39,231 nucleotides of DNA, from contig NBMH01000013.1 of the NCBI GenBank assembly GCA_002084875.1, positions 1 to 39,231 of the forward strand. Direction: 5' to 3'. Both the position numbers and the translations under genes were made by a program. The notes under the pieces are model-generated. The model was not told the origin of the DNA. It made no database searches and was given only the letters and a program-made list of their open reading frames with translations. Source of the stretch: Anaerolineaceae bacterium 4572_78. GTDB lineage: Bacteria; Chloroflexota; Anaerolineae; 4572-78. Numbering within the stretch: the first letter of the stretch is position 1; each line of letters begins with the position of its first letter. Positions 1 to 39,231 of the stretch are shown here, piece after piece.

Positions 1-99
1 GTCTGTCGTTTTTGGGGACCTGGACGTGTTTTAATTCAAACGCGAAATCCGAGTGGTTTTGCTGGGTGGATTCGGCAGTTTTTAGGCACAGGAACTTAG
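1..99 (+). CDS. AIM24-family protein, C-terminal end (partial)
   Basis: The first frame is open from the window edge to a TAG at 97-99 and encodes 32 residues. They include a GPGRVLIQTRNPSGFAGW stretch, which resembles the end of AIM24/TIGR00266 (DUF124) proteins, where a Gly-Pro-Gly turn precedes a last beta strand with a Leu-x-Gln-Thr/Ser-Arg pattern. Those are beta-rich proteins of uncertain role. Nothing more can be said because the rest lies outside the window. The gene converges on the rhodanese gene at 221-1246. Confidence 0.55.
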   Translation, partial: VCRFWGPGRVLIQTRNPSGFAGWIRQFLGTGT

Positions 100-162
100 G
101 AACAACTCACTCACCCTAGCCCCCCCATGAAGGAGAAGAGAATAAGAAACTCCCCCTATAAC

Positions 163-206
163 TTAGAGATGGAGGAAAAAAGGAAAAGAAAAACCTCCAT
201 CTCTAA
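163..206 (-). terminator. Hairpin downstream of the rhodanese gene
   Basis: Arms ttagagatggagg (163-175) and cctccatctctaa (194-206) are perfect 13-bp inverted repeats separated by an A/G-rich 18-nt loop. The hairpin lies 14 bp past the stop codon of the minus-strand rhodanese gene and between two convergent genes, as a terminator or 3' end stabiliser would. There is no clear U-tract after the stem on either strand, so factor-independent termination is uncertain. Confidence 0.5.
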
Positions 207-220
207 TTCTTAACAAATTT

Positions 221-1246
221 TTAGCGTTTGTGGCAAAGGTAAACGCCTTTGCCTACTAATGCACTGCCTGCTAAAATGTAAACCCACATGATTGGGAATA
301 CTACGCCACCTGTGCTAGGCAGTGTTGCGGGTGCTTCTTCGACAACTTCAGCGGGTGCTTCTTCGACAACTTCAGCAGGAGCTTCTTCGGTAGCTGCTTC
401 AGTAGTTTCTTCAGCAGGTGCCTCTTCAACAGTTTCCTCTGTTGAGCCAGCTTGCATTTGTCCCGAATAGCAATAAATCACAACTTGCCTGCTAGCTGGA
501 ATCTTCGCCAGATTTTCTGCTGTGAAGAGTGTTTTAACTCCAATGTTAACCGCACCTGGCACATGTCCTATAGCATAGTCATCAGCTTTACGCAGATCTA
601 TGATGAATGGGTCATTGCTGTCGTCGCCATCATTTAAGTTCTCAAAGACACTACTGGACTTAATATTTTTAGTGCCATTAGCAAAATAGACTGCTAAGGC
701 ATCTTCAACGCTATCACCAAGTGGCGTAGCGGCATCATCTGCATCGCTTGCCTCATTGGCATCTTCTTCGATTAGATACTCATGCCCGTCAACGGCTCGG
801 TCAAATGGAGGTGAACCTTTTAATCCTTCAACCATTGCCCATGCAGGAAAACCAAAGAGCATGCTTTTAGCATTGTAGCCTGCTATATTTAAGGCAGAGG
901 TCATTTGACTAGAAGTTTGCCCTGTGTAGCAGTAGACAACAATATCCTTGTCAGTTGGCAGGTCAGCTAATGCAACCGGCAACTCTTTTGCCCCGATGTT
1001 GGCTGCACCCGGAATGTGTGCCAATGCATAATCATCTGCACTACGGGCATCAATGATAAAAGGGTCGTTGCTGTCATCGCCATCGTTTAGAATGTCGAAC
1101 AAATCAGCAACTTGGATATTTTGAGTGCCACCGCTAAAATAGCCTTCGGCGGCTGGTTGGATATCCCCTTGAGCCGCAACGGCACCAACAAGAATAACAC
1201 CTAAAAGAGATAAAACGATAATAAGATTAGATATTTTCTTCAACAC
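221..1246 (-). CDS. Exported double-rhodanese protein with LPXTG-like C-terminal anchor
   Basis: Residues 1-25 form a signal peptide. A complete rhodanese domain follows (about 41-140) with Cys106 in a CYTGQTSS active-site loop, which fits sulfur or persulfide transfer outside the membrane. A second rhodanese domain (about 185-263) has Cys259 in CYSGQ but stops there; the last helix and strand are missing and an acidic Glu/Ala/Pro repeat begins at once. The C-terminus carries LPSTG (309-313), a hydrophobic segment and a Cys-His-Lys-Arg tail, the plan of a sortase sorting signal. The start is GTG at 1246, preceded by AAGGAGGAATTA at a normal distance. The two domains share the phrase NDGDDSNDPFIID, so they arose by duplication. 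The sulfur substrate is unknown. No sortase gene is present in the window. Confidence 0.85.
   Translation of the reverse strand: MLKKISNLIIVLSLLGVILVGAVAAQGDIQPAAEGYFSGGTQNIQVADLFDILNDGDDSNDPFIIDARSADDYALAHIPGAANIGAKELPVALADLPTDKDIVVYCYTGQTSSQMTSALNIAGYNAKSMLFGFPAWAMVEGLKGSPPFDRAVDGHEYLIEEDANEASDADDAATPLGDSVEDALAVYFANGTKNIKSSSVFENLNDGDDSNDPFIIDLRKADDYAIGHVPGAVNIGVKTLFTAENLAKIPASRQVVIYCYSGQMQAGSTEETVEEAPAEETTEAATEEAPAEVVEEAPAEVVEEAPATLPSTGGVVFPIMWVYILAGSALVGKGVYLCHKR
327..374 (-). repeat. Two identical 24-bp tandem units in the rhodanese stalk
   Basis: The unit gcgggtgcttcttcgacaac plus ttca occurs at 327-350 and 351-374 without a mismatch, followed by more diverged units. On the coding strand it encodes the Glu-Val-Val-Glu-Glu-Ala-Pro-Ala stalk just before the LPSTG motif. 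The unit length is a multiple of three, so copy-number change would alter stalk length without breaking the frame. Confidence 0.85.
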
Positions 1247-1413
1247 TTATTAATTCCTCCTTGAATTTTTGTTGAAAGCTAAAATTTGTTACACTTTCCT
1301 TTTTTAGTATAAAAATTTTACCGTCACCACAATACACCATAAACATTTTTTTGTCCAATTTCGGTTTATTGTTTTAAATTACAAATCGAGCATTCTCCTG
1401 TTACTCTTTCTTA

Positions 1414-1602
1414 TCAGAACACCTCTGATGGTTTTGTTATTTCGAACTCTCCTAAGTTTTCGTCATCTGGTGGCTGTTCGCGAAGTAAGTAGTTACCATT
1501 ATTGATTATTAACTTGACATGATGAGCATAATTAGCTATACTTTCTACTGTTAGGAGTCGAAAATCTAGTTTTGAAATTTCTAAATAATTCTCAAAGGAA
1601 TA
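1414..1602 (-). pseudogene. Possible coding remnant without a start codon
   Basis: The minus strand is open from a TAA at 1603-1605 to a TGA at 1414-1416 and encodes about 62 residues. They include LRLLTVESIANYAHH-like and LLREQPPDDENLGEFEI-like stretches that look protein-like, with an acidic, Pro-containing end. There is no ATG, GTG or TTG near the 5' end. The frame overlaps the promoter of the forward gene at 1607. It may be the tail of an older gene displaced by the coiled-coil gene, or chance. I do not recognise the family. Confidence 0.3.
1514..1542 (+). promoter_or_regulatory. Sigma-70-type promoter for the coiled-coil gene
   Basis: A perfect -35 TTGACA (1514-1519) is followed by a 17-bp spacer and a -10 TATACT (1537-1542), one mismatch from consensus. 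Predicted transcription would start near 1549, about 58 nt before the ATG at 1607. Confidence 0.7.
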
Positions 1603-1606
1603 TTAA

Positions 1607-2413
1607 ATGCAAATAAAAACATTACACTTAACAGATGAAGAATTTGTATATATTTTCCATACTAAGATGGAAGATGTTTTAATCCGCCGTCCTGAGTTGA
1701 GGCCGGTTGTTTTACATACATTTTTTAAGGCATTTGTCAGCAAAGAGGAATTTACTACCTTATGGCACGAAGTTGGCAAACTCCGTTCTGAAATGAAAGA
1801 AGGTTTCGAACGAGTAGACCAACGCTTTGATGAGGTAAACCAACGCATTGATGAGGTAAACCAACGTGTTGACACCTTCGAAGCAAGTGTAGACCAACGC
1901 TTTGATGAGGTAAACCAACGCATTGACATCTTCGAAGCAAGTGTAGACCAACGCTTTGATGAGGTAAACCAACGCATTGACATCTTCGAAGCAAGTGTAG
2001 ACCAACGCTTTGACGCTTTAGAAAATAAAATGAACGAAGGATTTGAACGTGTTGAGCGACAAATCACCAGAATTGGTAGTCGTTGGGGGATTCATACTGA
2101 AAAATTGCTACGGCAAACCATTAGAGCTTTATTGGTTGAGTCTTTTGGTGTAAGTGTTGAATCACGATATATTGATGGTGAGCAATTTGATATTGTCATT
2201 ACAAATGGCGAACATATCTTAATTGAAATTACGGCGAGTGTTAGGCGAGATATTCTCAGTCGTTTAGAACGAAAACGAAGCCTGTACATTGAATCAACAG
2301 GAGTTACTCCATCTCGTGTTATCTTGGGGGTTGGTTCTATCCATCATATGTTAGCTCAATCACTCCTCAAGGCTGGGTTTGAAGTGATACAACCCGATTA
2401 TGAAGAAGAATAG
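1607..2413 (+). CDS. Coiled-coil protein with C-terminal PD-(D/E)XK-like domain (DUF3782-like)
   Basis: Residues 1-60 form an N-terminal helical part. Residues about 60-155 are a coiled coil built from near-identical units of the type VDQRFDEVNQRIDIFEAS. The C-terminal 110 residues resemble the DUF3782/COG5493 restriction-endonuclease-like fold, with an Asp in the GEQFDIVI strand followed by the LIEITASV strand. In active PD-(D/E)XK enzymes the second strand reads E-x-K; here the Lys position holds Thr, so catalysis is doubtful or the Lys has moved. The family is common in archaea and cyanobacteria and has no settled function. A strong promoter lies 58 nt upstream. The gene is monocistronic, and the next gene is convergent. 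Confidence 0.7.
   Translation: MQIKTLHLTDEEFVYIFHTKMEDVLIRRPELRPVVLHTFFKAFVSKEEFTTLWHEVGKLRSEMKEGFERVDQRFDEVNQRIDEVNQRVDTFEASVDQRFDEVNQRIDIFEASVDQRFDEVNQRIDIFEASVDQRFDALENKMNEGFERVERQITRIGSRWGIHTEKLLRQTIRALLVESFGVSVESRYIDGEQFDIVITNGEHILIEITASVRRDILSRLERKRSLYIESTGVTPSRVILGVGSIHHMLAQSLLKAGFEVIQPDYEEE
1814..2010 (+). repeat. 54-bp coding minisatellite (coiled-coil repeats)
   Basis: Units starting at 1889 and 1943 are 54 bp each (18 residues), nearly identical at the DNA level. They are preceded by a 75-bp unit at 1814-1888 carrying one extra 21-bp heptad and followed by a partial unit from 1997. Eighteen residues equal two heptads plus a four-residue stutter. The near identity points to recent expansion by slippage or unequal exchange. 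Confidence 0.9.
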
Positions 2414-2454
2414 CAGAATGGTTAATTGTAATTATTCGCTCTCTCGTTGGTAGA

Positions 2455-2532
2455 CCCCAACCCCAGCCTTTCCCATGCGATGAGAAGGGAGCAAGATTCC
2501 CTCTCTTCACATGGTGGAAAGGTTAGGTGGGG
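2455..2532. repeat. Imperfect palindromic intergenic repeat
   Basis: The ends ccccaacc and ggttaggtgggg are inverted, as are cctttcccatg and catggtggaaagg inside them; the centre is agattccctctct-like. This lies in the 165-bp gap between the convergent coiled-coil and cytochrome genes. A CCCTAACCCC-type palindrome like this looks like a dispersed non-coding repeat. A related fragment (ctcaccctagccccccc) is visible near 109-126. Confidence 0.55.
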
Positions 2533-2578
2533 AATAGTGCAAACATTTCCACTGAAATCTCCAAATATCCATCGTGGG

Positions 2579-3664
2579 TTATTGATTATACGGAATATCC
2601 GATTTATCTACCACCACATCCTTATTTGCTTTGATTTCATAAGGCAACAAATCATCTTCGGTCAAGAATAAATCTGTATTGCCATGACAGCTATCACATG
2701 ATTCTGTCCGTGCTGTATTACGCTGAATGGTATGTGGTGTGGCATACGTCCATGTTGGGCGATTGTCAAAATTGGGCAGTAAATTATCGCCGTAATATGC
2801 AAACGTATCAGGGTCAACAGGTACATGCCGTAAGACCACCCATTTCCAAGGACGCTCTTCACTTTGGATAGGATTATAGCCAATTTTAATATCCATTATG
2901 GATGGCTCTATCTTGAAATAAGGAATATCCTCATCATTTTTTTGTGTATGACAGCTATAGCAGTTTTTATATTCTGCGGCATGGCAAACCTGACAAGAAA
3001 ACTCGCTGATATGTTGCTGATGTTGGGCAATTTCAGAGCCTTCTATCACGTCATTATGGCAATCCAAACAGCTTTTTGATGCAGAACCATCATAACGATG
3101 ATTTGCTTCATAATCCAAATTACCATGCATTTCATCAGCAGTATGACAATTAAAACATGGCATGCCGATTTTATTCCAATGCAAATCTGCCGGGATACCT
3201 TCATTTTTGCCCTTATATTCCATATCAACTCGACTGCCATGACAACCAGTACATGTCAAATTCATTGGCGGTACTTTTTTGAATTTATGTCCCGCAGTAA
3301 GCCCGCCTCCCAAACTCGTCGGGCGGCTAACATGACACTGCCCACAACTGGTATGACAACTCGAACAATGATTGCCGAATGCTTCTTCCTCTATGTGTGC
3401 TAATGTTTCTGCACTGGTTCTATCTTGCAAAACAGTTGTATAACCGCGTAATGAGGAATGTAGACTGTTTGTTTCGTTTGTCATATCAACATGACATTGA
3501 AAACAAACATCTTCAGCCACAGGTTCACGAATTATGTATGTATGGGCTTGTTCTTTATCATCGACCTTTCCGTTACCACCATGACATGTCACACAACCCA
3601 TTTTGCCATGAACAGTTTGAGTAAAACTTTTATCGCTTACGATTACCTTTTCCCAACCCTCCAA
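2579..3664 (-). CDS. Decahaem c-type cytochrome, C-terminal part of an interrupted lipoprotein gene
   Basis: The sequence contains ten CxxCH haem c motifs (CVTCH, CFQCH, CSSCH, CGQCH, CTGCH, CFNCH, CLDCH, CQVCH, CYSCH, CDSCH). It has no signal peptide of its own, and its first possible start is a TTG in PPLEGWEK. It is in the same frame as the lipoprotein fragment at 3683-4054, separated only by a TGA and a few codons. The paralogue at 6268-8715 shows the same order with no stop (CVACHTNQEKL, then PPLETWEKYF, then the next haem), so the two pieces are one 11-haem protein. It is co-linear with the first ten haems of that paralogue, including the GQCHVSRP, EYKG-NEG, RHVPV and NLLPDFDN-like segments. 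Without the N-terminal part the product would not be exported or haem-loaded. Confidence 0.85.
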   Translation of the reverse strand: MEGWEKVIVSDKSFTQTVHGKMGCVTCHGGNGKVDDKEQAHTYIIREPVAEDVCFQCHVDMTNETNSLHSSLRGYTTVLQDRTSAETLAHIEEEAFGNHCSSCHTSCGQCHVSRPTSLGGGLTAGHKFKKVPPMNLTCTGCHGSRVDMEYKGKNEGIPADLHWNKIGMPCFNCHTADEMHGNLDYEANHRYDGSASKSCLDCHNDVIEGSEIAQHQQHISEFSCQVCHAAEYKNCYSCHTQKNDEDIPYFKIEPSIMDIKIGYNPIQSEERPWKWVVLRHVPVDPDTFAYYGDNLLPNFDNRPTWTYATPHTIQRNTARTESCDSCHGNTDLFLTEDDLLPYEIKANKDVVVDKSDIPYNQ

Positions 3665-3682
3665 CGGAGGGACAGAGCCACC

Positions 3683-4054
3683 TCAGCCTTCACCTTCGGA
3701 CAGTTCTTCAATATCTTCTATTTCTTCTGCCGTAGCAATAAGCCTTTCTCGATTGGTGTGGCAATCAATACAACTATCATCAACAAGTAACATCACCGCC
3801 ATGGTGGTAGGTGTTGGCAATAGAACTACTATTTCTTCTACCTCAATTGGTTCCAAAGTAGGAATGAGTGTTGGTGATGAGACAGGGATAGGTGTCGGCG
3901 ATGGAATGACTGCCTCTCCTATCTCCGTTGGCTTTGGAGTAGGGATAGATGTTGGTGTTGTGCCACATCCTATCACCAGCCCCGCCATGATAAAAATGAG
4001 AACTATCGTTATATTCATTTTTGAAAACTTATATAGTTTGTTTAAGTATTTCAT
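3683..4054 (-). CDS. Multihaem cytochrome lipoprotein, N-terminal fragment ending at an in-frame TGA
   Basis: The ATG at 4054 has AGGAG at a good distance. The N-terminus is a lipoprotein signal with lipobox LVIGC, followed by a Thr/Pro/Ile linker of about 60 residues. One haem motif, CIDCH, sits in a CIDCHTNRERL context matching the first haem of the 21-haem paralogue. The frame ends EELSEGEG at a TGA and continues in frame as GGSVPPLEGWEK into the decahaem ORF at 2579-3664. TGA ends several intact genes in the window, for example those at 15385 and 28484, so it is a normal stop here. This is therefore a nonsense lesion, readthrough, or a base error. It is the last gene of the redox operon, about 90 bp after the NrfD-like gene. 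Confidence 0.8.
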   Translation of the reverse strand: MKYLNKLYKFSKMNITIVLIFIMAGLVIGCGTTPTSIPTPKPTEIGEAVIPSPTPIPVSSPTLIPTLEPIEVEEIVVLLPTPTTMAVMLLVDDSCIDCHTNRERLIATAEEIEDIEELSEGEG

Positions 4055-4146
4055 CAATTTACTCCTAATTAAAGATTACAGAAGTGCAGTTAAGATTCCC
4101 ATCTCCCGTGCTGGGGAGTGAGAACGGTTACAAACAATTTTTATCC

Positions 4147-5385
4147 TTATGGCAACTTAGGCTGTGGTTCATGGTGTTCAGAAAAAACATTCAAGTAACG
4201 TGCAGCCAATGCGAAACTAGCCACGCCTATAGTTACCAAAGTAATGGTCACTGAAATTTCTCGCAAAGTTGGCATGTAGACTAGACCAGTATAATCTAAC
4301 AAACCAAATATGCTAACATTTAACCTATTTAGAATTATGCCAAATACAGTTAAAGATGCCGCCGTAACCACTACGCTTAATTTTGAGCGTAGCGTTGGAA
4401 TGCTAAATAAAATTATCGGAACGACGCTACCTAATAAAATCTCTAGCCAGAAAGACATGGTTATCCAACGCGGTTGGAAAGCATATTCCCACACGCCATG
4501 ACTTGTCAAACTACCCAAGCGTAGTACTAGATAGAATATCAATACCAAACCACTATATTTGCCTAATTCGGCTAATAAATCAACTTGCGGTTTGTGATGG
4601 GCTAATCTACCACTAATGATATTTTCTACCGTCACCATTGCTGGTCCAACTGCTACGGCTGAAACGAAGAACAATACAGGTAACATGGGTGTCCACCACA
4701 ATGGGTGTAACTTGCCAGGCATTATTACGTACAACGACCCCAATGATGATTGGTGCATCGTGGATAGTGTAATGCCCAATACAACAAATAGCGGTGTAAG
4801 CCATTCCACAATTCTGAGCGGCCACTTAAAAGGTAGCTTCTCCAAGACCATTGGACTAAATTCTAAAGCCAATATGGTGTTATAAACTGACACACACCAA
4901 CCTAACTCAAACATAACCGAAGTGTGTTGCCAATAAAGCAACGGATGCCAAATGCGGTAGGGTCGTCCTAAGTCAAAAATCAGTCCGCCGACTACCAACA
5001 GGTATCCCAAAAAAGCGGTCAAGATAGCAGGTCTAAGCATGCCGTGAAACCGCTCAACACGGAAGACATGCACTAGTCCAGCCATTACAAATCCCCCAGC
5101 AGCTAGGGCAACTCCACAGAGCATATCAAAACCAATCCAGATTCCCCATGGAAAATTGTCGTTCATGCCCGAAACAGGTCCAAGGCCTTGCGTAAAGCGA
5201 ACGAGTGCTGTGGATGTGAACGTCACCCAAAAGGGTAAAAAGATTGCTGCTAACAAAATAACCTTGGTTGACCATTTGGCAACATGATGTTGCCCCATCA
5301 ACCATAAAATGATGTAAAAAACTACACATGTAACTACTAAAGGCAAAACAATTTGCCAAATTATTGTGAAAAGTAAGTTTGTCAT
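4147..5385 (-). CDS. NrfD/HybB-type polytopic membrane subunit
   Basis: The protein is hydrophobic, about 410 residues, with about ten membrane segments. It includes GxGPVSGMNDNFPWGIWIGFD-like and FDLGRPYRIWHPLLYWQ-like signatures of the HybB/NrfD/PsrC group. These subunits carry a quinone site and pass electrons to or from a periplasmic ferredoxin subunit, sometimes with proton translocation. I chose the ATG at 5385 because it lies 10 bp after the stop of the ferredoxin gene. A longer GTG start at 5433 would overlap that gene by 38 bp and add a polar stretch. The neighbours are its expected Fe-S partner upstream and a multihaem lipoprotein downstream. The substrate side of the complex is unknown. 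Confidence 0.88.
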   Translation of the reverse strand: MTNLLFTIIWQIVLPLVVTCVVFYIILWLMGQHHVAKWSTKVILLAAIFLPFWVTFTSTALVRFTQGLGPVSGMNDNFPWGIWIGFDMLCGVALAAGGFVMAGLVHVFRVERFHGMLRPAILTAFLGYLLVVGGLIFDLGRPYRIWHPLLYWQHTSVMFELGWCVSVYNTILALEFSPMVLEKLPFKWPLRIVEWLTPLFVVLGITLSTMHQSSLGSLYVIMPGKLHPLWWTPMLPVLFFVSAVAVGPAMVTVENIISGRLAHHKPQVDLLAELGKYSGLVLIFYLVLRLGSLTSHGVWEYAFQPRWITMSFWLEILLGSVVPIILFSIPTLRSKLSVVVTAASLTVFGIILNRLNVSIFGLLDYTGLVYMPTLREISVTITLVTIGVASFALAARYLNVFSEHHEPQPKLP

Positions 5386-5395
5386 AATTCGATTA

Positions 5396-6265
5396 TCACT
5401 CTTTCTGGCGACCAGTGAACCAAGTTGTGCCACTCATAGCCAGAGCCATACCTGCTGCAACAATAGGGACATTTTTCAAAATATTCCAAGTAAGTGGCGG
5501 TAATGGTTCATTTATTATATCAGTGCGAAAACCTAATTTTTCAAATGGAACTGGTGAAATATACAACACACTTGTTCCGCCCGCCTCATGCTCACCATAA
5601 ATCTTATCAAAATAACGATCAGGATTGTCCTTGATACGGGCTTTGGCAATTGCTAAGACTCGCTCTCTAGTGCCAAACTCTAATGTGCCGACTGGACAAG
5701 CCTCCACGCAAGCTGGTGCGAGCCCTTGTTCACGCCTGTCTCGACATAAAGTACATTTGCCAATCATCGGTGTTAGACCACTTTGCCAATCAAAATGTGG
5801 CACATCAAAAGGACATGCTAACATACAGTAGCGACAGCCCATACACAAATCTACATCATAAACCACTGCCCCTTCGGATGTTTGGTGCAATGCTCCCACC
5901 GGGCATGCTGACGCACAAGCAGGTTCCAAGCAGTGCATACATTGCCGCTTAACTGAATAAACGGGGGACTCGCCCGATGAAATTGGCACCGCTGCACTAT
6001 CAATATAAGTCCATGTATCGAAAGTCCAATCTGTTGGTTCGGTTGAGACTGGAGGTAAATTATTCGACTCTTTACAAGCACGACTACAAGCCCCACAGTT
6101 GACACAACGGGTAATATCTATCAGCCAACCAAACCGTTCTCCGATAACACCCTCTGAAGCTGCCACGTCAATTGTTTGGCTCATTGCCATTGACACAGCT
6201 GAAAAACCCATTAGTTTCAAAAAGTCACGCCGCGAACGTTGCGTCTGCGAATCTTCTATCTTCAT
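5396..6265 (-). CDS. Tat-exported 4Fe-4S ferredoxin-type subunit (HybA/HmcB-like)
   Basis: The N-terminus has a twin-arginine motif, SRRDFLK, and a hydrophobic stretch, so the folded protein is exported. Four cysteine clusters follow: CVNCGACSRAC, CMHCLEPACASACP, CMGCRYCMLACP and CTLCRDRREQG...CVEACP, giving four [4Fe-4S] sites in the HybA/NrfC/DsrO/HmcB pattern. A C-terminal hydrophobic helix (about residues 262-282) anchors it at the membrane. A strong ribosome site, AAGGAGGATTAATC, precedes the ATG at 6265. The stop of the 21-haem cytochrome gene lies 2 bp upstream, so translation is coupled. It should relay electrons between the NrfD-like membrane subunit and the multihaem cytochromes. 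Confidence 0.92.
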   Translation of the reverse strand: MKIEDSQTQRSRRDFLKLMGFSAVSMAMSQTIDVAASEGVIGERFGWLIDITRCVNCGACSRACKESNNLPPVSTEPTDWTFDTWTYIDSAAVPISSGESPVYSVKRQCMHCLEPACASACPVGALHQTSEGAVVYDVDLCMGCRYCMLACPFDVPHFDWQSGLTPMIGKCTLCRDRREQGLAPACVEACPVGTLEFGTRERVLAIAKARIKDNPDRYFDKIYGEHEAGGTSVLYISPVPFEKLGFRTDIINEPLPPLTWNILKNVPIVAAGMALAMSGTTWFTGRQKE

Positions 6266-6267
6266 GA

Positions 6268-8715
6268 TTAATCCTCCTTATGACCTGTCCATGTCATAAT
6301 TCCTAAAATGATAACCGCACCTAAGAAACCACCAATTCCCAAGCCTACACCTAAAGACGAAACTACACTATTTTGTAGCAAGGTTACTCGTGATTCCAAA
6401 TTAGCCTGGTCTTCTAGTATCTCAATGGCAACTTGGGTTGCTTCAGGAGGTGCGGCTTGGGTAGCAACAACCTCTCGGCTAAGATGAGCTTCTTCGTCAT
6501 GGCAATTAGCACATGTTTCTGTCCCCACAAACAAGCTATGACCTACTGCACCTGTCCCACCAATCTGACCGATAGAAGTATCAGGATGAGGCATGTGACA
6601 ATCTATGCAATCCGTTGTTTGATGAGTATTATGAGTGAAATTATCTTCTATATCGCTATGACACGTAATGCACAATTTTTCTTTAGGTAAACGAGTGTCT
6701 GGTTTATGACGCTCATGACAATTGATACAATTAATATTATTTTCAGCATGTGCCCCAATTCGCCATTCATTATGAGTAAATTCATGGCAATCGATGCACA
6801 CACTTTGGTCTACAGGAATAGACATGGTAGTGTCATCATTTTCGCCATGCCCTTCCACCAGGTTGTTGTGGCAGGCAACACAATCAACATTCGCGAAAGC
6901 ATATTCGCCGCTATCCTTGTCATAACCTGTAGTATGACAACGTAAACATTCACCAAAGTATTCTTCCTTTTCCCAAACTTGCAAGAAGTTTTCATTTTTA
7001 GCGGCGACAGAATGATTAGACATAGCCCATTCCTCCACTTCAGTTTGGTGACACTCGTAACATTCGACACTTGCCATTTCATCTTCACTTAGTTTATATC
7101 TAATGGTAGTTGTCTCTGGTACAATCGGAGTAATTTCTACATCTGGCGTAGCTGTCGGATTCACTGGAATTTCTTTAGCATCCTCAGCCAGTTCATGACA
7201 TAATTGGCAATCATCCACCGCAAAATCGTTATGTCCACCTGGAAACTTTGGAGCACCTATTCCATTTTGGTGACAGAAAAAACAATCACTCATGTTTTTC
7301 AAGGTATGAGGAATCGGGTTCGGCACACCAACTTGATGACAGCTAGTACAATTGCTATATCCTTCCAACGGGTGAACGATGGAGGCCGCTTCAGCCTGTC
7401 CTAGTTCACCTGCCATTTTGGGCAACCTTGATACAACTACTTTAGCATTGCTCGTAACTTCAGCCTGAGCAATATCTTTAGGTTGCAAAAACAAGTCAGG
7501 CTCACTATGACAATTTCCACATGTTTCATTTTGTGGCGTGATTTTCTGAATATTATGGGGGGATGTACCTTTCCAAGTAGGTACATTGTCAAAATCTGGC
7601 AACAGGTTATTGCCATAAGCGGCAAAGGTATCAGTTGTTACTGGCACATGACGCACCAATTGGTATGTCCATGGATGTTTTTCAGTCGGATTAGCATTGA
7701 GTCCAATCTTGAAATCCAACTGCATAGAGTCAAGGGTCATACCTTCTTCATCACTAACATGACAACCTGAACAATTGGTATATGCTCCCGCAGAGTGGCA
7801 TACTTGACAAGCTACCTCCTCATGTATTTGGTGTTGTTCCACATCAGAATCAGTTAAATCATGGCAATCAGTACAATTTAGTACGCTTTCACGACTATTG
7901 GTATACGTTTGACCATCGCCATGCATTTCACCTATTTTATGACAAGAATTACAGTCCATTTCCGCCTGGCTCCAATGCACATCGGGCAATACACCTTCAT
8001 TCTGTCCTTTGTATTCAGCCACAACTACACTTCCATGACAGCTTTCGCAAACCATATCTTCGGGCGTGTTGATAAAAAACTCATGACCCTTAATCAAACC
8101 ACCTCCCATAGAATCAGGGCGACTGACATGGCATTGCCCACAATCGGCATTAAATTTACCATCAAAGGCACGGAACATGTTAGGGTTAGCCAAATTTGCA
8201 CCTCTAGCTGTAAGTGCATTTGTCATACCCGCTACATTAAAATGCGAACTACTACCAGTCACATCAGTTATTTTTGGATGGCAATCTCCACAACTTTCTA
8301 TCGGGGTGGCTGATGGCGATTTAATGAGGTCAGTGTGAGCTTCAGTGAAATCATCTGTTCCGCCTACACCCGCATGACAATTCACACAACCCCTCACATT
8401 GTGCATCCCCAAAACGCCAACGTCGGGAATAAAATATTTTTCCCATGTTTCTAGGGGCGGCAAGTCACCGCTAAAGATATTCAATGTGGGGCTGACTTCA
8501 TCTTCATTGACGAGAGATTGTAACTTTTCTTGATTGGTATGGCAAGCAACACAATTGTCGCTAGGCTCATTTCCTTGAGCTAGGGCGAGTGTAGAAAAAT
8601 CTATTCCCCCCCAACCAAATAAAAAAAACACTCCTATTACTATCATAACTTTGATATGTCTTAGCTTGTCAGGCTTCCACACCTGACCTACATTTGATTT
8701 TGAGTAATTATGCAT
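6268..8715 (-). CDS. 21-haem membrane-anchored cytochrome c (Hmc-like)
   Basis: Twenty-one CxxCH motifs can be counted, from CVACH near the N-terminus to CANCH near the C-terminus. There is an N-terminal signal or anchor segment (MIVIGVFFLFGWGG) and a C-terminal transmembrane helix followed by GHKED. The first ten haems are co-linear with the lipoprotein cytochrome at 2579-4054. A Thr/Pro/Val linker separates a second haem block (haems 14-21) with CYECH and GHGENDD-type spacing. I chose the ATG at 8715 because it has an AAAGGATG ribosome site and lies after a promoter at 8779-8806; the longer frame from 8859 would begin upstream of that promoter. As first gene of the operon it probably acts as the periplasmic electron wire of an Hmc/Tmc-type complex, though HmcA of Desulfovibrio has 16 haems. 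Confidence 0.9.
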   Translation of the reverse strand: MHNYSKSNVGQVWKPDKLRHIKVMIVIGVFFLFGWGGIDFSTLALAQGNEPSDNCVACHTNQEKLQSLVNEDEVSPTLNIFSGDLPPLETWEKYFIPDVGVLGMHNVRGCVNCHAGVGGTDDFTEAHTDLIKSPSATPIESCGDCHPKITDVTGSSSHFNVAGMTNALTARGANLANPNMFRAFDGKFNADCGQCHVSRPDSMGGGLIKGHEFFINTPEDMVCESCHGSVVVAEYKGQNEGVLPDVHWSQAEMDCNSCHKIGEMHGDGQTYTNSRESVLNCTDCHDLTDSDVEQHQIHEEVACQVCHSAGAYTNCSGCHVSDEEGMTLDSMQLDFKIGLNANPTEKHPWTYQLVRHVPVTTDTFAAYGNNLLPDFDNVPTWKGTSPHNIQKITPQNETCGNCHSEPDLFLQPKDIAQAEVTSNAKVVVSRLPKMAGELGQAEAASIVHPLEGYSNCTSCHQVGVPNPIPHTLKNMSDCFFCHQNGIGAPKFPGGHNDFAVDDCQLCHELAEDAKEIPVNPTATPDVEITPIVPETTTIRYKLSEDEMASVECYECHQTEVEEWAMSNHSVAAKNENFLQVWEKEEYFGECLRCHTTGYDKDSGEYAFANVDCVACHNNLVEGHGENDDTTMSIPVDQSVCIDCHEFTHNEWRIGAHAENNINCINCHERHKPDTRLPKEKLCITCHSDIEDNFTHNTHQTTDCIDCHMPHPDTSIGQIGGTGAVGHSLFVGTETCANCHDEEAHLSREVVATQAAPPEATQVAIEILEDQANLESRVTLLQNSVVSSLGVGLGIGGFLGAVIILGIMTWTGHKED

Positions 8716-8778
8716 AAAACATCCTTTTTTCAATTCAACTACATAACTTCTAAATTCTATAAAAAACCATATATCTGC

Positions 8779-8806
8779 ATTATAACTAAATTGCCTAAAT
8801 TGTCGA
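8779..8806 (-). promoter_or_regulatory. Promoter of the redox operon
   Basis: Read on the minus strand, TCGACA (8801-8806) is one mismatch from the -35 consensus. A 16-bp spacer and a perfect TATAAT (8779-8784) follow. The start of transcription would be near 8772, about 57 nt before the ATG at 8715. Confidence 0.6.
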
Positions 8807-8848
8807 AATCGGCATGAAAAATTATCTTGCCAAACTGCATAATATATA

Positions 8849-8978
8849 GGGCTGTTCAATGCTATTTTTTGACAAGATAACTTGGAGGGTCAAAGCTTGC
8901 TTTGACATGAAAAAGCAAGCGATTTGATGCTCCATAAATATCCCAAGCCATTGTTTTTGTTTTAGCATTAAACAGCCC
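8849..8978 (-). mobile_element. MITE-like palindromic element, copy 1
   Basis: The ends GGGCTGTTCAATGCTA (8849-8864) and TAGCATTAAACAGCCC (8963-8978) are inverted repeats. The interior holds tttgacatgaaaaagcaag and aaatatcccaagccat, also found in the copies at 30886-31014 and 36861-36986. The element is about 130 bp, has no gene of its own, and lies between the redox operon promoter and treS. A MITE with no transposase in the window is the best reading. Confidence 0.8.
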
Positions 8979-9018
8979 TCGGTGAACGGTTGCGTTAGGT
9001 TCAGTGGATAATTGCATG

Positions 9019-10650
9019 TTATTCACGAATTTCGAACCAATGATAATCGTAGCCATCCAATTCTAAGGTTAATTGTGCCGATGTGATTTCAGCAAAAGCA
9101 GTGTCAGTCAAAATATTAAATAACGCCCTTCCCGCATAATCTGCCAGATTTAAGGAAATTGTTTGCGAGTCGGGAGAAAGATTATTTAAGACAAGTGCGG
9201 TGGTATCATCCGTTTGACGAATGTATGTCAATATGCTTTTTGATTCTGGGGTAAGCAATTTCATTTCTCCTCTACCAAAAACGGGATATTTTTTGCGGAT
9301 GTGGATTAATTCACGCAAACGATTCAACAAAGAATCAGCATCAACCTTTTGAGATTTGACATTGATTTTTTTGTAGCCGTATATTTCGTCATCGATGATG
9401 GGGTCAAATAATTTATCTGCATGAGCGGTTGAAAATCCACTATTTAAACTGTCATCCCACTGCATAGGAGTACGAACGCCATCACGGTCATGCAACCAAA
9501 TATTATCTCCCATGCCAATTTCATCACCATAATACAACACAGGTGAACCGATAAATGTCAGAAGTATGGAATTTGCCACTTCAATTTTACGGCGGTCATT
9601 TCCAAGCAAGGGAGCCAAGCGACGGCGAATACCTAAGTTTGACCGCATGCGGTCTTCGGGAGCATAAAAGTTCCACATAAACTCTCGTTCTTGAAGCGTG
9701 ACCATCTCTAAAGTTAACTCATCATGACAACGTAAAAATGTTCCCCATTGACATCCTTCAGGTAAATCAGGTGTTTTATCTAAAATTTCCTCAATTGGGG
9801 TTCGGTCTGTTTTTGCTAATGCCATGAAAATACGCGGCATCAATGGAAAATGAAAGTTCATGTGGAATTCATCGCCGTCGCCAAAGTACGGCAAAACATC
9901 CTCGGGCCATTGATTTGCTTCCGACAAAATCATGGTGCCGGGCGAGTATGCATCTACGAATTTACGAATCCGCTTGAGATAATCATGCGTTTCAGATAAA
10001 TTTTCGCAGTTAGTCCCTTCTCGTTCATACAAGTACGGTGTGGCATCTACTCTAAAACCATCTACTCCAAAATCCATCCAAAACTGCATTACCCGCAACA
10101 TGGCTTTTTGTACTTCGGGATTATCATAGTTTAAGTCGGGTTGATGATTGAAAAATCGGTGCCAGTAATACTGTCCTCGTAATTCGTCATAACTCCAATT
10201 TGAAGACTCGTAATCAAGAAAAATGATACGCACTTCTGGATATTTATCATTTGTATCTGACCACACATACCAATCACGATATTTGGCATGTTCGGGATGG
10301 TTGGGGTCACGCGAGGCTTGAAACCAAGCATGCTGGTCTGAAGAGTGGTTGGGAACAAGCTCGACAATCACTTTTAGGTTGCGTTTATGAGCTTCTTTCA
10401 TTAACACCTTAAAATCATCAATCGTGCCATAATCGGGATGAATATCGGTGTAATCAGCTACATCATAACCATCATCTTTTAGGGGTGATGGCGAGATGGG
10501 CAACATCCAAATTGCATCTATCCCTAACCATTGTAAATAATCCAATTTCGATGTTAAGCCTACAAAATCGCCAATGCCATCGCTATTGCTATCGGCAAAT
10601 GCTCGAACAAATACTTCATAAAAAATTGCGTCTTTATACCAATCGTTCAT
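9019..10650 (-). CDS. treS: Trehalose synthase (maltose alpha-D-glucosyltransferase, GH13)
   Basis: This is a full-length 543-residue GH13 enzyme that interconverts maltose and trehalose in the cytoplasm. It starts WYKDAIFYEVFVRAFADSN, the typical TreS opening. Catalytic residues are visible: nucleophile Asp202 in GFRVDATPY, acid/base Glu244 in ILSEANQ and the third Asp310 in RCHDELTLE. RTPMQWD and DGVR-type loops also fit TreS rather than oligo-1,6-glucosidase. A C-terminal beta domain ends DGYDYHWFEIRE. The ATG at 10650 has AGGAG 6-7 nt upstream. It lies 9 bp after the stop of a lipoprotein gene, so the two are probably co-transcribed. With the amylase and pullulanase at 20018-23721 it fits a maltose/starch-to-trehalose route. 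Confidence 0.93.
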   Translation of the reverse strand: MNDWYKDAIFYEVFVRAFADSNSDGIGDFVGLTSKLDYLQWLGIDAIWMLPISPSPLKDDGYDVADYTDIHPDYGTIDDFKVLMKEAHKRNLKVIVELVPNHSSDQHAWFQASRDPNHPEHAKYRDWYVWSDTNDKYPEVRIIFLDYESSNWSYDELRGQYYWHRFFNHQPDLNYDNPEVQKAMLRVMQFWMDFGVDGFRVDATPYLYEREGTNCENLSETHDYLKRIRKFVDAYSPGTMILSEANQWPEDVLPYFGDGDEFHMNFHFPLMPRIFMALAKTDRTPIEEILDKTPDLPEGCQWGTFLRCHDELTLEMVTLQEREFMWNFYAPEDRMRSNLGIRRRLAPLLGNDRRKIEVANSILLTFIGSPVLYYGDEIGMGDNIWLHDRDGVRTPMQWDDSLNSGFSTAHADKLFDPIIDDEIYGYKKINVKSQKVDADSLLNRLRELIHIRKKYPVFGRGEMKLLTPESKSILTYIRQTDDTTALVLNNLSPDSQTISLNLADYAGRALFNILTDTAFAEITSAQLTLELDGYDYHWFEIRE

Positions 10651-10659
10651 TATAAACTC

Positions 10660-12057
10660 CTAATTTCCCAATTCAGAAATAACCGATATAGATGGATAAA
10701 TTTCTACATGAGTTACTTCGCCGTTAAATGTGATACTTACTTCAGTTTCAGATTCTCCATTGGCAGGCACCATGTCCACGAATCCAAATCCTCCACCGAT
10801 AATTACATCGTTTGCATCGTAGAGGATTGCCGACACTCGCACATTGGTTATATCTTTATCCAATGTATTCTTAACAATACCTTTTGTTTTGGGAAAGTAT
10901 GATGTTGTATAAAGAGTACCTTCTACACCAAACAATGGATTGCTTATCACATCGGTAAATTCTACAGCTTCTCCTGCTTTCACATGTACCTCAAGGGTTG
11001 AAACGGTCACATTTTCAGGAAGAAATGAGATATCTGCTACATAGACTATTTCTTTCGGGAACATAAACGAAATATAATTCTGTTGAGTACCTACAACAAT
11101 TCCATTTTCATCATAAGCTGTCATTTGATACATGGTGCTTTGGAAAGAAATGGTTTCATTTGGATTCTCAACCGTCAAGCCATAAGCAAACTGGCTATCA
11201 TCTTGACCATAACCGTATTCAAGCAAGTTGAGGTGATAAGTATTTTCTTCATCCTCAAACAAGGATAAGCCAGAAAGAATTGGATAAATATCAATGTGGA
11301 CAGGTTTGCCATTCGTAGTTAAATTAATTGCTACCCCTGTTTGACCACTTGCCGGTACAAAACCAACATAAGTAAATCCCCCGCCGATAATTTCATTGGA
11401 TTCATTGTAAGCAACAGCAGATACTCTTATGTCAGTAACATCTTTATCAAAAGAACTTTTCATAATACCTGTTACTGTAGAAACAAATTCATCCGTAAAA
11501 TAGGTAGGACTTTCTATGGTCAGTGGCTCATTTTCCAATGGATTAAATGAGGTAAAATTACCCTTTTTAACATGCAAATCCAACTTGGCGACGGGAACAT
11601 TACTTGAAAGATACATCGTATCCGCAACTGCCGTTTTTTGTGCAGGTAGGATAAATGAAATAAATCCTTCCTGTGTATCAAGTTGATTGTCATCAGCATC
11701 GTAGGCAATAACTTCATATTCAGAATCCTGCACCACATAATCAGGATTTGGATTTTCAACCATGAACGCCAAAGCAACATCTTTGCCATCCTGTCCAAAA
11801 CCTATCTTACCTACACTAAGCCCTTCAAATTCGGGAGTGGGTGTATTGGTGGAAGCAGGGGTATCTGTTGGTTCAGATGTAGCAGTAGGTGTAACGGGAA
11901 CGGAAGTATTTGTTGGTTCTGCTACCGATGTAACTGGCTCAGTCGCTAACTGCTCGCCCAACGATGTTTCGGGAGGAGTAGCACTATTGCATGCTGAACT
12001 CAATACAACAATTAGAAAGATTAAAAAGATTGAAAGTTTTTTGTGAAACATTTTCAT
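10660..12057 (-). CDS. Lipoprotein with two tandem FxLYD/DUF3426-like halves
   Basis: The N-terminus is a lipoprotein signal with lipobox LSSAC, followed by a Thr/Pro/Glu-rich linker to about residue 78. Two homologous halves of about 185 residues follow (about 79-265 and 270-465). Each has a VENPN motif, a Y-x-x-x-AYD core and a second unit of the type KDVTDIRVSAVAYNESNEI and IGGGF. These are the beta-sandwich FxLYD-type domains found in surface lipoproteins, with no established function. The gene lies 9 bp upstream of treS on the same strand. No ribosome site is obvious at ATG 12057; a second ATG is two codons in. The link to trehalose metabolism is only by position. Confidence 0.75.
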   Translation of the reverse strand: MKMFHKKLSIFLIFLIVVLSSACNSATPPETSLGEQLATEPVTSVAEPTNTSVPVTPTATSEPTDTPASTNTPTPEFEGLSVGKIGFGQDGKDVALAFMVENPNPDYVVQDSEYEVIAYDADDNQLDTQEGFISFILPAQKTAVADTMYLSSNVPVAKLDLHVKKGNFTSFNPLENEPLTIESPTYFTDEFVSTVTGIMKSSFDKDVTDIRVSAVAYNESNEIIGGGFTYVGFVPASGQTGVAINLTTNGKPVHIDIYPILSGLSLFEDEENTYHLNLLEYGYGQDDSQFAYGLTVENPNETISFQSTMYQMTAYDENGIVVGTQQNYISFMFPKEIVYVADISFLPENVTVSTLEVHVKAGEAVEFTDVISNPLFGVEGTLYTTSYFPKTKGIVKNTLDKDITNVRVSAILYDANDVIIGGGFGFVDMVPANGESETEVSITFNGEVTHVEIYPSISVISELGN

Positions 12058-12069
12058 CTTGTTGGAGCA

Positions 12070-12125
12070 TCAAAGCAAGCTTTGACAGTCAAGACAAGAA
12101 AGGTTTTTGAAAACCTTTCTTGTCT
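12070..12125. repeat. Two adjacent perfect palindromes
   Basis: The first, tcaaagcaagctttga (12070-12085), belongs to a family seen at 15977-15994 and 28483-28500. The second has 16-bp perfect arms, agacaagaaaggtttt (12092-12107) and aaaacctttcttgtct (12110-12125), with a 2-nt loop. Both lie between the lipoprotein gene and the PD-(D/E)XK gene at 12307-12912, both on the minus strand. The second palindrome could fold in either transcript and may terminate the upstream gene. Confidence 0.75.
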
Positions 12126-12235
12126 AACCATAATCCCGCAAAACCTTGTCTGACACATGGCTTTCATAAGTTCTTTTGTTGATTGCTTAACACTTTCATG
12201 AAGATATTGCTAGAGCATCCAAGGTTCTTTGGTTA

Positions 12236-12267
12236 GACCTGACGGGTTTTTAGAAACCTGTCAGGTC
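12236..12267. repeat. GACCTGAC(A/G)GGTTT-type palindrome
   Basis: Arms gacctgacgggttt (12236-12249) and aaacctgtcaggtc (12254-12267) pair except for one G-U and enclose a 4-nt loop. It lies about 40 bp downstream of the minus-strand gene at 12307 and is a plausible terminator. The same core is found at 19964-19996. Confidence 0.7.
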
Positions 12268-12306
12268 TTGGTACAAAATGTTACTTTATGACCTTCACGA
12301 GTATAG

Positions 12307-12912
12307 TTACAAAATAGTTAATAAAATTGTTAGCAATTCATCTAAACTCTTTGGAATCGGATAGAGGTTCATGTCTTGTGTAATGACTTTCGTTTGCCGA
12401 TTAAGTACACTAAATTGCCATGCATTTCCCATTGTCACTGTTCCATAAATAGGTTTTTCGTCGTCGTCAAGCCATTTATCCATGGCAATCAATTCGACGG
12501 AAAGTTGAGTAAAGCCCCGTTGCAAATCGCCTCTTTTTGCTTCGACAATCAAGACATTATGTTTACGTTGCATGAAATAGTCGATTTTGCCCTTGAGTTG
12601 ATGATTCACTTTCATGGGATATTCGACTCTTAGTTGTATGTTTAAGTAAATCGCTAATCTCACCAATACAGGAGCAATCAGAGTCTCCCTACGGGCAATT
12701 TCTGTATTCAAATCAACATGACGAAGTGAATCCTCCAATAGCGTTTTTAAACCGACAAAAGCTTGTATGTCAATGGTACTTTTAGGAAAATCATATTTTT
12801 CCACCTGACGACTATATCCAAAATAATCCAGCAATTCATCAATGGGAGGGTCAAGTTTGAAATAATCGCTAAAGGTGTATGATTTATCTTTGTCAATAAT
12901 TGTCTGTTTCAT
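12307..12912 (-). CDS. Stand-alone PD-(D/E)XK nuclease-like protein (1 of 3)
   Basis: The protein is about 200 residues. After an N-terminal helical half comes RRETLIAPVLVRL, then the core LKGKIDYFM (Asp111) and LIVEAKRG (Glu124, Lys126), the D...ExK signature of the PD-(D/E)XK fold. A Gln in GFTQLSVELIAM and a GTVTMGNAWQFSVL strand follow. The core resembles HsdR N-terminal nuclease domains, but there is no helicase or methylase nearby. I chose ATG 12912, which has AAAGAGG upstream; an earlier ATG at 12963 lacks a ribosome site. Two relatives lie at 19057-19653 and 25196-25807. The biological role is unknown. Confidence 0.75.
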   Translation of the reverse strand: MKQTIIDKDKSYTFSDYFKLDPPIDELLDYFGYSRQVEKYDFPKSTIDIQAFVGLKTLLEDSLRHVDLNTEIARRETLIAPVLVRLAIYLNIQLRVEYPMKVNHQLKGKIDYFMQRKHNVLIVEAKRGDLQRGFTQLSVELIAMDKWLDDDEKPIYGTVTMGNAWQFSVLNRQTKVITQDMNLYPIPKSLDELLTILLTIL

Positions 12913-13105
12913 GATTTGCCTCTTTTCCAGTTTGATTTTGGTCTTTAGGAATCTTATTTGCATGCAATAGCTAAAAATATCACGCTCCGCGATTTTACTT
13001 TAATCTTGTATTATAATGAAACAGTTCCTAAAATCAAAATCACAGGATGAATATGATTGATGGAGAAAATAATGTTAAACGAAACATCACAAAAAGCCCT
13101 TTCTT

Positions 13106-13134
13106 TTGCCAGAAAAGACTTTTCGTGCTATTAT
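13106..13134 (+). promoter_or_regulatory. Promoter of ychF
   Basis: TTGCCA (13106-13111), a 17-bp spacer and TATTAT (13129-13134) give one mismatch in each box. The predicted leader of about 68 nt carries an imperfect hairpin with acagg and cctgt arms (13166-13181). A 47-codon ATG frame beginning at 13047 runs through this region, but its 5' end would lie upstream of the promoter, so I do not call it. Confidence 0.6.
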
Positions 13135-13208
13135 CTTTATTTAGCTTCGAGGCTTTTTCATGCCTACAGGAAAGTGCCTGTGGTACATGATGAATTTAGG
13201 AGAAGAAT

Positions 13209-14294
13209 ATGCGAATTGGTTTAGTTGGTTTGCCAAACAGTGGTAAGACAACTGTTTTTAATGCCTTGACACGAGGCGATATTGCTACGACAAGCTATAG
13301 TAGTACTACACTTGATGTTCATACTGCTATTGTGGATATTCCCGATAAACGGTTCAACGTAATCGTAGAACTTTATGCTCCTAAAAAAGTAACACCTGCT
13401 AAAGTCGAATATAGCGATATTGGTGGTTTACGAAATGACATGGAACAAGGAGTCTCCATAAGTGGCGAACATCTTGGCTTGATATGTACAAATGATGCCT
13501 TGATTCATGTGGTTCGTGCTTTTGAGGATGAAAATATTGCTCATCCCCTTAAAACAATTAATCCCCAGCGTGATATTGAAAGACTAGATACAGAATTTCT
13601 CCTTTCGGATTTAAGTAAGATTGAAAATCGAATGGTCAAATTAGAATCCAATTTGAAACGAGGTAAGGTACTGCCCACTTATGAGTCTGACAAAGAAGAG
13701 TTTGACATACTTAGCACTATCCGTCATCATCTTGAAGCCAATACTCCCATTCGAGATTTGGATTTGACTGAACAAGAAAAAAAGCAACTACGTGGCTTTC
13801 AATTTTTGAGCAGTAAACCAATAATGATTTTGCTCAATTTGGGAGATGAAGATGATTTTGATGTAGCTAATATCACCTATTCACACAAACATTCGACGAT
13901 TGCTAAAATTTGTGGGCGTTTGGAGATGGATATTGTTAATTTAAATGAAGAAGATATGGCAATGTTCATGGAAGAATACAATATTACTGAACTTAGCTTA
14001 AACCGCATAATAAAACAAAGCTATCTTTTGCTCAATCAAATGACTTTTTTTACTGTTGGTCGGCGAGAGGTGCGAGCATGGGAAGCTCCCTTAAATGCGA
14101 TGGCGGCAATTTGTGCTGGAATTATCCATAGCGATATGAAGCGTGGTTTTATCCGAACTGAAGTTTTTAACTACCAAGATGTGTTAAAAGCAGGTTCGAT
14201 AAAAAATGCTAGAGCACAAGGAAAATATCATGTTGAAGGGAAAACCTATCTTGTACAAGATGGGGATATACTCTTAATTCGATTTAATGTGTAA
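13209..14294 (+). CDS. ychF: YchF/OLA1-type nucleotide-binding protein
   Basis: The protein is 361 residues, the usual YchF length. The P-loop GLPNSGKT (7-14) opens the G domain, DIGGL fills the G3 region, and LLNLGDED occupies the G4 position where YchF proteins lack the classical NKxD and prefer ATP. The C-terminal TGS domain ends DGDILLIRFNV, the family hallmark, and contains the GRREVRAW and HSDMKRGFIR motifs. YchF binds ribosomes and is linked to stress and redox responses. The usual aromatic FPFCTIEPN element is replaced by TTSYSSTTLDV, so the switch I region is divergent. AGGAG lies 6 nt before the ATG, with a promoter at 13106-13134. Confidence 0.9.
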   Translation: MRIGLVGLPNSGKTTVFNALTRGDIATTSYSSTTLDVHTAIVDIPDKRFNVIVELYAPKKVTPAKVEYSDIGGLRNDMEQGVSISGEHLGLICTNDALIHVVRAFEDENIAHPLKTINPQRDIERLDTEFLLSDLSKIENRMVKLESNLKRGKVLPTYESDKEEFDILSTIRHHLEANTPIRDLDLTEQEKKQLRGFQFLSSKPIMILLNLGDEDDFDVANITYSHKHSTIAKICGRLEMDIVNLNEEDMAMFMEEYNITELSLNRIIKQSYLLLNQMTFFTVGRREVRAWEAPLNAMAAICAGIIHSDMKRGFIRTEVFNYQDVLKAGSIKNARAQGKYHVEGKTYLVQDGDILLIRFNV

Positions 14295-14386
14295 AGTATG
14301 TAATATCAACATCTTGTCTATAATGTAATGTATGGGCGGGATGCCAGTATTACATGAAATAATCATCTAATCAACGGAGATTTTGC

Positions 14387-15385
14387 ATGAAAAATTTATT
14401 AAAAAAACTTACAAGTGTATGTAGTCCATCTGGCTTTGAAGATGAACTTTGTCAGGTTATCAAAACAGAAATAACGCCTTATGCCGATGAAATTAAGGTA
14501 GATAAATTAGGAAATCTACATGCCATTAAAAATGGTAGCGATAACAACATCACTATCATGCTTGCGGCTCACATGGATGAGATTGGTGTGATTGTCACGG
14601 ATATCGAGGAAGGTGGCTATGCTCGCTTTACCAGATTGGGGTATATATACGGTATCAATCTGGTTGCCTCACGCTTAATTTTTACCAATGGGGCGATAGG
14701 CATGATTAACATCAATGAGAAGGATACCAAGGTTGATAAGGATTTAAGAAATGCGTACATTGATTTTGGGGTACCACACAAAGATGATTGTCCTGTCAAA
14801 GTAGGTGATGTGGCATGTTTCTTCGGACCGTCCGTAGAATTGACCAACAGTCGCTACATGGCAAAAAGCATAGATGATAGAATAGGTTGTGCCATTCAGA
14901 TTGAGCTATTGAAACGGCTCAAAAAAACACCGCATAACATCCATGTTGTTTTTACTACGCAAGAGGAATTTTCAGGTGTAGGGGCAAGGACAAGTGCCTA
15001 TAAAATTACCCCCGATATTGCCATTGCTATTGATATTATGTTAAGCGGTGATATGCCTGAAAGCAAAAATAATCCTGTGAGTTTGGGAAAGGGTCCCGTT
15101 ATTAAGGTAAAAGATATTGGCACTCTAATTCATCTTGGGGTAAAAAATTGGTTGATTGATACGGCGATTGCCAATGATATTCCCTATCAACTTGGCATTT
15201 CAGATGACTACACCGATGCCATGACGATGCAGTCCACCAAAGCAGGCTCAGCTGTAGGACAAATATGTATTCCATGTAGGCATATCCATACACCTGCCGA
15301 AATCATAGATTTGACCGATGCAGAACATGCCGTTAATTTATTAGTTACTATGCTATCTAATGACGTACCTGAAAATTTAAGGTGA
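14387..15385 (+). CDS. M42-family aminopeptidase (FrvX/TET-like)
   Basis: The protein is 332 residues of the M42 family of cytosolic metallo-aminopeptidases, which assemble as tetrahedral dodecamers and trim peptides. Visible metal and catalytic positions are His62 in AAHMDEIG, Asp163/164 in SIDDRIG, the Glu pair 193-194 in TQEEFSGVGAR, Asp216 in IAIDI and His301 in CRHIHTPAEI. It starts with the usual KNLLKKLTSVCSPSGFEDE-type stretch. GGAG stands before the ATG at 14387. It follows ychF by 92 bp on the same strand. Its last 9 bp overlap the convergent sigma-like gene at 15377-15949. An endoglucanase label is sometimes given to this family but is not supported by the residues seen. Confidence 0.88.
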   Translation: MKNLLKKLTSVCSPSGFEDELCQVIKTEITPYADEIKVDKLGNLHAIKNGSDNNITIMLAAHMDEIGVIVTDIEEGGYARFTRLGYIYGINLVASRLIFTNGAIGMININEKDTKVDKDLRNAYIDFGVPHKDDCPVKVGDVACFFGPSVELTNSRYMAKSIDDRIGCAIQIELLKRLKKTPHNIHVVFTTQEEFSGVGARTSAYKITPDIAIAIDIMLSGDMPESKNNPVSLGKGPVIKVKDIGTLIHLGVKNWLIDTAIANDIPYQLGISDDYTDAMTMQSTKAGSAVGQICIPCRHIHTPAEIIDLTDAEHAVNLLVTMLSNDVPENLR

Positions 15386-15949
15386 TGTGTTGGGCAAAAA
15401 ATTAAGCGAAGGAGGGGTTTTAAAACTATATTGCAGATTTTTTCGGGCATACCATGCAATAGTCTTAACATAATTAACGGAGATACCCAACTTTTTAGCA
15501 ATGAATTTCGGGTTTTTCTCTTGCATGTATAACATGGTGATAATGTGTTGTTCACAAAGTTTCAGCTCATCTATACAGGCTTGAAGCCGCCCTTGAATTT
15601 CGGTGTCATAAGTTTTTTTAGATTGCCCTGCCACGTCTTTCATAAGCGAGTCCATTGAAGGGGAGTTTTTTTTGATGATGCGGAAAATCTCATCAGTAAG
15701 TATGACCCGACAATAACCAAGAAATGGACAAAAGAAATGATAGTCATCTAGCCCTTGTTCCTTTATCAATTGGTAGGCACGGCAAGCAGCTTTATAGCCG
15801 ACATGTCTGCTTTGTTGATACTGTCGAGCAATTGCAATACCTCGTGTATACAAAAATTTCCATAGGTCTTGGTGTGCTTGATTATCATCATCATTAAGGG
15901 CATTAACCCATTCTGTATTTGTTCTTTTGGTTATTTTTTGTCGATTCAT
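15377..15949 (-). CDS. Divergent sigma-70-like (ECF-type) factor
   Basis: The protein is 190 residues. The N-terminal half (about 28-90) has a sigma region 2-like helical pattern, DLWKFLYTRGIAIARQYQ. The C-terminal 55 residues end in a clear helix-turn-helix, NPKFIAKKLGISVNYVKTI, followed by WYARKNLQ, as in sigma region 4. Region 2 is poorly conserved and unusually Cys-containing (CRAY, FFCPFLGYCR), so promoter recognition may be unusual or it may be a non-sigma regulator. Its 3' end overlaps that of the M42 gene by 9 bp, tail to tail. No good ribosome site precedes the ATG at 15949, and no anti-sigma gene is adjacent. Confidence 0.6.
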   Translation of the reverse strand: MNRQKITKRTNTEWVNALNDDDNQAHQDLWKFLYTRGIAIARQYQQSRHVGYKAACRAYQLIKEQGLDDYHFFCPFLGYCRVILTDEIFRIIKKNSPSMDSLMKDVAGQSKKTYDTEIQGRLQACIDELKLCEQHIITMLYMQEKNPKFIAKKLGISVNYVKTIAWYARKNLQYSFKTPPSLNFLPNTSP

Positions 15950-16254
15950 TTGAAAAGTGCCTTATATAACTTGACTGTCAAAGCAAGCTTTGACGCTCCA
16001 GTGAGGTGTCTTTATTTTATCTACTTAGCTTACTAACAGTATACAACAAAATGATATTATTTTCTTGATGAAATTCTAAGGAACTTTGGCTGTAAGTATG
16101 TGAAAAAAGGTTTTTTCTAATGAAAGTGTATTAATCAACAACAATTAAAACGCCTAGAAGTTGAATTTCTAGGCGTTTGTTATATTTGCTGTACCTCATG
16201 TGACTGAGGGTTCATAGTTTTTTGTTTTGTGAATGATTTTTCACTGAACTACTA
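15950..16254. other. Intergenic region with palindromes, no gene seen
   Basis: This gap is A/T-rich with no open frame that looks coding. It holds the palindrome gtcaaagcaagctttgac (15977-15994) followed by gctcca, just upstream of the sigma-like gene, and the strong hairpin at 16148-16178. I see no convincing promoter pair for the sigma-like gene. Confidence 0.6.
16148..16178. terminator. Bidirectional intrinsic terminator-like hairpin
   Basis: Arms aaacgcctagaa (16148-16159) and ttctaggcgttt (16167-16178) are perfect 12-bp inverted repeats with a 7-nt loop. On the minus strand the stem is followed by a short T-run (TTTTAATTG). It lies 77 bp past the stop of the amidase/dockerin gene. Its core resembles the tagaaattcaattttt palindromes at 19667 and 23774. 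Confidence 0.7.
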
Positions 16255-17268
16255 TTATCGCCATTTGGCTACAGGACCATGTTTCTGGAAGTTATTTGTA
16301 ACTAATACCAAATCTATTATATCAATAACACCATCTGTATTGAGGTCTAATAAGGGGTCATTCAGATGATAACTATTTGCTATTTGAACAAGGTCAAAAA
16401 TATCGACAATATCATCACTATTTACATCACCAGCAAAAAGGATCATGTCTCCTAAAGTGGCAGTACCTACTCCATCCAAACGAGTGGAAACATCAATTTT
16501 AGCATATAGATAGCCCGGTGCTTTGATGGTTAAAATATCATTACCGTCTGAATAGAATGTACCATCAGGGCTGGTATTGATGATATTGCCACTGTTATCT
16601 ATCAAAGTGATATGACTATAGTTATATCGCCCTTCTAATTGAACTCGACCACTTACAGCACCACATGCGTCTGTTGTGATGGCAACTCCATCAACAACCT
16701 GCACAGTAATCTGTGTGCCTACCATAGGTATAAGTACATTTTTAATGTCAAGGGCAGAACGTCCCACACCAACCTTTTCCCATATAATCTCGACTAAATT
16801 CATGTCGCCGCTTACAGTAGATGTGCCAAGAACAGCAGCTGCAAATTCAATTTTCCCATTCACATTATCCACCTCGTTAAGTGCGATAAATGGGTTTTGA
16901 TTGGCGAATGAGCTACCCAACTTAATTTGTACTCCGTTTTGATTTGGGTCCACATCCACAACATTGACAATACTTGGGTCAAACTCAATTTCAAATTGAA
17001 AACCTTTTACACCATTAGTATTAGTTAATTTCAATGTTGTTTGTTGACTACCAGAACATATATTTACTTCCGGCGGGTCAAATACAACTGTATGACTACC
17101 AACAATAGGTGTTGGATTCACAGGTGTCGGTGTTGTACCCACAGGTGTCGGTGTTGTACCCACAGGTGTCGGTGTTGTACCCACAGGTGTCGGTGTTGTA
17201 CCCACAGGTGTCGGTGTTGTACGAATCCACAGGTGTCGGTGTTGGTACTGTCCCGTCGATAACGACAT
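16255..17268 (-). CDS. Cohesin- and dockerin-type modules, C-terminal part of a frame-broken amidase gene
   Basis: In frame after the break this ORF begins with repeats of TTPTPVG. A cohesin-like beta module follows (VVFDPPEVNICSGSQ, FQFEIEFDPSIVNVVDV; about residues 60-195), then a short carboxypeptidase-regulatory-like domain (GAVSGRVQLEG). The end is a type I dockerin with two calcium loops, DVNSDDIVDIFDLVQIA and DLNTDGVIDIIDLVLVTN. Such modules mediate calcium-dependent protein assembly and also occur on non-cellulosomal surface proteins. There is no signal peptide. The upstream ORF at 17096-18790 supplies one and ends in the same repeat tract in the wrong frame, so both are one gene. The first 15 residues called here read through the upstream frame's DNA and are probably not real. 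Confidence 0.8.
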   Translation of the reverse strand: MSLSTGQYQHRHLWIRTTPTPVGTTPTPVGTTPTPVGTTPTPVGTTPTPVNPTPIVGSHTVVFDPPEVNICSGSQQTTLKLTNTNGVKGFQFEIEFDPSIVNVVDVDPNQNGVQIKLGSSFANQNPFIALNEVDNVNGKIEFAAAVLGTSTVSGDMNLVEIIWEKVGVGRSALDIKNVLIPMVGTQITVQVVDGVAITTDACGAVSGRVQLEGRYNYSHITLIDNSGNIINTSPDGTFYSDGNDILTIKAPGYLYAKIDVSTRLDGVGTATLGDMILFAGDVNSDDIVDIFDLVQIANSYHLNDPLLDLNTDGVIDIIDLVLVTNNFQKHGPVAKWR

Positions 17269-18790
17269 TAACTGATTTTGTTATGTTGGTACACGTTCCA
17301 AAGGTATCATGAGTTGCGTTTACCTTGAAGGTGTGCTTGCCTGATACTGTTGTATCACGAAATACACCTTGATATCTACCTTTTTGGTTCTCCAAATCAA
17401 AATAACCGAGTGTAGCAGTTGAAGTTTCAACAGAAACATCGGCGGTTACACTTGCTCCACCCAATGGAACTCCATTAATATCAGCCACCACTACCACAAA
17501 ATTAATCGTATCATTCAAGTTATATTCCGATTTGTCGAATATAATATCGGTCACTTGGCATTGATTGGCACCGTCACAATTAACTCGGTCAGATACTGCT
17601 TGCCGAAGCCAAGGCATCCAAGTATTGTAAATAATACTGCCTGGTGAGTATGTGTTAGTCACATCTCTAGCACCTGATACACGATAGATATTTTTGCCAT
17701 GATAATTTGCAATTTCTTGGGAGTCGAGTCCATTTTGTCCCAATTTCCAAGAGATTAATTCTACTCCTTTGTTCATCATGATTTGGCGTGGTTGGACGTT
17801 TGATATACCATACTCCAAACAATTTCCATAACATCCGATGAATGCTAAACCAAGCGAGTTTCTATTGTTGGGGATATGTCTTCCAATAATATCTTTTTCA
17901 CCATTTTGGCTACCGGCTCGTCCTTCATAAATTTTCCCTTCAGGGTCAATTAGATAGTTGTAGCCAATATCACCCCAGCCTAATACATTGGTATGATAGT
18001 TCCATACTGAACGCACTACGGTTGGCCAATCAGTAGTTGGACTGTTTTTGGTAACAGTATGAGCAATAATCACATGAGTTACATCAGTTTCATAAGGTGC
18101 CCAGCGAGGGCTATTTTGACCATCAGGAGAACCCCATTCTGTACGACTGATAATACTAGGTTTTTCAGCAGGACAAACATTCAAAGCCGCCGCATTTGCC
18201 GCAGGCAAATCATCGTTAGTGGGACCTTGACTGGTATCGTTGAAAATCAGTGTTAATTCATCTAGGGTAGTATCACCCATTAAGGTTAATCGAATTTGGA
18301 TATGAACCTGCCCTTCATTGCCAAGCCAAACCATAGAACCGCTATAATCACTATCAGAGATAGGATTAAAGGTTACAGGGCTTTCAATCCATTCTTGCCA
18401 TACTGAACCATTATCACTTGTTCGTATTTCTACTTTAACATTATCGCTACTTGCTTTCCAAGTTGGGATAATATCAGTAGTAATTCCGAGTGGTGATTGA
18501 ATAGGCTCACTGGTGTAAGTCCCTTGAGTAGCACCAGCACTAACTGCTAAGCTATTCGCCACCACATCAAGATTTGTCAGTTCGCCTTGTGATTGGAAAT
18601 AGAGCGTGGTTAAGCTCACTTGGCGTGACTGAATGGTGTCATAAGTGCTAGCAGTAAAGAAAAGACCATCATCAGGCTCCTGAGCAAAAGAAATGTTTGC
18701 CCAGAAAAGAACTAAAACAATACTTAAACTAAAACACAAAATTGGATTTAGTCTATAAAAAATTTGATTAAACGTTGTACGTAAATACAT
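17096..18790 (-). CDS. Secreted PGRP/N-acetylmuramoyl-L-alanine amidase, N-terminal part of a frame-broken gene
   Basis: The ATG at 18790 is preceded by GGAGGTAATA; an earlier ATG at 18802 would put that site inside the gene. A signal peptide ends near ANISFAQ. Residues about 60-200 form a beta region. An amidase_2/PGRP domain follows: SRTEWGSPDG, HVIIAHTVT, YNYLIDPEGKIYEGR, LGLAFIGCYG and ARDVTNTYSPG. His in IIAHT fits a zinc ligand of amidases that cut the MurNAc-L-Ala bond; the ACRDVTxxxCPG-type segment has Ser for the usual Cys and retains no His, so activity is uncertain. An Ig-like domain precedes the linker VPTPTPV. The frame then falls into YNTDTCG repeats, a shifted reading of TPTPVGT, and stops. 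A 4-bp insertion in the repeat explains the shift. Confidence 0.85.
   Translation of the reverse strand: MYLRTTFNQIFYRLNPILCFSLSIVLVLFWANISFAQEPDDGLFFTASTYDTIQSRQVSLTTLYFQSQGELTNLDVVANSLAVSAGATQGTYTSEPIQSPLGITTDIIPTWKASSDNVKVEIRTSDNGSVWQEWIESPVTFNPISDSDYSGSMVWLGNEGQVHIQIRLTLMGDTTLDELTLIFNDTSQGPTNDDLPAANAAALNVCPAEKPSIISRTEWGSPDGQNSPRWAPYETDVTHVIIAHTVTKNSPTTDWPTVVRSVWNYHTNVLGWGDIGYNYLIDPEGKIYEGRAGSQNGEKDIIGRHIPNNRNSLGLAFIGCYGNCLEYGISNVQPRQIMMNKGVELISWKLGQNGLDSQEIANYHGKNIYRVSGARDVTNTYSPGSIIYNTWMPWLRQAVSDRVNCDGANQCQVTDIIFDKSEYNLNDTINFVVVVADINGVPLGGASVTADVSVETSTATLGYFDLENQKGRYQGVFRDTTVSGKHTFKVNATHDTFGTCTNITKSVNVVIDGTVPTPTPVDSYNTDTCGYNTDTCGYNTDTCGYNTDTCGYNTDTCESNTYCW
17120..17246 (-). repeat. 21-bp minisatellite coding for a Thr/Pro linker, with a 4-bp insertion
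   Basis: The unit acaggtgtcggtgttgtacc plus c (21 bp) repeats at 17120, 17141, 17162, 17183 and 17204 without mismatch. The next unit boundary carries an extra gaat (17223-17226) before ccacaggtgtcggtgttgg. Removing those four bases would restore one continuous Thr-Pro-Thr-Pro-Val-Gly frame between the amidase and cohesin parts. Confidence 0.92.
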
Positions 18791-18961
18791 TATTACCTCC
18801 ATACATCTAAAAATATTAACTTAATCTTGTTTCAATTTTAACACTAAATGGAGGTAATCCTCAACGATAGCAACGCTGATTTCAGTTGGGTAAAAATGTC
18901 TAATAGGGTTTGAGTATTAACACGGAATGAGATATTGTTCCATCTAAAATAATACATTATC

Positions 18962-18990
18962 TTGCTATAATACATCATGCCTGCTATAAT
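18962..18990 (+). promoter_or_regulatory. Promoter of the PD-(D/E)XK gene at 19057
   Basis: TTGCTA (18962-18967), a 17-bp spacer and a perfect TATAAT (18985-18990). A second TATAAT overlaps the -35 box (18966-18971) without a good partner. The region lies between divergent genes. Confidence 0.6.
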
Positions 18991-19028
18991 TTAAGGAGTG
19001 CAAAAGCTCAAGCTTTTGCACTCCTTAA
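18991..19028. promoter_or_regulatory. Perfect 38-bp palindrome at the transcription start of the nuclease-like gene
   Basis: Arms ttaaggagtgcaaaagct (18991-19008) and agcttttgcactccttaa (19011-19028) are perfect 18-bp inverted repeats with a 2-nt centre. The palindrome begins directly after the -10 box and covers the expected start site and leader, 28 bp before the ATG. It could be an operator, a leader hairpin or a dispersed repeat. Its ggagtgcaa arm recurs near 23877. Confidence 0.75.
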
Positions 19029-19056
19029 CATGTAATCATGTCACAAGGAGGTTCGC

Positions 19057-19653
19057 ATGGCATACAGTAAATTTACTTTAGAGAAAGTTCAAAAAGATTT
19101 TCAGTTAGGATTTCAAGAGGATTTATCCTTATTTGTTGATACACCCATCAAAAAAATTAGTGGCTTTTTGCAACAGACATTGCAAGAAAATATTTCTTTA
19201 GCCACAGCCATAGATACAGAAAAAGTGCGTTCAGAATTGATTGTTGCTCCCATATTAGTTGAATTAAGAAAAATATCTCACAAAAACATTAGCTTTTTTT
19301 CAGGGATTAAATTTAATGTTGATTCCTCAAAAGAGCTAGATGGCTTTTGTGATTTTTTAATAAGCAGGTCTAAAAATCAATTAAGTTTGCAGACTCCTAT
19401 TGTTAGTGTAGTTGAGGCGAAAAATGACAATATCAAAAGTGGATATGGGCAATGTATTTCCATGATGATTGCCAGCCGTATTTTCAATGAAAGGGAAAAA
19501 AATACAATTGAGACAATGCATGGTGTCGTTACCACAGGCACAGTATGGAAATTCCTCAAGTTAATTGATAATGTGGTTTACGTTGACCATGATGAATATC
19601 ACATCAACCAGGTCGAGAAAATCATGGGGATTTTGGTCAGTGTTTGTGAATAA
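19057..19653 (+). CDS. Stand-alone PD-(D/E)XK nuclease-like protein (2 of 3)
   Basis: The protein is 198 residues. The plan matches its relatives at 12307 and 25196: a helical N-terminal half, RSELIVAPILVEL, then LDGFCDFLI (Asp99) and SVVEAKND (Glu120, Lys122), the D...ExK core of PD-(D/E)XK nucleases. GYGQCISMMIAS follows, then GVVTTGTVWKFLKL. The start has an optimal ribosome site, AAGGAGGTTCGC, before ATG 19057, with a promoter at 18962-18990 and a perfect palindrome over the start site. No partner methylase, helicase or antitoxin is adjacent on the same strand. It might act on foreign DNA or in repair, but this cannot be read from the sequence. Confidence 0.75.
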   Translation: MAYSKFTLEKVQKDFQLGFQEDLSLFVDTPIKKISGFLQQTLQENISLATAIDTEKVRSELIVAPILVELRKISHKNISFFSGIKFNVDSSKELDGFCDFLISRSKNQLSLQTPIVSVVEAKNDNIKSGYGQCISMMIASRIFNEREKNTIETMHGVVTTGTVWKFLKLIDNVVYVDHDEYHINQVEKIMGILVSVCE

Positions 19654-19666
19654 CACTTAAAACACT

Positions 19667-19701
19667 TAGAAATTCAATTTTTCCAAAAAATTGAATTTCT
19701 A
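19667..19701. repeat. TAGAAATTCAATTTTT palindrome, copy 1
   Basis: Perfect 16-bp arms tagaaattcaattttt (19667-19682) and aaaaattgaatttcta (19686-19701) flank a 3-nt loop, 14 bp past the stop of the nuclease-like gene. The arms are identical to those at 23774-23808, so this is a dispersed element that may also act as a terminator. Confidence 0.85.
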
Positions 19702-19758
19702 GGCATAATTTTGAAAATCAGATTTGCAAAAATAACGTATCATGACTATAATTTTCTT

Positions 19759-19940
19759 ATGGACTATTTTAATATTGATCGATTGCTATTGATTGTGAGG
19801 AATTTCGTAAATCAGAACAATTAATTGCTACAGCATTAGCAGGTGATCCACCTGATGAGATTGCAGATGAATTGAGGGAGTTACTTGAACAAGTCAACTT
19901 TAGCCGCCATTTAGAATTGCGTGGCATTACATTTAATTGA
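19759..19940 (+). pseudogene. Small frameshifted gene, unknown family
   Basis: Starting at ATG 19759 the frame reads MDYFNIDRLLLIV and then stops soon after. From about 19795 the overlapping frame reads DCEEFRKSEQLIATALAGD and continues through PPDEIADELRELLEQVNF to HLELRGITFN, ending at TGA 19938-19940. The second part looks like a genuine small acidic protein but has no start codon of its own. One frameshift joins them into a protein of about 60 residues. A promoter (TTGCAA 19724-19729, 17 bp, TATAAT 19747-19752) would start transcription at about the ATG, making the mRNA leaderless. I do not recognise the family. Confidence 0.45.
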
Positions 19941-19963
19941 TGTTAATCAAGTTGTCGAATAAA

Positions 19964-19996
19964 AAACCTGTCAGGTTTTTAAAACCTGACAGGTTT
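19964..19996. terminator. AAACCTGTCAGGTTT palindrome, likely terminator
   Basis: Perfect 16-bp arms aaacctgtcaggtttt (19964-19979) and aaaacctgacaggttt (19981-19996) are separated by one base. Each arm is itself nearly palindromic. It lies 21 bp past the stop of the pullulanase ORF and on the minus strand ends in a short T-run. It shares its core with 12236-12267. Confidence 0.7.
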
Positions 19997-20017
19997 AACC
20001 ATGTAAGCAGTTTTGAT

Positions 20018-22156
20018 TTACTTCTTAAATATAGTCACAGCTGTACCTTCCGTAGTAGCTGAGCCACTTAAACCACCAACATTTACTGCCCCATTAATGT
20101 CAAAAACTTTCGTCCATGTCCCATCAGGCAGACTGACATCATAATTATTTCCAGGATTATAAACTATGATGATTTCATCCCAGCTATCGCCGTTGGCATC
20201 AGCATTGATTTGAGAAACAACCACTTTACCATCGCGATAGGTATTCATGTTATTGTTGATTTCATCCCATGTATTGAGACGGAAACCAGGGTGTGCTTTT
20301 CGTAAGGCTATCAAATCCTTGTGATAATTGAACATATCGGCATTTTGTTCCTTCCATTCCCAGCGAATCATGTTGTAATCATCGGGTGCGTTGTAGCTGT
20401 TATGAGCATACTCCCAATCGCCATTGTAGACTTTGGTGCGTAGCATTTCATCACCAGCGTGAATGAACGGAATACCTTGTGAGGTTAAAACGATACCTTC
20501 TCCAAATCGGACAACTCGCTTGCCATAGTCGTTATCTTCACCACTATGTTTAACTTTATCCCACAAACAATAGTTATCATGAGCGGAGATATAATTCACC
20601 GATTGTTCGGGGTCAAAGGCAAACATTGGGTCCCACATGTTTGACAGCGTGTTGGTACTCTTGGTATGAAGGATACCGCCACGCGAGCCAACTTCAATTT
20701 CCCATGACTTATCACCATAGTTGAACATGTAACCACGACCTGTGCCGTCGTTATCGCCCTTGATTGCTTCACGGAATTTGCCATTAAATACGCCCATGCG
20801 ACCTGATGCCATTGCTGGTACATTACCCATGCGTACTTTTTGATTTTCAATTGGGTCTCCCCAATAACCGTTCCATGGTTCGCCGTACATCAGCAAATTG
20901 CGGCTGGCGTACTTGCCATTAAGGTGTTCGCCCCAACTATTTACTGCTTCATAATGGAAAATGCCCATGAGGTCAAAGCGGAAGCCGTCAACATGATAAT
21001 TTTCAATCCAATACTCAAGCGAGTCTTGAATCATACGGCTGACCATCTGGTTGCCAGTGTCAATACCATTGCCACAACCTGAGTCGTTATTACCAGTGTA
21101 ATATTGACCAGTAATATTTTCGAATACTGAATCGTCAAAGGTGTGATTATAAACCACATCCATGATAACTCGAATCCCATTCTTATGAAATTCGTTAATC
21201 ATGGTTTGCAATTCCTTAACCCGATTTTCATAATCATTCGGGGTAAGTGAATATTGTTCTTCGGGAACATTAAAGTTAATTGGGTCATATCCCCAGTTAT
21301 ATTGTGGGGTAGAAAAATCGTAGAAGGGCAGAATTTGGACATGAGTTACGCCCAATTCTTTAAGGTGGTCAATACCTGTTGCTAAACCGTTATAGGTTGT
21401 GCCTGTTTCGACCATGCCCAAGAATTTACCACGCTTATTAGCAGAAACGCCTGAACTATCATGGAGGGTGAAATCACGCACATGTGCTTCGTACACAACT
21501 GCATCTTCACGTTCTATCAAAGTTGGATGGGATGCCCAACCGCCGTCGGGTTGGATGGAAGCCATATCCAAAACAACATTTCTGTTTGTACCTGGTACAA
21601 CCATCGCTCCATAGGGGTCCCGAACATCGTTGCCGTTGATTTTGAGTTGATACTCAGCTAATTTCAAATCGCCTGAAACGGTAACTTCATAAATATTGGT
21701 ATAGCCATCAAAATCAGCTACATGTTGCAAATTATGGTTATTACCATCAACATAGACCACAACATTACTGGAGTCAGGTGACCAAATTCTAAAAGTCGTT
21801 GATGATGGAGTGTATAATGCACCTAAGCCAACACCACCACCACTAGAGCCTCCACCTGGTTTTGTATTATGCCATGAGCCATCATACCACCATTCACCTG
21901 TAGTACGACTTAAGTCATCAGTTTGATTACTACCTGAATTGAAAATCAAGTTAATACTTGTTTCATTGAAACTATCACCATACCAGCGTTCAGAAGTTGG
22001 AGTTGCTGTTCCTACAGGATTGTGGTCATACCACTGATTATCCATATACCACCATTCACCTGTAGTACGACTTAAGTCATCAGTTTGATTACTACCTGAA
22101 TTGAAAATCAAGTTAATACTTGTTTCATTGAAACTATCACCATACCAGCTGACCAA
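20018..22156 (-). CDS. Pullulanase-type GH13 enzyme with starch-binding repeats (probable C-terminal part of a frame-broken amylopullulanase)
   Basis: Two 54-residue units (from about residues 4 and 58) hold the C-terminal half of a CBM25/26-like starch-binding module (TSINLIFNSGSNQTDDL). A CBM48-like N domain (about 111-200) and a GH13 barrel follow with the type I pullulanase motif YNWGYDP (286-292), nucleophile Asp395 in GFRFDLMGI, Glu426 in MYGEPWNG and Asp527 in ISAHDNYCLWDK. It should cut alpha-1,6 links in pullulan and starch. The ORF has only a TTG start, no ribosome site and no signal peptide, although the substrate is extracellular. It overlaps the end of the secreted amylase ORF within a binding module. 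It is most simply the second half of one amylase-pullulanase gene. Confidence 0.88.
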   Translation of the reverse strand: MVSWYGDSFNETSINLIFNSGSNQTDDLSRTTGEWWYMDNQWYDHNPVGTATPTSERWYGDSFNETSINLIFNSGSNQTDDLSRTTGEWWYDGSWHNTKPGGGSSGGGVGLGALYTPSSTTFRIWSPDSSNVVVYVDGNNHNLQHVADFDGYTNIYEVTVSGDLKLAEYQLKINGNDVRDPYGAMVVPGTNRNVVLDMASIQPDGGWASHPTLIEREDAVVYEAHVRDFTLHDSSGVSANKRGKFLGMVETGTTYNGLATGIDHLKELGVTHVQILPFYDFSTPQYNWGYDPINFNVPEEQYSLTPNDYENRVKELQTMINEFHKNGIRVIMDVVYNHTFDDSVFENITGQYYTGNNDSGCGNGIDTGNQMVSRMIQDSLEYWIENYHVDGFRFDLMGIFHYEAVNSWGEHLNGKYASRNLLMYGEPWNGYWGDPIENQKVRMGNVPAMASGRMGVFNGKFREAIKGDNDGTGRGYMFNYGDKSWEIEVGSRGGILHTKSTNTLSNMWDPMFAFDPEQSVNYISAHDNYCLWDKVKHSGEDNDYGKRVVRFGEGIVLTSQGIPFIHAGDEMLRTKVYNGDWEYAHNSYNAPDDYNMIRWEWKEQNADMFNYHKDLIALRKAHPGFRLNTWDEINNNMNTYRDGKVVVSQINADANGDSWDEIIIVYNPGNNYDVSLPDGTWTKVFDINGAVNVGGLSGSATTEGTAVTIFKK
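21884..22149 (-). repeat. Two identical 104-bp direct repeats (starch-binding module)
   Basis: The stretches 21884-21987 and 22046-22149 are identical over 104 bp and lie 162 bp apart, a whole number of codons (54). They begin ataccaccattcacctgtag and end actatcaccataccagc. The identity points to a very recent duplication. The frame break between the amylase and pullulanase ORFs lies at the outer edge of the second copy. Confidence 0.92.
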
Positions 22157-23721
22157 CCTTTGTAATGAATGGTAATATTAGCGTTCGGGTCAGGTGTTGC
22201 TGTTGGTACTGGAGTAACAGGGGTTGCATTTGCAGCATAGAAAGCTACGGCTGAACCAGCTGCTACAGTGATATTAGCGGTACCATCGCCATTTACGGTT
22301 ACGGTATTGCCTGTACAATTGCCGTTGTCCAAATCACCGCTGATGATGTCGCAATATGTACCAGCTGCCATGCCAGTTTGGAAGCTTTGACTTAACTCGC
22401 TACCTTCTTTATTTATCGCCACAAATCCCTTGTCACCTCGACTAAAGGAAATTTGGTCATTGCCATTGTCCCACCAATTAGAGACGGGTTGACCACTGGT
22501 TATATTACGGAACATGACCATATTAGCAATTGGTCGCCAGCGATGCTCGCATACCCAACCGCGCACACTATCATCAGTGTGTCCGAAACAACCAAGTGAT
22601 TCCACACTTTGTATTGACCCATCGACATTTTGTGGGGGACCTTGGTCGCTATCATCAAATTCGTAGCTAGACATGACCTTCGGATAGCCATAAGGCCAAG
22701 CAAGCATAAATATGTTGGTTAAATCATACAGTGAACTGTCTTTATAAGTGATGACATGTCCACCGCCGCCATGACCACGTTGGTTGTCATGATTGTCTAC
22801 AAAAACAACACCTTTATCATCAGGCATGAAGCCCCAGTCTACGCCAAAATTGCTTAGCCATGACAGTTGTCCACTGTAGAAAGCTTCGCTAATTTTGACA
22901 CTATACTTAAACTCAGTTACATCACCATTTTGGAAATATAAGTCGGCAGTAATTGGCTCGCCGCCTTGGTCAATCACTTCTTGGAAAATGTAAGGGTCGC
23001 CATCAAGTTTAGCAATGATAGCGTTAATATCACCTGTTGCCATGTGCTTAGAGGCATCCAAACGAAAACCTGCTACGCCAAGACTAATGAGGTCATTCAT
23101 GTAAGCCGCAATTTTATCTTGCACATAACCTGTATCGGTTGCCAAGTCGGTCAAGTTGACCAATTCGCAATTTTGTACTTCCCATACATCTTGGTAATTA
23201 CTAATATCATCATTACCATTGCGTCCACAATGATGGAAATTATCAGTACCATATCCTGTTGATGGGTAATGATATTCCCAATATTGAGTACCATTGTATC
23301 CCGAGCTAGAACCTACGCCAGTCATGTGATTGATGATTGCATCTACGTAGATATCAACACCAACCGCATTACAGCGTGATACCATGTTGGTAAATTCGGC
23401 CCGTGTGCCACTGCGTGACTCAATTTCATAACTAACGGGTTGATAGCGGAGCCACCATGGATAAGAACCACCTTGATTAAACCAAGCATGTTCCATTGGT
23501 GGAGAAACTTGAACCGCAGAGAACCCTTTGGGACCTAAAACATCTTCACATTCTTGAGCAATGTCTGTCCACTTCCATTCAAAGAGATGAACAAATGCTG
23601 TACGAGGAGCCTCTTGAGCTTTGACCACTTCATCTTGAGGCAGGCTCAAGGTGGCGATTAGAGGCACCATTAAAACAAGTAAAAATTTTATTAGAGAACG
23701 AAAATTAAAACGTGATTTCAT
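22108..23721 (-). CDS. Secreted animal-type alpha-amylase (GH13), frame broken at the C-terminal binding module
   Basis: A signal peptide ends near VVKAQEA. The catalytic domain is of the animal type (GH13_24/32): VHLFEWKWTDIAQECE, GFSAVQVSPP and YVDAIINHM. It has nucleophile Asp222 in GFRLDASKHM, Glu248 in FQEVID, Asp312 in VDNHDNQRGHG and a Gly-rich loop RGHGGGGH. It hydrolyses alpha-1,4 links of starch outside the cell. A C-terminal beta domain is followed by the linker TPVTPVPTATPDPNA and the first strand of a starch-binding module (ITIHYKGW), after which the frame runs out. The pullulanase ORF continues in another frame at exactly this module. AAAGGAG precedes ATG 23721. Animal-type amylases are scattered in bacteria and may reflect transfer. 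Confidence 0.9.
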   Translation of the reverse strand: MKSRFNFRSLIKFLLVLMVPLIATLSLPQDEVVKAQEAPRTAFVHLFEWKWTDIAQECEDVLGPKGFSAVQVSPPMEHAWFNQGGSYPWWLRYQPVSYEIESRSGTRAEFTNMVSRCNAVGVDIYVDAIINHMTGVGSSSGYNGTQYWEYHYPSTGYGTDNFHHCGRNGNDDISNYQDVWEVQNCELVNLTDLATDTGYVQDKIAAYMNDLISLGVAGFRLDASKHMATGDINAIIAKLDGDPYIFQEVIDQGGEPITADLYFQNGDVTEFKYSVKISEAFYSGQLSWLSNFGVDWGFMPDDKGVVFVDNHDNQRGHGGGGHVITYKDSSLYDLTNIFMLAWPYGYPKVMSSYEFDDSDQGPPQNVDGSIQSVESLGCFGHTDDSVRGWVCEHRWRPIANMVMFRNITSGQPVSNWWDNGNDQISFSRGDKGFVAINKEGSELSQSFQTGMAAGTYCDIISGDLDNGNCTGNTVTVNGDGTANITVAAGSAVAFYAANATPVTPVPTATPDPNANITIHYKGWSAGMVIVSMKQVLT

Positions 23722-24142
23722 TAAAACTAACTCCTTTAGTTAAAATCATGTAATACACGGCAAGATGCCGTGCTAGAAATTCAATTTTTTAGAAAAATTG
23801 AATTTCTAAAAAATAAACATCCTACAAATTACAAAATAGCGGTTGAAATTTTTGTAAAAACCTCCCATTTAATGAAGGAGTGCAATAGCTTTAGTTATTG
23901 CATGAAAAAGATTTACCTTTTACACTCCGTGTTAAAAACACTTGACCTAATTTAATTGACTAATCAACTGTTGATTAGTCAATTAAATTCTAGCACAAAC
24001 TCACCATTTTGTCAAGAGGCAATCTTAATAAAATTACCTCAAAGGCAAAGATTTGTCAATTTTCCGAATAAAAGTTTGTTTTTTGATTTTATTCTTAACA
24101 TGCTTAAAAAAATGTCCGTTTTTCTGAATAAAATAAAGTGGC
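23722..24142. other. Intergenic region upstream of the amylase, rich in palindromes, no gene seen
   Basis: No frame here looks coding. Starting from the amylase side it holds: cacggca/tgccgtg with a 3-nt loop (23756-23772); tagaaattcaattttt arms (23774-23808), identical to 19667-19701; a ggagtgcaatagct element with an inverted tgcact partner (about 23877-23936); and a perfect palindrome with 19-bp arms (23949-23989). The last sits about 230 bp upstream of the amylase ATG. The rest (23990-24142) is A/T-rich without recognisable signals. Confidence 0.65.
23949..23989. promoter_or_regulatory. Perfect A/T-rich palindrome, candidate operator
   Basis: Arms aatttaattgactaatcaa (23949-23967) and ttgattagtcaattaaatt (23971-23989) are perfect 19-bp inverted repeats with a 3-nt centre. 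Each arm contains TTGACTAATCAA-like dyads. It sits in the long leader region of the amylase/pullulanase locus. No similar arm was noticed elsewhere in the window, unlike the dispersed palindromes. Confidence 0.5.
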
Positions 24143-25123
24143 TTATTGATTCTCGTTCTTGTCTGAGTCAAGCATTCGCCACATGCCAACTAAAAAACCT
24201 AAGCCCAATGTCCATGCTCTGATAAAAATTAAAAACGGAGCAATCAATAAGACAGGCAAGTCGCGTTGCCAAATTTTATAATAAAATGGTAAGCCACTAC
24301 CTATCAAAGCAAACCAATTAATCAATCCCAATCCTGCCAATTCTTTTTTACGGAATACCGCACTCAATGTCAACAATATTCCTCCCAAGGCAGCCATGAT
24401 GATTTGTATTTTCGATACTTGTGGAGTATGCGAGTCGCTAATTAGTTTGCTGGGATGGTCTCTCATGACAAAGCTTCGCCAGTAGCCCACAAAAAATTTG
24501 CGATAGGCATATTCATACAAATTGCGGTCATGAATATGAGTTACAATTGCTTGTGGGGCAAAAACAAGCCGATGACCTGCACTAGCCATGCGGAAGGCAA
24601 ATTCAACATCTTCATTGGTACGGAGTGAGATGTCAAATCCTCCCATTTGCCTGAAAACATCACGGCGATAAGCGGCTGAATAAGTATCAACAAAATCTAT
24701 GCTGTATGTACCAAGCATGCCATCATACTTATCTTCGTATTCAAGTTGAACAAAACGAGCTGTGAATTCAGGCTGGTCGGTGCGATAAACTCCCTTCACT
24801 CCCATTACGGTAGGGTCTTGGAATGGTTCACTAATTTGAGCCAGCCAATCAGAAGCAGGTATGCAATCGGCATCAGTAAAAAGAAGCAAATCTCCTGTGG
24901 CGACTTCGGCTCCAACATTGCGAGCCGAAGCAGGTCCGCCATTTTCTTTTTGTAAAATCTGTACATCAAATTGACGAGCAATATCAGCAGTGTTATCGCT
25001 GGAGCCATCATCTACAACAATAATTTCAAATTGGTCAGAATTAACAGTTTGGTTTTTCAATGAGTCTAAACAAGCTGATAATGTTTTGCCTGCATTGTAA
25101 GCTGGAATAATAATTGAAAACAT
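24143..25123 (-). CDS. GT2-family glycosyltransferase with C-terminal membrane segments
   Basis: The N-terminal GT-A domain starts FSIIIPAYNAGKTLSACL and has VVDDGSSDNT, ENGGPASARNVG and the metal-binding DxD in FTDADC. An acceptor-site acidic motif is seen in TNEDVEFAFRM (ED), and a QxxRW-like region is absent. The last 90 residues hold about three hydrophobic segments, so the enzyme sits at the membrane and probably transfers a sugar to a lipid or surface glycan. AGGATACACC precedes ATG 25123. The donor and acceptor cannot be read. It stands alone between the amylase region and a PD-(D/E)XK gene, both on the same strand but widely spaced. Confidence 0.88.
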   Translation of the reverse strand: MFSIIIPAYNAGKTLSACLDSLKNQTVNSDQFEIIVVDDGSSDNTADIARQFDVQILQKENGGPASARNVGAEVATGDLLLFTDADCIPASDWLAQISEPFQDPTVMGVKGVYRTDQPEFTARFVQLEYEDKYDGMLGTYSIDFVDTYSAAYRRDVFRQMGGFDISLRTNEDVEFAFRMASAGHRLVFAPQAIVTHIHDRNLYEYAYRKFFVGYWRSFVMRDHPSKLISDSHTPQVSKIQIIMAALGGILLTLSAVFRKKELAGLGLINWFALIGSGLPFYYKIWQRDLPVLLIAPFLIFIRAWTLGLGFLVGMWRMLDSDKNENQ

Positions 25124-25195
25124 GGTGTATCCTATCGAAAAATTTTGGTCTTAATTATACATCATCTTAATGGTAAGGCAAATTCAATCCATGAC

Positions 25196-25807
25196 TTATT
25201 CTTTTGCTACCTGTTTCTCACATTCGGTGAAAATATAATCCAAAATACCCAAGACTCTAGCTGGGTCACTAATTGAATATGACCATAAGTTTTTAGTGAA
25301 AACATCTTTCTCTAGTTTACCAAATTCCCAAAACATGCCAGTACAAACAATGCCGTAAACAACCACATTTTCATCATTATTTAATTTTTGACAAGCGAGC
25401 ATAGTAGCCAGGCATTGCCCCCAACCTTCGATGAAATCTTCTTGCTTTGCTTCGGACACCGCCAAAAGAGGTTTACCAACAGGTGTTGTTGTGGCACCTC
25501 GTGGGCGAGAGGTAAGAAAATAATCAGGTTCACCAGTTAAAATATCATCATAAGTTAATTTGCGGTTAATCCACAATTTCAGGCTTGAATGTAGTTTCCA
25601 TGCCTGCCGCATAAACGGTGAAATCAATTGTTCTCGAAAGAACATCTCGCTTTCTACAGAAGATTTCATGCTCAAGGAAAATTTTAGCTCCTCCATGAAA
25701 AAATCATGAGGCGTGAGTTGCTCATAAGTTAAAAAATCAGCCTCGGTTACAGCTAAAGGGTATTTAGCTTGAACATCCTCGATGCTCTTAAAATCACTAA
25801 ATGCCAT
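25196..25807 (-). CDS. Stand-alone PD-(D/E)XK nuclease-like protein (3 of 3)
   Basis: The protein is about 203 residues. ATG 25807 has GGAGGTTATT upstream; a longer start at 25819 would bury that site. The core shows FFREQLISPFMRQ, then GEPDYFLT (Asp95) and LAVSEAKQ (Glu119, Lys121), the PD-(D/E)XK signature. GWGQCLATMLACQ and GIVCTGMFWEFGKL follow, both aligned with the relatives at 12307 and 19057. It is the most diverged of the three in its N-terminal half. No partner gene is apparent, so its role is unknown. Confidence 0.75.
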   Translation of the reverse strand: MAFSDFKSIEDVQAKYPLAVTEADFLTYEQLTPHDFFMEELKFSLSMKSSVESEMFFREQLISPFMRQAWKLHSSLKLWINRKLTYDDILTGEPDYFLTSRPRGATTTPVGKPLLAVSEAKQEDFIEGWGQCLATMLACQKLNNDENVVVYGIVCTGMFWEFGKLEKDVFTKNLWSYSISDPARVLGILDYIFTECEKQVAKE

Positions 25808-26006
25808 AATAACCTCCAATTTTTTGAGCCTGACAAAGTTTAAATCGTATCGGGTTTTGTTTTTATATCATGGTTTAGCACAAACGGCAAATAAATCAAG
25901 TTAGAATTTTGCATACTTGATTTGCCATCTAAAACGACGTATGTTATAGTTCCATTAATTCCTCTTTTATGTAGAACAGATTTCTAGTTTGTTCATGGAC
26001 GGATAT

Positions 26007-26324
26007 ATGAATTTACATGTCTCAACCACATTGGAAATTACTGCTGACCTTGCAAAACGGAAGCTATTGCGGTTTTTCCTAGATGAAGTTAGTTTATTTC
26101 TTCAGCCTGAATATCCACTATTGATTACTACAGATAACTCACATGCTGTGTGGCGTTTTCCAATTGCATTCTTAATGGGGCGGCATGGTAAACTAGAGAA
26201 AATCGGCGAAGTGGATGTTGATGCCTATAGTGGCGAATTACTCATCACAAACAAAATATTAAAGGAAATACAAGAACATGCTCAGCAATTGGCTAAACGT
26301 GCCACATTTTCCACAAGAGAATGA
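26007..26324 (+). CDS. Small conserved-looking protein coupled to a C39-like peptidase
   Basis: The protein is about 105 residues. I chose ATG 26007 (MNLHVSTTLEIT) because the GGACGGAT before it is the only possible ribosome site; a TTG at 25989 and an ATG at 25995 are upstream options. The protein is mixed alpha/beta: RKLLRFFLDEVSLFL, a hydrophobic strand, WRFPIAFLM, GEVDVDAYSGELLI and a C-terminal helix. The GEVDVDAxTGE-like phrase suggests a small beta-sheet domain. I cannot name the family. It overlaps the following peptidase gene by 47 bp, so the two are translated together. It could be a partner, chaperone or inhibitor of that peptidase. Confidence 0.65.
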   Translation: MNLHVSTTLEITADLAKRKLLRFFLDEVSLFLQPEYPLLITTDNSHAVWRFPIAFLMGRHGKLEKIGEVDVDAYSGELLITNKILKEIQEHAQQLAKRATFSTRE

Positions 26325-26739
26325 CTTTACATGCTTGCAGGCATGTGTCCGCATGTCTTTGGCATACCATCAATATCACACCACTGAAACTGATATCAGC
26401 CAACTTTTTAATTCAAACAAAATCAGTACTCCTATTTCACAGGTAAAAAAATTGCATCAATGGGGATACGATGTTTTTTATGGTTCTGTTGACATGGCAC
26501 AATTACGACAATGGTTAGCCGAAGGTGTCGTGCCAATTGTATGTTTGCAAACGGAATTTTTGGGTTATTGGCAAGTCATTACTCATCATACAGCCGTTAT
26601 AATTGGAATAGATAAGACTCATGTTTATCTAAACGACCCGGCTTTTCATGTCGTGCCACAAATTGCTAGTTTGGATAACTTTCAAATAGGCTGGCAGAAA
26701 ATGGATAGGATTGCAATCGCAATTAGCATTCCATGTTAA
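26278..26739 (+). CDS. C39-like papain-fold cysteine peptidase
   Basis: The protein is 153 residues, a single peptidase C39-like domain. It opens NVPHFPQENDFTCLQACVRM, which contains the Gln and nucleophile Cys of the fold. His is in THHTAVIIGID and the third residue is Asp in VYLNDPAF. This domain removes double-glycine leaders when fused to ABC transporters, but here it stands alone, without membrane segments or a signal peptide. AAGGAAATACAAGAAC lies before ATG 26278 inside the upstream gene, with a 47-bp overlap. No bacteriocin or ABC gene is adjacent. The role is unknown: precursor processing, or cleavage of its small partner, are possibilities. Confidence 0.75.
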   Translation: MLSNWLNVPHFPQENDFTCLQACVRMSLAYHQYHTTETDISQLFNSNKISTPISQVKKLHQWGYDVFYGSVDMAQLRQWLAEGVVPIVCLQTEFLGYWQVITHHTAVIIGIDKTHVYLNDPAFHVVPQIASLDNFQIGWQKMDRIAIAISIPC

Positions 26740-26751
26740 AATAATACTAAG

Positions 26752-26854
26752 TGCTGTTCAATGCTAAAGAAGATATTGGATTTCGTACCTCAATCTCATC
26801 CATGGGGTATTGTTTTTAACAGAATATGTAGGGATTTATGGCATAAATCCTACA
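26752..26854. repeat. MITE end fragment followed by a hairpin
   Basis: GTGCTGTTCAATGCTAAAG (26752 onward) matches one end of the MITE-like element, but no second end follows, so this is a remnant. At 26827-26854 a hairpin, tgtagggattta and taaatcctaca, relates to the aaacccctacatt palindrome at 29217-29255. A TATAAT at 26860-26865 lies just before the sulfatase-fold gene. Confidence 0.6.
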
Positions 26855-26867
26855 CGAATTATAATAC

Positions 26868-28484
26868 ATGAGATTGATATTAAATATCTTGAAATCGATG
26901 ATGTCAAATATGAAAAAACAACCTAACATTATTTTATTAGTATTAGATACACACCGTTACGACCGTTTAGCGACTTATGGCTATCAGCGGCATACTTCGC
27001 CGAATATTGATGCTTTTGCCCGACAAGCAACAGTCTTTGAAAATGGTATTTCTCCTGCTCAATGGACTATTCCATCGCATGCTTCGTTATTTACAGGAGA
27101 ATATCCGACCACACATCAAACTATTCAGGCACATCTTTCTTTGGATAGTCGTTTTGATACATTAGCCACCCTGTTGACAAAACATGGCTATAACACCATT
27201 GGTTTTTGTAATAATCCCCTCGTTGGTATTCTCAACAATGGATTAAAACGTGGATTTAACACATTTTATAACTATAGCGGAGCGGTGCCATCAAAGCCAC
27301 GTTCATCCAATCATTTGCCAAATCCGTTTAACAGTTTGTGGGAATGGTACACTCAACAATTGCGAAAGGTATCTTATCCTATCCAAAATGCGTTTGCACG
27401 TTCCGATTTTCTATTTCGATTATCACTTAATCCCTTGTTTGTTCCGATATGGACTCGTATGTTTAAGTTCAAAGGGGACACAGCTCAAACTTTGCGGGAT
27501 GTGCGGGATTACTTGGCACATGTCAATGACACAAAAAGTGACCCTCAATTTGTTTTCATCAACTTAATGGAGACTCATCTGCCATACACTCCACCTGAAA
27601 CGTTCATTGACAAATTTGCTCCGTATTTTAAGGAAGACCGTCAGGTTCGCACATTCATGCGAAATTATAACACTCAAGCATTTCGTTGGCTTATGCCGAT
27701 GGATGAACGGTTTAAGGAAATGGAATTTGCTATTTTGAATGACATGTATGATAGTGAAGTAGCTTACCAAGACCATTTATTAAGTGAGTTGCTTGAGTTT
27801 TTATGTCGTCCTGAAATAGCAGATGACACTTTAACAATCATCGTATCTGACCATGGCGAAGGCTTAGGTGAGCATGATTTTATGGGACATTCTTTCGTTG
27901 CTTATCAAGAATTAGTCCATGTACCGCTTATTATCAAATTTCCACAAAATAATGCAGCTGACAAACGTATTTCTAATGTTGTTTCTACACGCCGCATATT
28001 CCACACAATTTTATCGGCGGCGGGAGCAAATATCGTCGAATCAAAACATCGTCCCACCACTGATGTTCGACAATTAAGCCTAGCACGCACCGTGCAGATG
28101 CCTGACCCTGAAAATGAAATTGTGTTTGCAGAAGCTTATGCTCCCAATACATTTCTTTCCATGATGGAAACGCATGCTCCGCAGTTGATTGAAACTTTCC
28201 ATTGCAAAGTGAATCGCCGAGCATCATTTCATGAGCATGACAAATTGGTGCGTGTTGATGGGGTAAAAAACGAGTTGTTTAATTTAGCAACTGACCCATT
28301 AGAAGAAAATAACATCATCCATGAGCATCCTCAAAAAGCCTCGAAGTTATCGTATAAACTGGATAGTTTCATGACTAGGGCAGTTGCTCGCCGCCCTGAA
28401 AACTGGCAGGCAAATAAAACTTTAAACATTGAAGATGATGAAACATTACGCCAGCAGTTACGGGCATTGGGTTATCTTGAATGA
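26868..28484 (+). CDS. Sulfatase-fold (alkaline phosphatase superfamily) hydrolase with Thr in place of the formylglycine Cys
   Basis: The N-terminus has PNIILLVLDTHRYDRLATYG, with the metal-binding Asp. The active-site segment reads QWTIPSHASLFTGEYP. Sulfatases have C-x-P-S-R there, converted to formylglycine; this protein has T-I-P-S-H, so Thr67 would be the nucleophile, as in phosphoglycerol and phosphoethanolamine transferases. The second metal site is in IVSDHGEGLGEHDFMGHS. A C-terminal ELFNLATDPLEENNI motif is typical of sulfatases. No signal peptide or membrane anchor is seen. ATG 26868 lacks a ribosome site and lies within a few bases of a TATAAT, so ATG 26898 or 26910 may be the real start. 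The substrate is unknown; true sulfatase activity is unlikely. Confidence 0.82.
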   Translation: MRLILNILKSMMSNMKKQPNIILLVLDTHRYDRLATYGYQRHTSPNIDAFARQATVFENGISPAQWTIPSHASLFTGEYPTTHQTIQAHLSLDSRFDTLATLLTKHGYNTIGFCNNPLVGILNNGLKRGFNTFYNYSGAVPSKPRSSNHLPNPFNSLWEWYTQQLRKVSYPIQNAFARSDFLFRLSLNPLFVPIWTRMFKFKGDTAQTLRDVRDYLAHVNDTKSDPQFVFINLMETHLPYTPPETFIDKFAPYFKEDRQVRTFMRNYNTQAFRWLMPMDERFKEMEFAILNDMYDSEVAYQDHLLSELLEFLCRPEIADDTLTIIVSDHGEGLGEHDFMGHSFVAYQELVHVPLIIKFPQNNAADKRISNVVSTRRIFHTILSAAGANIVESKHRPTTDVRQLSLARTVQMPDPENEIVFAEAYAPNTFLSMMETHAPQLIETFHCKVNRRASFHEHDKLVRVDGVKNELFNLATDPLEENNIIHEHPQKASKLSYKLDSFMTRAVARRPENWQANKTLNIEDDETLRQQLRALGYLE

Positions 28485-28500
28485 AAAAGCAAGCTTTTTC
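28483..28500. repeat. AAGCAAGCTT-centred palindrome at a 3' end
   Basis: gaaaaagcaagctttttc is a perfect palindrome with a 2-nt centre. It overlaps the TGA of the sulfatase-fold gene, is followed by gctcc, and lies 9 bp from the stop of the convergent HAS-barrel gene. Relatives with different arm sequence but the same centre lie at 12070, 15977 and 18991. Confidence 0.75.
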
Positions 28501-28508
28501 GCTCCAAT

Positions 28509-29126
28509 TTAAGATTCTGTAACTTCTTGAACGATAAGCGATAATTGTCGTAAAATGCCATCCAATCGTACCAAATCAGTATTTAGCACACGAGCAATTT
28601 CACGCCCCGATTCCAACAAGAAATTTCTCCGTACTTCGGTAGCTTGTGATTCGGCAGAACGGGTGAGACTGGCAATAATTAACTGGTCAGCGGGTACTTG
28701 ACTTGCACTGAAGATGGTACGTAGATAATCTAACCTTTTTGTAAAACCGACAATTTCATCTGGTGTACAACTTTGCATTTCCTCCAGACTAATTGGTGGC
28801 TGAGGAGGAAATGTTTGTCTGAATTGTTTATTTTTATGATAGCCCACAATTAATACGCTCACTTCAATGGGAACAAGACGATTTTCACGTTGGTCTAAAA
28901 TCGTCTCACGGGTTAATTGTTGAGCTAAAATCAGTTGACGAACGGCTGGGTCATCATGAATTTGCACGTTATAAATCAGACCGATAATGGTAATGCCATT
29001 TGCCGCAGAAACTTTGACAAATTCGCCAAAGTTAGGTGTATCAGGTTCTAGTACATGGCATCCAATAAAAAATTCGGTCGTTGTCGAACGTAAGACCCTG
29101 CCAATTGGATAAGTATTGGCTCTCAT
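28509..29126 (-). CDS. HAS-barrel-like domain protein
   Basis: The protein is 205 residues. The N-terminal 90 residues form a beta barrel-like segment, IGRVLRSTTTEFFIGCHV, then FGEFVKVSAANGITIIGLIYNV. It resembles the HAS barrel that precedes the ATPase domain in HerA helicases and in F1 ATPase subunits. No ATPase follows; the C-terminal half is helical and carries LDYLRTIFSASQVPADQLII and a last helix, RLDGILRQLSLIVQE. Stand-alone versions of this domain occur in cyanobacteria and Chloroflexota, with no assigned role. ATG 29126 has a weak ribosome site. The gene converges on the sulfatase-fold gene. A NurA or HerA partner is not in the window. Confidence 0.55.
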   Translation of the reverse strand: MRANTYPIGRVLRSTTTEFFIGCHVLEPDTPNFGEFVKVSAANGITIIGLIYNVQIHDDPAVRQLILAQQLTRETILDQRENRLVPIEVSVLIVGYHKNKQFRQTFPPQPPISLEEMQSCTPDEIVGFTKRLDYLRTIFSASQVPADQLIIASLTRSAESQATEVRRNFLLESGREIARVLNTDLVRLDGILRQLSLIVQEVTES

Positions 29127-29216
29127 AAATAAATCTTTCTGAATAATTTTTAATTTTATACATGATATACCAAAAAAGGGTTAGTTTTGTGAACACCATA
29201 AGCGGGTTTATGCCAT

Positions 29217-29255
29217 AAACCCCTACATTAACACCGTTCACAAATGTAGGGGTTT
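29217..29255. repeat. Palindrome abutting the start codon of the RodZ-like gene
   Basis: Perfect 13-bp arms aaacccctacatt (29217-29229) and aatgtaggggttt (29243-29255) enclose a 13-nt loop. They are nested in a larger imperfect inverted repeat that runs from about 29190 to 29272. The GTG start at 29256 follows the right arm directly, so translation of the RodZ-like gene begins inside the repeat. Confidence 0.75.
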
Positions 29256-30095
29256 GTGGCACAAACCACATGGTTTAAAATTACAATTCTTACCCTTACT
29301 GAGCTAGGAAACGTTTTTCGCCGCACACGCGAGTCGAAAAATATTACGTTTGAACAGATTGATACAAATATAAGAATAAAGCCACAATTCATTGAAGCCA
29401 TTGAAGAAGAAAGGTTTGATATTTTTTCTTCCGAAGTGATGCTGAAAGGATTTATTAGTAATTATGCTATCTACTTAGAACTTGACGCTGACGAAATGTT
29501 GGCAATGTATGACCATGGGCATCGAACAGGAACTATACAAAGTCGGGCTGGAGGACAAGATGGAATAACATTTTTAAGCATACCACTTTCAAGAGATAGT
29601 TCTTCTTTTTCTATTAATGCTTTGATGGCTACTTTGATAATTGCCATTATAATAGGATCCATCGGTTATTATATGTTAAACATCAGTTCTCTAGGAATAA
29701 TTGACTACTTATATGGGGACGATGATTTGCCATTCAACAATGATGACTCGGCTATTACTTTACCTACTTCAACTCCTTCGCCTATTCCAACTTCTACAAT
29801 TACTCCCACTGCAACACGCCAATATTACACTGGCGTTTCGATTGAATTAGTTATTGTTGAACGCACATGGGTGCAAATTTTGGTTGATAATGAAAATGAA
29901 TTTAAGGGCTTCTTAGAAGCAGGTGAGAATCGCCACTGGGAAGGAGAAAAACAAGTTGCCGTTCGTGCTAGTAATGCTGGTGGGGTTGAAGTCCACATCA
30001 ATGGTCAAAATATGGGTTTGATGGGTGATAATGGAGAGTTAGTTGACCAAGTATGGGAAAAATTGGAAGATATACCTAGTTTGGATGGGAATTGA
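29256..30095 (+). CDS. RodZ-like membrane protein with N-terminal HTH and C-terminal DUF4115
   Basis: The N-terminal HTH_25-type domain starts at about residue 14 (LTELGNVFRRTRESKNITFEQ) and includes NIRIKPQFIEAIEE. A single membrane helix lies at about 122-142 (LMATLIIAIIIGSIGYYML). A Thr/Pro/Ser linker follows, then a DUF4115 beta domain with WVQILVDNENEFKGFLEAGE. RodZ-type proteins link MreB to the cell wall machinery in rod-shaped cells; in filamentous Chloroflexota the role is less clear. The only start codon is the GTG at 29256, which lies within a palindromic repeat, and the first 13 residues are not part of the domain. The downstream membrane protein gene follows by 4 bp. Confidence 0.8.
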   Translation: MAQTTWFKITILTLTELGNVFRRTRESKNITFEQIDTNIRIKPQFIEAIEEERFDIFSSEVMLKGFISNYAIYLELDADEMLAMYDHGHRTGTIQSRAGGQDGITFLSIPLSRDSSSFSINALMATLIIAIIIGSIGYYMLNISSLGIIDYLYGDDDLPFNNDDSAITLPTSTPSPIPTSTITPTATRQYYTGVSIELVIVERTWVQILVDNENEFKGFLEAGENRHWEGEKQVAVRASNAGGVEVHINGQNMGLMGDNGELVDQVWEKLEDIPSLDGN

Positions 30096-30099
30096 TAGA

Positions 30100-30843
30100 A
30101 TGTTCGACCTATTTACGTCAACACAATATACCACATTGGCATTACAAATCGTAATTGGTTTGCTTACTGGAGCAACGGTTCTTTCAATTGTTATTGCCGT
30201 TCGAGCCAAACGAGAAATCCACAGCACCATTTTTAGTCTTGTGAAAGAAGAAGAAGTTGTCCGACTTTGGAAAGCACGACTAGCCATTGTTCTCTTTTGG
30301 ACTCTTACGATTACTATGACTTGGTATTTAGGTTTAACATGGCAAACCCCTAGTAACGTACTAACAAGTTACAGCCTTGCCAAAAATACACCTGATGTAG
30401 AAAATATTTTAGCCACTCATGAGAAATTAGCTCAAGAACAAGTTTTAGCTGAACGCGAAGCAACAAACATGTCCCCGACAAAACCCATTGTGATTCAAAG
30501 TGAAAGTGATATTATTTCTTTTTCCGATGTACCTACAGAAGTACCTCCCATTGCTGTTACAGTTATTTTGACTTACACAAATATCGTTACTTCAGTGACC
30601 ACATTGAGTAAAACACATGACTTAACTGCAACAGCAACAGCCCTACCTAGCCACACTCCCACTTTAACTCCTATCTCCACATCTACCCCAACATCTATTC
30701 CAACTCAAACTCAAACACCAACTATAACACTTACAGCAACATCTGTTCCCACTCAAACCCCCACACCAACTATAACACCCCTACGCAAATCCCCAAATTT
30801 GATTTATCGATTGATTTGCCTCGACAAGACCATCACTATTTAA
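30100..30843 (+). CDS. Membrane protein with Thr/Pro-rich tail, possibly truncated by a frameshift
   Basis: I chose ATG 30100 (MFDLFTSTQYT), 4 bp after the RodZ-like stop. Two membrane helices lie near the N-terminus (LQIVIGLLTGATVLSIVIAV and IVLFWTLTITMTWYLGL), then a helical stretch with EKLAQEQVLAERE and a long Thr/Pro linker. The annotated end, LRKSPNLIYRLICLDK, is unlike the rest. In another frame the same DNA reads TPTQIPKFDLSIDLP then RQDHHYLK before a TAA, which continues the linker style better, so a one-base change in the cccc run near 30778 is possible. The family is not recognised. It is probably co-transcribed with the RodZ-like gene. Confidence 0.6.
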   Translation: MFDLFTSTQYTTLALQIVIGLLTGATVLSIVIAVRAKREIHSTIFSLVKEEEVVRLWKARLAIVLFWTLTITMTWYLGLTWQTPSNVLTSYSLAKNTPDVENILATHEKLAQEQVLAEREATNMSPTKPIVIQSESDIISFSDVPTEVPPIAVTVILTYTNIVTSVTTLSKTHDLTATATALPSHTPTLTPISTSTPTSIPTQTQTPTITLTATSVPTQTPTPTITPLRKSPNLIYRLICLDKTITI

Positions 30844-30885
30844 AATAACAATGTCACCGTTTGATAGTTGACTATCCAAGCCCTA

Positions 30886-31014
30886 GGGCTGTTCAATGCT
30901 AAAACAAAGAACATGGCTTGGGATATTTATGGAGCGAAAAATCAAGCTTTTTCATGTCAAAGCAAGCTTTGACGCTCCAATTTGTCTTGTCAAAAAATAG
31001 CATTGAACAGACCT
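30886..31014 (+). mobile_element. MITE-like palindromic element, copy 2 (opposite orientation)
   Basis: The ends GGGCTGTTCAATGCTA and TAGCATTGAACAGACC are inverted repeats 129 bp apart. Read on the minus strand, the interior matches copy 1 at 8849-8978 nearly base for base, including ttttttgacaaga and aaatatcccaagccatg. It contains internal palindromes of the aagcaagctt family followed by gctcc. It lies between a plus-strand membrane protein gene and the minus-strand ABC permease gene. Confidence 0.85.
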
Positions 31015-31049
31015 GGGGATGCGATGGTTTTGTGGGATACTATGAGAAA

Positions 31050-31895
31050 TCACAAATCTCGCCGATTAAACTGTATTAACGCTCCGCTCAATAATACCAC
31101 CACATAAATAACGGCATAGATTATCATTGCCGAACTTGGTTTGCTAAATGCCGTAAAGGGACCAGCGGTAAGCATATCAACAATCGGCGGCATCATGTAA
31201 TCTGATACCATTCGCCACAATGCTTCGCTAGGCATGAGCAAACTAGCGATAATCCCAATTTGGACAGCGGTCTCACTTTCCATAGCGGCTCCTATCTGTT
31301 CTACCCAACCGCCGATAAATGCTATGCCATATAACATAAAGACCATGACTCCATTTCCAAGCGTGGGGAAAAATGTCCCTCCAAAAATAGACAAGCTCAA
31401 AACTACCAGCCCTTCCAAAATCAGTAACGATATTCCTAGCATGACGTTTGGAGGAGTATAGCCGCTTGAAAAATAAACAATACTGATTAGCCCGCCCGCC
31501 ATGAACAGCACATACAAAGTCAACATGGTAGCATAACCAAGCCATTTGCCTAAAACAATTTCCATGCGGTGAATGGGTTTAGTTGCCAGCGATTGAATGG
31601 TATGCGAGTCGATTTCGCCTGCGATAGTTGCCACGCTGGTTAAAGCAGTCATCATGACCACTAAAAAATTAACGGCAAATAATCCCGCAATTAGCAATAC
31701 GCCGCTGATTTCGTTGATTAAAAGTATTAATGATGTCCTTGATTGTCCTGGACGATAACTTGCATGTACTTCATCTAAAACAAAATAAAAGCCGACAGTA
31801 AATAATATCAGGAAAGCTAGGCCTAAGCCAAATGCCAACCAAAATAATTTTTTACGCCATGCTTCTCGAATGGTTAATTGTGCAATTGTCAACAT
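31050..31895 (-). CDS. ABC-2 type transporter permease
   Basis: The protein is 281 residues with about six membrane segments. It starts MLTIAQLTIREAWRKKLFW, the typical first cytoplasmic helix of ABC-2 permeases, and contains EIDSHTIQSLATKPIHRMEIVLGKW, the conserved region after the second segment. It pairs with the ATPase at 31940-32863, upstream on the same strand with a 44-bp gap. GGAGATTAACA stands before ATG 31895. Exporters of this NosY/CcmB-like or drug-efflux type move lipids, drugs or copper-site precursors; the substrate here is unknown. A MITE-like element lies just past its stop. Confidence 0.85.
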   Translation of the reverse strand: MLTIAQLTIREAWRKKLFWLAFGLGLAFLILFTVGFYFVLDEVHASYRPGQSRTSLILLINEISGVLLIAGLFAVNFLVVMMTALTSVATIAGEIDSHTIQSLATKPIHRMEIVLGKWLGYATMLTLYVLFMAGGLISIVYFSSGYTPPNVMLGISLLILEGLVVLSLSIFGGTFFPTLGNGVMVFMLYGIAFIGGWVEQIGAAMESETAVQIGIIASLLMPSEALWRMVSDYMMPPIVDMLTAGPFTAFSKPSSAMIIYAVIYVVVLLSGALIQFNRRDL

Positions 31896-31939
31896 TGTTA
31901 ATCTCCATGCAGGTCAGACATCCTGCCTGTCATACGAGG

Positions 31940-32863
31940 TTACGTTCTATCCTCTCCGTCTGTGCTGATGATACTTACAAAAATTTCCTCTAACGACTGG
32001 TGACGTGGGGTCAATTCATACAACTTTGCCCCATGCTCATGCACCATTTGAGCCACATGAGCCACTTGGTCATCGTCCTTAACGGTTAATAATATTTTTG
32101 TGCCATTGAGTTGAACATGACTATCCAAACTCTTGAGGGCTTCATGCAAGTTTTGGGAAATGGCATCAACCCGCAATGATAATGCCATTGTTTGGCTAAG
32201 TAATTTTTCCATTGTGTTCGTATGTATAACCACTCCTTTTTTAATGAAGGCGACGCGGTCGCATGTAACGGATACTTCACTTAGCAAGTGCGAATTGAGA
32301 AAAACAGTTGTCCCTTCCGCTTTGAGATTAGAAATAATATCTCGTACCAAACGAGTTCCTAGTGGGTCAAGACCCGAAGTCGGCTCGTCTAAAAATATAA
32401 TTTCAGGTTTATTGAGCATAGCCTGAGCTAAGCCGACCCGTTGCAACATGCCTTTAGAAAAGTTGCCGAGTGATGTATGTGTGGCATCTGCCAAATTGAC
32501 CTGTTCTAACAATTCGGGAATACGTTTGTGGAGTTGCTGTTTTGATAAGCCGTATAACTTACCATGCACATGCAAAAATTCGTGTGCTGTCAGCCATTCA
32601 TGGAATCGGAAATGTTCGGGCAGGAAACCGATTTTTGCTCGATTGCGGTAATTACGTGGTGATTCGTCTAGGATTTTAACCTCGCCATGCGTCGGTCTGA
32701 CCAATCCCACCAACATTTTTAGAGTAGTTGATTTGCCTGCTCCATTCGGTCCCAGAAAGCCAAAAACCTCACCGCATGGTACTTGCAAGGTCAGGTCATC
32801 TACAGCAACTTTTAAGCCATATTCTTTTCGTAAGTGATGTGTTTCAATGGCTAGTTTATTCAT
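31940..32863 (-). CDS. ABC transporter ATP-binding protein
   Basis: The protein is 307 residues. The Walker A motif is FLGPNGAGKSTTLKML, the signature is NFSKGMLQRVGLAQAM, Walker B is IIFLDEPTSGLDPLG, and the switch His is in LNSHLLSEV. The C-terminal 80 residues form a DUF4162-like extension with HQSLEEIFVSI, typical of ATPases paired with ABC-2 permeases (BcrA/NosF/CcmA class). It is the first gene of the pair with the permease at 31050-31895. The ribosome site before ATG 32863 is weak. It lies 117 bp downstream of the anti-sigma locus, with a hairpin between them. Confidence 0.9.
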   Translation of the reverse strand: MNKLAIETHHLRKEYGLKVAVDDLTLQVPCGEVFGFLGPNGAGKSTTLKMLVGLVRPTHGEVKILDESPRNYRNRAKIGFLPEHFRFHEWLTAHEFLHVHGKLYGLSKQQLHKRIPELLEQVNLADATHTSLGNFSKGMLQRVGLAQAMLNKPEIIFLDEPTSGLDPLGTRLVRDIISNLKAEGTTVFLNSHLLSEVSVTCDRVAFIKKGVVIHTNTMEKLLSQTMALSLRVDAISQNLHEALKSLDSHVQLNGTKILLTVKDDDQVAHVAQMVHEHGAKLYELTPRHQSLEEIFVSIISTDGEDRT

Positions 32864-32880
32864 AATTTTGGAAAATGAAA

Positions 32881-32934
32881 GTTGGGAGTGCGAAATCTTT
32901 TTCGCTCTTCCGCAAAAGATTACAGACTCCCAAC
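32881..32934. repeat. Inverted repeat between the anti-sigma and ABC genes
   Basis: Arms gttgggagt (32881-32889) and actcccaac (32926-32934) enclose 36 nt that contain a smaller gcgaaa...tttcgc stem. It lies 46 bp downstream of the anti-sigma frame on the minus strand and just upstream of the ABC ATPase gene. It may be a terminator or another dispersed element. Confidence 0.55.
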
Positions 32935-32980
32935 TCGTAATTACTCACTCCCCCTTTTGGGTGAACGGTTACCCTAACTC

Positions 32981-33625
32981 CTAGTCCACCGACTCCGCTA
33001 AAGAAATCAATGTTTCAGTATCATACTTTCCAACAAGCATGTAAGTCATTTCACCTGTTGCCCAAATGATAGTGACATGGTCGTTGTCCGACATTGTCAT
33101 GACTACTCCTGAATTACCACTGATACTAATTTCTGTGGCATCAATATCTTCACCAATGGGAATGGGCAAAATCATGGTATTTTCCCAATCAATAGTACTT
33201 CCCAAAGCAATAGCCTCTATTTTTGGCATGCCTAACAATTGCAATCCCGCTACACCGACAGTAGCTAAATCTAAGTCATCAGGATATTCAAGGTGTGGTG
33301 TGGGCATTTGCACGAACATCAGTTGAGGTGCCTCATGATTTGAGTGAGCGGGTCGTTTACCGCGTTGTTTGCTACGAGGACGTTCACCTTGCATTGAGTT
33401 CAAATCGTCCAAATCAGTTCCCCACATTTGTCCCAGCATGGTCGGCTTGTTAATGACAATTGGTGTATCATCTAACGAAGCTGGCAACTCAATCTCAATT
33501 TTAGCCGATTGGAAAACGGATTGCAATAGTTCACGGTCAAGCATCAAACTAACAATTGATTCTCCATCCACCATTGCCTTAAACTCATCGCCAACATCGG
33601 CAGGTAATTCGGGGATGGATGACAC
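32981..33625 (-). CDS. Extracytoplasmic part of a frame-broken anti-sigma factor
   Basis: The frame encodes 214 residues without signal peptide or membrane segment. It contains repeated acidic and Pro segments (SSIPELPADVGDEF, SLMLDRELLQSVFQ), a basic stretch (RPRSKQRGKRP) and a beta-rich C-terminus (HVTIIWATGEMTYMLVG). In Chloroflexota anti-sigma proteins the region after the membrane helix has this make-up. The frame overlaps the end of the N-terminal ORF (33544-34098) by 82 bp in another frame. The joined product would read PVRAMAGQ and then TVIENEVSSIPELP. No independent ribosome site is seen, so this is the second half of one gene. Confidence 0.7.
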   Translation of the reverse strand: MSSIPELPADVGDEFKAMVDGESIVSLMLDRELLQSVFQSAKIEIELPASLDDTPIVINKPTMLGQMWGTDLDDLNSMQGERPRSKQRGKRPAHSNHEAPQLMFVQMPTPHLEYPDDLDLATVGVAGLQLLGMPKIEAIALGSTIDWENTMILPIPIGEDIDATEISISGNSGVVMTMSDNDHVTIIWATGEMTYMLVGKYDTETLISLAESVD

Positions 33626-34098
33626 TTCATTTTCAATAACTGTCCTGCCATTGCCCGTACGGGAGCAAAGCTAAACAAAATACCGACTACTGCCACGATT
33701 GCAAACGCTGCCAACCATGGCTGATACTGTTTGATAAAACGATTATTCATAAAGAACATTATCCTTTCTTGAATGTGTGTTAAAAAATAAATAAATTGTT
33801 CAACGGAACGAAAAACCGAAGCATCTAGCATAAATTGTAACTCGTCAATGATTGACATGTTAGGCTGGCTCAATTGATGTTGAAACCGATTCCAGCCTGC
33901 ATGGGAAGAGCCCCGCACTGTATTAGGTATAGCTAGGCAATCTAATGCCATGTTTACCGTTTCCGAGTCATAGTTTAGCAAATCAAGTAATGATTGTGCT
34001 TCGACTGACTCGGCTAATAATTGTCGGACTGTCACCATGTCTTGTGGTGATAGTTCTTCATCTAAATAGGCTCGTAATATTGTTTCATCTAAGTGCAT
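33544..34098 (-). CDS. Anti-sigma factor, N-terminal part of a frame-broken gene
   Basis: The N-terminus MHLDETILRAYLDEELSPQDMVTVRQLL is a typical anti-sigma helical domain, in the position of the zf-HC2 domain but without its zinc-binding His/Cys set. A single membrane helix, WLAAFAIVAVVGILFSF, is followed by APVRAMAGQ, the usual boundary. The rest (LLKMKCHPSPN to the stop) is out of frame and unlike the family. The start lies 9 bp after the stop of the ECF sigma gene, with GAGGATGGATA before ATG 34098, so the two form a sigma/anti-sigma operon. Truncation after the membrane helix may leave sigma binding intact but remove the external sensing part. Confidence 0.75.
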   Translation of the reverse strand: MHLDETILRAYLDEELSPQDMVTVRQLLAESVEAQSLLDLLNYDSETVNMALDCLAIPNTVRGSSHAGWNRFQHQLSQPNMSIIDELQFMLDASVFRSVEQFIYFLTHIQERIMFFMNNRFIKQYQPWLAAFAIVAVVGILFSFAPVRAMAGQLLKMKCHPSPNYLPMLAMSLRQWWMENQLLV

Positions 34099-34107
34099 TA
34101 TCCATCC

Positions 34108-34686
34108 TCATGGCTTTTTTTGGCTTTGACCGTCCTCATATCGCTGTCGAAACTTTCGTTCTGCCCGTGTCAATAACGAACCAATCGAACTTGGAGCGAC
34201 ATTCAGCACTGTTGCCAGTTCCTTGTATGACAAGCCCGCATGCCGTAATAGCAATAATTTTGCATCACGTGGTTTCATGCCAGCTAAGATTTGACGTACT
34301 TTGTTTTGTTCGTCATGGTTTTGGGCAATATCGGCTGGGTCAGGTATGGCATGATTAAGAGAGAAGATTGACAAAAACTTATCATGCCATGCCTGTCGCC
34401 GTTTTCGACTGCGAATGGCATTATAACCCGTATTCATAGCCACTCGATATAACCAACCTACGATATTGCTGGTATCCCTGTCAATCTGTAATCGTTGCGG
34501 AGACATGTACAATTTGATAAAGATATGTTGCGTCATGTCTTCCGCATCGTCATGGTCGCCGAGTAATCTGTATAATATTGTGTAAATCCGTCGGTAATGG
34601 CGATGAAAAAAAGCCTCATAAGCTATTTCATCTCCAGCTTGGACTTGACGTAATAACATTGCATCGCTTGTCGCTTCGGTTATCAT
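34108..34686 (-). CDS. ECF-type RNA polymerase sigma factor
   Basis: The protein is 192 residues. Region 2 spans about 10-85, with YEAFFHRHYRRIYTILYRLLGDHDDAEDMTQ-type sequence (the D-A-E-D core binding motif) and GWLYRVAMNTGYNAIRSRKRR. Region 4 at the C-terminus reads MKPRDAKLLLLRHAGLSYKEL and NVAPSSIGSLLTRAERKFR, the helix-turn-helix that reads the -35 element. It directs RNA polymerase to a small regulon, normally held back by the anti-sigma factor encoded 9 bp downstream. That gene is frame-broken here. It is the first gene of the pair; nothing like its own target promoter was recognised upstream. Confidence 0.9.
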   Translation of the reverse strand: MITEATSDAMLLRQVQAGDEIAYEAFFHRHYRRIYTILYRLLGDHDDAEDMTQHIFIKLYMSPQRLQIDRDTSNIVGWLYRVAMNTGYNAIRSRKRRQAWHDKFLSIFSLNHAIPDPADIAQNHDEQNKVRQILAGMKPRDAKLLLLRHAGLSYKELATVLNVAPSSIGSLLTRAERKFRQRYEDGQSQKKP

Positions 34687-34751
34687 TATTTATATAACAC
34701 CGCTCAAGATAAGAATAAGACAAAAAATTTACGGAGTGCAAAAAATAGTAA

Positions 34752-35525
34752 TTAATCATTGCATTTCAAACACAAACTTTCTGCACCTATCGCCGCATGA
34801 CAATGATTGCCCTCATTATGTACCCAATCAAATCCTGCACAATGAGCTAAGGCACATAAACACGAATAGTTATTTCGGTCATTTGGCCATAAAGTTAAAT
34901 CAATAGCACGCCCCTCAAAATGCAACGAGGCTCGACTATCCAAATCAGGTTGCTCAAGATTATGTTCCAAACGAGAATCATACGCTTCTGTGACACGTAA
35001 TGTCATTTCACCATCCCATTCATCTTTTACAAATTCGTTGATACGACTCACAGGGAGAAGCATGGCTGGGTGCATTAAATTATCCTCTTGGTTGTATGGT
35101 GGAATTTCCTCTCCCTTAAAAATAATGGTCGAGTCAAAATTACCTACCAACATAAAATAAGCACATGAGTCTGGTTCAATACGACATACCATCCTACCTG
35201 CCGCCGACCTTTGCGTTTCTGTATAACTACCTCGAGCTGAAACATGCTGGTTAGTATCCAAGTGCATGATTGGACATGATGCCGACAATTTATTTGGTGT
35301 AGGGGTAGGGGTTTTATCGCCGAATACCGCCGTTAGCGTCGCGTAAAATATAGCTGCCTTAATACTGGTTGGCGTTAACGTAGATGTTGAGGAAGGTAAT
35401 TTAGATTTAGATGGAGGTGGAGCCTCACAACCACTTAATATTATTCCAACAAGAAATATGATAAACAGGTAATGAAATCTATCTTGGGATGTAGAGAATG
35501 AGTTTGATTTTGAGATAGAGTGCAT
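34752..35525 (-). CDS. Lipoprotein with Hedgehog-N-like (M15-type) zinc peptidase domain
   Basis: ATG 35525 gives a lipoprotein signal with lipobox ILSGC (Cys33); a longer frame from 35603 would overlap the ATPase gene. After a Ser/Thr/Pro linker and two Cys-rich stretches, the last 90 residues read MTLRVTEAYDSRLEH, then SLHFEGRAIDLTLWP, then AGFDWVHNEGNHCHAA. This matches the animal Hedgehog N-terminal signalling domain: His202 and Asp209 (spacing 7) and His243 stand where Sonic hedgehog has zinc ligands His141, Asp148 and His183, and Glu238 matches the Glu of its vestigial peptidase site. The fold is shared with D-Ala-D-Ala peptidases (M15), so peptidoglycan peptide cleavage outside the membrane is the likeliest role. 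Bacterial Hedgehog-like proteins are known from a few phyla. Confidence 0.82.
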   Translation of the reverse strand: MHSISKSNSFSTSQDRFHYLFIIFLVGIILSGCEAPPPSKSKLPSSTSTLTPTSIKAAIFYATLTAVFGDKTPTPTPNKLSASCPIMHLDTNQHVSARGSYTETQRSAAGRMVCRIEPDSCAYFMLVGNFDSTIIFKGEEIPPYNQEDNLMHPAMLLPVSRINEFVKDEWDGEMTLRVTEAYDSRLEHNLEQPDLDSRASLHFEGRAIDLTLWPNDRNNYSCLCALAHCAGFDWVHNEGNHCHAAIGAESLCLKCND

Positions 35526-35553
35526 TCCACGAACTTCAGGGAATTTGATATAG

Positions 35554-36309
35554 CTACAATTTCCTAACGATTTCTCGCTCAACTTTAATAATATCACTTT
35601 CATTTTTGAGCAAAACGCTCAAAGTATTTTCAACAGTTTCAGGGTCTAACTTGGAAGCATTTAATTTGAGTAATGCTCTTGTCCAATCAATTGTTTCACC
35701 AACAGAAGGATGTTTTTTCAAATCCAACTTACGAATATGATGTACCAATTCAACAGCTTCTTTTGCCAATTGTTGGGTTAGTTCAGGCACTTTGTTATTA
35801 ACAATTTGTAATTCCTGTTCCAATGATGGATATGTTATAAAGAGAAATTCGACATCAGCTCGGTCAATTTCATCAATTAAGAGGACAGCTGGTTTGATAG
35901 AGGTAAGAGCTTGTAAAAGTGGGCGCGGCAACAAAAAATGCCTTGAGAAAAATACGGATTCTTCTGCGATGATGCGTTGTGCCGCTTCTTCAAGTGATGT
36001 TACTTCGCCAACAACTTTTTTCAGTTGGTCACGCAATAATTGTGTATAAAGCATTTGCTTGGCATATTCCCACTCATACAAAGCCCTACTCTCATCTAAT
36101 CCTTCATAACATTGCAGTCGAATCAATTGTCGCCCGGTCACTCCCGCCCAAACTTTGCCCAATTCTGTTTTGCCCACACCTGCTGGACCTTCACACAAAA
36201 TTGGCTTACCCAATTCTTCTGCCAAGTAGACTACGGTAGCAATGCGTTCAGAAGCGACATACTGCCGCTTAGCTAGTTTTGTTTTAATTTTTTCGGTGAT
36301 TTTTGTCAT
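35554..36309 (-). CDS. MoxR-type AAA ATPase with internal deletion
   Basis: The Walker A is GPAGVGKT (41-48) and Walker B is VLLIDE (142-147) followed by IDRADVEF. Flanks such as LIRLQCYEGLDESRALYEW and ITYPSLEQELQIV are typical of MoxR ATPases. Family members have about 50 residues between DRADVEF and the YPSLEQEL helix, carrying sensor 1 (a TSN strand) and the arginine finger (LKRRCLY). Here the two join directly near residue 155 (about 35847). The frame is kept, but ATP hydrolysis should be lost or altered. The Trypco1 gene lies 47 bp upstream on the same strand and the Hedgehog-like gene directly downstream. MoxR ATPases usually work with VWA proteins, which are absent here. Confidence 0.8.
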   Translation of the reverse strand: MTKITEKIKTKLAKRQYVASERIATVVYLAEELGKPILCEGPAGVGKTELGKVWAGVTGRQLIRLQCYEGLDESRALYEWEYAKQMLYTQLLRDQLKKVVGEVTSLEEAAQRIIAEESVFFSRHFLLPRPLLQALTSIKPAVLLIDEIDRADVEFLFITYPSLEQELQIVNNKVPELTQQLAKEAVELVHHIRKLDLKKHPSVGETIDWTRALLKLNASKLDPETVENTLSVLLKNESDIIKVEREIVRKL

Positions 36310-36356
36310 GATTTAACGACATAATAGGTGTAATTATCTATAATCTTCCATCAAAA

Positions 36357-36707
36357 TTATTGCCCTTCTTTTTCCTCCTTGGTTTTTTGGGCATGCCAAC
36401 TTAGAGAAATTTTTAACTGGGCATCTGTACTTTCAGCTTTAGCTAACATCGCTCCTGATTCACTGTCAAACTTGATAGCGAAGTCAATCTTAGCCACATT
36501 GGGTCTTTCTTTTAACGAGTCTAATGTTTCTAAAACCGAATTAGCTGTCATGCGAATGATGTTTAAACCATGATTAAAACTGTTATTTACAGACTGTTTA
36601 TCAACTTCATTTTTTGTAGATATGAAGCCAACATCAGTTTTTAATTTTCTGACTTCAATAATTATTTTACCTTCATCTCCAATAGTGGATTCAATATAAT
36701 CTGACAT
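36357..36707 (-). CDS. Trypco1 (CU044_2847-type) domain protein
   Basis: The protein is 116 residues. It has an N-terminal beta hairpin (ESTIGDEGKIIIEV), a central helix (FNHGLNIIRMTANSVLETLDSL) and a last pair of strands with KIDFAIKFDSESGAMLAKAES and LKISLSW. The pattern FAIKFDSESGAMLAKA matches the trypsin-co-occurring domain 1 (Trypco1), a small domain found beside trypsin-like proteases and NTPases in predicted bacterial conflict or signalling systems. Here the neighbour is a MoxR-type ATPase 47 bp downstream; no trypsin-like gene is in the window. AAGGATAATT precedes ATG 36707. A MITE-like element lies upstream. Confidence 0.7.
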   Translation of the reverse strand: MSDYIESTIGDEGKIIIEVRKLKTDVGFISTKNEVDKQSVNNSFNHGLNIIRMTANSVLETLDSLKERPNVAKIDFAIKFDSESGAMLAKAESTDAQLKISLSWHAQKTKEEKEGQ

Positions 36708-36860
36708 AATTATCCTTAATTATCCTTTCTAAACACAAAATTTGTACCTGAAACCCATTATACCACACAACGCCCTATTTCCAAAATCACAACAAGGCAA
36801 GGTATATTTGCAATTTACAACATGGGGAGTAAATTTAGTCAAAAGACTGTTTGGAATGTA

Positions 36861-36986
36861 GGGCTGTTCAAAACTTGTTTTGACATGAAAAAGCAAGTTG
36901 TTTCGCTCCATTATGCGACCATGTGATTGAAAATCATGTCGAAAAATATCCCAAGCCATGTTTTTTGTTTTAGCATTAAACAACCC
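36861..36986 (-). mobile_element. MITE-like palindromic element, copy 3 (diverged)
   Basis: The right end TAGCATTAAACAACCC (36971-36986) and the adjacent aaatatcccaagccatg match copies 1 and 2. The left end keeps gggctgttca but lacks about 25 bp of the usual left arm, and a gcgaccatgtgattgaaaat insert is present in the centre. It lies between the Trypco1 gene and the zinc-ribbon locus and has the same orientation as copy 1. Confidence 0.8.
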
Positions 36987-36996
36987 TACACTCCTC

Positions 36997-37401
36997 CTAC
37001 TCCCAATAAAAGGTTAATGTTTCACTTGAAGGACTAATTTGAACACCTTCATTATTTTCTACATGTACATGCCAATGATACGCTCGTCCAGTTGATTGGT
37101 CAGCTTTACCGTAATAATCTCGAGGAACTATCCAGGCGGGTTCCTTCACATTGGCACCACCAAAAGAAGTTTCACCATTTTCCATCCAACTCAATCGAAC
37201 CGCATACCATTCATCAGAAGCAAGTGCACCTTCGACATGCCATTCCAAATTAATGATTTCCTCCGTTGCATAATGAGGACTATCACGCTTAGTCAATACA
37301 GGTTTTTCAAAACGTAGAGCGGGCGTGGGAATTACTGTCGGAGTTGAGGTTGGAAAAGGTGTCGGTGTAAATGTCGGTGGCGGTGTGAAAGTGGGCAACA
37401 A
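36997..37401 (-). CDS. Fibronectin-III-like C-terminal part of a frame-broken zinc-ribbon membrane protein
   Basis: The ORF encodes 134 residues: a Thr/Pro linker (PTFTPPPTFTPTPFPT) and one beta-sandwich domain. The domain has INLEWHVEG, DEWYAVRLSW, RAYHWHVHVEN and a last strand SETLTFYWE. In Chloroflexota such FN3-like ends (WxPV-DEWY-V-YYWRVxV-S-E-FxW) close exported or membrane proteins with Pro/Thr linkers. There is no signal peptide. The upstream ORF at 37307-37783 carries zinc ribbon, membrane helix and linker and overlaps this one in another frame inside an Ile-Pro-Thr-Asn/Asp repeat. They are one gene with a frameshift near 37486-37492. Confidence 0.72.
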   Translation of the reverse strand: MLPTFTPPPTFTPTPFPTSTPTVIPTPALRFEKPVLTKRDSPHYATEEIINLEWHVEGALASDEWYAVRLSWMENGETSFGGANVKEPAWIVPRDYYGKADQSTGRAYHWHVHVENNEGVQISPSSETLTFYWE

Positions 37402-37783
37402 TGCGATTTTTGTTGGTGTCGGAATATCGGTTGGAATATTGGTCGGGATATCGGTTGGAATATTGGTCGGGATATTGGTCGGGATATAACGTAGAAGTGT
37501 GTGTTAACGTCGGGGTAGGTGTTTCAGTGGCAGGGTCAACCATAGATACAACCTGTTTGGATGTGTGTTCAATTTGTTCTACAGTTTGTTCTATGTTTGG
37601 GATATAACTTTGATAGGCGAAAAAGCCAATTCCTGCCAAAATAATAATCATTCCCCATGTCAAATAGGGGAAAGATACCGATTCTAAATTTGAGCCACAA
37701 TTCGGACAAACATGGAATATATCACGTGTCTTATGACCACATTTTTTACATCGAATAAAACGTACTGAGCTTACTTTAGCCAT
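37307..37783 (-). CDS. Zinc-ribbon membrane protein, N-terminal part of a frame-broken gene
   Basis: ATG 37783 has AGGAGTAAACAC upstream; a longer frame from 37906 has no site. The N-terminal zinc ribbon uses Cys12, Cys15, Cys26 and Cys29 (RCKKCGHKTRDIFHVCPNCG), then a membrane helix (WGMIIILAGIGFFAYQSYI) and a linker ETPTPTLTHTSTL. The frame then reads YPDQYPDQYSNRY, a shifted reading of Ile-Pro-Thr-Asn repeats, and ends in Asp/Asn/Thr-rich sequence. The 24-bp units (ggaatattggtcgggatatc plus ggtt) at about 37431-37490 code for the linker. The shift of one base separates the FN3-like domain at 36997-37401. Confidence 0.7.
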   Translation of the reverse strand: MAKVSSVRFIRCKKCGHKTRDIFHVCPNCGSNLESVSFPYLTWGMIIILAGIGFFAYQSYIPNIEQTVEQIEHTSKQVVSMVDPATETPTPTLTHTSTLYPDQYPDQYSNRYPDQYSNRYSDTNKNRIVAHFHTATDIYTDTFSNLNSDSNSHARSTF

Positions 37784-37844
37784 GTGTTTACTCCTGATTA
37801 GTACTAAGAGGGACAAAACTCGCTTTTTCCCTCCAAGCAGGATA

Positions 37845-39140
37845 CTATCCTCCAATTCCAAACATGTTAGACCAATCGGGTACATCAATTGGATTACTGA
37901 CATCATAAATAGTAATTACTACCATTAAAACCATCAAAAATGCTAAACCGATTAAATGAACCGCTCCTTCTTTTTCAGGCGAAATACGTCTGCCACGAAT
38001 TGCCTCAATGATGATAAACATTATCCGTCCACCATCTAAAGCAGGGATGGGCAACAAATTTGTGACAGCTAAAGCAGCACTGATTAATGCCGTTACAAGC
38101 AAAATAGGATAAAGTACACCTTGTGCAACCGTTTCACCTATAGCAGAGCCAGCAATATCATAAATGCCAACAGGTCCAACCGGTCGAGCATCTTCAGCAG
38201 AAATCGTCTTTCGCATTATGGCAACGGGGATTAAAAAAGGGCTAATTGCTATATTGACCGTTGCTGATGTTGCCTTAACAAAAGCCTCACCAATAGAATA
38301 CTTTGTTATTCGTTGCCCGATGGGTCGAGTTTGAATAGCAATTCCCATCGCCCCCTCACCTGGTGGTGAATTCACACGCGGGACAAGACTTATTTGCAAT
38401 TCTGATTCATTCCGCAGAATTTTTAAAGTTATCTCTTGTCCTCGCTTGGTTTGGGTATAATTTGCCACATCGGAAGTTGTTTCTACCACCACATCATCAA
38501 CTTGAAAAATAATGTCATTAATTTGAATACCAACCTGTTCAGCTGGTGAATTAGGAGCAATATCAGCTATGAATGTTTCACCAATTGGTTCAGGTGAACC
38601 TGTCATGAACATAATAGTAAAGATAACCACAGCGGCTATCAGATTCATGACCGAGCCGGCTGACAACACAATAAGACGGGCTGTCTTACTTTTGCTGGCA
38701 AAACTACCTGGTGCAGTTGGGTCTTCCTCACCTAGCATTTTAACATAACCGCCAAACGGAATCCAATTTAGAACATACTCTGTCGGCTTTTCCAAATAAG
38801 TTACCCGAGTTGATGACTTGGTACCATCGCTCTCATCAGGGTCTACAATTTCAATATGTGTTACTTCATCTTGACCATCGGCACGGGGTTCAGTCTGAAC
38901 ATAAACATCAGAACCAATTTCCAAATCTTTTGGCACATCCGTTTTGCGACCAATGATATATTTCTGTTCATCTAATCCTAACTTTCCTTCGTCTTGCCAT
39001 AACTTAACGGCTCGGGGTGGAAACCCAATGGCAAACTCCTCTACTACAATCCCTACTTTTTTAGCAGTGATAAAATGCCCCAATTCATGGACAAATACTA
39101 GAAAACTTAACATTATGACAAATGCAATGATTGTTATCAT
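37845..39140 (-). CDS. rseP: Site-2 intramembrane metalloprotease (M50B, RseP-like)
   Basis: The protein is 431 residues. The first membrane segment carries the zinc site VHELGH (His18, Glu19, His22); the third metal ligand is in NLLPIPALDGGR near the C-terminus. PFGGYVKMLGEED lies after the second cytoplasmic part, and a PDZ domain is centred on IAPNSPAEQVGIQINDII (about 190-260). It cuts anti-sigma factors and other membrane proteins within the bilayer. The loop between the first helix and FGGYVKM is unusually long, about 90 acidic residues rather than a short link. GAGGTAATTTAC stands before ATG 39140. The ECF sigma/anti-sigma locus 4 kb away is a possible client, by position only. Confidence 0.92.
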   Translation of the reverse strand: MITIIAFVIMLSFLVFVHELGHFITAKKVGIVVEEFAIGFPPRAVKLWQDEGKLGLDEQKYIIGRKTDVPKDLEIGSDVYVQTEPRADGQDEVTHIEIVDPDESDGTKSSTRVTYLEKPTEYVLNWIPFGGYVKMLGEEDPTAPGSFASKSKTARLIVLSAGSVMNLIAAVVIFTIMFMTGSPEPIGETFIADIAPNSPAEQVGIQINDIIFQVDDVVVETTSDVANYTQTKRGQEITLKILRNESELQISLVPRVNSPPGEGAMGIAIQTRPIGQRITKYSIGEAFVKATSATVNIAISPFLIPVAIMRKTISAEDARPVGPVGIYDIAGSAIGETVAQGVLYPILLVTALISAALAVTNLLPIPALDGGRIMFIIIEAIRGRRISPEKEGAVHLIGLAFLMVLMVVITIYDVSNPIDVPDWSNMFGIGG

Positions 39141-39193
39141 GTAAATTACCTCTAAGATATAAAAAGGCTAAAAATATTTCTACCTGCATGAGA

Positions 39194-39221
39194 ATTATAC
39201 CGATGCAAAAATAAAATGCAA
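39194..39221 (-). promoter_or_regulatory. Promoter of rseP
   Basis: On the minus strand TTGCAT (39216-39221), a 16-bp spacer and a perfect TATAAT (39194-39199) lie about 55 bp before the ATG at 39140. The -35 box has two to three mismatches; a TTTGCA one base upstream would give 17 bp. Confidence 0.5.
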
Positions 39222-39231
39222 ACATGAGGTG

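Follow-up and report, generated by a model that had tools for sequence, protein, structure and literature searches.

Known cytochrome systems and the locus in the window

A 2026 inventory of 119 selenoprotein families includes only two kinds of cytochrome, ExtKL and the tetrathionate reductase family octaheme cytochrome (TIGR04315), the latter listed from GenBank annotation (PMC13188914). ExtKL of Geobacter (NF040886) is a predicted selenocysteine (Sec)-containing cytochrome with 5 hemes, which is encoded in the extHIJKLMNOPQS cluster and has been linked to selenite and tellurite reduction (PMC5877670). A further system of interest is the Hmc complex of sulfate reducers, to which we return with the neighbouring genes. 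The stretch of DNA analysed here (the window; 39,231 nucleotides of contig NBMH01000013.1 from the draft assembly of Anaerolineaceae bacterium 4572_78) carries a multiheme cytochrome gene that shares features with each of these systems. The locus comprises the following features:

221-1246, minus strand: exported two-domain rhodanese protein whose C-terminal tail is LPSTGG-like (Pfam Rhodanese, 1.7e-28)
2579-4018, minus strand: 11-heme lipoprotein cytochrome gene with one predicted Sec, its internal TGA being read through (lipobox LVIGC, 11 CxxCH motifs, one in-frame TGA)
3656-3672, minus strand: predicted bacterial SECIS hairpin with stem CCCUCC/GGAGGG (3666-3671 with 3657-3662) and loop GUU (3663-3665), from covariation, frozen wobble positions and energy
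3683-3685, minus strand: predicted Sec codon TGA, residue U112 when numbering starts with the ATG at 4018, conserved in homologues
4147-5433, minus strand: NrfD/HmcC-like quinone-interacting membrane subunit (Pfam NrfD, 7.2e-28; NCBIfam HmcC, 316 bits, below the cut-off of 550)
5396-6265, minus strand: HmcB-like 4Fe-4S subunit with a twin-arginine-like signal (NCBIfam HmcB, 278 bits, below the cut-off of 420)
6268-8859, minus strand: larger multiheme paralogue, in which Phe replaces Sec and the hairpin is absent (sequence comparison with a relative in genome G002)

A possible alternative start of the Sec cytochrome gene is a TTG further upstream, at 4057. Like ExtKL, the product is a multiheme c-type cytochrome with a single predicted Sec, encoded near a rhodanese-like protein (ExtH in Geobacter) and redox partners. 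Unlike ExtKL it has 11-13 rather than 5 hemes across the family, the window protein has no match to NF040886 at E up to 0.1 (0 of 56 family members at 1e-5), and no ExtI-like porin was seen among the recurrent neighbours of the gene. Some family members match ExtM or ExtN weakly, below cut-off, as is typical of heme-rich proteins. What TIGR04315 and the window protein have in common is a Sec, predicted in the latter, in a multiheme cytochrome that is extracytoplasmic and associated with sulfur compounds; here too a search at E up to 0.1 gave no match, and the heme number differs.

No NCBIfam model (June 2026) scored above its cut-off with the Sec cytochrome. Foldseek comparison of an AlphaFold2 model (mean pLDDT 75) with the PDB gave no fold match and a PDB sequence search gave nothing significant, so that structure is uninformative on function. 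No Sec multiheme cytochrome from Anaerolineae or Chloroflexi was found in the open literature, subscription papers and GenBank annotations being outside the scope of that search. The family, which occurs in Chloroflexota and Acidimicrobiia, is apparently undescribed, and its novelty is provisional.

Conservation of the in-frame TGA

The first-pass annotation of this DNA had reported five interrupted genes in the window, and six-frame translation and base-level views of the sequence found all five interruptions present. Their grouping is wrong, however, because the five sites have two unrelated causes. We consider it very probable that the TGA of the cytochrome gene is a Sec codon accompanied by a SECIS element and that the other four breaks reflect sequence lost or misjoined in the draft assembly. 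Of the options that had been offered for all five sites (switching, gene decay or assembly error), assembly error is the best reading for four, and none of the three fits the TGA. A comparison with relatives, which had also been proposed, separates the sites in the same way: the four breaks are private and the relatives intact, whereas the TGA is common to nearly every homologue examined.

The TGA had been placed at 3680 but lies at 3683-3685 on the minus strand. When the neighbouring multiheme cytochrome was used as a query, every homologue returned held an in-frame TGA. In all 22 family members from related genomes, including the single-contig, 99%-complete genomes G045 and G151, the codon has an identical location, namely between the first two CxxCH motifs, and the motif around it in these members is glycine-rich, mostly GxG-TGA-[GA]G. 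Scanning species genomes yielded 440 relatives; the best 80 were taken, and 79 of these could be mapped at the Sec site. By title, the records belong mostly to Chloroflexota (Anaerolineae, Dehalococcoidia, Ardenticatenia and others), and several belong to Acidimicrobiia or other Actinomycetota. The mapped sites consist of 77 TGA codons, one TGG (homologue L069) and one TTG (L088). Two alignments of the family were made, one of 22 homologues and a second of 56 members.

The TGA might instead be a common nonsense mutation or an artefact of sequencing, in favour of which the TGG of L069 is one substitution away. This explanation is extremely improbable, given the TGA in 22/22 and 77/79 homologues (the latter from the best 80 of 440 relatives), the covarying hairpin described below, and the presence of tRNA-Sec and SelA in the genome. 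In L069 the hairpin has been kept, and the TGG there therefore looks like a recent change or an error.

The replacements seen at the Sec position are Trp (L069), Leu (L088), and Phe or His in the large paralogue; Cys was found neither at the 79 mapped sites (best 80 of 440 relatives) nor in the 22 members. Cys-form homologues are usual for bacterial selenoproteins, though not required. That Sec is almost never replaced, and in this sample never by Cys, suggests a chemistry beyond that of sulfur. Within the large paralogue, Sec appears to have been lost repeatedly without a Cys form (Phe in the window, His in G020), and the relative in G002 retains the TGA. One further member (L086) comes from a bin named Candidatus Thorarchaeota and has a Chloroflexota-like hairpin; its contig is possibly misplaced.

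A predicted SECIS hairpin downstream of the TGA

The hairpin lies 17 nt 3' of the TGA and has a stem of 6-7 bp and an energy of about -10 kcal/mol. Bacterial SECIS elements are described as having an apical loop of 3-9 nt with G in the first two positions, a stem of 4-16 bp, a distance of 16-37 nt from the TGA, and an energy of at most -7.5 kcal/mol (PMC13188914). The window hairpin falls within these limits in loop, stem, spacing and energy, and an energy at or below -7.5 kcal/mol was obtained for 76 of the 79 homologues mapped among the best 80 of 440 relatives.

The consensus is SSCUCC-GUU-GGAGSS, with G at the first or second position of the loop, and the two outer pairs covary among C-G, G-C and G-U. 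In the hairpin alignment 92.2% of cells are paired, compared with about 50% in slid controls, and the covariation score of 0.303 (0.084 in shuffles) was reached by none of 500 shuffles. Inside the hairpin, 76-77 of 77 sequences agree at the third codon positions, whereas wobble positions beyond it vary. The large paralogue in the window, with Phe at the Sec position, serves as an internal control and lacks the hairpin; its relative in G002 has kept both TGA and hairpin, and in L088, with Leu at the site, the hairpin is weakened. Judging from these sequences, Sec loss and hairpin decay go together.

Selenocysteine machinery

The genome to which the window belongs contains matches to tRNA-Sec (66.5 bits) and SelA (555.8 bits). 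In the sole SelB of the assembly (locus L028, contig C61), about 121 nt are lost out of frame, which splits the gene, so that decoding of the TGA as Sec is putative in the window strain itself. Besides this loss, the selB gene (5281-7079 of that locus) has a Pro/Ser/Lys-rich in-frame insertion resembling an interspersed repeat.

Among 21 genomes with the Sec cytochrome family, tRNA-Sec was found in 17 and SelB in 18; those without a tRNA-Sec match (4/21) or a SelB match (3/21) are all incomplete drafts. All 11 high-quality genomes among the 21 have both, SelB is intact in relatives, and several members of Acidimicrobiia type come with strong tRNA-Sec matches as well. Since tRNA-Sec is common across the phylum, this co-occurrence is weak evidence when taken alone and is consistent with Sec insertion rather than decisive. 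Decoding of the TGA as some other amino acid was rejected on the basis of the SECIS hairpin, tRNA-Sec and SelA. From the conserved codon, the hairpin and the co-occurring machinery we infer that the TGA is a Sec codon. The cytochrome gene is not broken.

Neighbouring genes and proposed function

In the window, the NrfD and 4Fe-4S genes lie directly upstream of the Sec cytochrome gene. As in the Hmc complex, a multiheme cytochrome is clustered with HmcB-like 4Fe-4S and HmcC-like NrfD subunits; HmcA has 16 hemes and is not known to contain Sec. Unlike in the Hmc complex, all scores are under the NCBIfam cut-offs (HmcA, NF045713, 20.2 bits against 400), and an NrfD gene is close by in only 13 of the 79 loci mapped among the best 80 of 440 relatives. 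In these same 79 loci the most frequent partner is a rhodanese-domain protein encoded nearby on the same strand (61 loci), and other neighbours are a LysR regulator (31) and a 4Fe-4S subunit (28). The exported rhodanese protein at 221-1246 is related to this usual partner. In G151, the gene next downstream of the Sec cytochrome has four rhodanese-domain matches.

CxxCH motifs number 11 in the window protein, about 10-13 in complete relatives and about 20 in a larger branch. Some 11 further His residues are conserved outside these motifs, which is enough for a second ligand to each heme, and the Sec is thus predicted to be a free reactive group and not a heme ligand.

We propose that the SECIS hairpin recruits SelB and tRNA-Sec to the TGA. 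Full-length translation would then yield a lipoprotein cytochrome of 11 hemes, whose Sec sits in a glycine-rich loop separating heme 1 from heme 2. The likely role of this protein is that of an outer-face redox unit in a quinone-linked module with the NrfD-like and 4Fe-4S subunits. Its selenol might handle sulfane sulfur, or another chalcogen, delivered by the secreted rhodanese, and exchange electrons with the heme chain. Sulfane-sulfur/chalcogen redox chemistry is proposed because the gene arrangement resembles that of ExtH and ExtKL of Geobacter; the assignment is tentative, with chances somewhat short of even. On an equally cautious footing, the cytochromes could form a widespread, undescribed selenoprotein family, extracytoplasmic and rhodanese-paired, with 11-13 hemes (and a branch with about 20), one Sec and no Cys form, which would serve as a selenium-dependent module for sulfane-sulfur/chalcogen respiration in Chloroflexota and Acidimicrobiia. 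What resembles a stop codon arising from damage is very probably a conserved recoding site in many environmental genomes. An extracytoplasmic electron-transfer system of Anaerolineae and their relatives is predicted to need selenium, and standard gene calling is predicted to cut the cytochrome gene in two.

Four frame breaks private to the draft assembly

The remaining interruptions in the window are:

17223-17226, minus strand: ATTC insertion and frame change beside a 21-bp array, in an amidase/cohesin/dockerin-type gene (16255-18802); frames of relatives open
22149-22150, minus strand: junction in an amylase-pullulanase gene (20018-23721), with 91 nt of a starch-binding module missing (blastn against the intact C84 paralogue)
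33634-33635, minus strand: junction in an anti-sigma gene (32981-34098), with about 58 residues missing after the membrane helix (alignment with four relatives)
37485-37492, minus strand: frame change bordering a 12/24-bp array, in a zinc-ribbon gene (36997-37846) that about 18 relatives have intact

The positions given by the first-pass annotation agree closely with these. Its 4-bp insertion in the amidase gene was found as ATTC, and the frame changes that it put at about 33640 and 37490 were seen at about 33634 and 37489. The frame change that it reported at about 22150 is present at 22149, where its cause is not a slip but the 91-nt loss relative to the intact paralogue. A sixth break, considered possible at 30778, is unsupported, since in weakly similar relatives the frame is open and of comparable size (about 235-375 aa, against 266 aa here). 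Single open frames are present in relatives for the zinc-ribbon protein (about 18 genomes), the anti-sigma factor, the amidase and an amylopullulanase. Two starch-binding modules of the amylase-pullulanase gene (21884-21987 and 22046-22149) have 104 identical bases in common, and the first half of the module present in the C84 paralogue is missing from both.

One proposed explanation was slippage-driven on/off switching of exported proteins, in which changes of repeat length in linkers would shift genes in and out of frame. All four broken products are exported or membrane-bound, and two of the four breaks (amidase and zinc-ribbon) are located in linkers at tandem arrays, of 21 bp and 12/24 bp. 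The array units, however, are multiples of 3, so that gain or loss of a unit is frame-neutral, contrary to switching. About 91 nt are missing from the amylase gene and about 175 nt from the anti-sigma gene, and neither lesion is a slip of a short unit; relatives have intact single frames; and the same lesions are found in cytoplasmic genes (see below). Switching is accordingly very improbable.

To gauge how often frames are broken in this assembly, stretches totalling 881 kb (182 kb covered by homology) were compared with proteins of G151 and other relatives. Out-of-frame losses were found in selB, gyrB, a cystathionine gamma-synthase-like gene, a sigma factor and a C4 gene, and a penicillin-binding protein has a frame change too; names other than gyrB and selB were assigned by reading the sequences. 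The gyrB loss (contig C21) amounts to 31 residues (91 nt), and lost lengths vary by site from about 86 to 250 nt. When G151, a complete genome, was scanned reciprocally (158 kb covered), two frame changes came up, and in neither case was conserved sequence clearly lost. The observation that only exported or membrane products are broken therefore holds inside the window but is wrong genome-wide, given the lesions in cytoplasmic genes. The same lesion pattern in unrelated types of gene points to missing segments of the assembly.

Real decay, in which the four genes together with selB, gyrB and others would be recent pseudogenes in this strain, also predicts that relatives are intact and the window genome is not, and selB has a second, in-frame gap as well as its insertion. 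This explanation is unlikely, if less so than switching: gyrB and a core methionine-pathway-like enzyme are among the genes hit, every lesion is a short loss within a frame that is otherwise well preserved, and the assembly is fragmented (252 contigs) with the bin 81.6% complete. A second intact gyrB homologue occurs on C151, and the gyrB loss would thus not be lethal by itself. We conclude that the four breaks are private to the draft assembly and probably represent sequence lost or misjoined, not a switch and probably not real decay. Where frameshifts cluster in one draft genome, a check of its housekeeping genes should precede any proposal of switching.

Other features of the window

Scans of the window with Rfam (gathering scores) and for tRNA genes gave no matches. 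The small proteins at 12307-12963, 19057-19653 and 25196-25819 have similar ..EAK.. cores; they appear to be paralogues and are perhaps nuclease-like. Two short hairpin repeats (19666 and 23773) are located near genes of these small proteins. The lipoprotein at 34752-35603 matches the Hedgehog N-terminal signalling domain (Pfam HH_signal, 3.1e-23) and is probably a peptidase of a related bacterial fold. Intergenic copies of a MITE- or REP-like interspersed palindrome (TAGGGCTGTTTAATGCTAAAACAAA...), about 120-135 bp long and occurring in both orientations, are found at 8848-8982, 30882-31014 and 36868-36988.

Follow-up and report, generated by a model that had tools for sequence, protein, structure and literature searches.

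The gene at positions 34752 to 35525 of the window, the whole 39,231-nucleotide stretch of DNA from Anaerolineaceae bacterium 4572_78 that was analyzed, encodes a predicted lipoprotein that belongs, with near certainty, to the same family as the signal domain of animal Hedgehog proteins. It falls in a clade of Chloroflexota Hedgehog lipoproteins that stands apart from the side of the tree shared by the classical bacterial Hedgehogs (bacHhs) and the animal sequences, and Hedgehog genes of its subclade are repeatedly found in operons for extracellular contractile injection systems (eCIS). This clade, this operon context, and the finding that the adjacent MoxR/Trypco1 gene pair is not conserved and includes an internally deleted MoxR are new here. 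From its residues, fold, and location, the protein is likely to be a peptidase that acts on peptidoglycan, and we propose, with a confidence that stops a little short of even, that it is an envelope-anchored zinc peptidoglycan peptidase in the service of an eCIS.

Bacterial Hedgehogs, also written BacHhs, have been published before (Roelink 2018, PMC6027127; Jaegers and Roelink 2021, PMC8052667), as the sequence-only reading of this DNA had noted. The 2018 paper reported them from about a dozen bacteria and assigned no function. The main texts of the two papers mention neither Chloroflexota, nor Paenibacillus, nor bacterial lipoproteins, and injection systems are not mentioned in the main text of PMC8052667. 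Hedgehog, in turn, goes unmentioned in the eCIS papers PMC8213781, PMC12923769, and PMC11297309, and the open-access papers searched yielded neither a report combining Hedgehog with eCIS nor an activity assay of a bacHh.

Family, Fold, and Architecture

The gene and the three parts of its product are as follows.

34752..35525 (-): gene for a putative Hedgehog-type (HH_signal/M15-like) zinc peptidase lipoprotein, 257 aa plus stop
35427..35525 (-): predicted signal peptide with lipobox L-S-G-C at its end, residues 1-33 (sequence)
35277..35426 (-): Ser/Thr/Pro-rich linker, residues 34-83 (sequence; predicted disordered)
34755..35276 (-): Hedgehog-N domain, residues 84-257 (Pfam, model, Foldseek)

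The protein matches the Pfam family HH_signal (PF01085) over residues 91-244 with an E-value of 2.4e-23 and 83 bits (cutoff 22.1), whereas the top M15 family, PF08291, reaches E 0.21 and 12.2 bits, below its cutoff of 23.2; PF01085 outscores all M15 families by about 70 bits. A phmmer search against PDB sequences gave significant scores for Hedgehogs only (Dhh 2.5e-16, Shh 4.5e-16; Dhh, Shh, and Ihh overall about 1e-15 to 1e-16). A first structure model, built from ten Chloroflexota sequences, was of moderate quality (pLDDT 69), and its best 38 Foldseek matches were all Hedgehog chains. With 27 bacterial sequences as input, AlphaFold modeled the domain with high confidence (pLDDT 91.9, pTM 0.89), and 38 solved Hedgehog chains again ranked first, with E-values of 1e-14 to 3e-11 and TMt up to 0.92. 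After these come M15-type wall enzymes, namely the LysECD7 endolysin, the VanY-like LdcB, and ChiX, which share the LAS zinc-site layout with the window protein but resemble it weakly in structure (E 0.02-0.2) and score far lower in sequence. The sequence-only reading had preferred a Hedgehog-N domain to an ordinary VanY or DacB peptidase, and the better score to a generic M15 family that it had named as refuting did not appear; a generic VanY/DacB identity is ruled out by profile scores and fold alike. Contamination with animal DNA is also ruled out, as the nearest sequences are from Anaerolineae and the gene is that of a bacterial lipoprotein.

The Hedgehog domain forms the C-terminal part of the protein (84-257 of 257), behind the signal peptide and lipobox, and an extracytoplasmic location is predicted. 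Cys33 is the predicted lipidation site; it is present in every row of a ten-row alignment, and a lipobox-like Cys is found in the majority of Chloroflexota Hedgehog members. Within the linker, residues 36-77 have pLDDT below 50. Beyond the lipobox, cysteines occur at positions 84, 114, 121, 222, 224, 229, 242, 252, and 255; the lipobox, Thr/Pro linker, and extra Cys described earlier are all in place. An alternative in-frame ATG lies upstream at 35603, and because it would leave about 59 residues ahead of the lipobox Cys, the start at 35525 is the likelier one. A scan for promoters and terminators gave matches no better than chance.

Zinc, Catalytic, and Calcium Residues

Residues are numbered below as in the window protein, with mouse Shh equivalents in brackets.

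35106..35111 (-): calcium-site Glu139-Glu140 (Shh E90, E91), by alignment
35082..35084 (-): calcium-site Asp148 (Shh D96), by alignment
34977..34988 (-): calcium-site Glu180 and Asp183 (Shh E127, D130), with Arg at the Shh D132 position, by alignment
34929..34961 (-): loop 189-199 with an insert of about 8 aa, by alignment; in the aligned rows, confined to Chloroflexota
34920..34922 (-): zinc ligand His202 (Shh H141), invariant in all aligned rows
34899..34901 (-): zinc ligand Asp209 (Shh D148), invariant in all aligned rows
34812..34814 (-): catalytic Glu238 (Shh E177), invariant in all aligned rows
34797..34805 (-): His241-Cys242-His243, with His241 (Shh H181) and zinc ligand His243 (Shh H183), both His invariant in all aligned rows

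The H-x6-D and H-x-H zinc motif of the bacHh/M15A Hedgehog subgroup and its catalytic Glu are complete (His202, Asp209, His243, Glu238, His241, and His188). The three zinc ligands had been picked out from the sequence together with a nearby Glu, which is Glu238 close to the His-x-His, as had the phrases SLHFEGRAID and AGFDW, which lie at residues 200-209 and 230-234. All 37 bacterial rows keep H141, D148, H183, E177, and H181; for H135 the one exception is L030. The calcium-site acids, whose absence would have told against a Hedgehog, are identical to those of Shh at five of six positions by alignment (E90, E91, D96, E127, and D130), the sixth, D132, being replaced by Arg at a position that varies widely in bacHhs. 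Some relatives have lost more of this site while retaining the zinc triad and catalytic Glu: E90, E91, and E127 are replaced in L027 and L030, and E90 in L031 and L032.

The Chloroflexota clade is further marked by eight conserved cysteines with fixed spacing. Since C84 and C229 are missing together in L031 and L032, the pair suggests itself as a candidate disulfide.

In comparison with the N-domain of the animal Hedgehogs (Shh, Dhh, and Ihh), the window protein shares the fold, the zinc triad, E177, H181, H135, and most of the calcium residues, but it is only 40% identical to Shh, has Arg in place of D132, and lacks both the Hog/intein part and the receptor-binding N-terminus. Like the bacHhs, it has a C-terminal PF01085 domain with all of the zinc and catalytic residues and most calcium residues, and a predicted extracytoplasmic location. 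It differs from them in that its clade forms a branch of its own, carries the eight conserved cysteines and the insert, has lower identity to Shh, and is associated with a lipoprotein anchor and an eCIS context, neither of which is found in the main texts of the published bacHh papers.

Distribution and Phylogeny

Across about 85,000 species, 36 loci were found, a lower bound because the scan relies on two conserved peptides. Around half belong to Anaerolineae, with the remainder in Polyangiaceae, Paenibacillus, Alphaproteobacteria, two Actinomycetota, Acidobacteriota, Sumerlaeota, Bacteroidales, and others. The actinobacterial loci L042 and L049 encode very large proteins (1170 and 1724 aa) with a C-terminal Hedgehog domain, and the bacHh of Pararhizobium gei (L013) is carried on a conjugative plasmid, where a gene with an N-acetylmuramidase domain adjoins it.

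Besides the window genome, PF01085 occurs in 2 of 400 genomes sampled evenly across the phylum and in 9 of 61 relatives. None of the five other genomes of the same family has the gene, so its distribution is patchy, and an even spread through the family is contradicted. A viral origin was rejected, with no tblastn match in phage records and none confirmed in viral contigs, and so was a plasmid origin, for which a single distant match, to a Pararhizobium plasmid, was found.

One branch, with 99/99 support, splits the Chloroflexota Hedgehog sequences from 17 classical bacHhs plus two animal sequences; the placement of two long-branched rows (L047 and L051) is unsure. The window sequence sits inside a Chloroflexota subclade of 13 rows (99/98). 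The other five Chloroflexota sequences are paralogues, which in three genomes reside together with a copy of the subclade kind. A topology in which animals join the Chloroflexota clade fails the AU test (p 0.007), although the root and the animal placement are provisional, being based on only two animal sequences without Hedgling or a cnidarian. Identity to Shh is 35-43% across the window protein's clade and 49-58% for most classical bacHhs. The phylogeny called for by the sequence-only reading places the protein in this Chloroflexota clade and does not group it with animals, and most classical bacHhs match the animal domain more closely than it does. If animals gained the domain by transfer, the position of their sequences among the classical bacHhs would narrow the field of candidate donors.

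Genes Around the Hedgehog Gene

Two neighboring genes, both outside the proposed system, had been singled out as part of the context.

35554..36309 (-): MoxR-like AAA, 49 residues deleted in frame (Pfam, homologue alignment)
36357..36707 (-): Trypco1 domain protein (PF19493, E 5.9e-14)

The MoxR-like gene precedes the Hedgehog gene with a gap of 28 nt. Its product lacks 49 residues that are found in nine of nine aligned homologues, an exact in-frame deletion of 147 nt that begins just past Walker B and takes in sensor 1 as well as the arginine finger. A gene judged CoxE/vWA-like by eye follows most of the nine homologues, and none is present beside the window AAA gene. The MoxR-vWA-Trypco conflict system (Kaur 2020, PMC7159879) offers a parallel from which the window differs in the internally deleted MoxR, the missing adjacent vWA-type gene, and the absence of the pair near the Hedgehog genes of relatives. 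The two genes are indeed adjacent to the Hedgehog gene in the window, as first described, but the pair is found near no other Chloroflexota Hedgehog locus. Because of this and the MoxR deletion, the pair reveals little on function and a functional link is rejected; the eCIS genes of the relatives are the more informative neighbors.

Directly downstream of the Hedgehog gene lies a gene for an ECF sigma factor (34108-34686, -), followed by an ORF (33544-34098, -) whose N-terminus resembles an anti-sigma factor. Elsewhere in the window, a cohesin/dockerin-like protein with GTTPTPV repeats (16258-18802, -) adjoins an Amidase_2 protein, and two overlapping ORFs (20021-23721, -), the first of which matches the amylase family and has repeats (WYGDSFNETSINLIF...), may represent a split or frameshifted gene.

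Association with Contractile Injection Systems

In the window subclade, the Hedgehog gene is often found inside or at the edge of eCIS operons. Among close relatives this applies to the following loci, together with L014 and L025.

Roseilinea (L026/L065-L066): sheath, tube, spike, baseplate J, FHA-like proteins, giant FG-GAP-type protein, Hedgehog, AAA+WHD, eCIS_core
Bin_81R (L019/L067): Hedgehog, lipoprotein, AAA, eCIS_core, sheath, tubes
CFX7 (L020/L068-L069): eCIS_core, sheath, tube, spike, gp25, baseplate J, FHA-like, FG-GAP, Hedgehog
Thermoflexales (L024/L072-L073): gene order near that of Roseilinea

Of these labels, Phage_sheath_1, CIS_tube, GPW_gp25, Baseplate_J, Phage_base_V, eCIS_core, and WHD+AAA were confirmed with Pfam, the remaining ones being assigned by similarity or by eye. 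At least three Chloroflexota lineages, and also Paenibacillus, have the Hedgehog gene inside an eCIS operon, pointing the same way as the genes around it and closely spaced with them. In Paenibacillus (L035/L070-L071 and L044) it lies downstream of baseplate genes in a similar operon, and its product has no lipobox. The L035 protein contains WQQSFGNSAVLKYL, which fits the LQ..GN.AV-type motif known from eCIS_core proteins; in 914 kb of DNA this motif has 23 matches, every one of them within an eCIS-cluster or eCIS_core locus.

Among the 61 relatives, eCIS_core is present in all seven genomes with a subclade copy, neither of the two with only the other paralogue, and 15 of the 52 without a Hedgehog. 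Fisher's test gives p 0.0005 for the subclade and p 0.008 for all Hedgehog-positive genomes (7 of 9), values that are only indicative because the subclade split is post hoc, the MAGs compared are incomplete and related to one another, and genome size tends to be greater where a Hedgehog is present. One fragmentary copy (G044) was put in the subclade by its similarity to L027 and not by the tree, and the genome of L032, which is outside this sample, has a subclade copy and no eCIS_core match.

The window itself contains no eCIS homologues, and its Hedgehog gene is unlinked to any. The same genome does have a sheath gene on contig C56 and an eCIS_core gene on contig C154; near the eCIS_core and spike genes of the latter lies the gene for a 1526-aa protein of SufB type that matches intein-splicing domains three times (L075, 4656-9233). 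A role in eCIS offers the best lead, and clade membership and genome co-occurrence are what would connect the window copy to it. The paralogues reside in other operons (L021-L023 and L028-L029), beside SH3/PD40-type surface proteins and not eCIS genes, and there are classical bacHhs without eCIS neighbors, so the Hedgehog domain is not specific to eCIS.

Proposed Function

The window organism makes peptidoglycan, since its genome has mraY (273 bits). In the proposed mechanism, the protein would be exported via Sec and tethered by the lipidated Cys33 to the cytoplasmic membrane, on its outer side. The flexible linker would then bear a zinc peptidase domain of the Hedgehog LAS/M15 type, which appears catalytically competent by its residue content and is probably calcium-stabilized and disulfide-clamped. 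Its most likely action would be to cleave the peptide stems or cross-links of peptidoglycan near the membrane. As subclade genes often lie in eCIS operons, we suggest that the producer's own wall would thereby be opened or trimmed to allow the contractile particle to be anchored, passed through, or released. This step is modeled on the lysis-cassette endopeptidases of other phage-tail-like particles, such as the cassette with an endopeptidase beside Afp (PMC12961389). The likeness lies in the proposed opening of the producer's wall and in the position of the gene near a particle operon in relatives, whereas the present protein is Hedgehog-type and lipid-anchored, and its lysis role is a proposal.

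A possible, though somewhat less favored, alternative is that the protein cleaves peptidoglycan in a general envelope or scavenging role and takes no part in injection, the eCIS neighborhood in relatives then being a matter of hitch-hiking in large, variable surface-gene clusters. The surface-protein neighbors of the paralogues, the absence of eCIS_core from both genomes that have only a paralogous copy, and the unlinked window copy are all consistent with this, as is the report of rhizobial bacHhs near wall enzymes and trypsins (PMC8052667). Hitch-hiking sits less comfortably with the co-directional, tight placement of the gene in eCIS operons of several lineages, and with the co-occurrence of subclade and eCIS_core in seven of seven genomes.

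It is unlikely that the protein acts as an antibacterial effector, delivered by the eCIS or displayed at the surface, against the peptidoglycan of other cells rather than the producer's wall. Peptidoglycan-degrading eCIS toxins are on record (PMC8213781), and effectors are typically encoded at the 3' end of the operon or near eCIS_core (PMC12961389), the Hedgehog gene too being positioned near eCIS_core. The Chloroflexota proteins, including that of the window, nevertheless have a signal peptide and lipobox and should therefore leave by Sec and be anchored rather than loaded into the tube; for a lipid-anchored protein, wall opening or anchoring on the producer is a better fit than cargo. Cargo fits the Paenibacillus form better, as this lacks the lipobox and, in L035, has the leader motif.

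Least probable of all, and by a wide measure improbable, is a non-catalytic, metal-dependent binding or signaling protein of the pseudo-enzyme kind suggested for animal Hedgehog, which has no accepted protease activity and a zinc site termed pseudo-active (PMC6027127), given that the bacterial sequences retain all the catalytic residues, among them the Glu and the two flanking His, while the calcium residues drift, and that no bacterial Patched homologue is reported (PMC6027127).

Significance

The sampling of 36 loci, the distinct lipoprotein clade, and the repeated eCIS context turn the function of bacterial Hedgehogs into a concrete and testable hypothesis, in which the envelope-anchored peptidase proposed here bears both on the bacterial role of Hedgehog domains and on whether Hedgehog is a peptidase. 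The relatives that have lost calcium residues and kept the zinc and catalytic ones (L027 and L030, and in part L031 and L032) are natural variants for studying calcium regulation. More broadly, though this is less likely than not, Hedgehog-type peptidases may be recurrent parts of contractile injection systems, opening the wall from an envelope anchor in Chloroflexota and serving as cargo associated with the particle in Paenibacillus. If this is true, the so far unexplained bacterial Hedgehogs would gain a role in injection between organisms.
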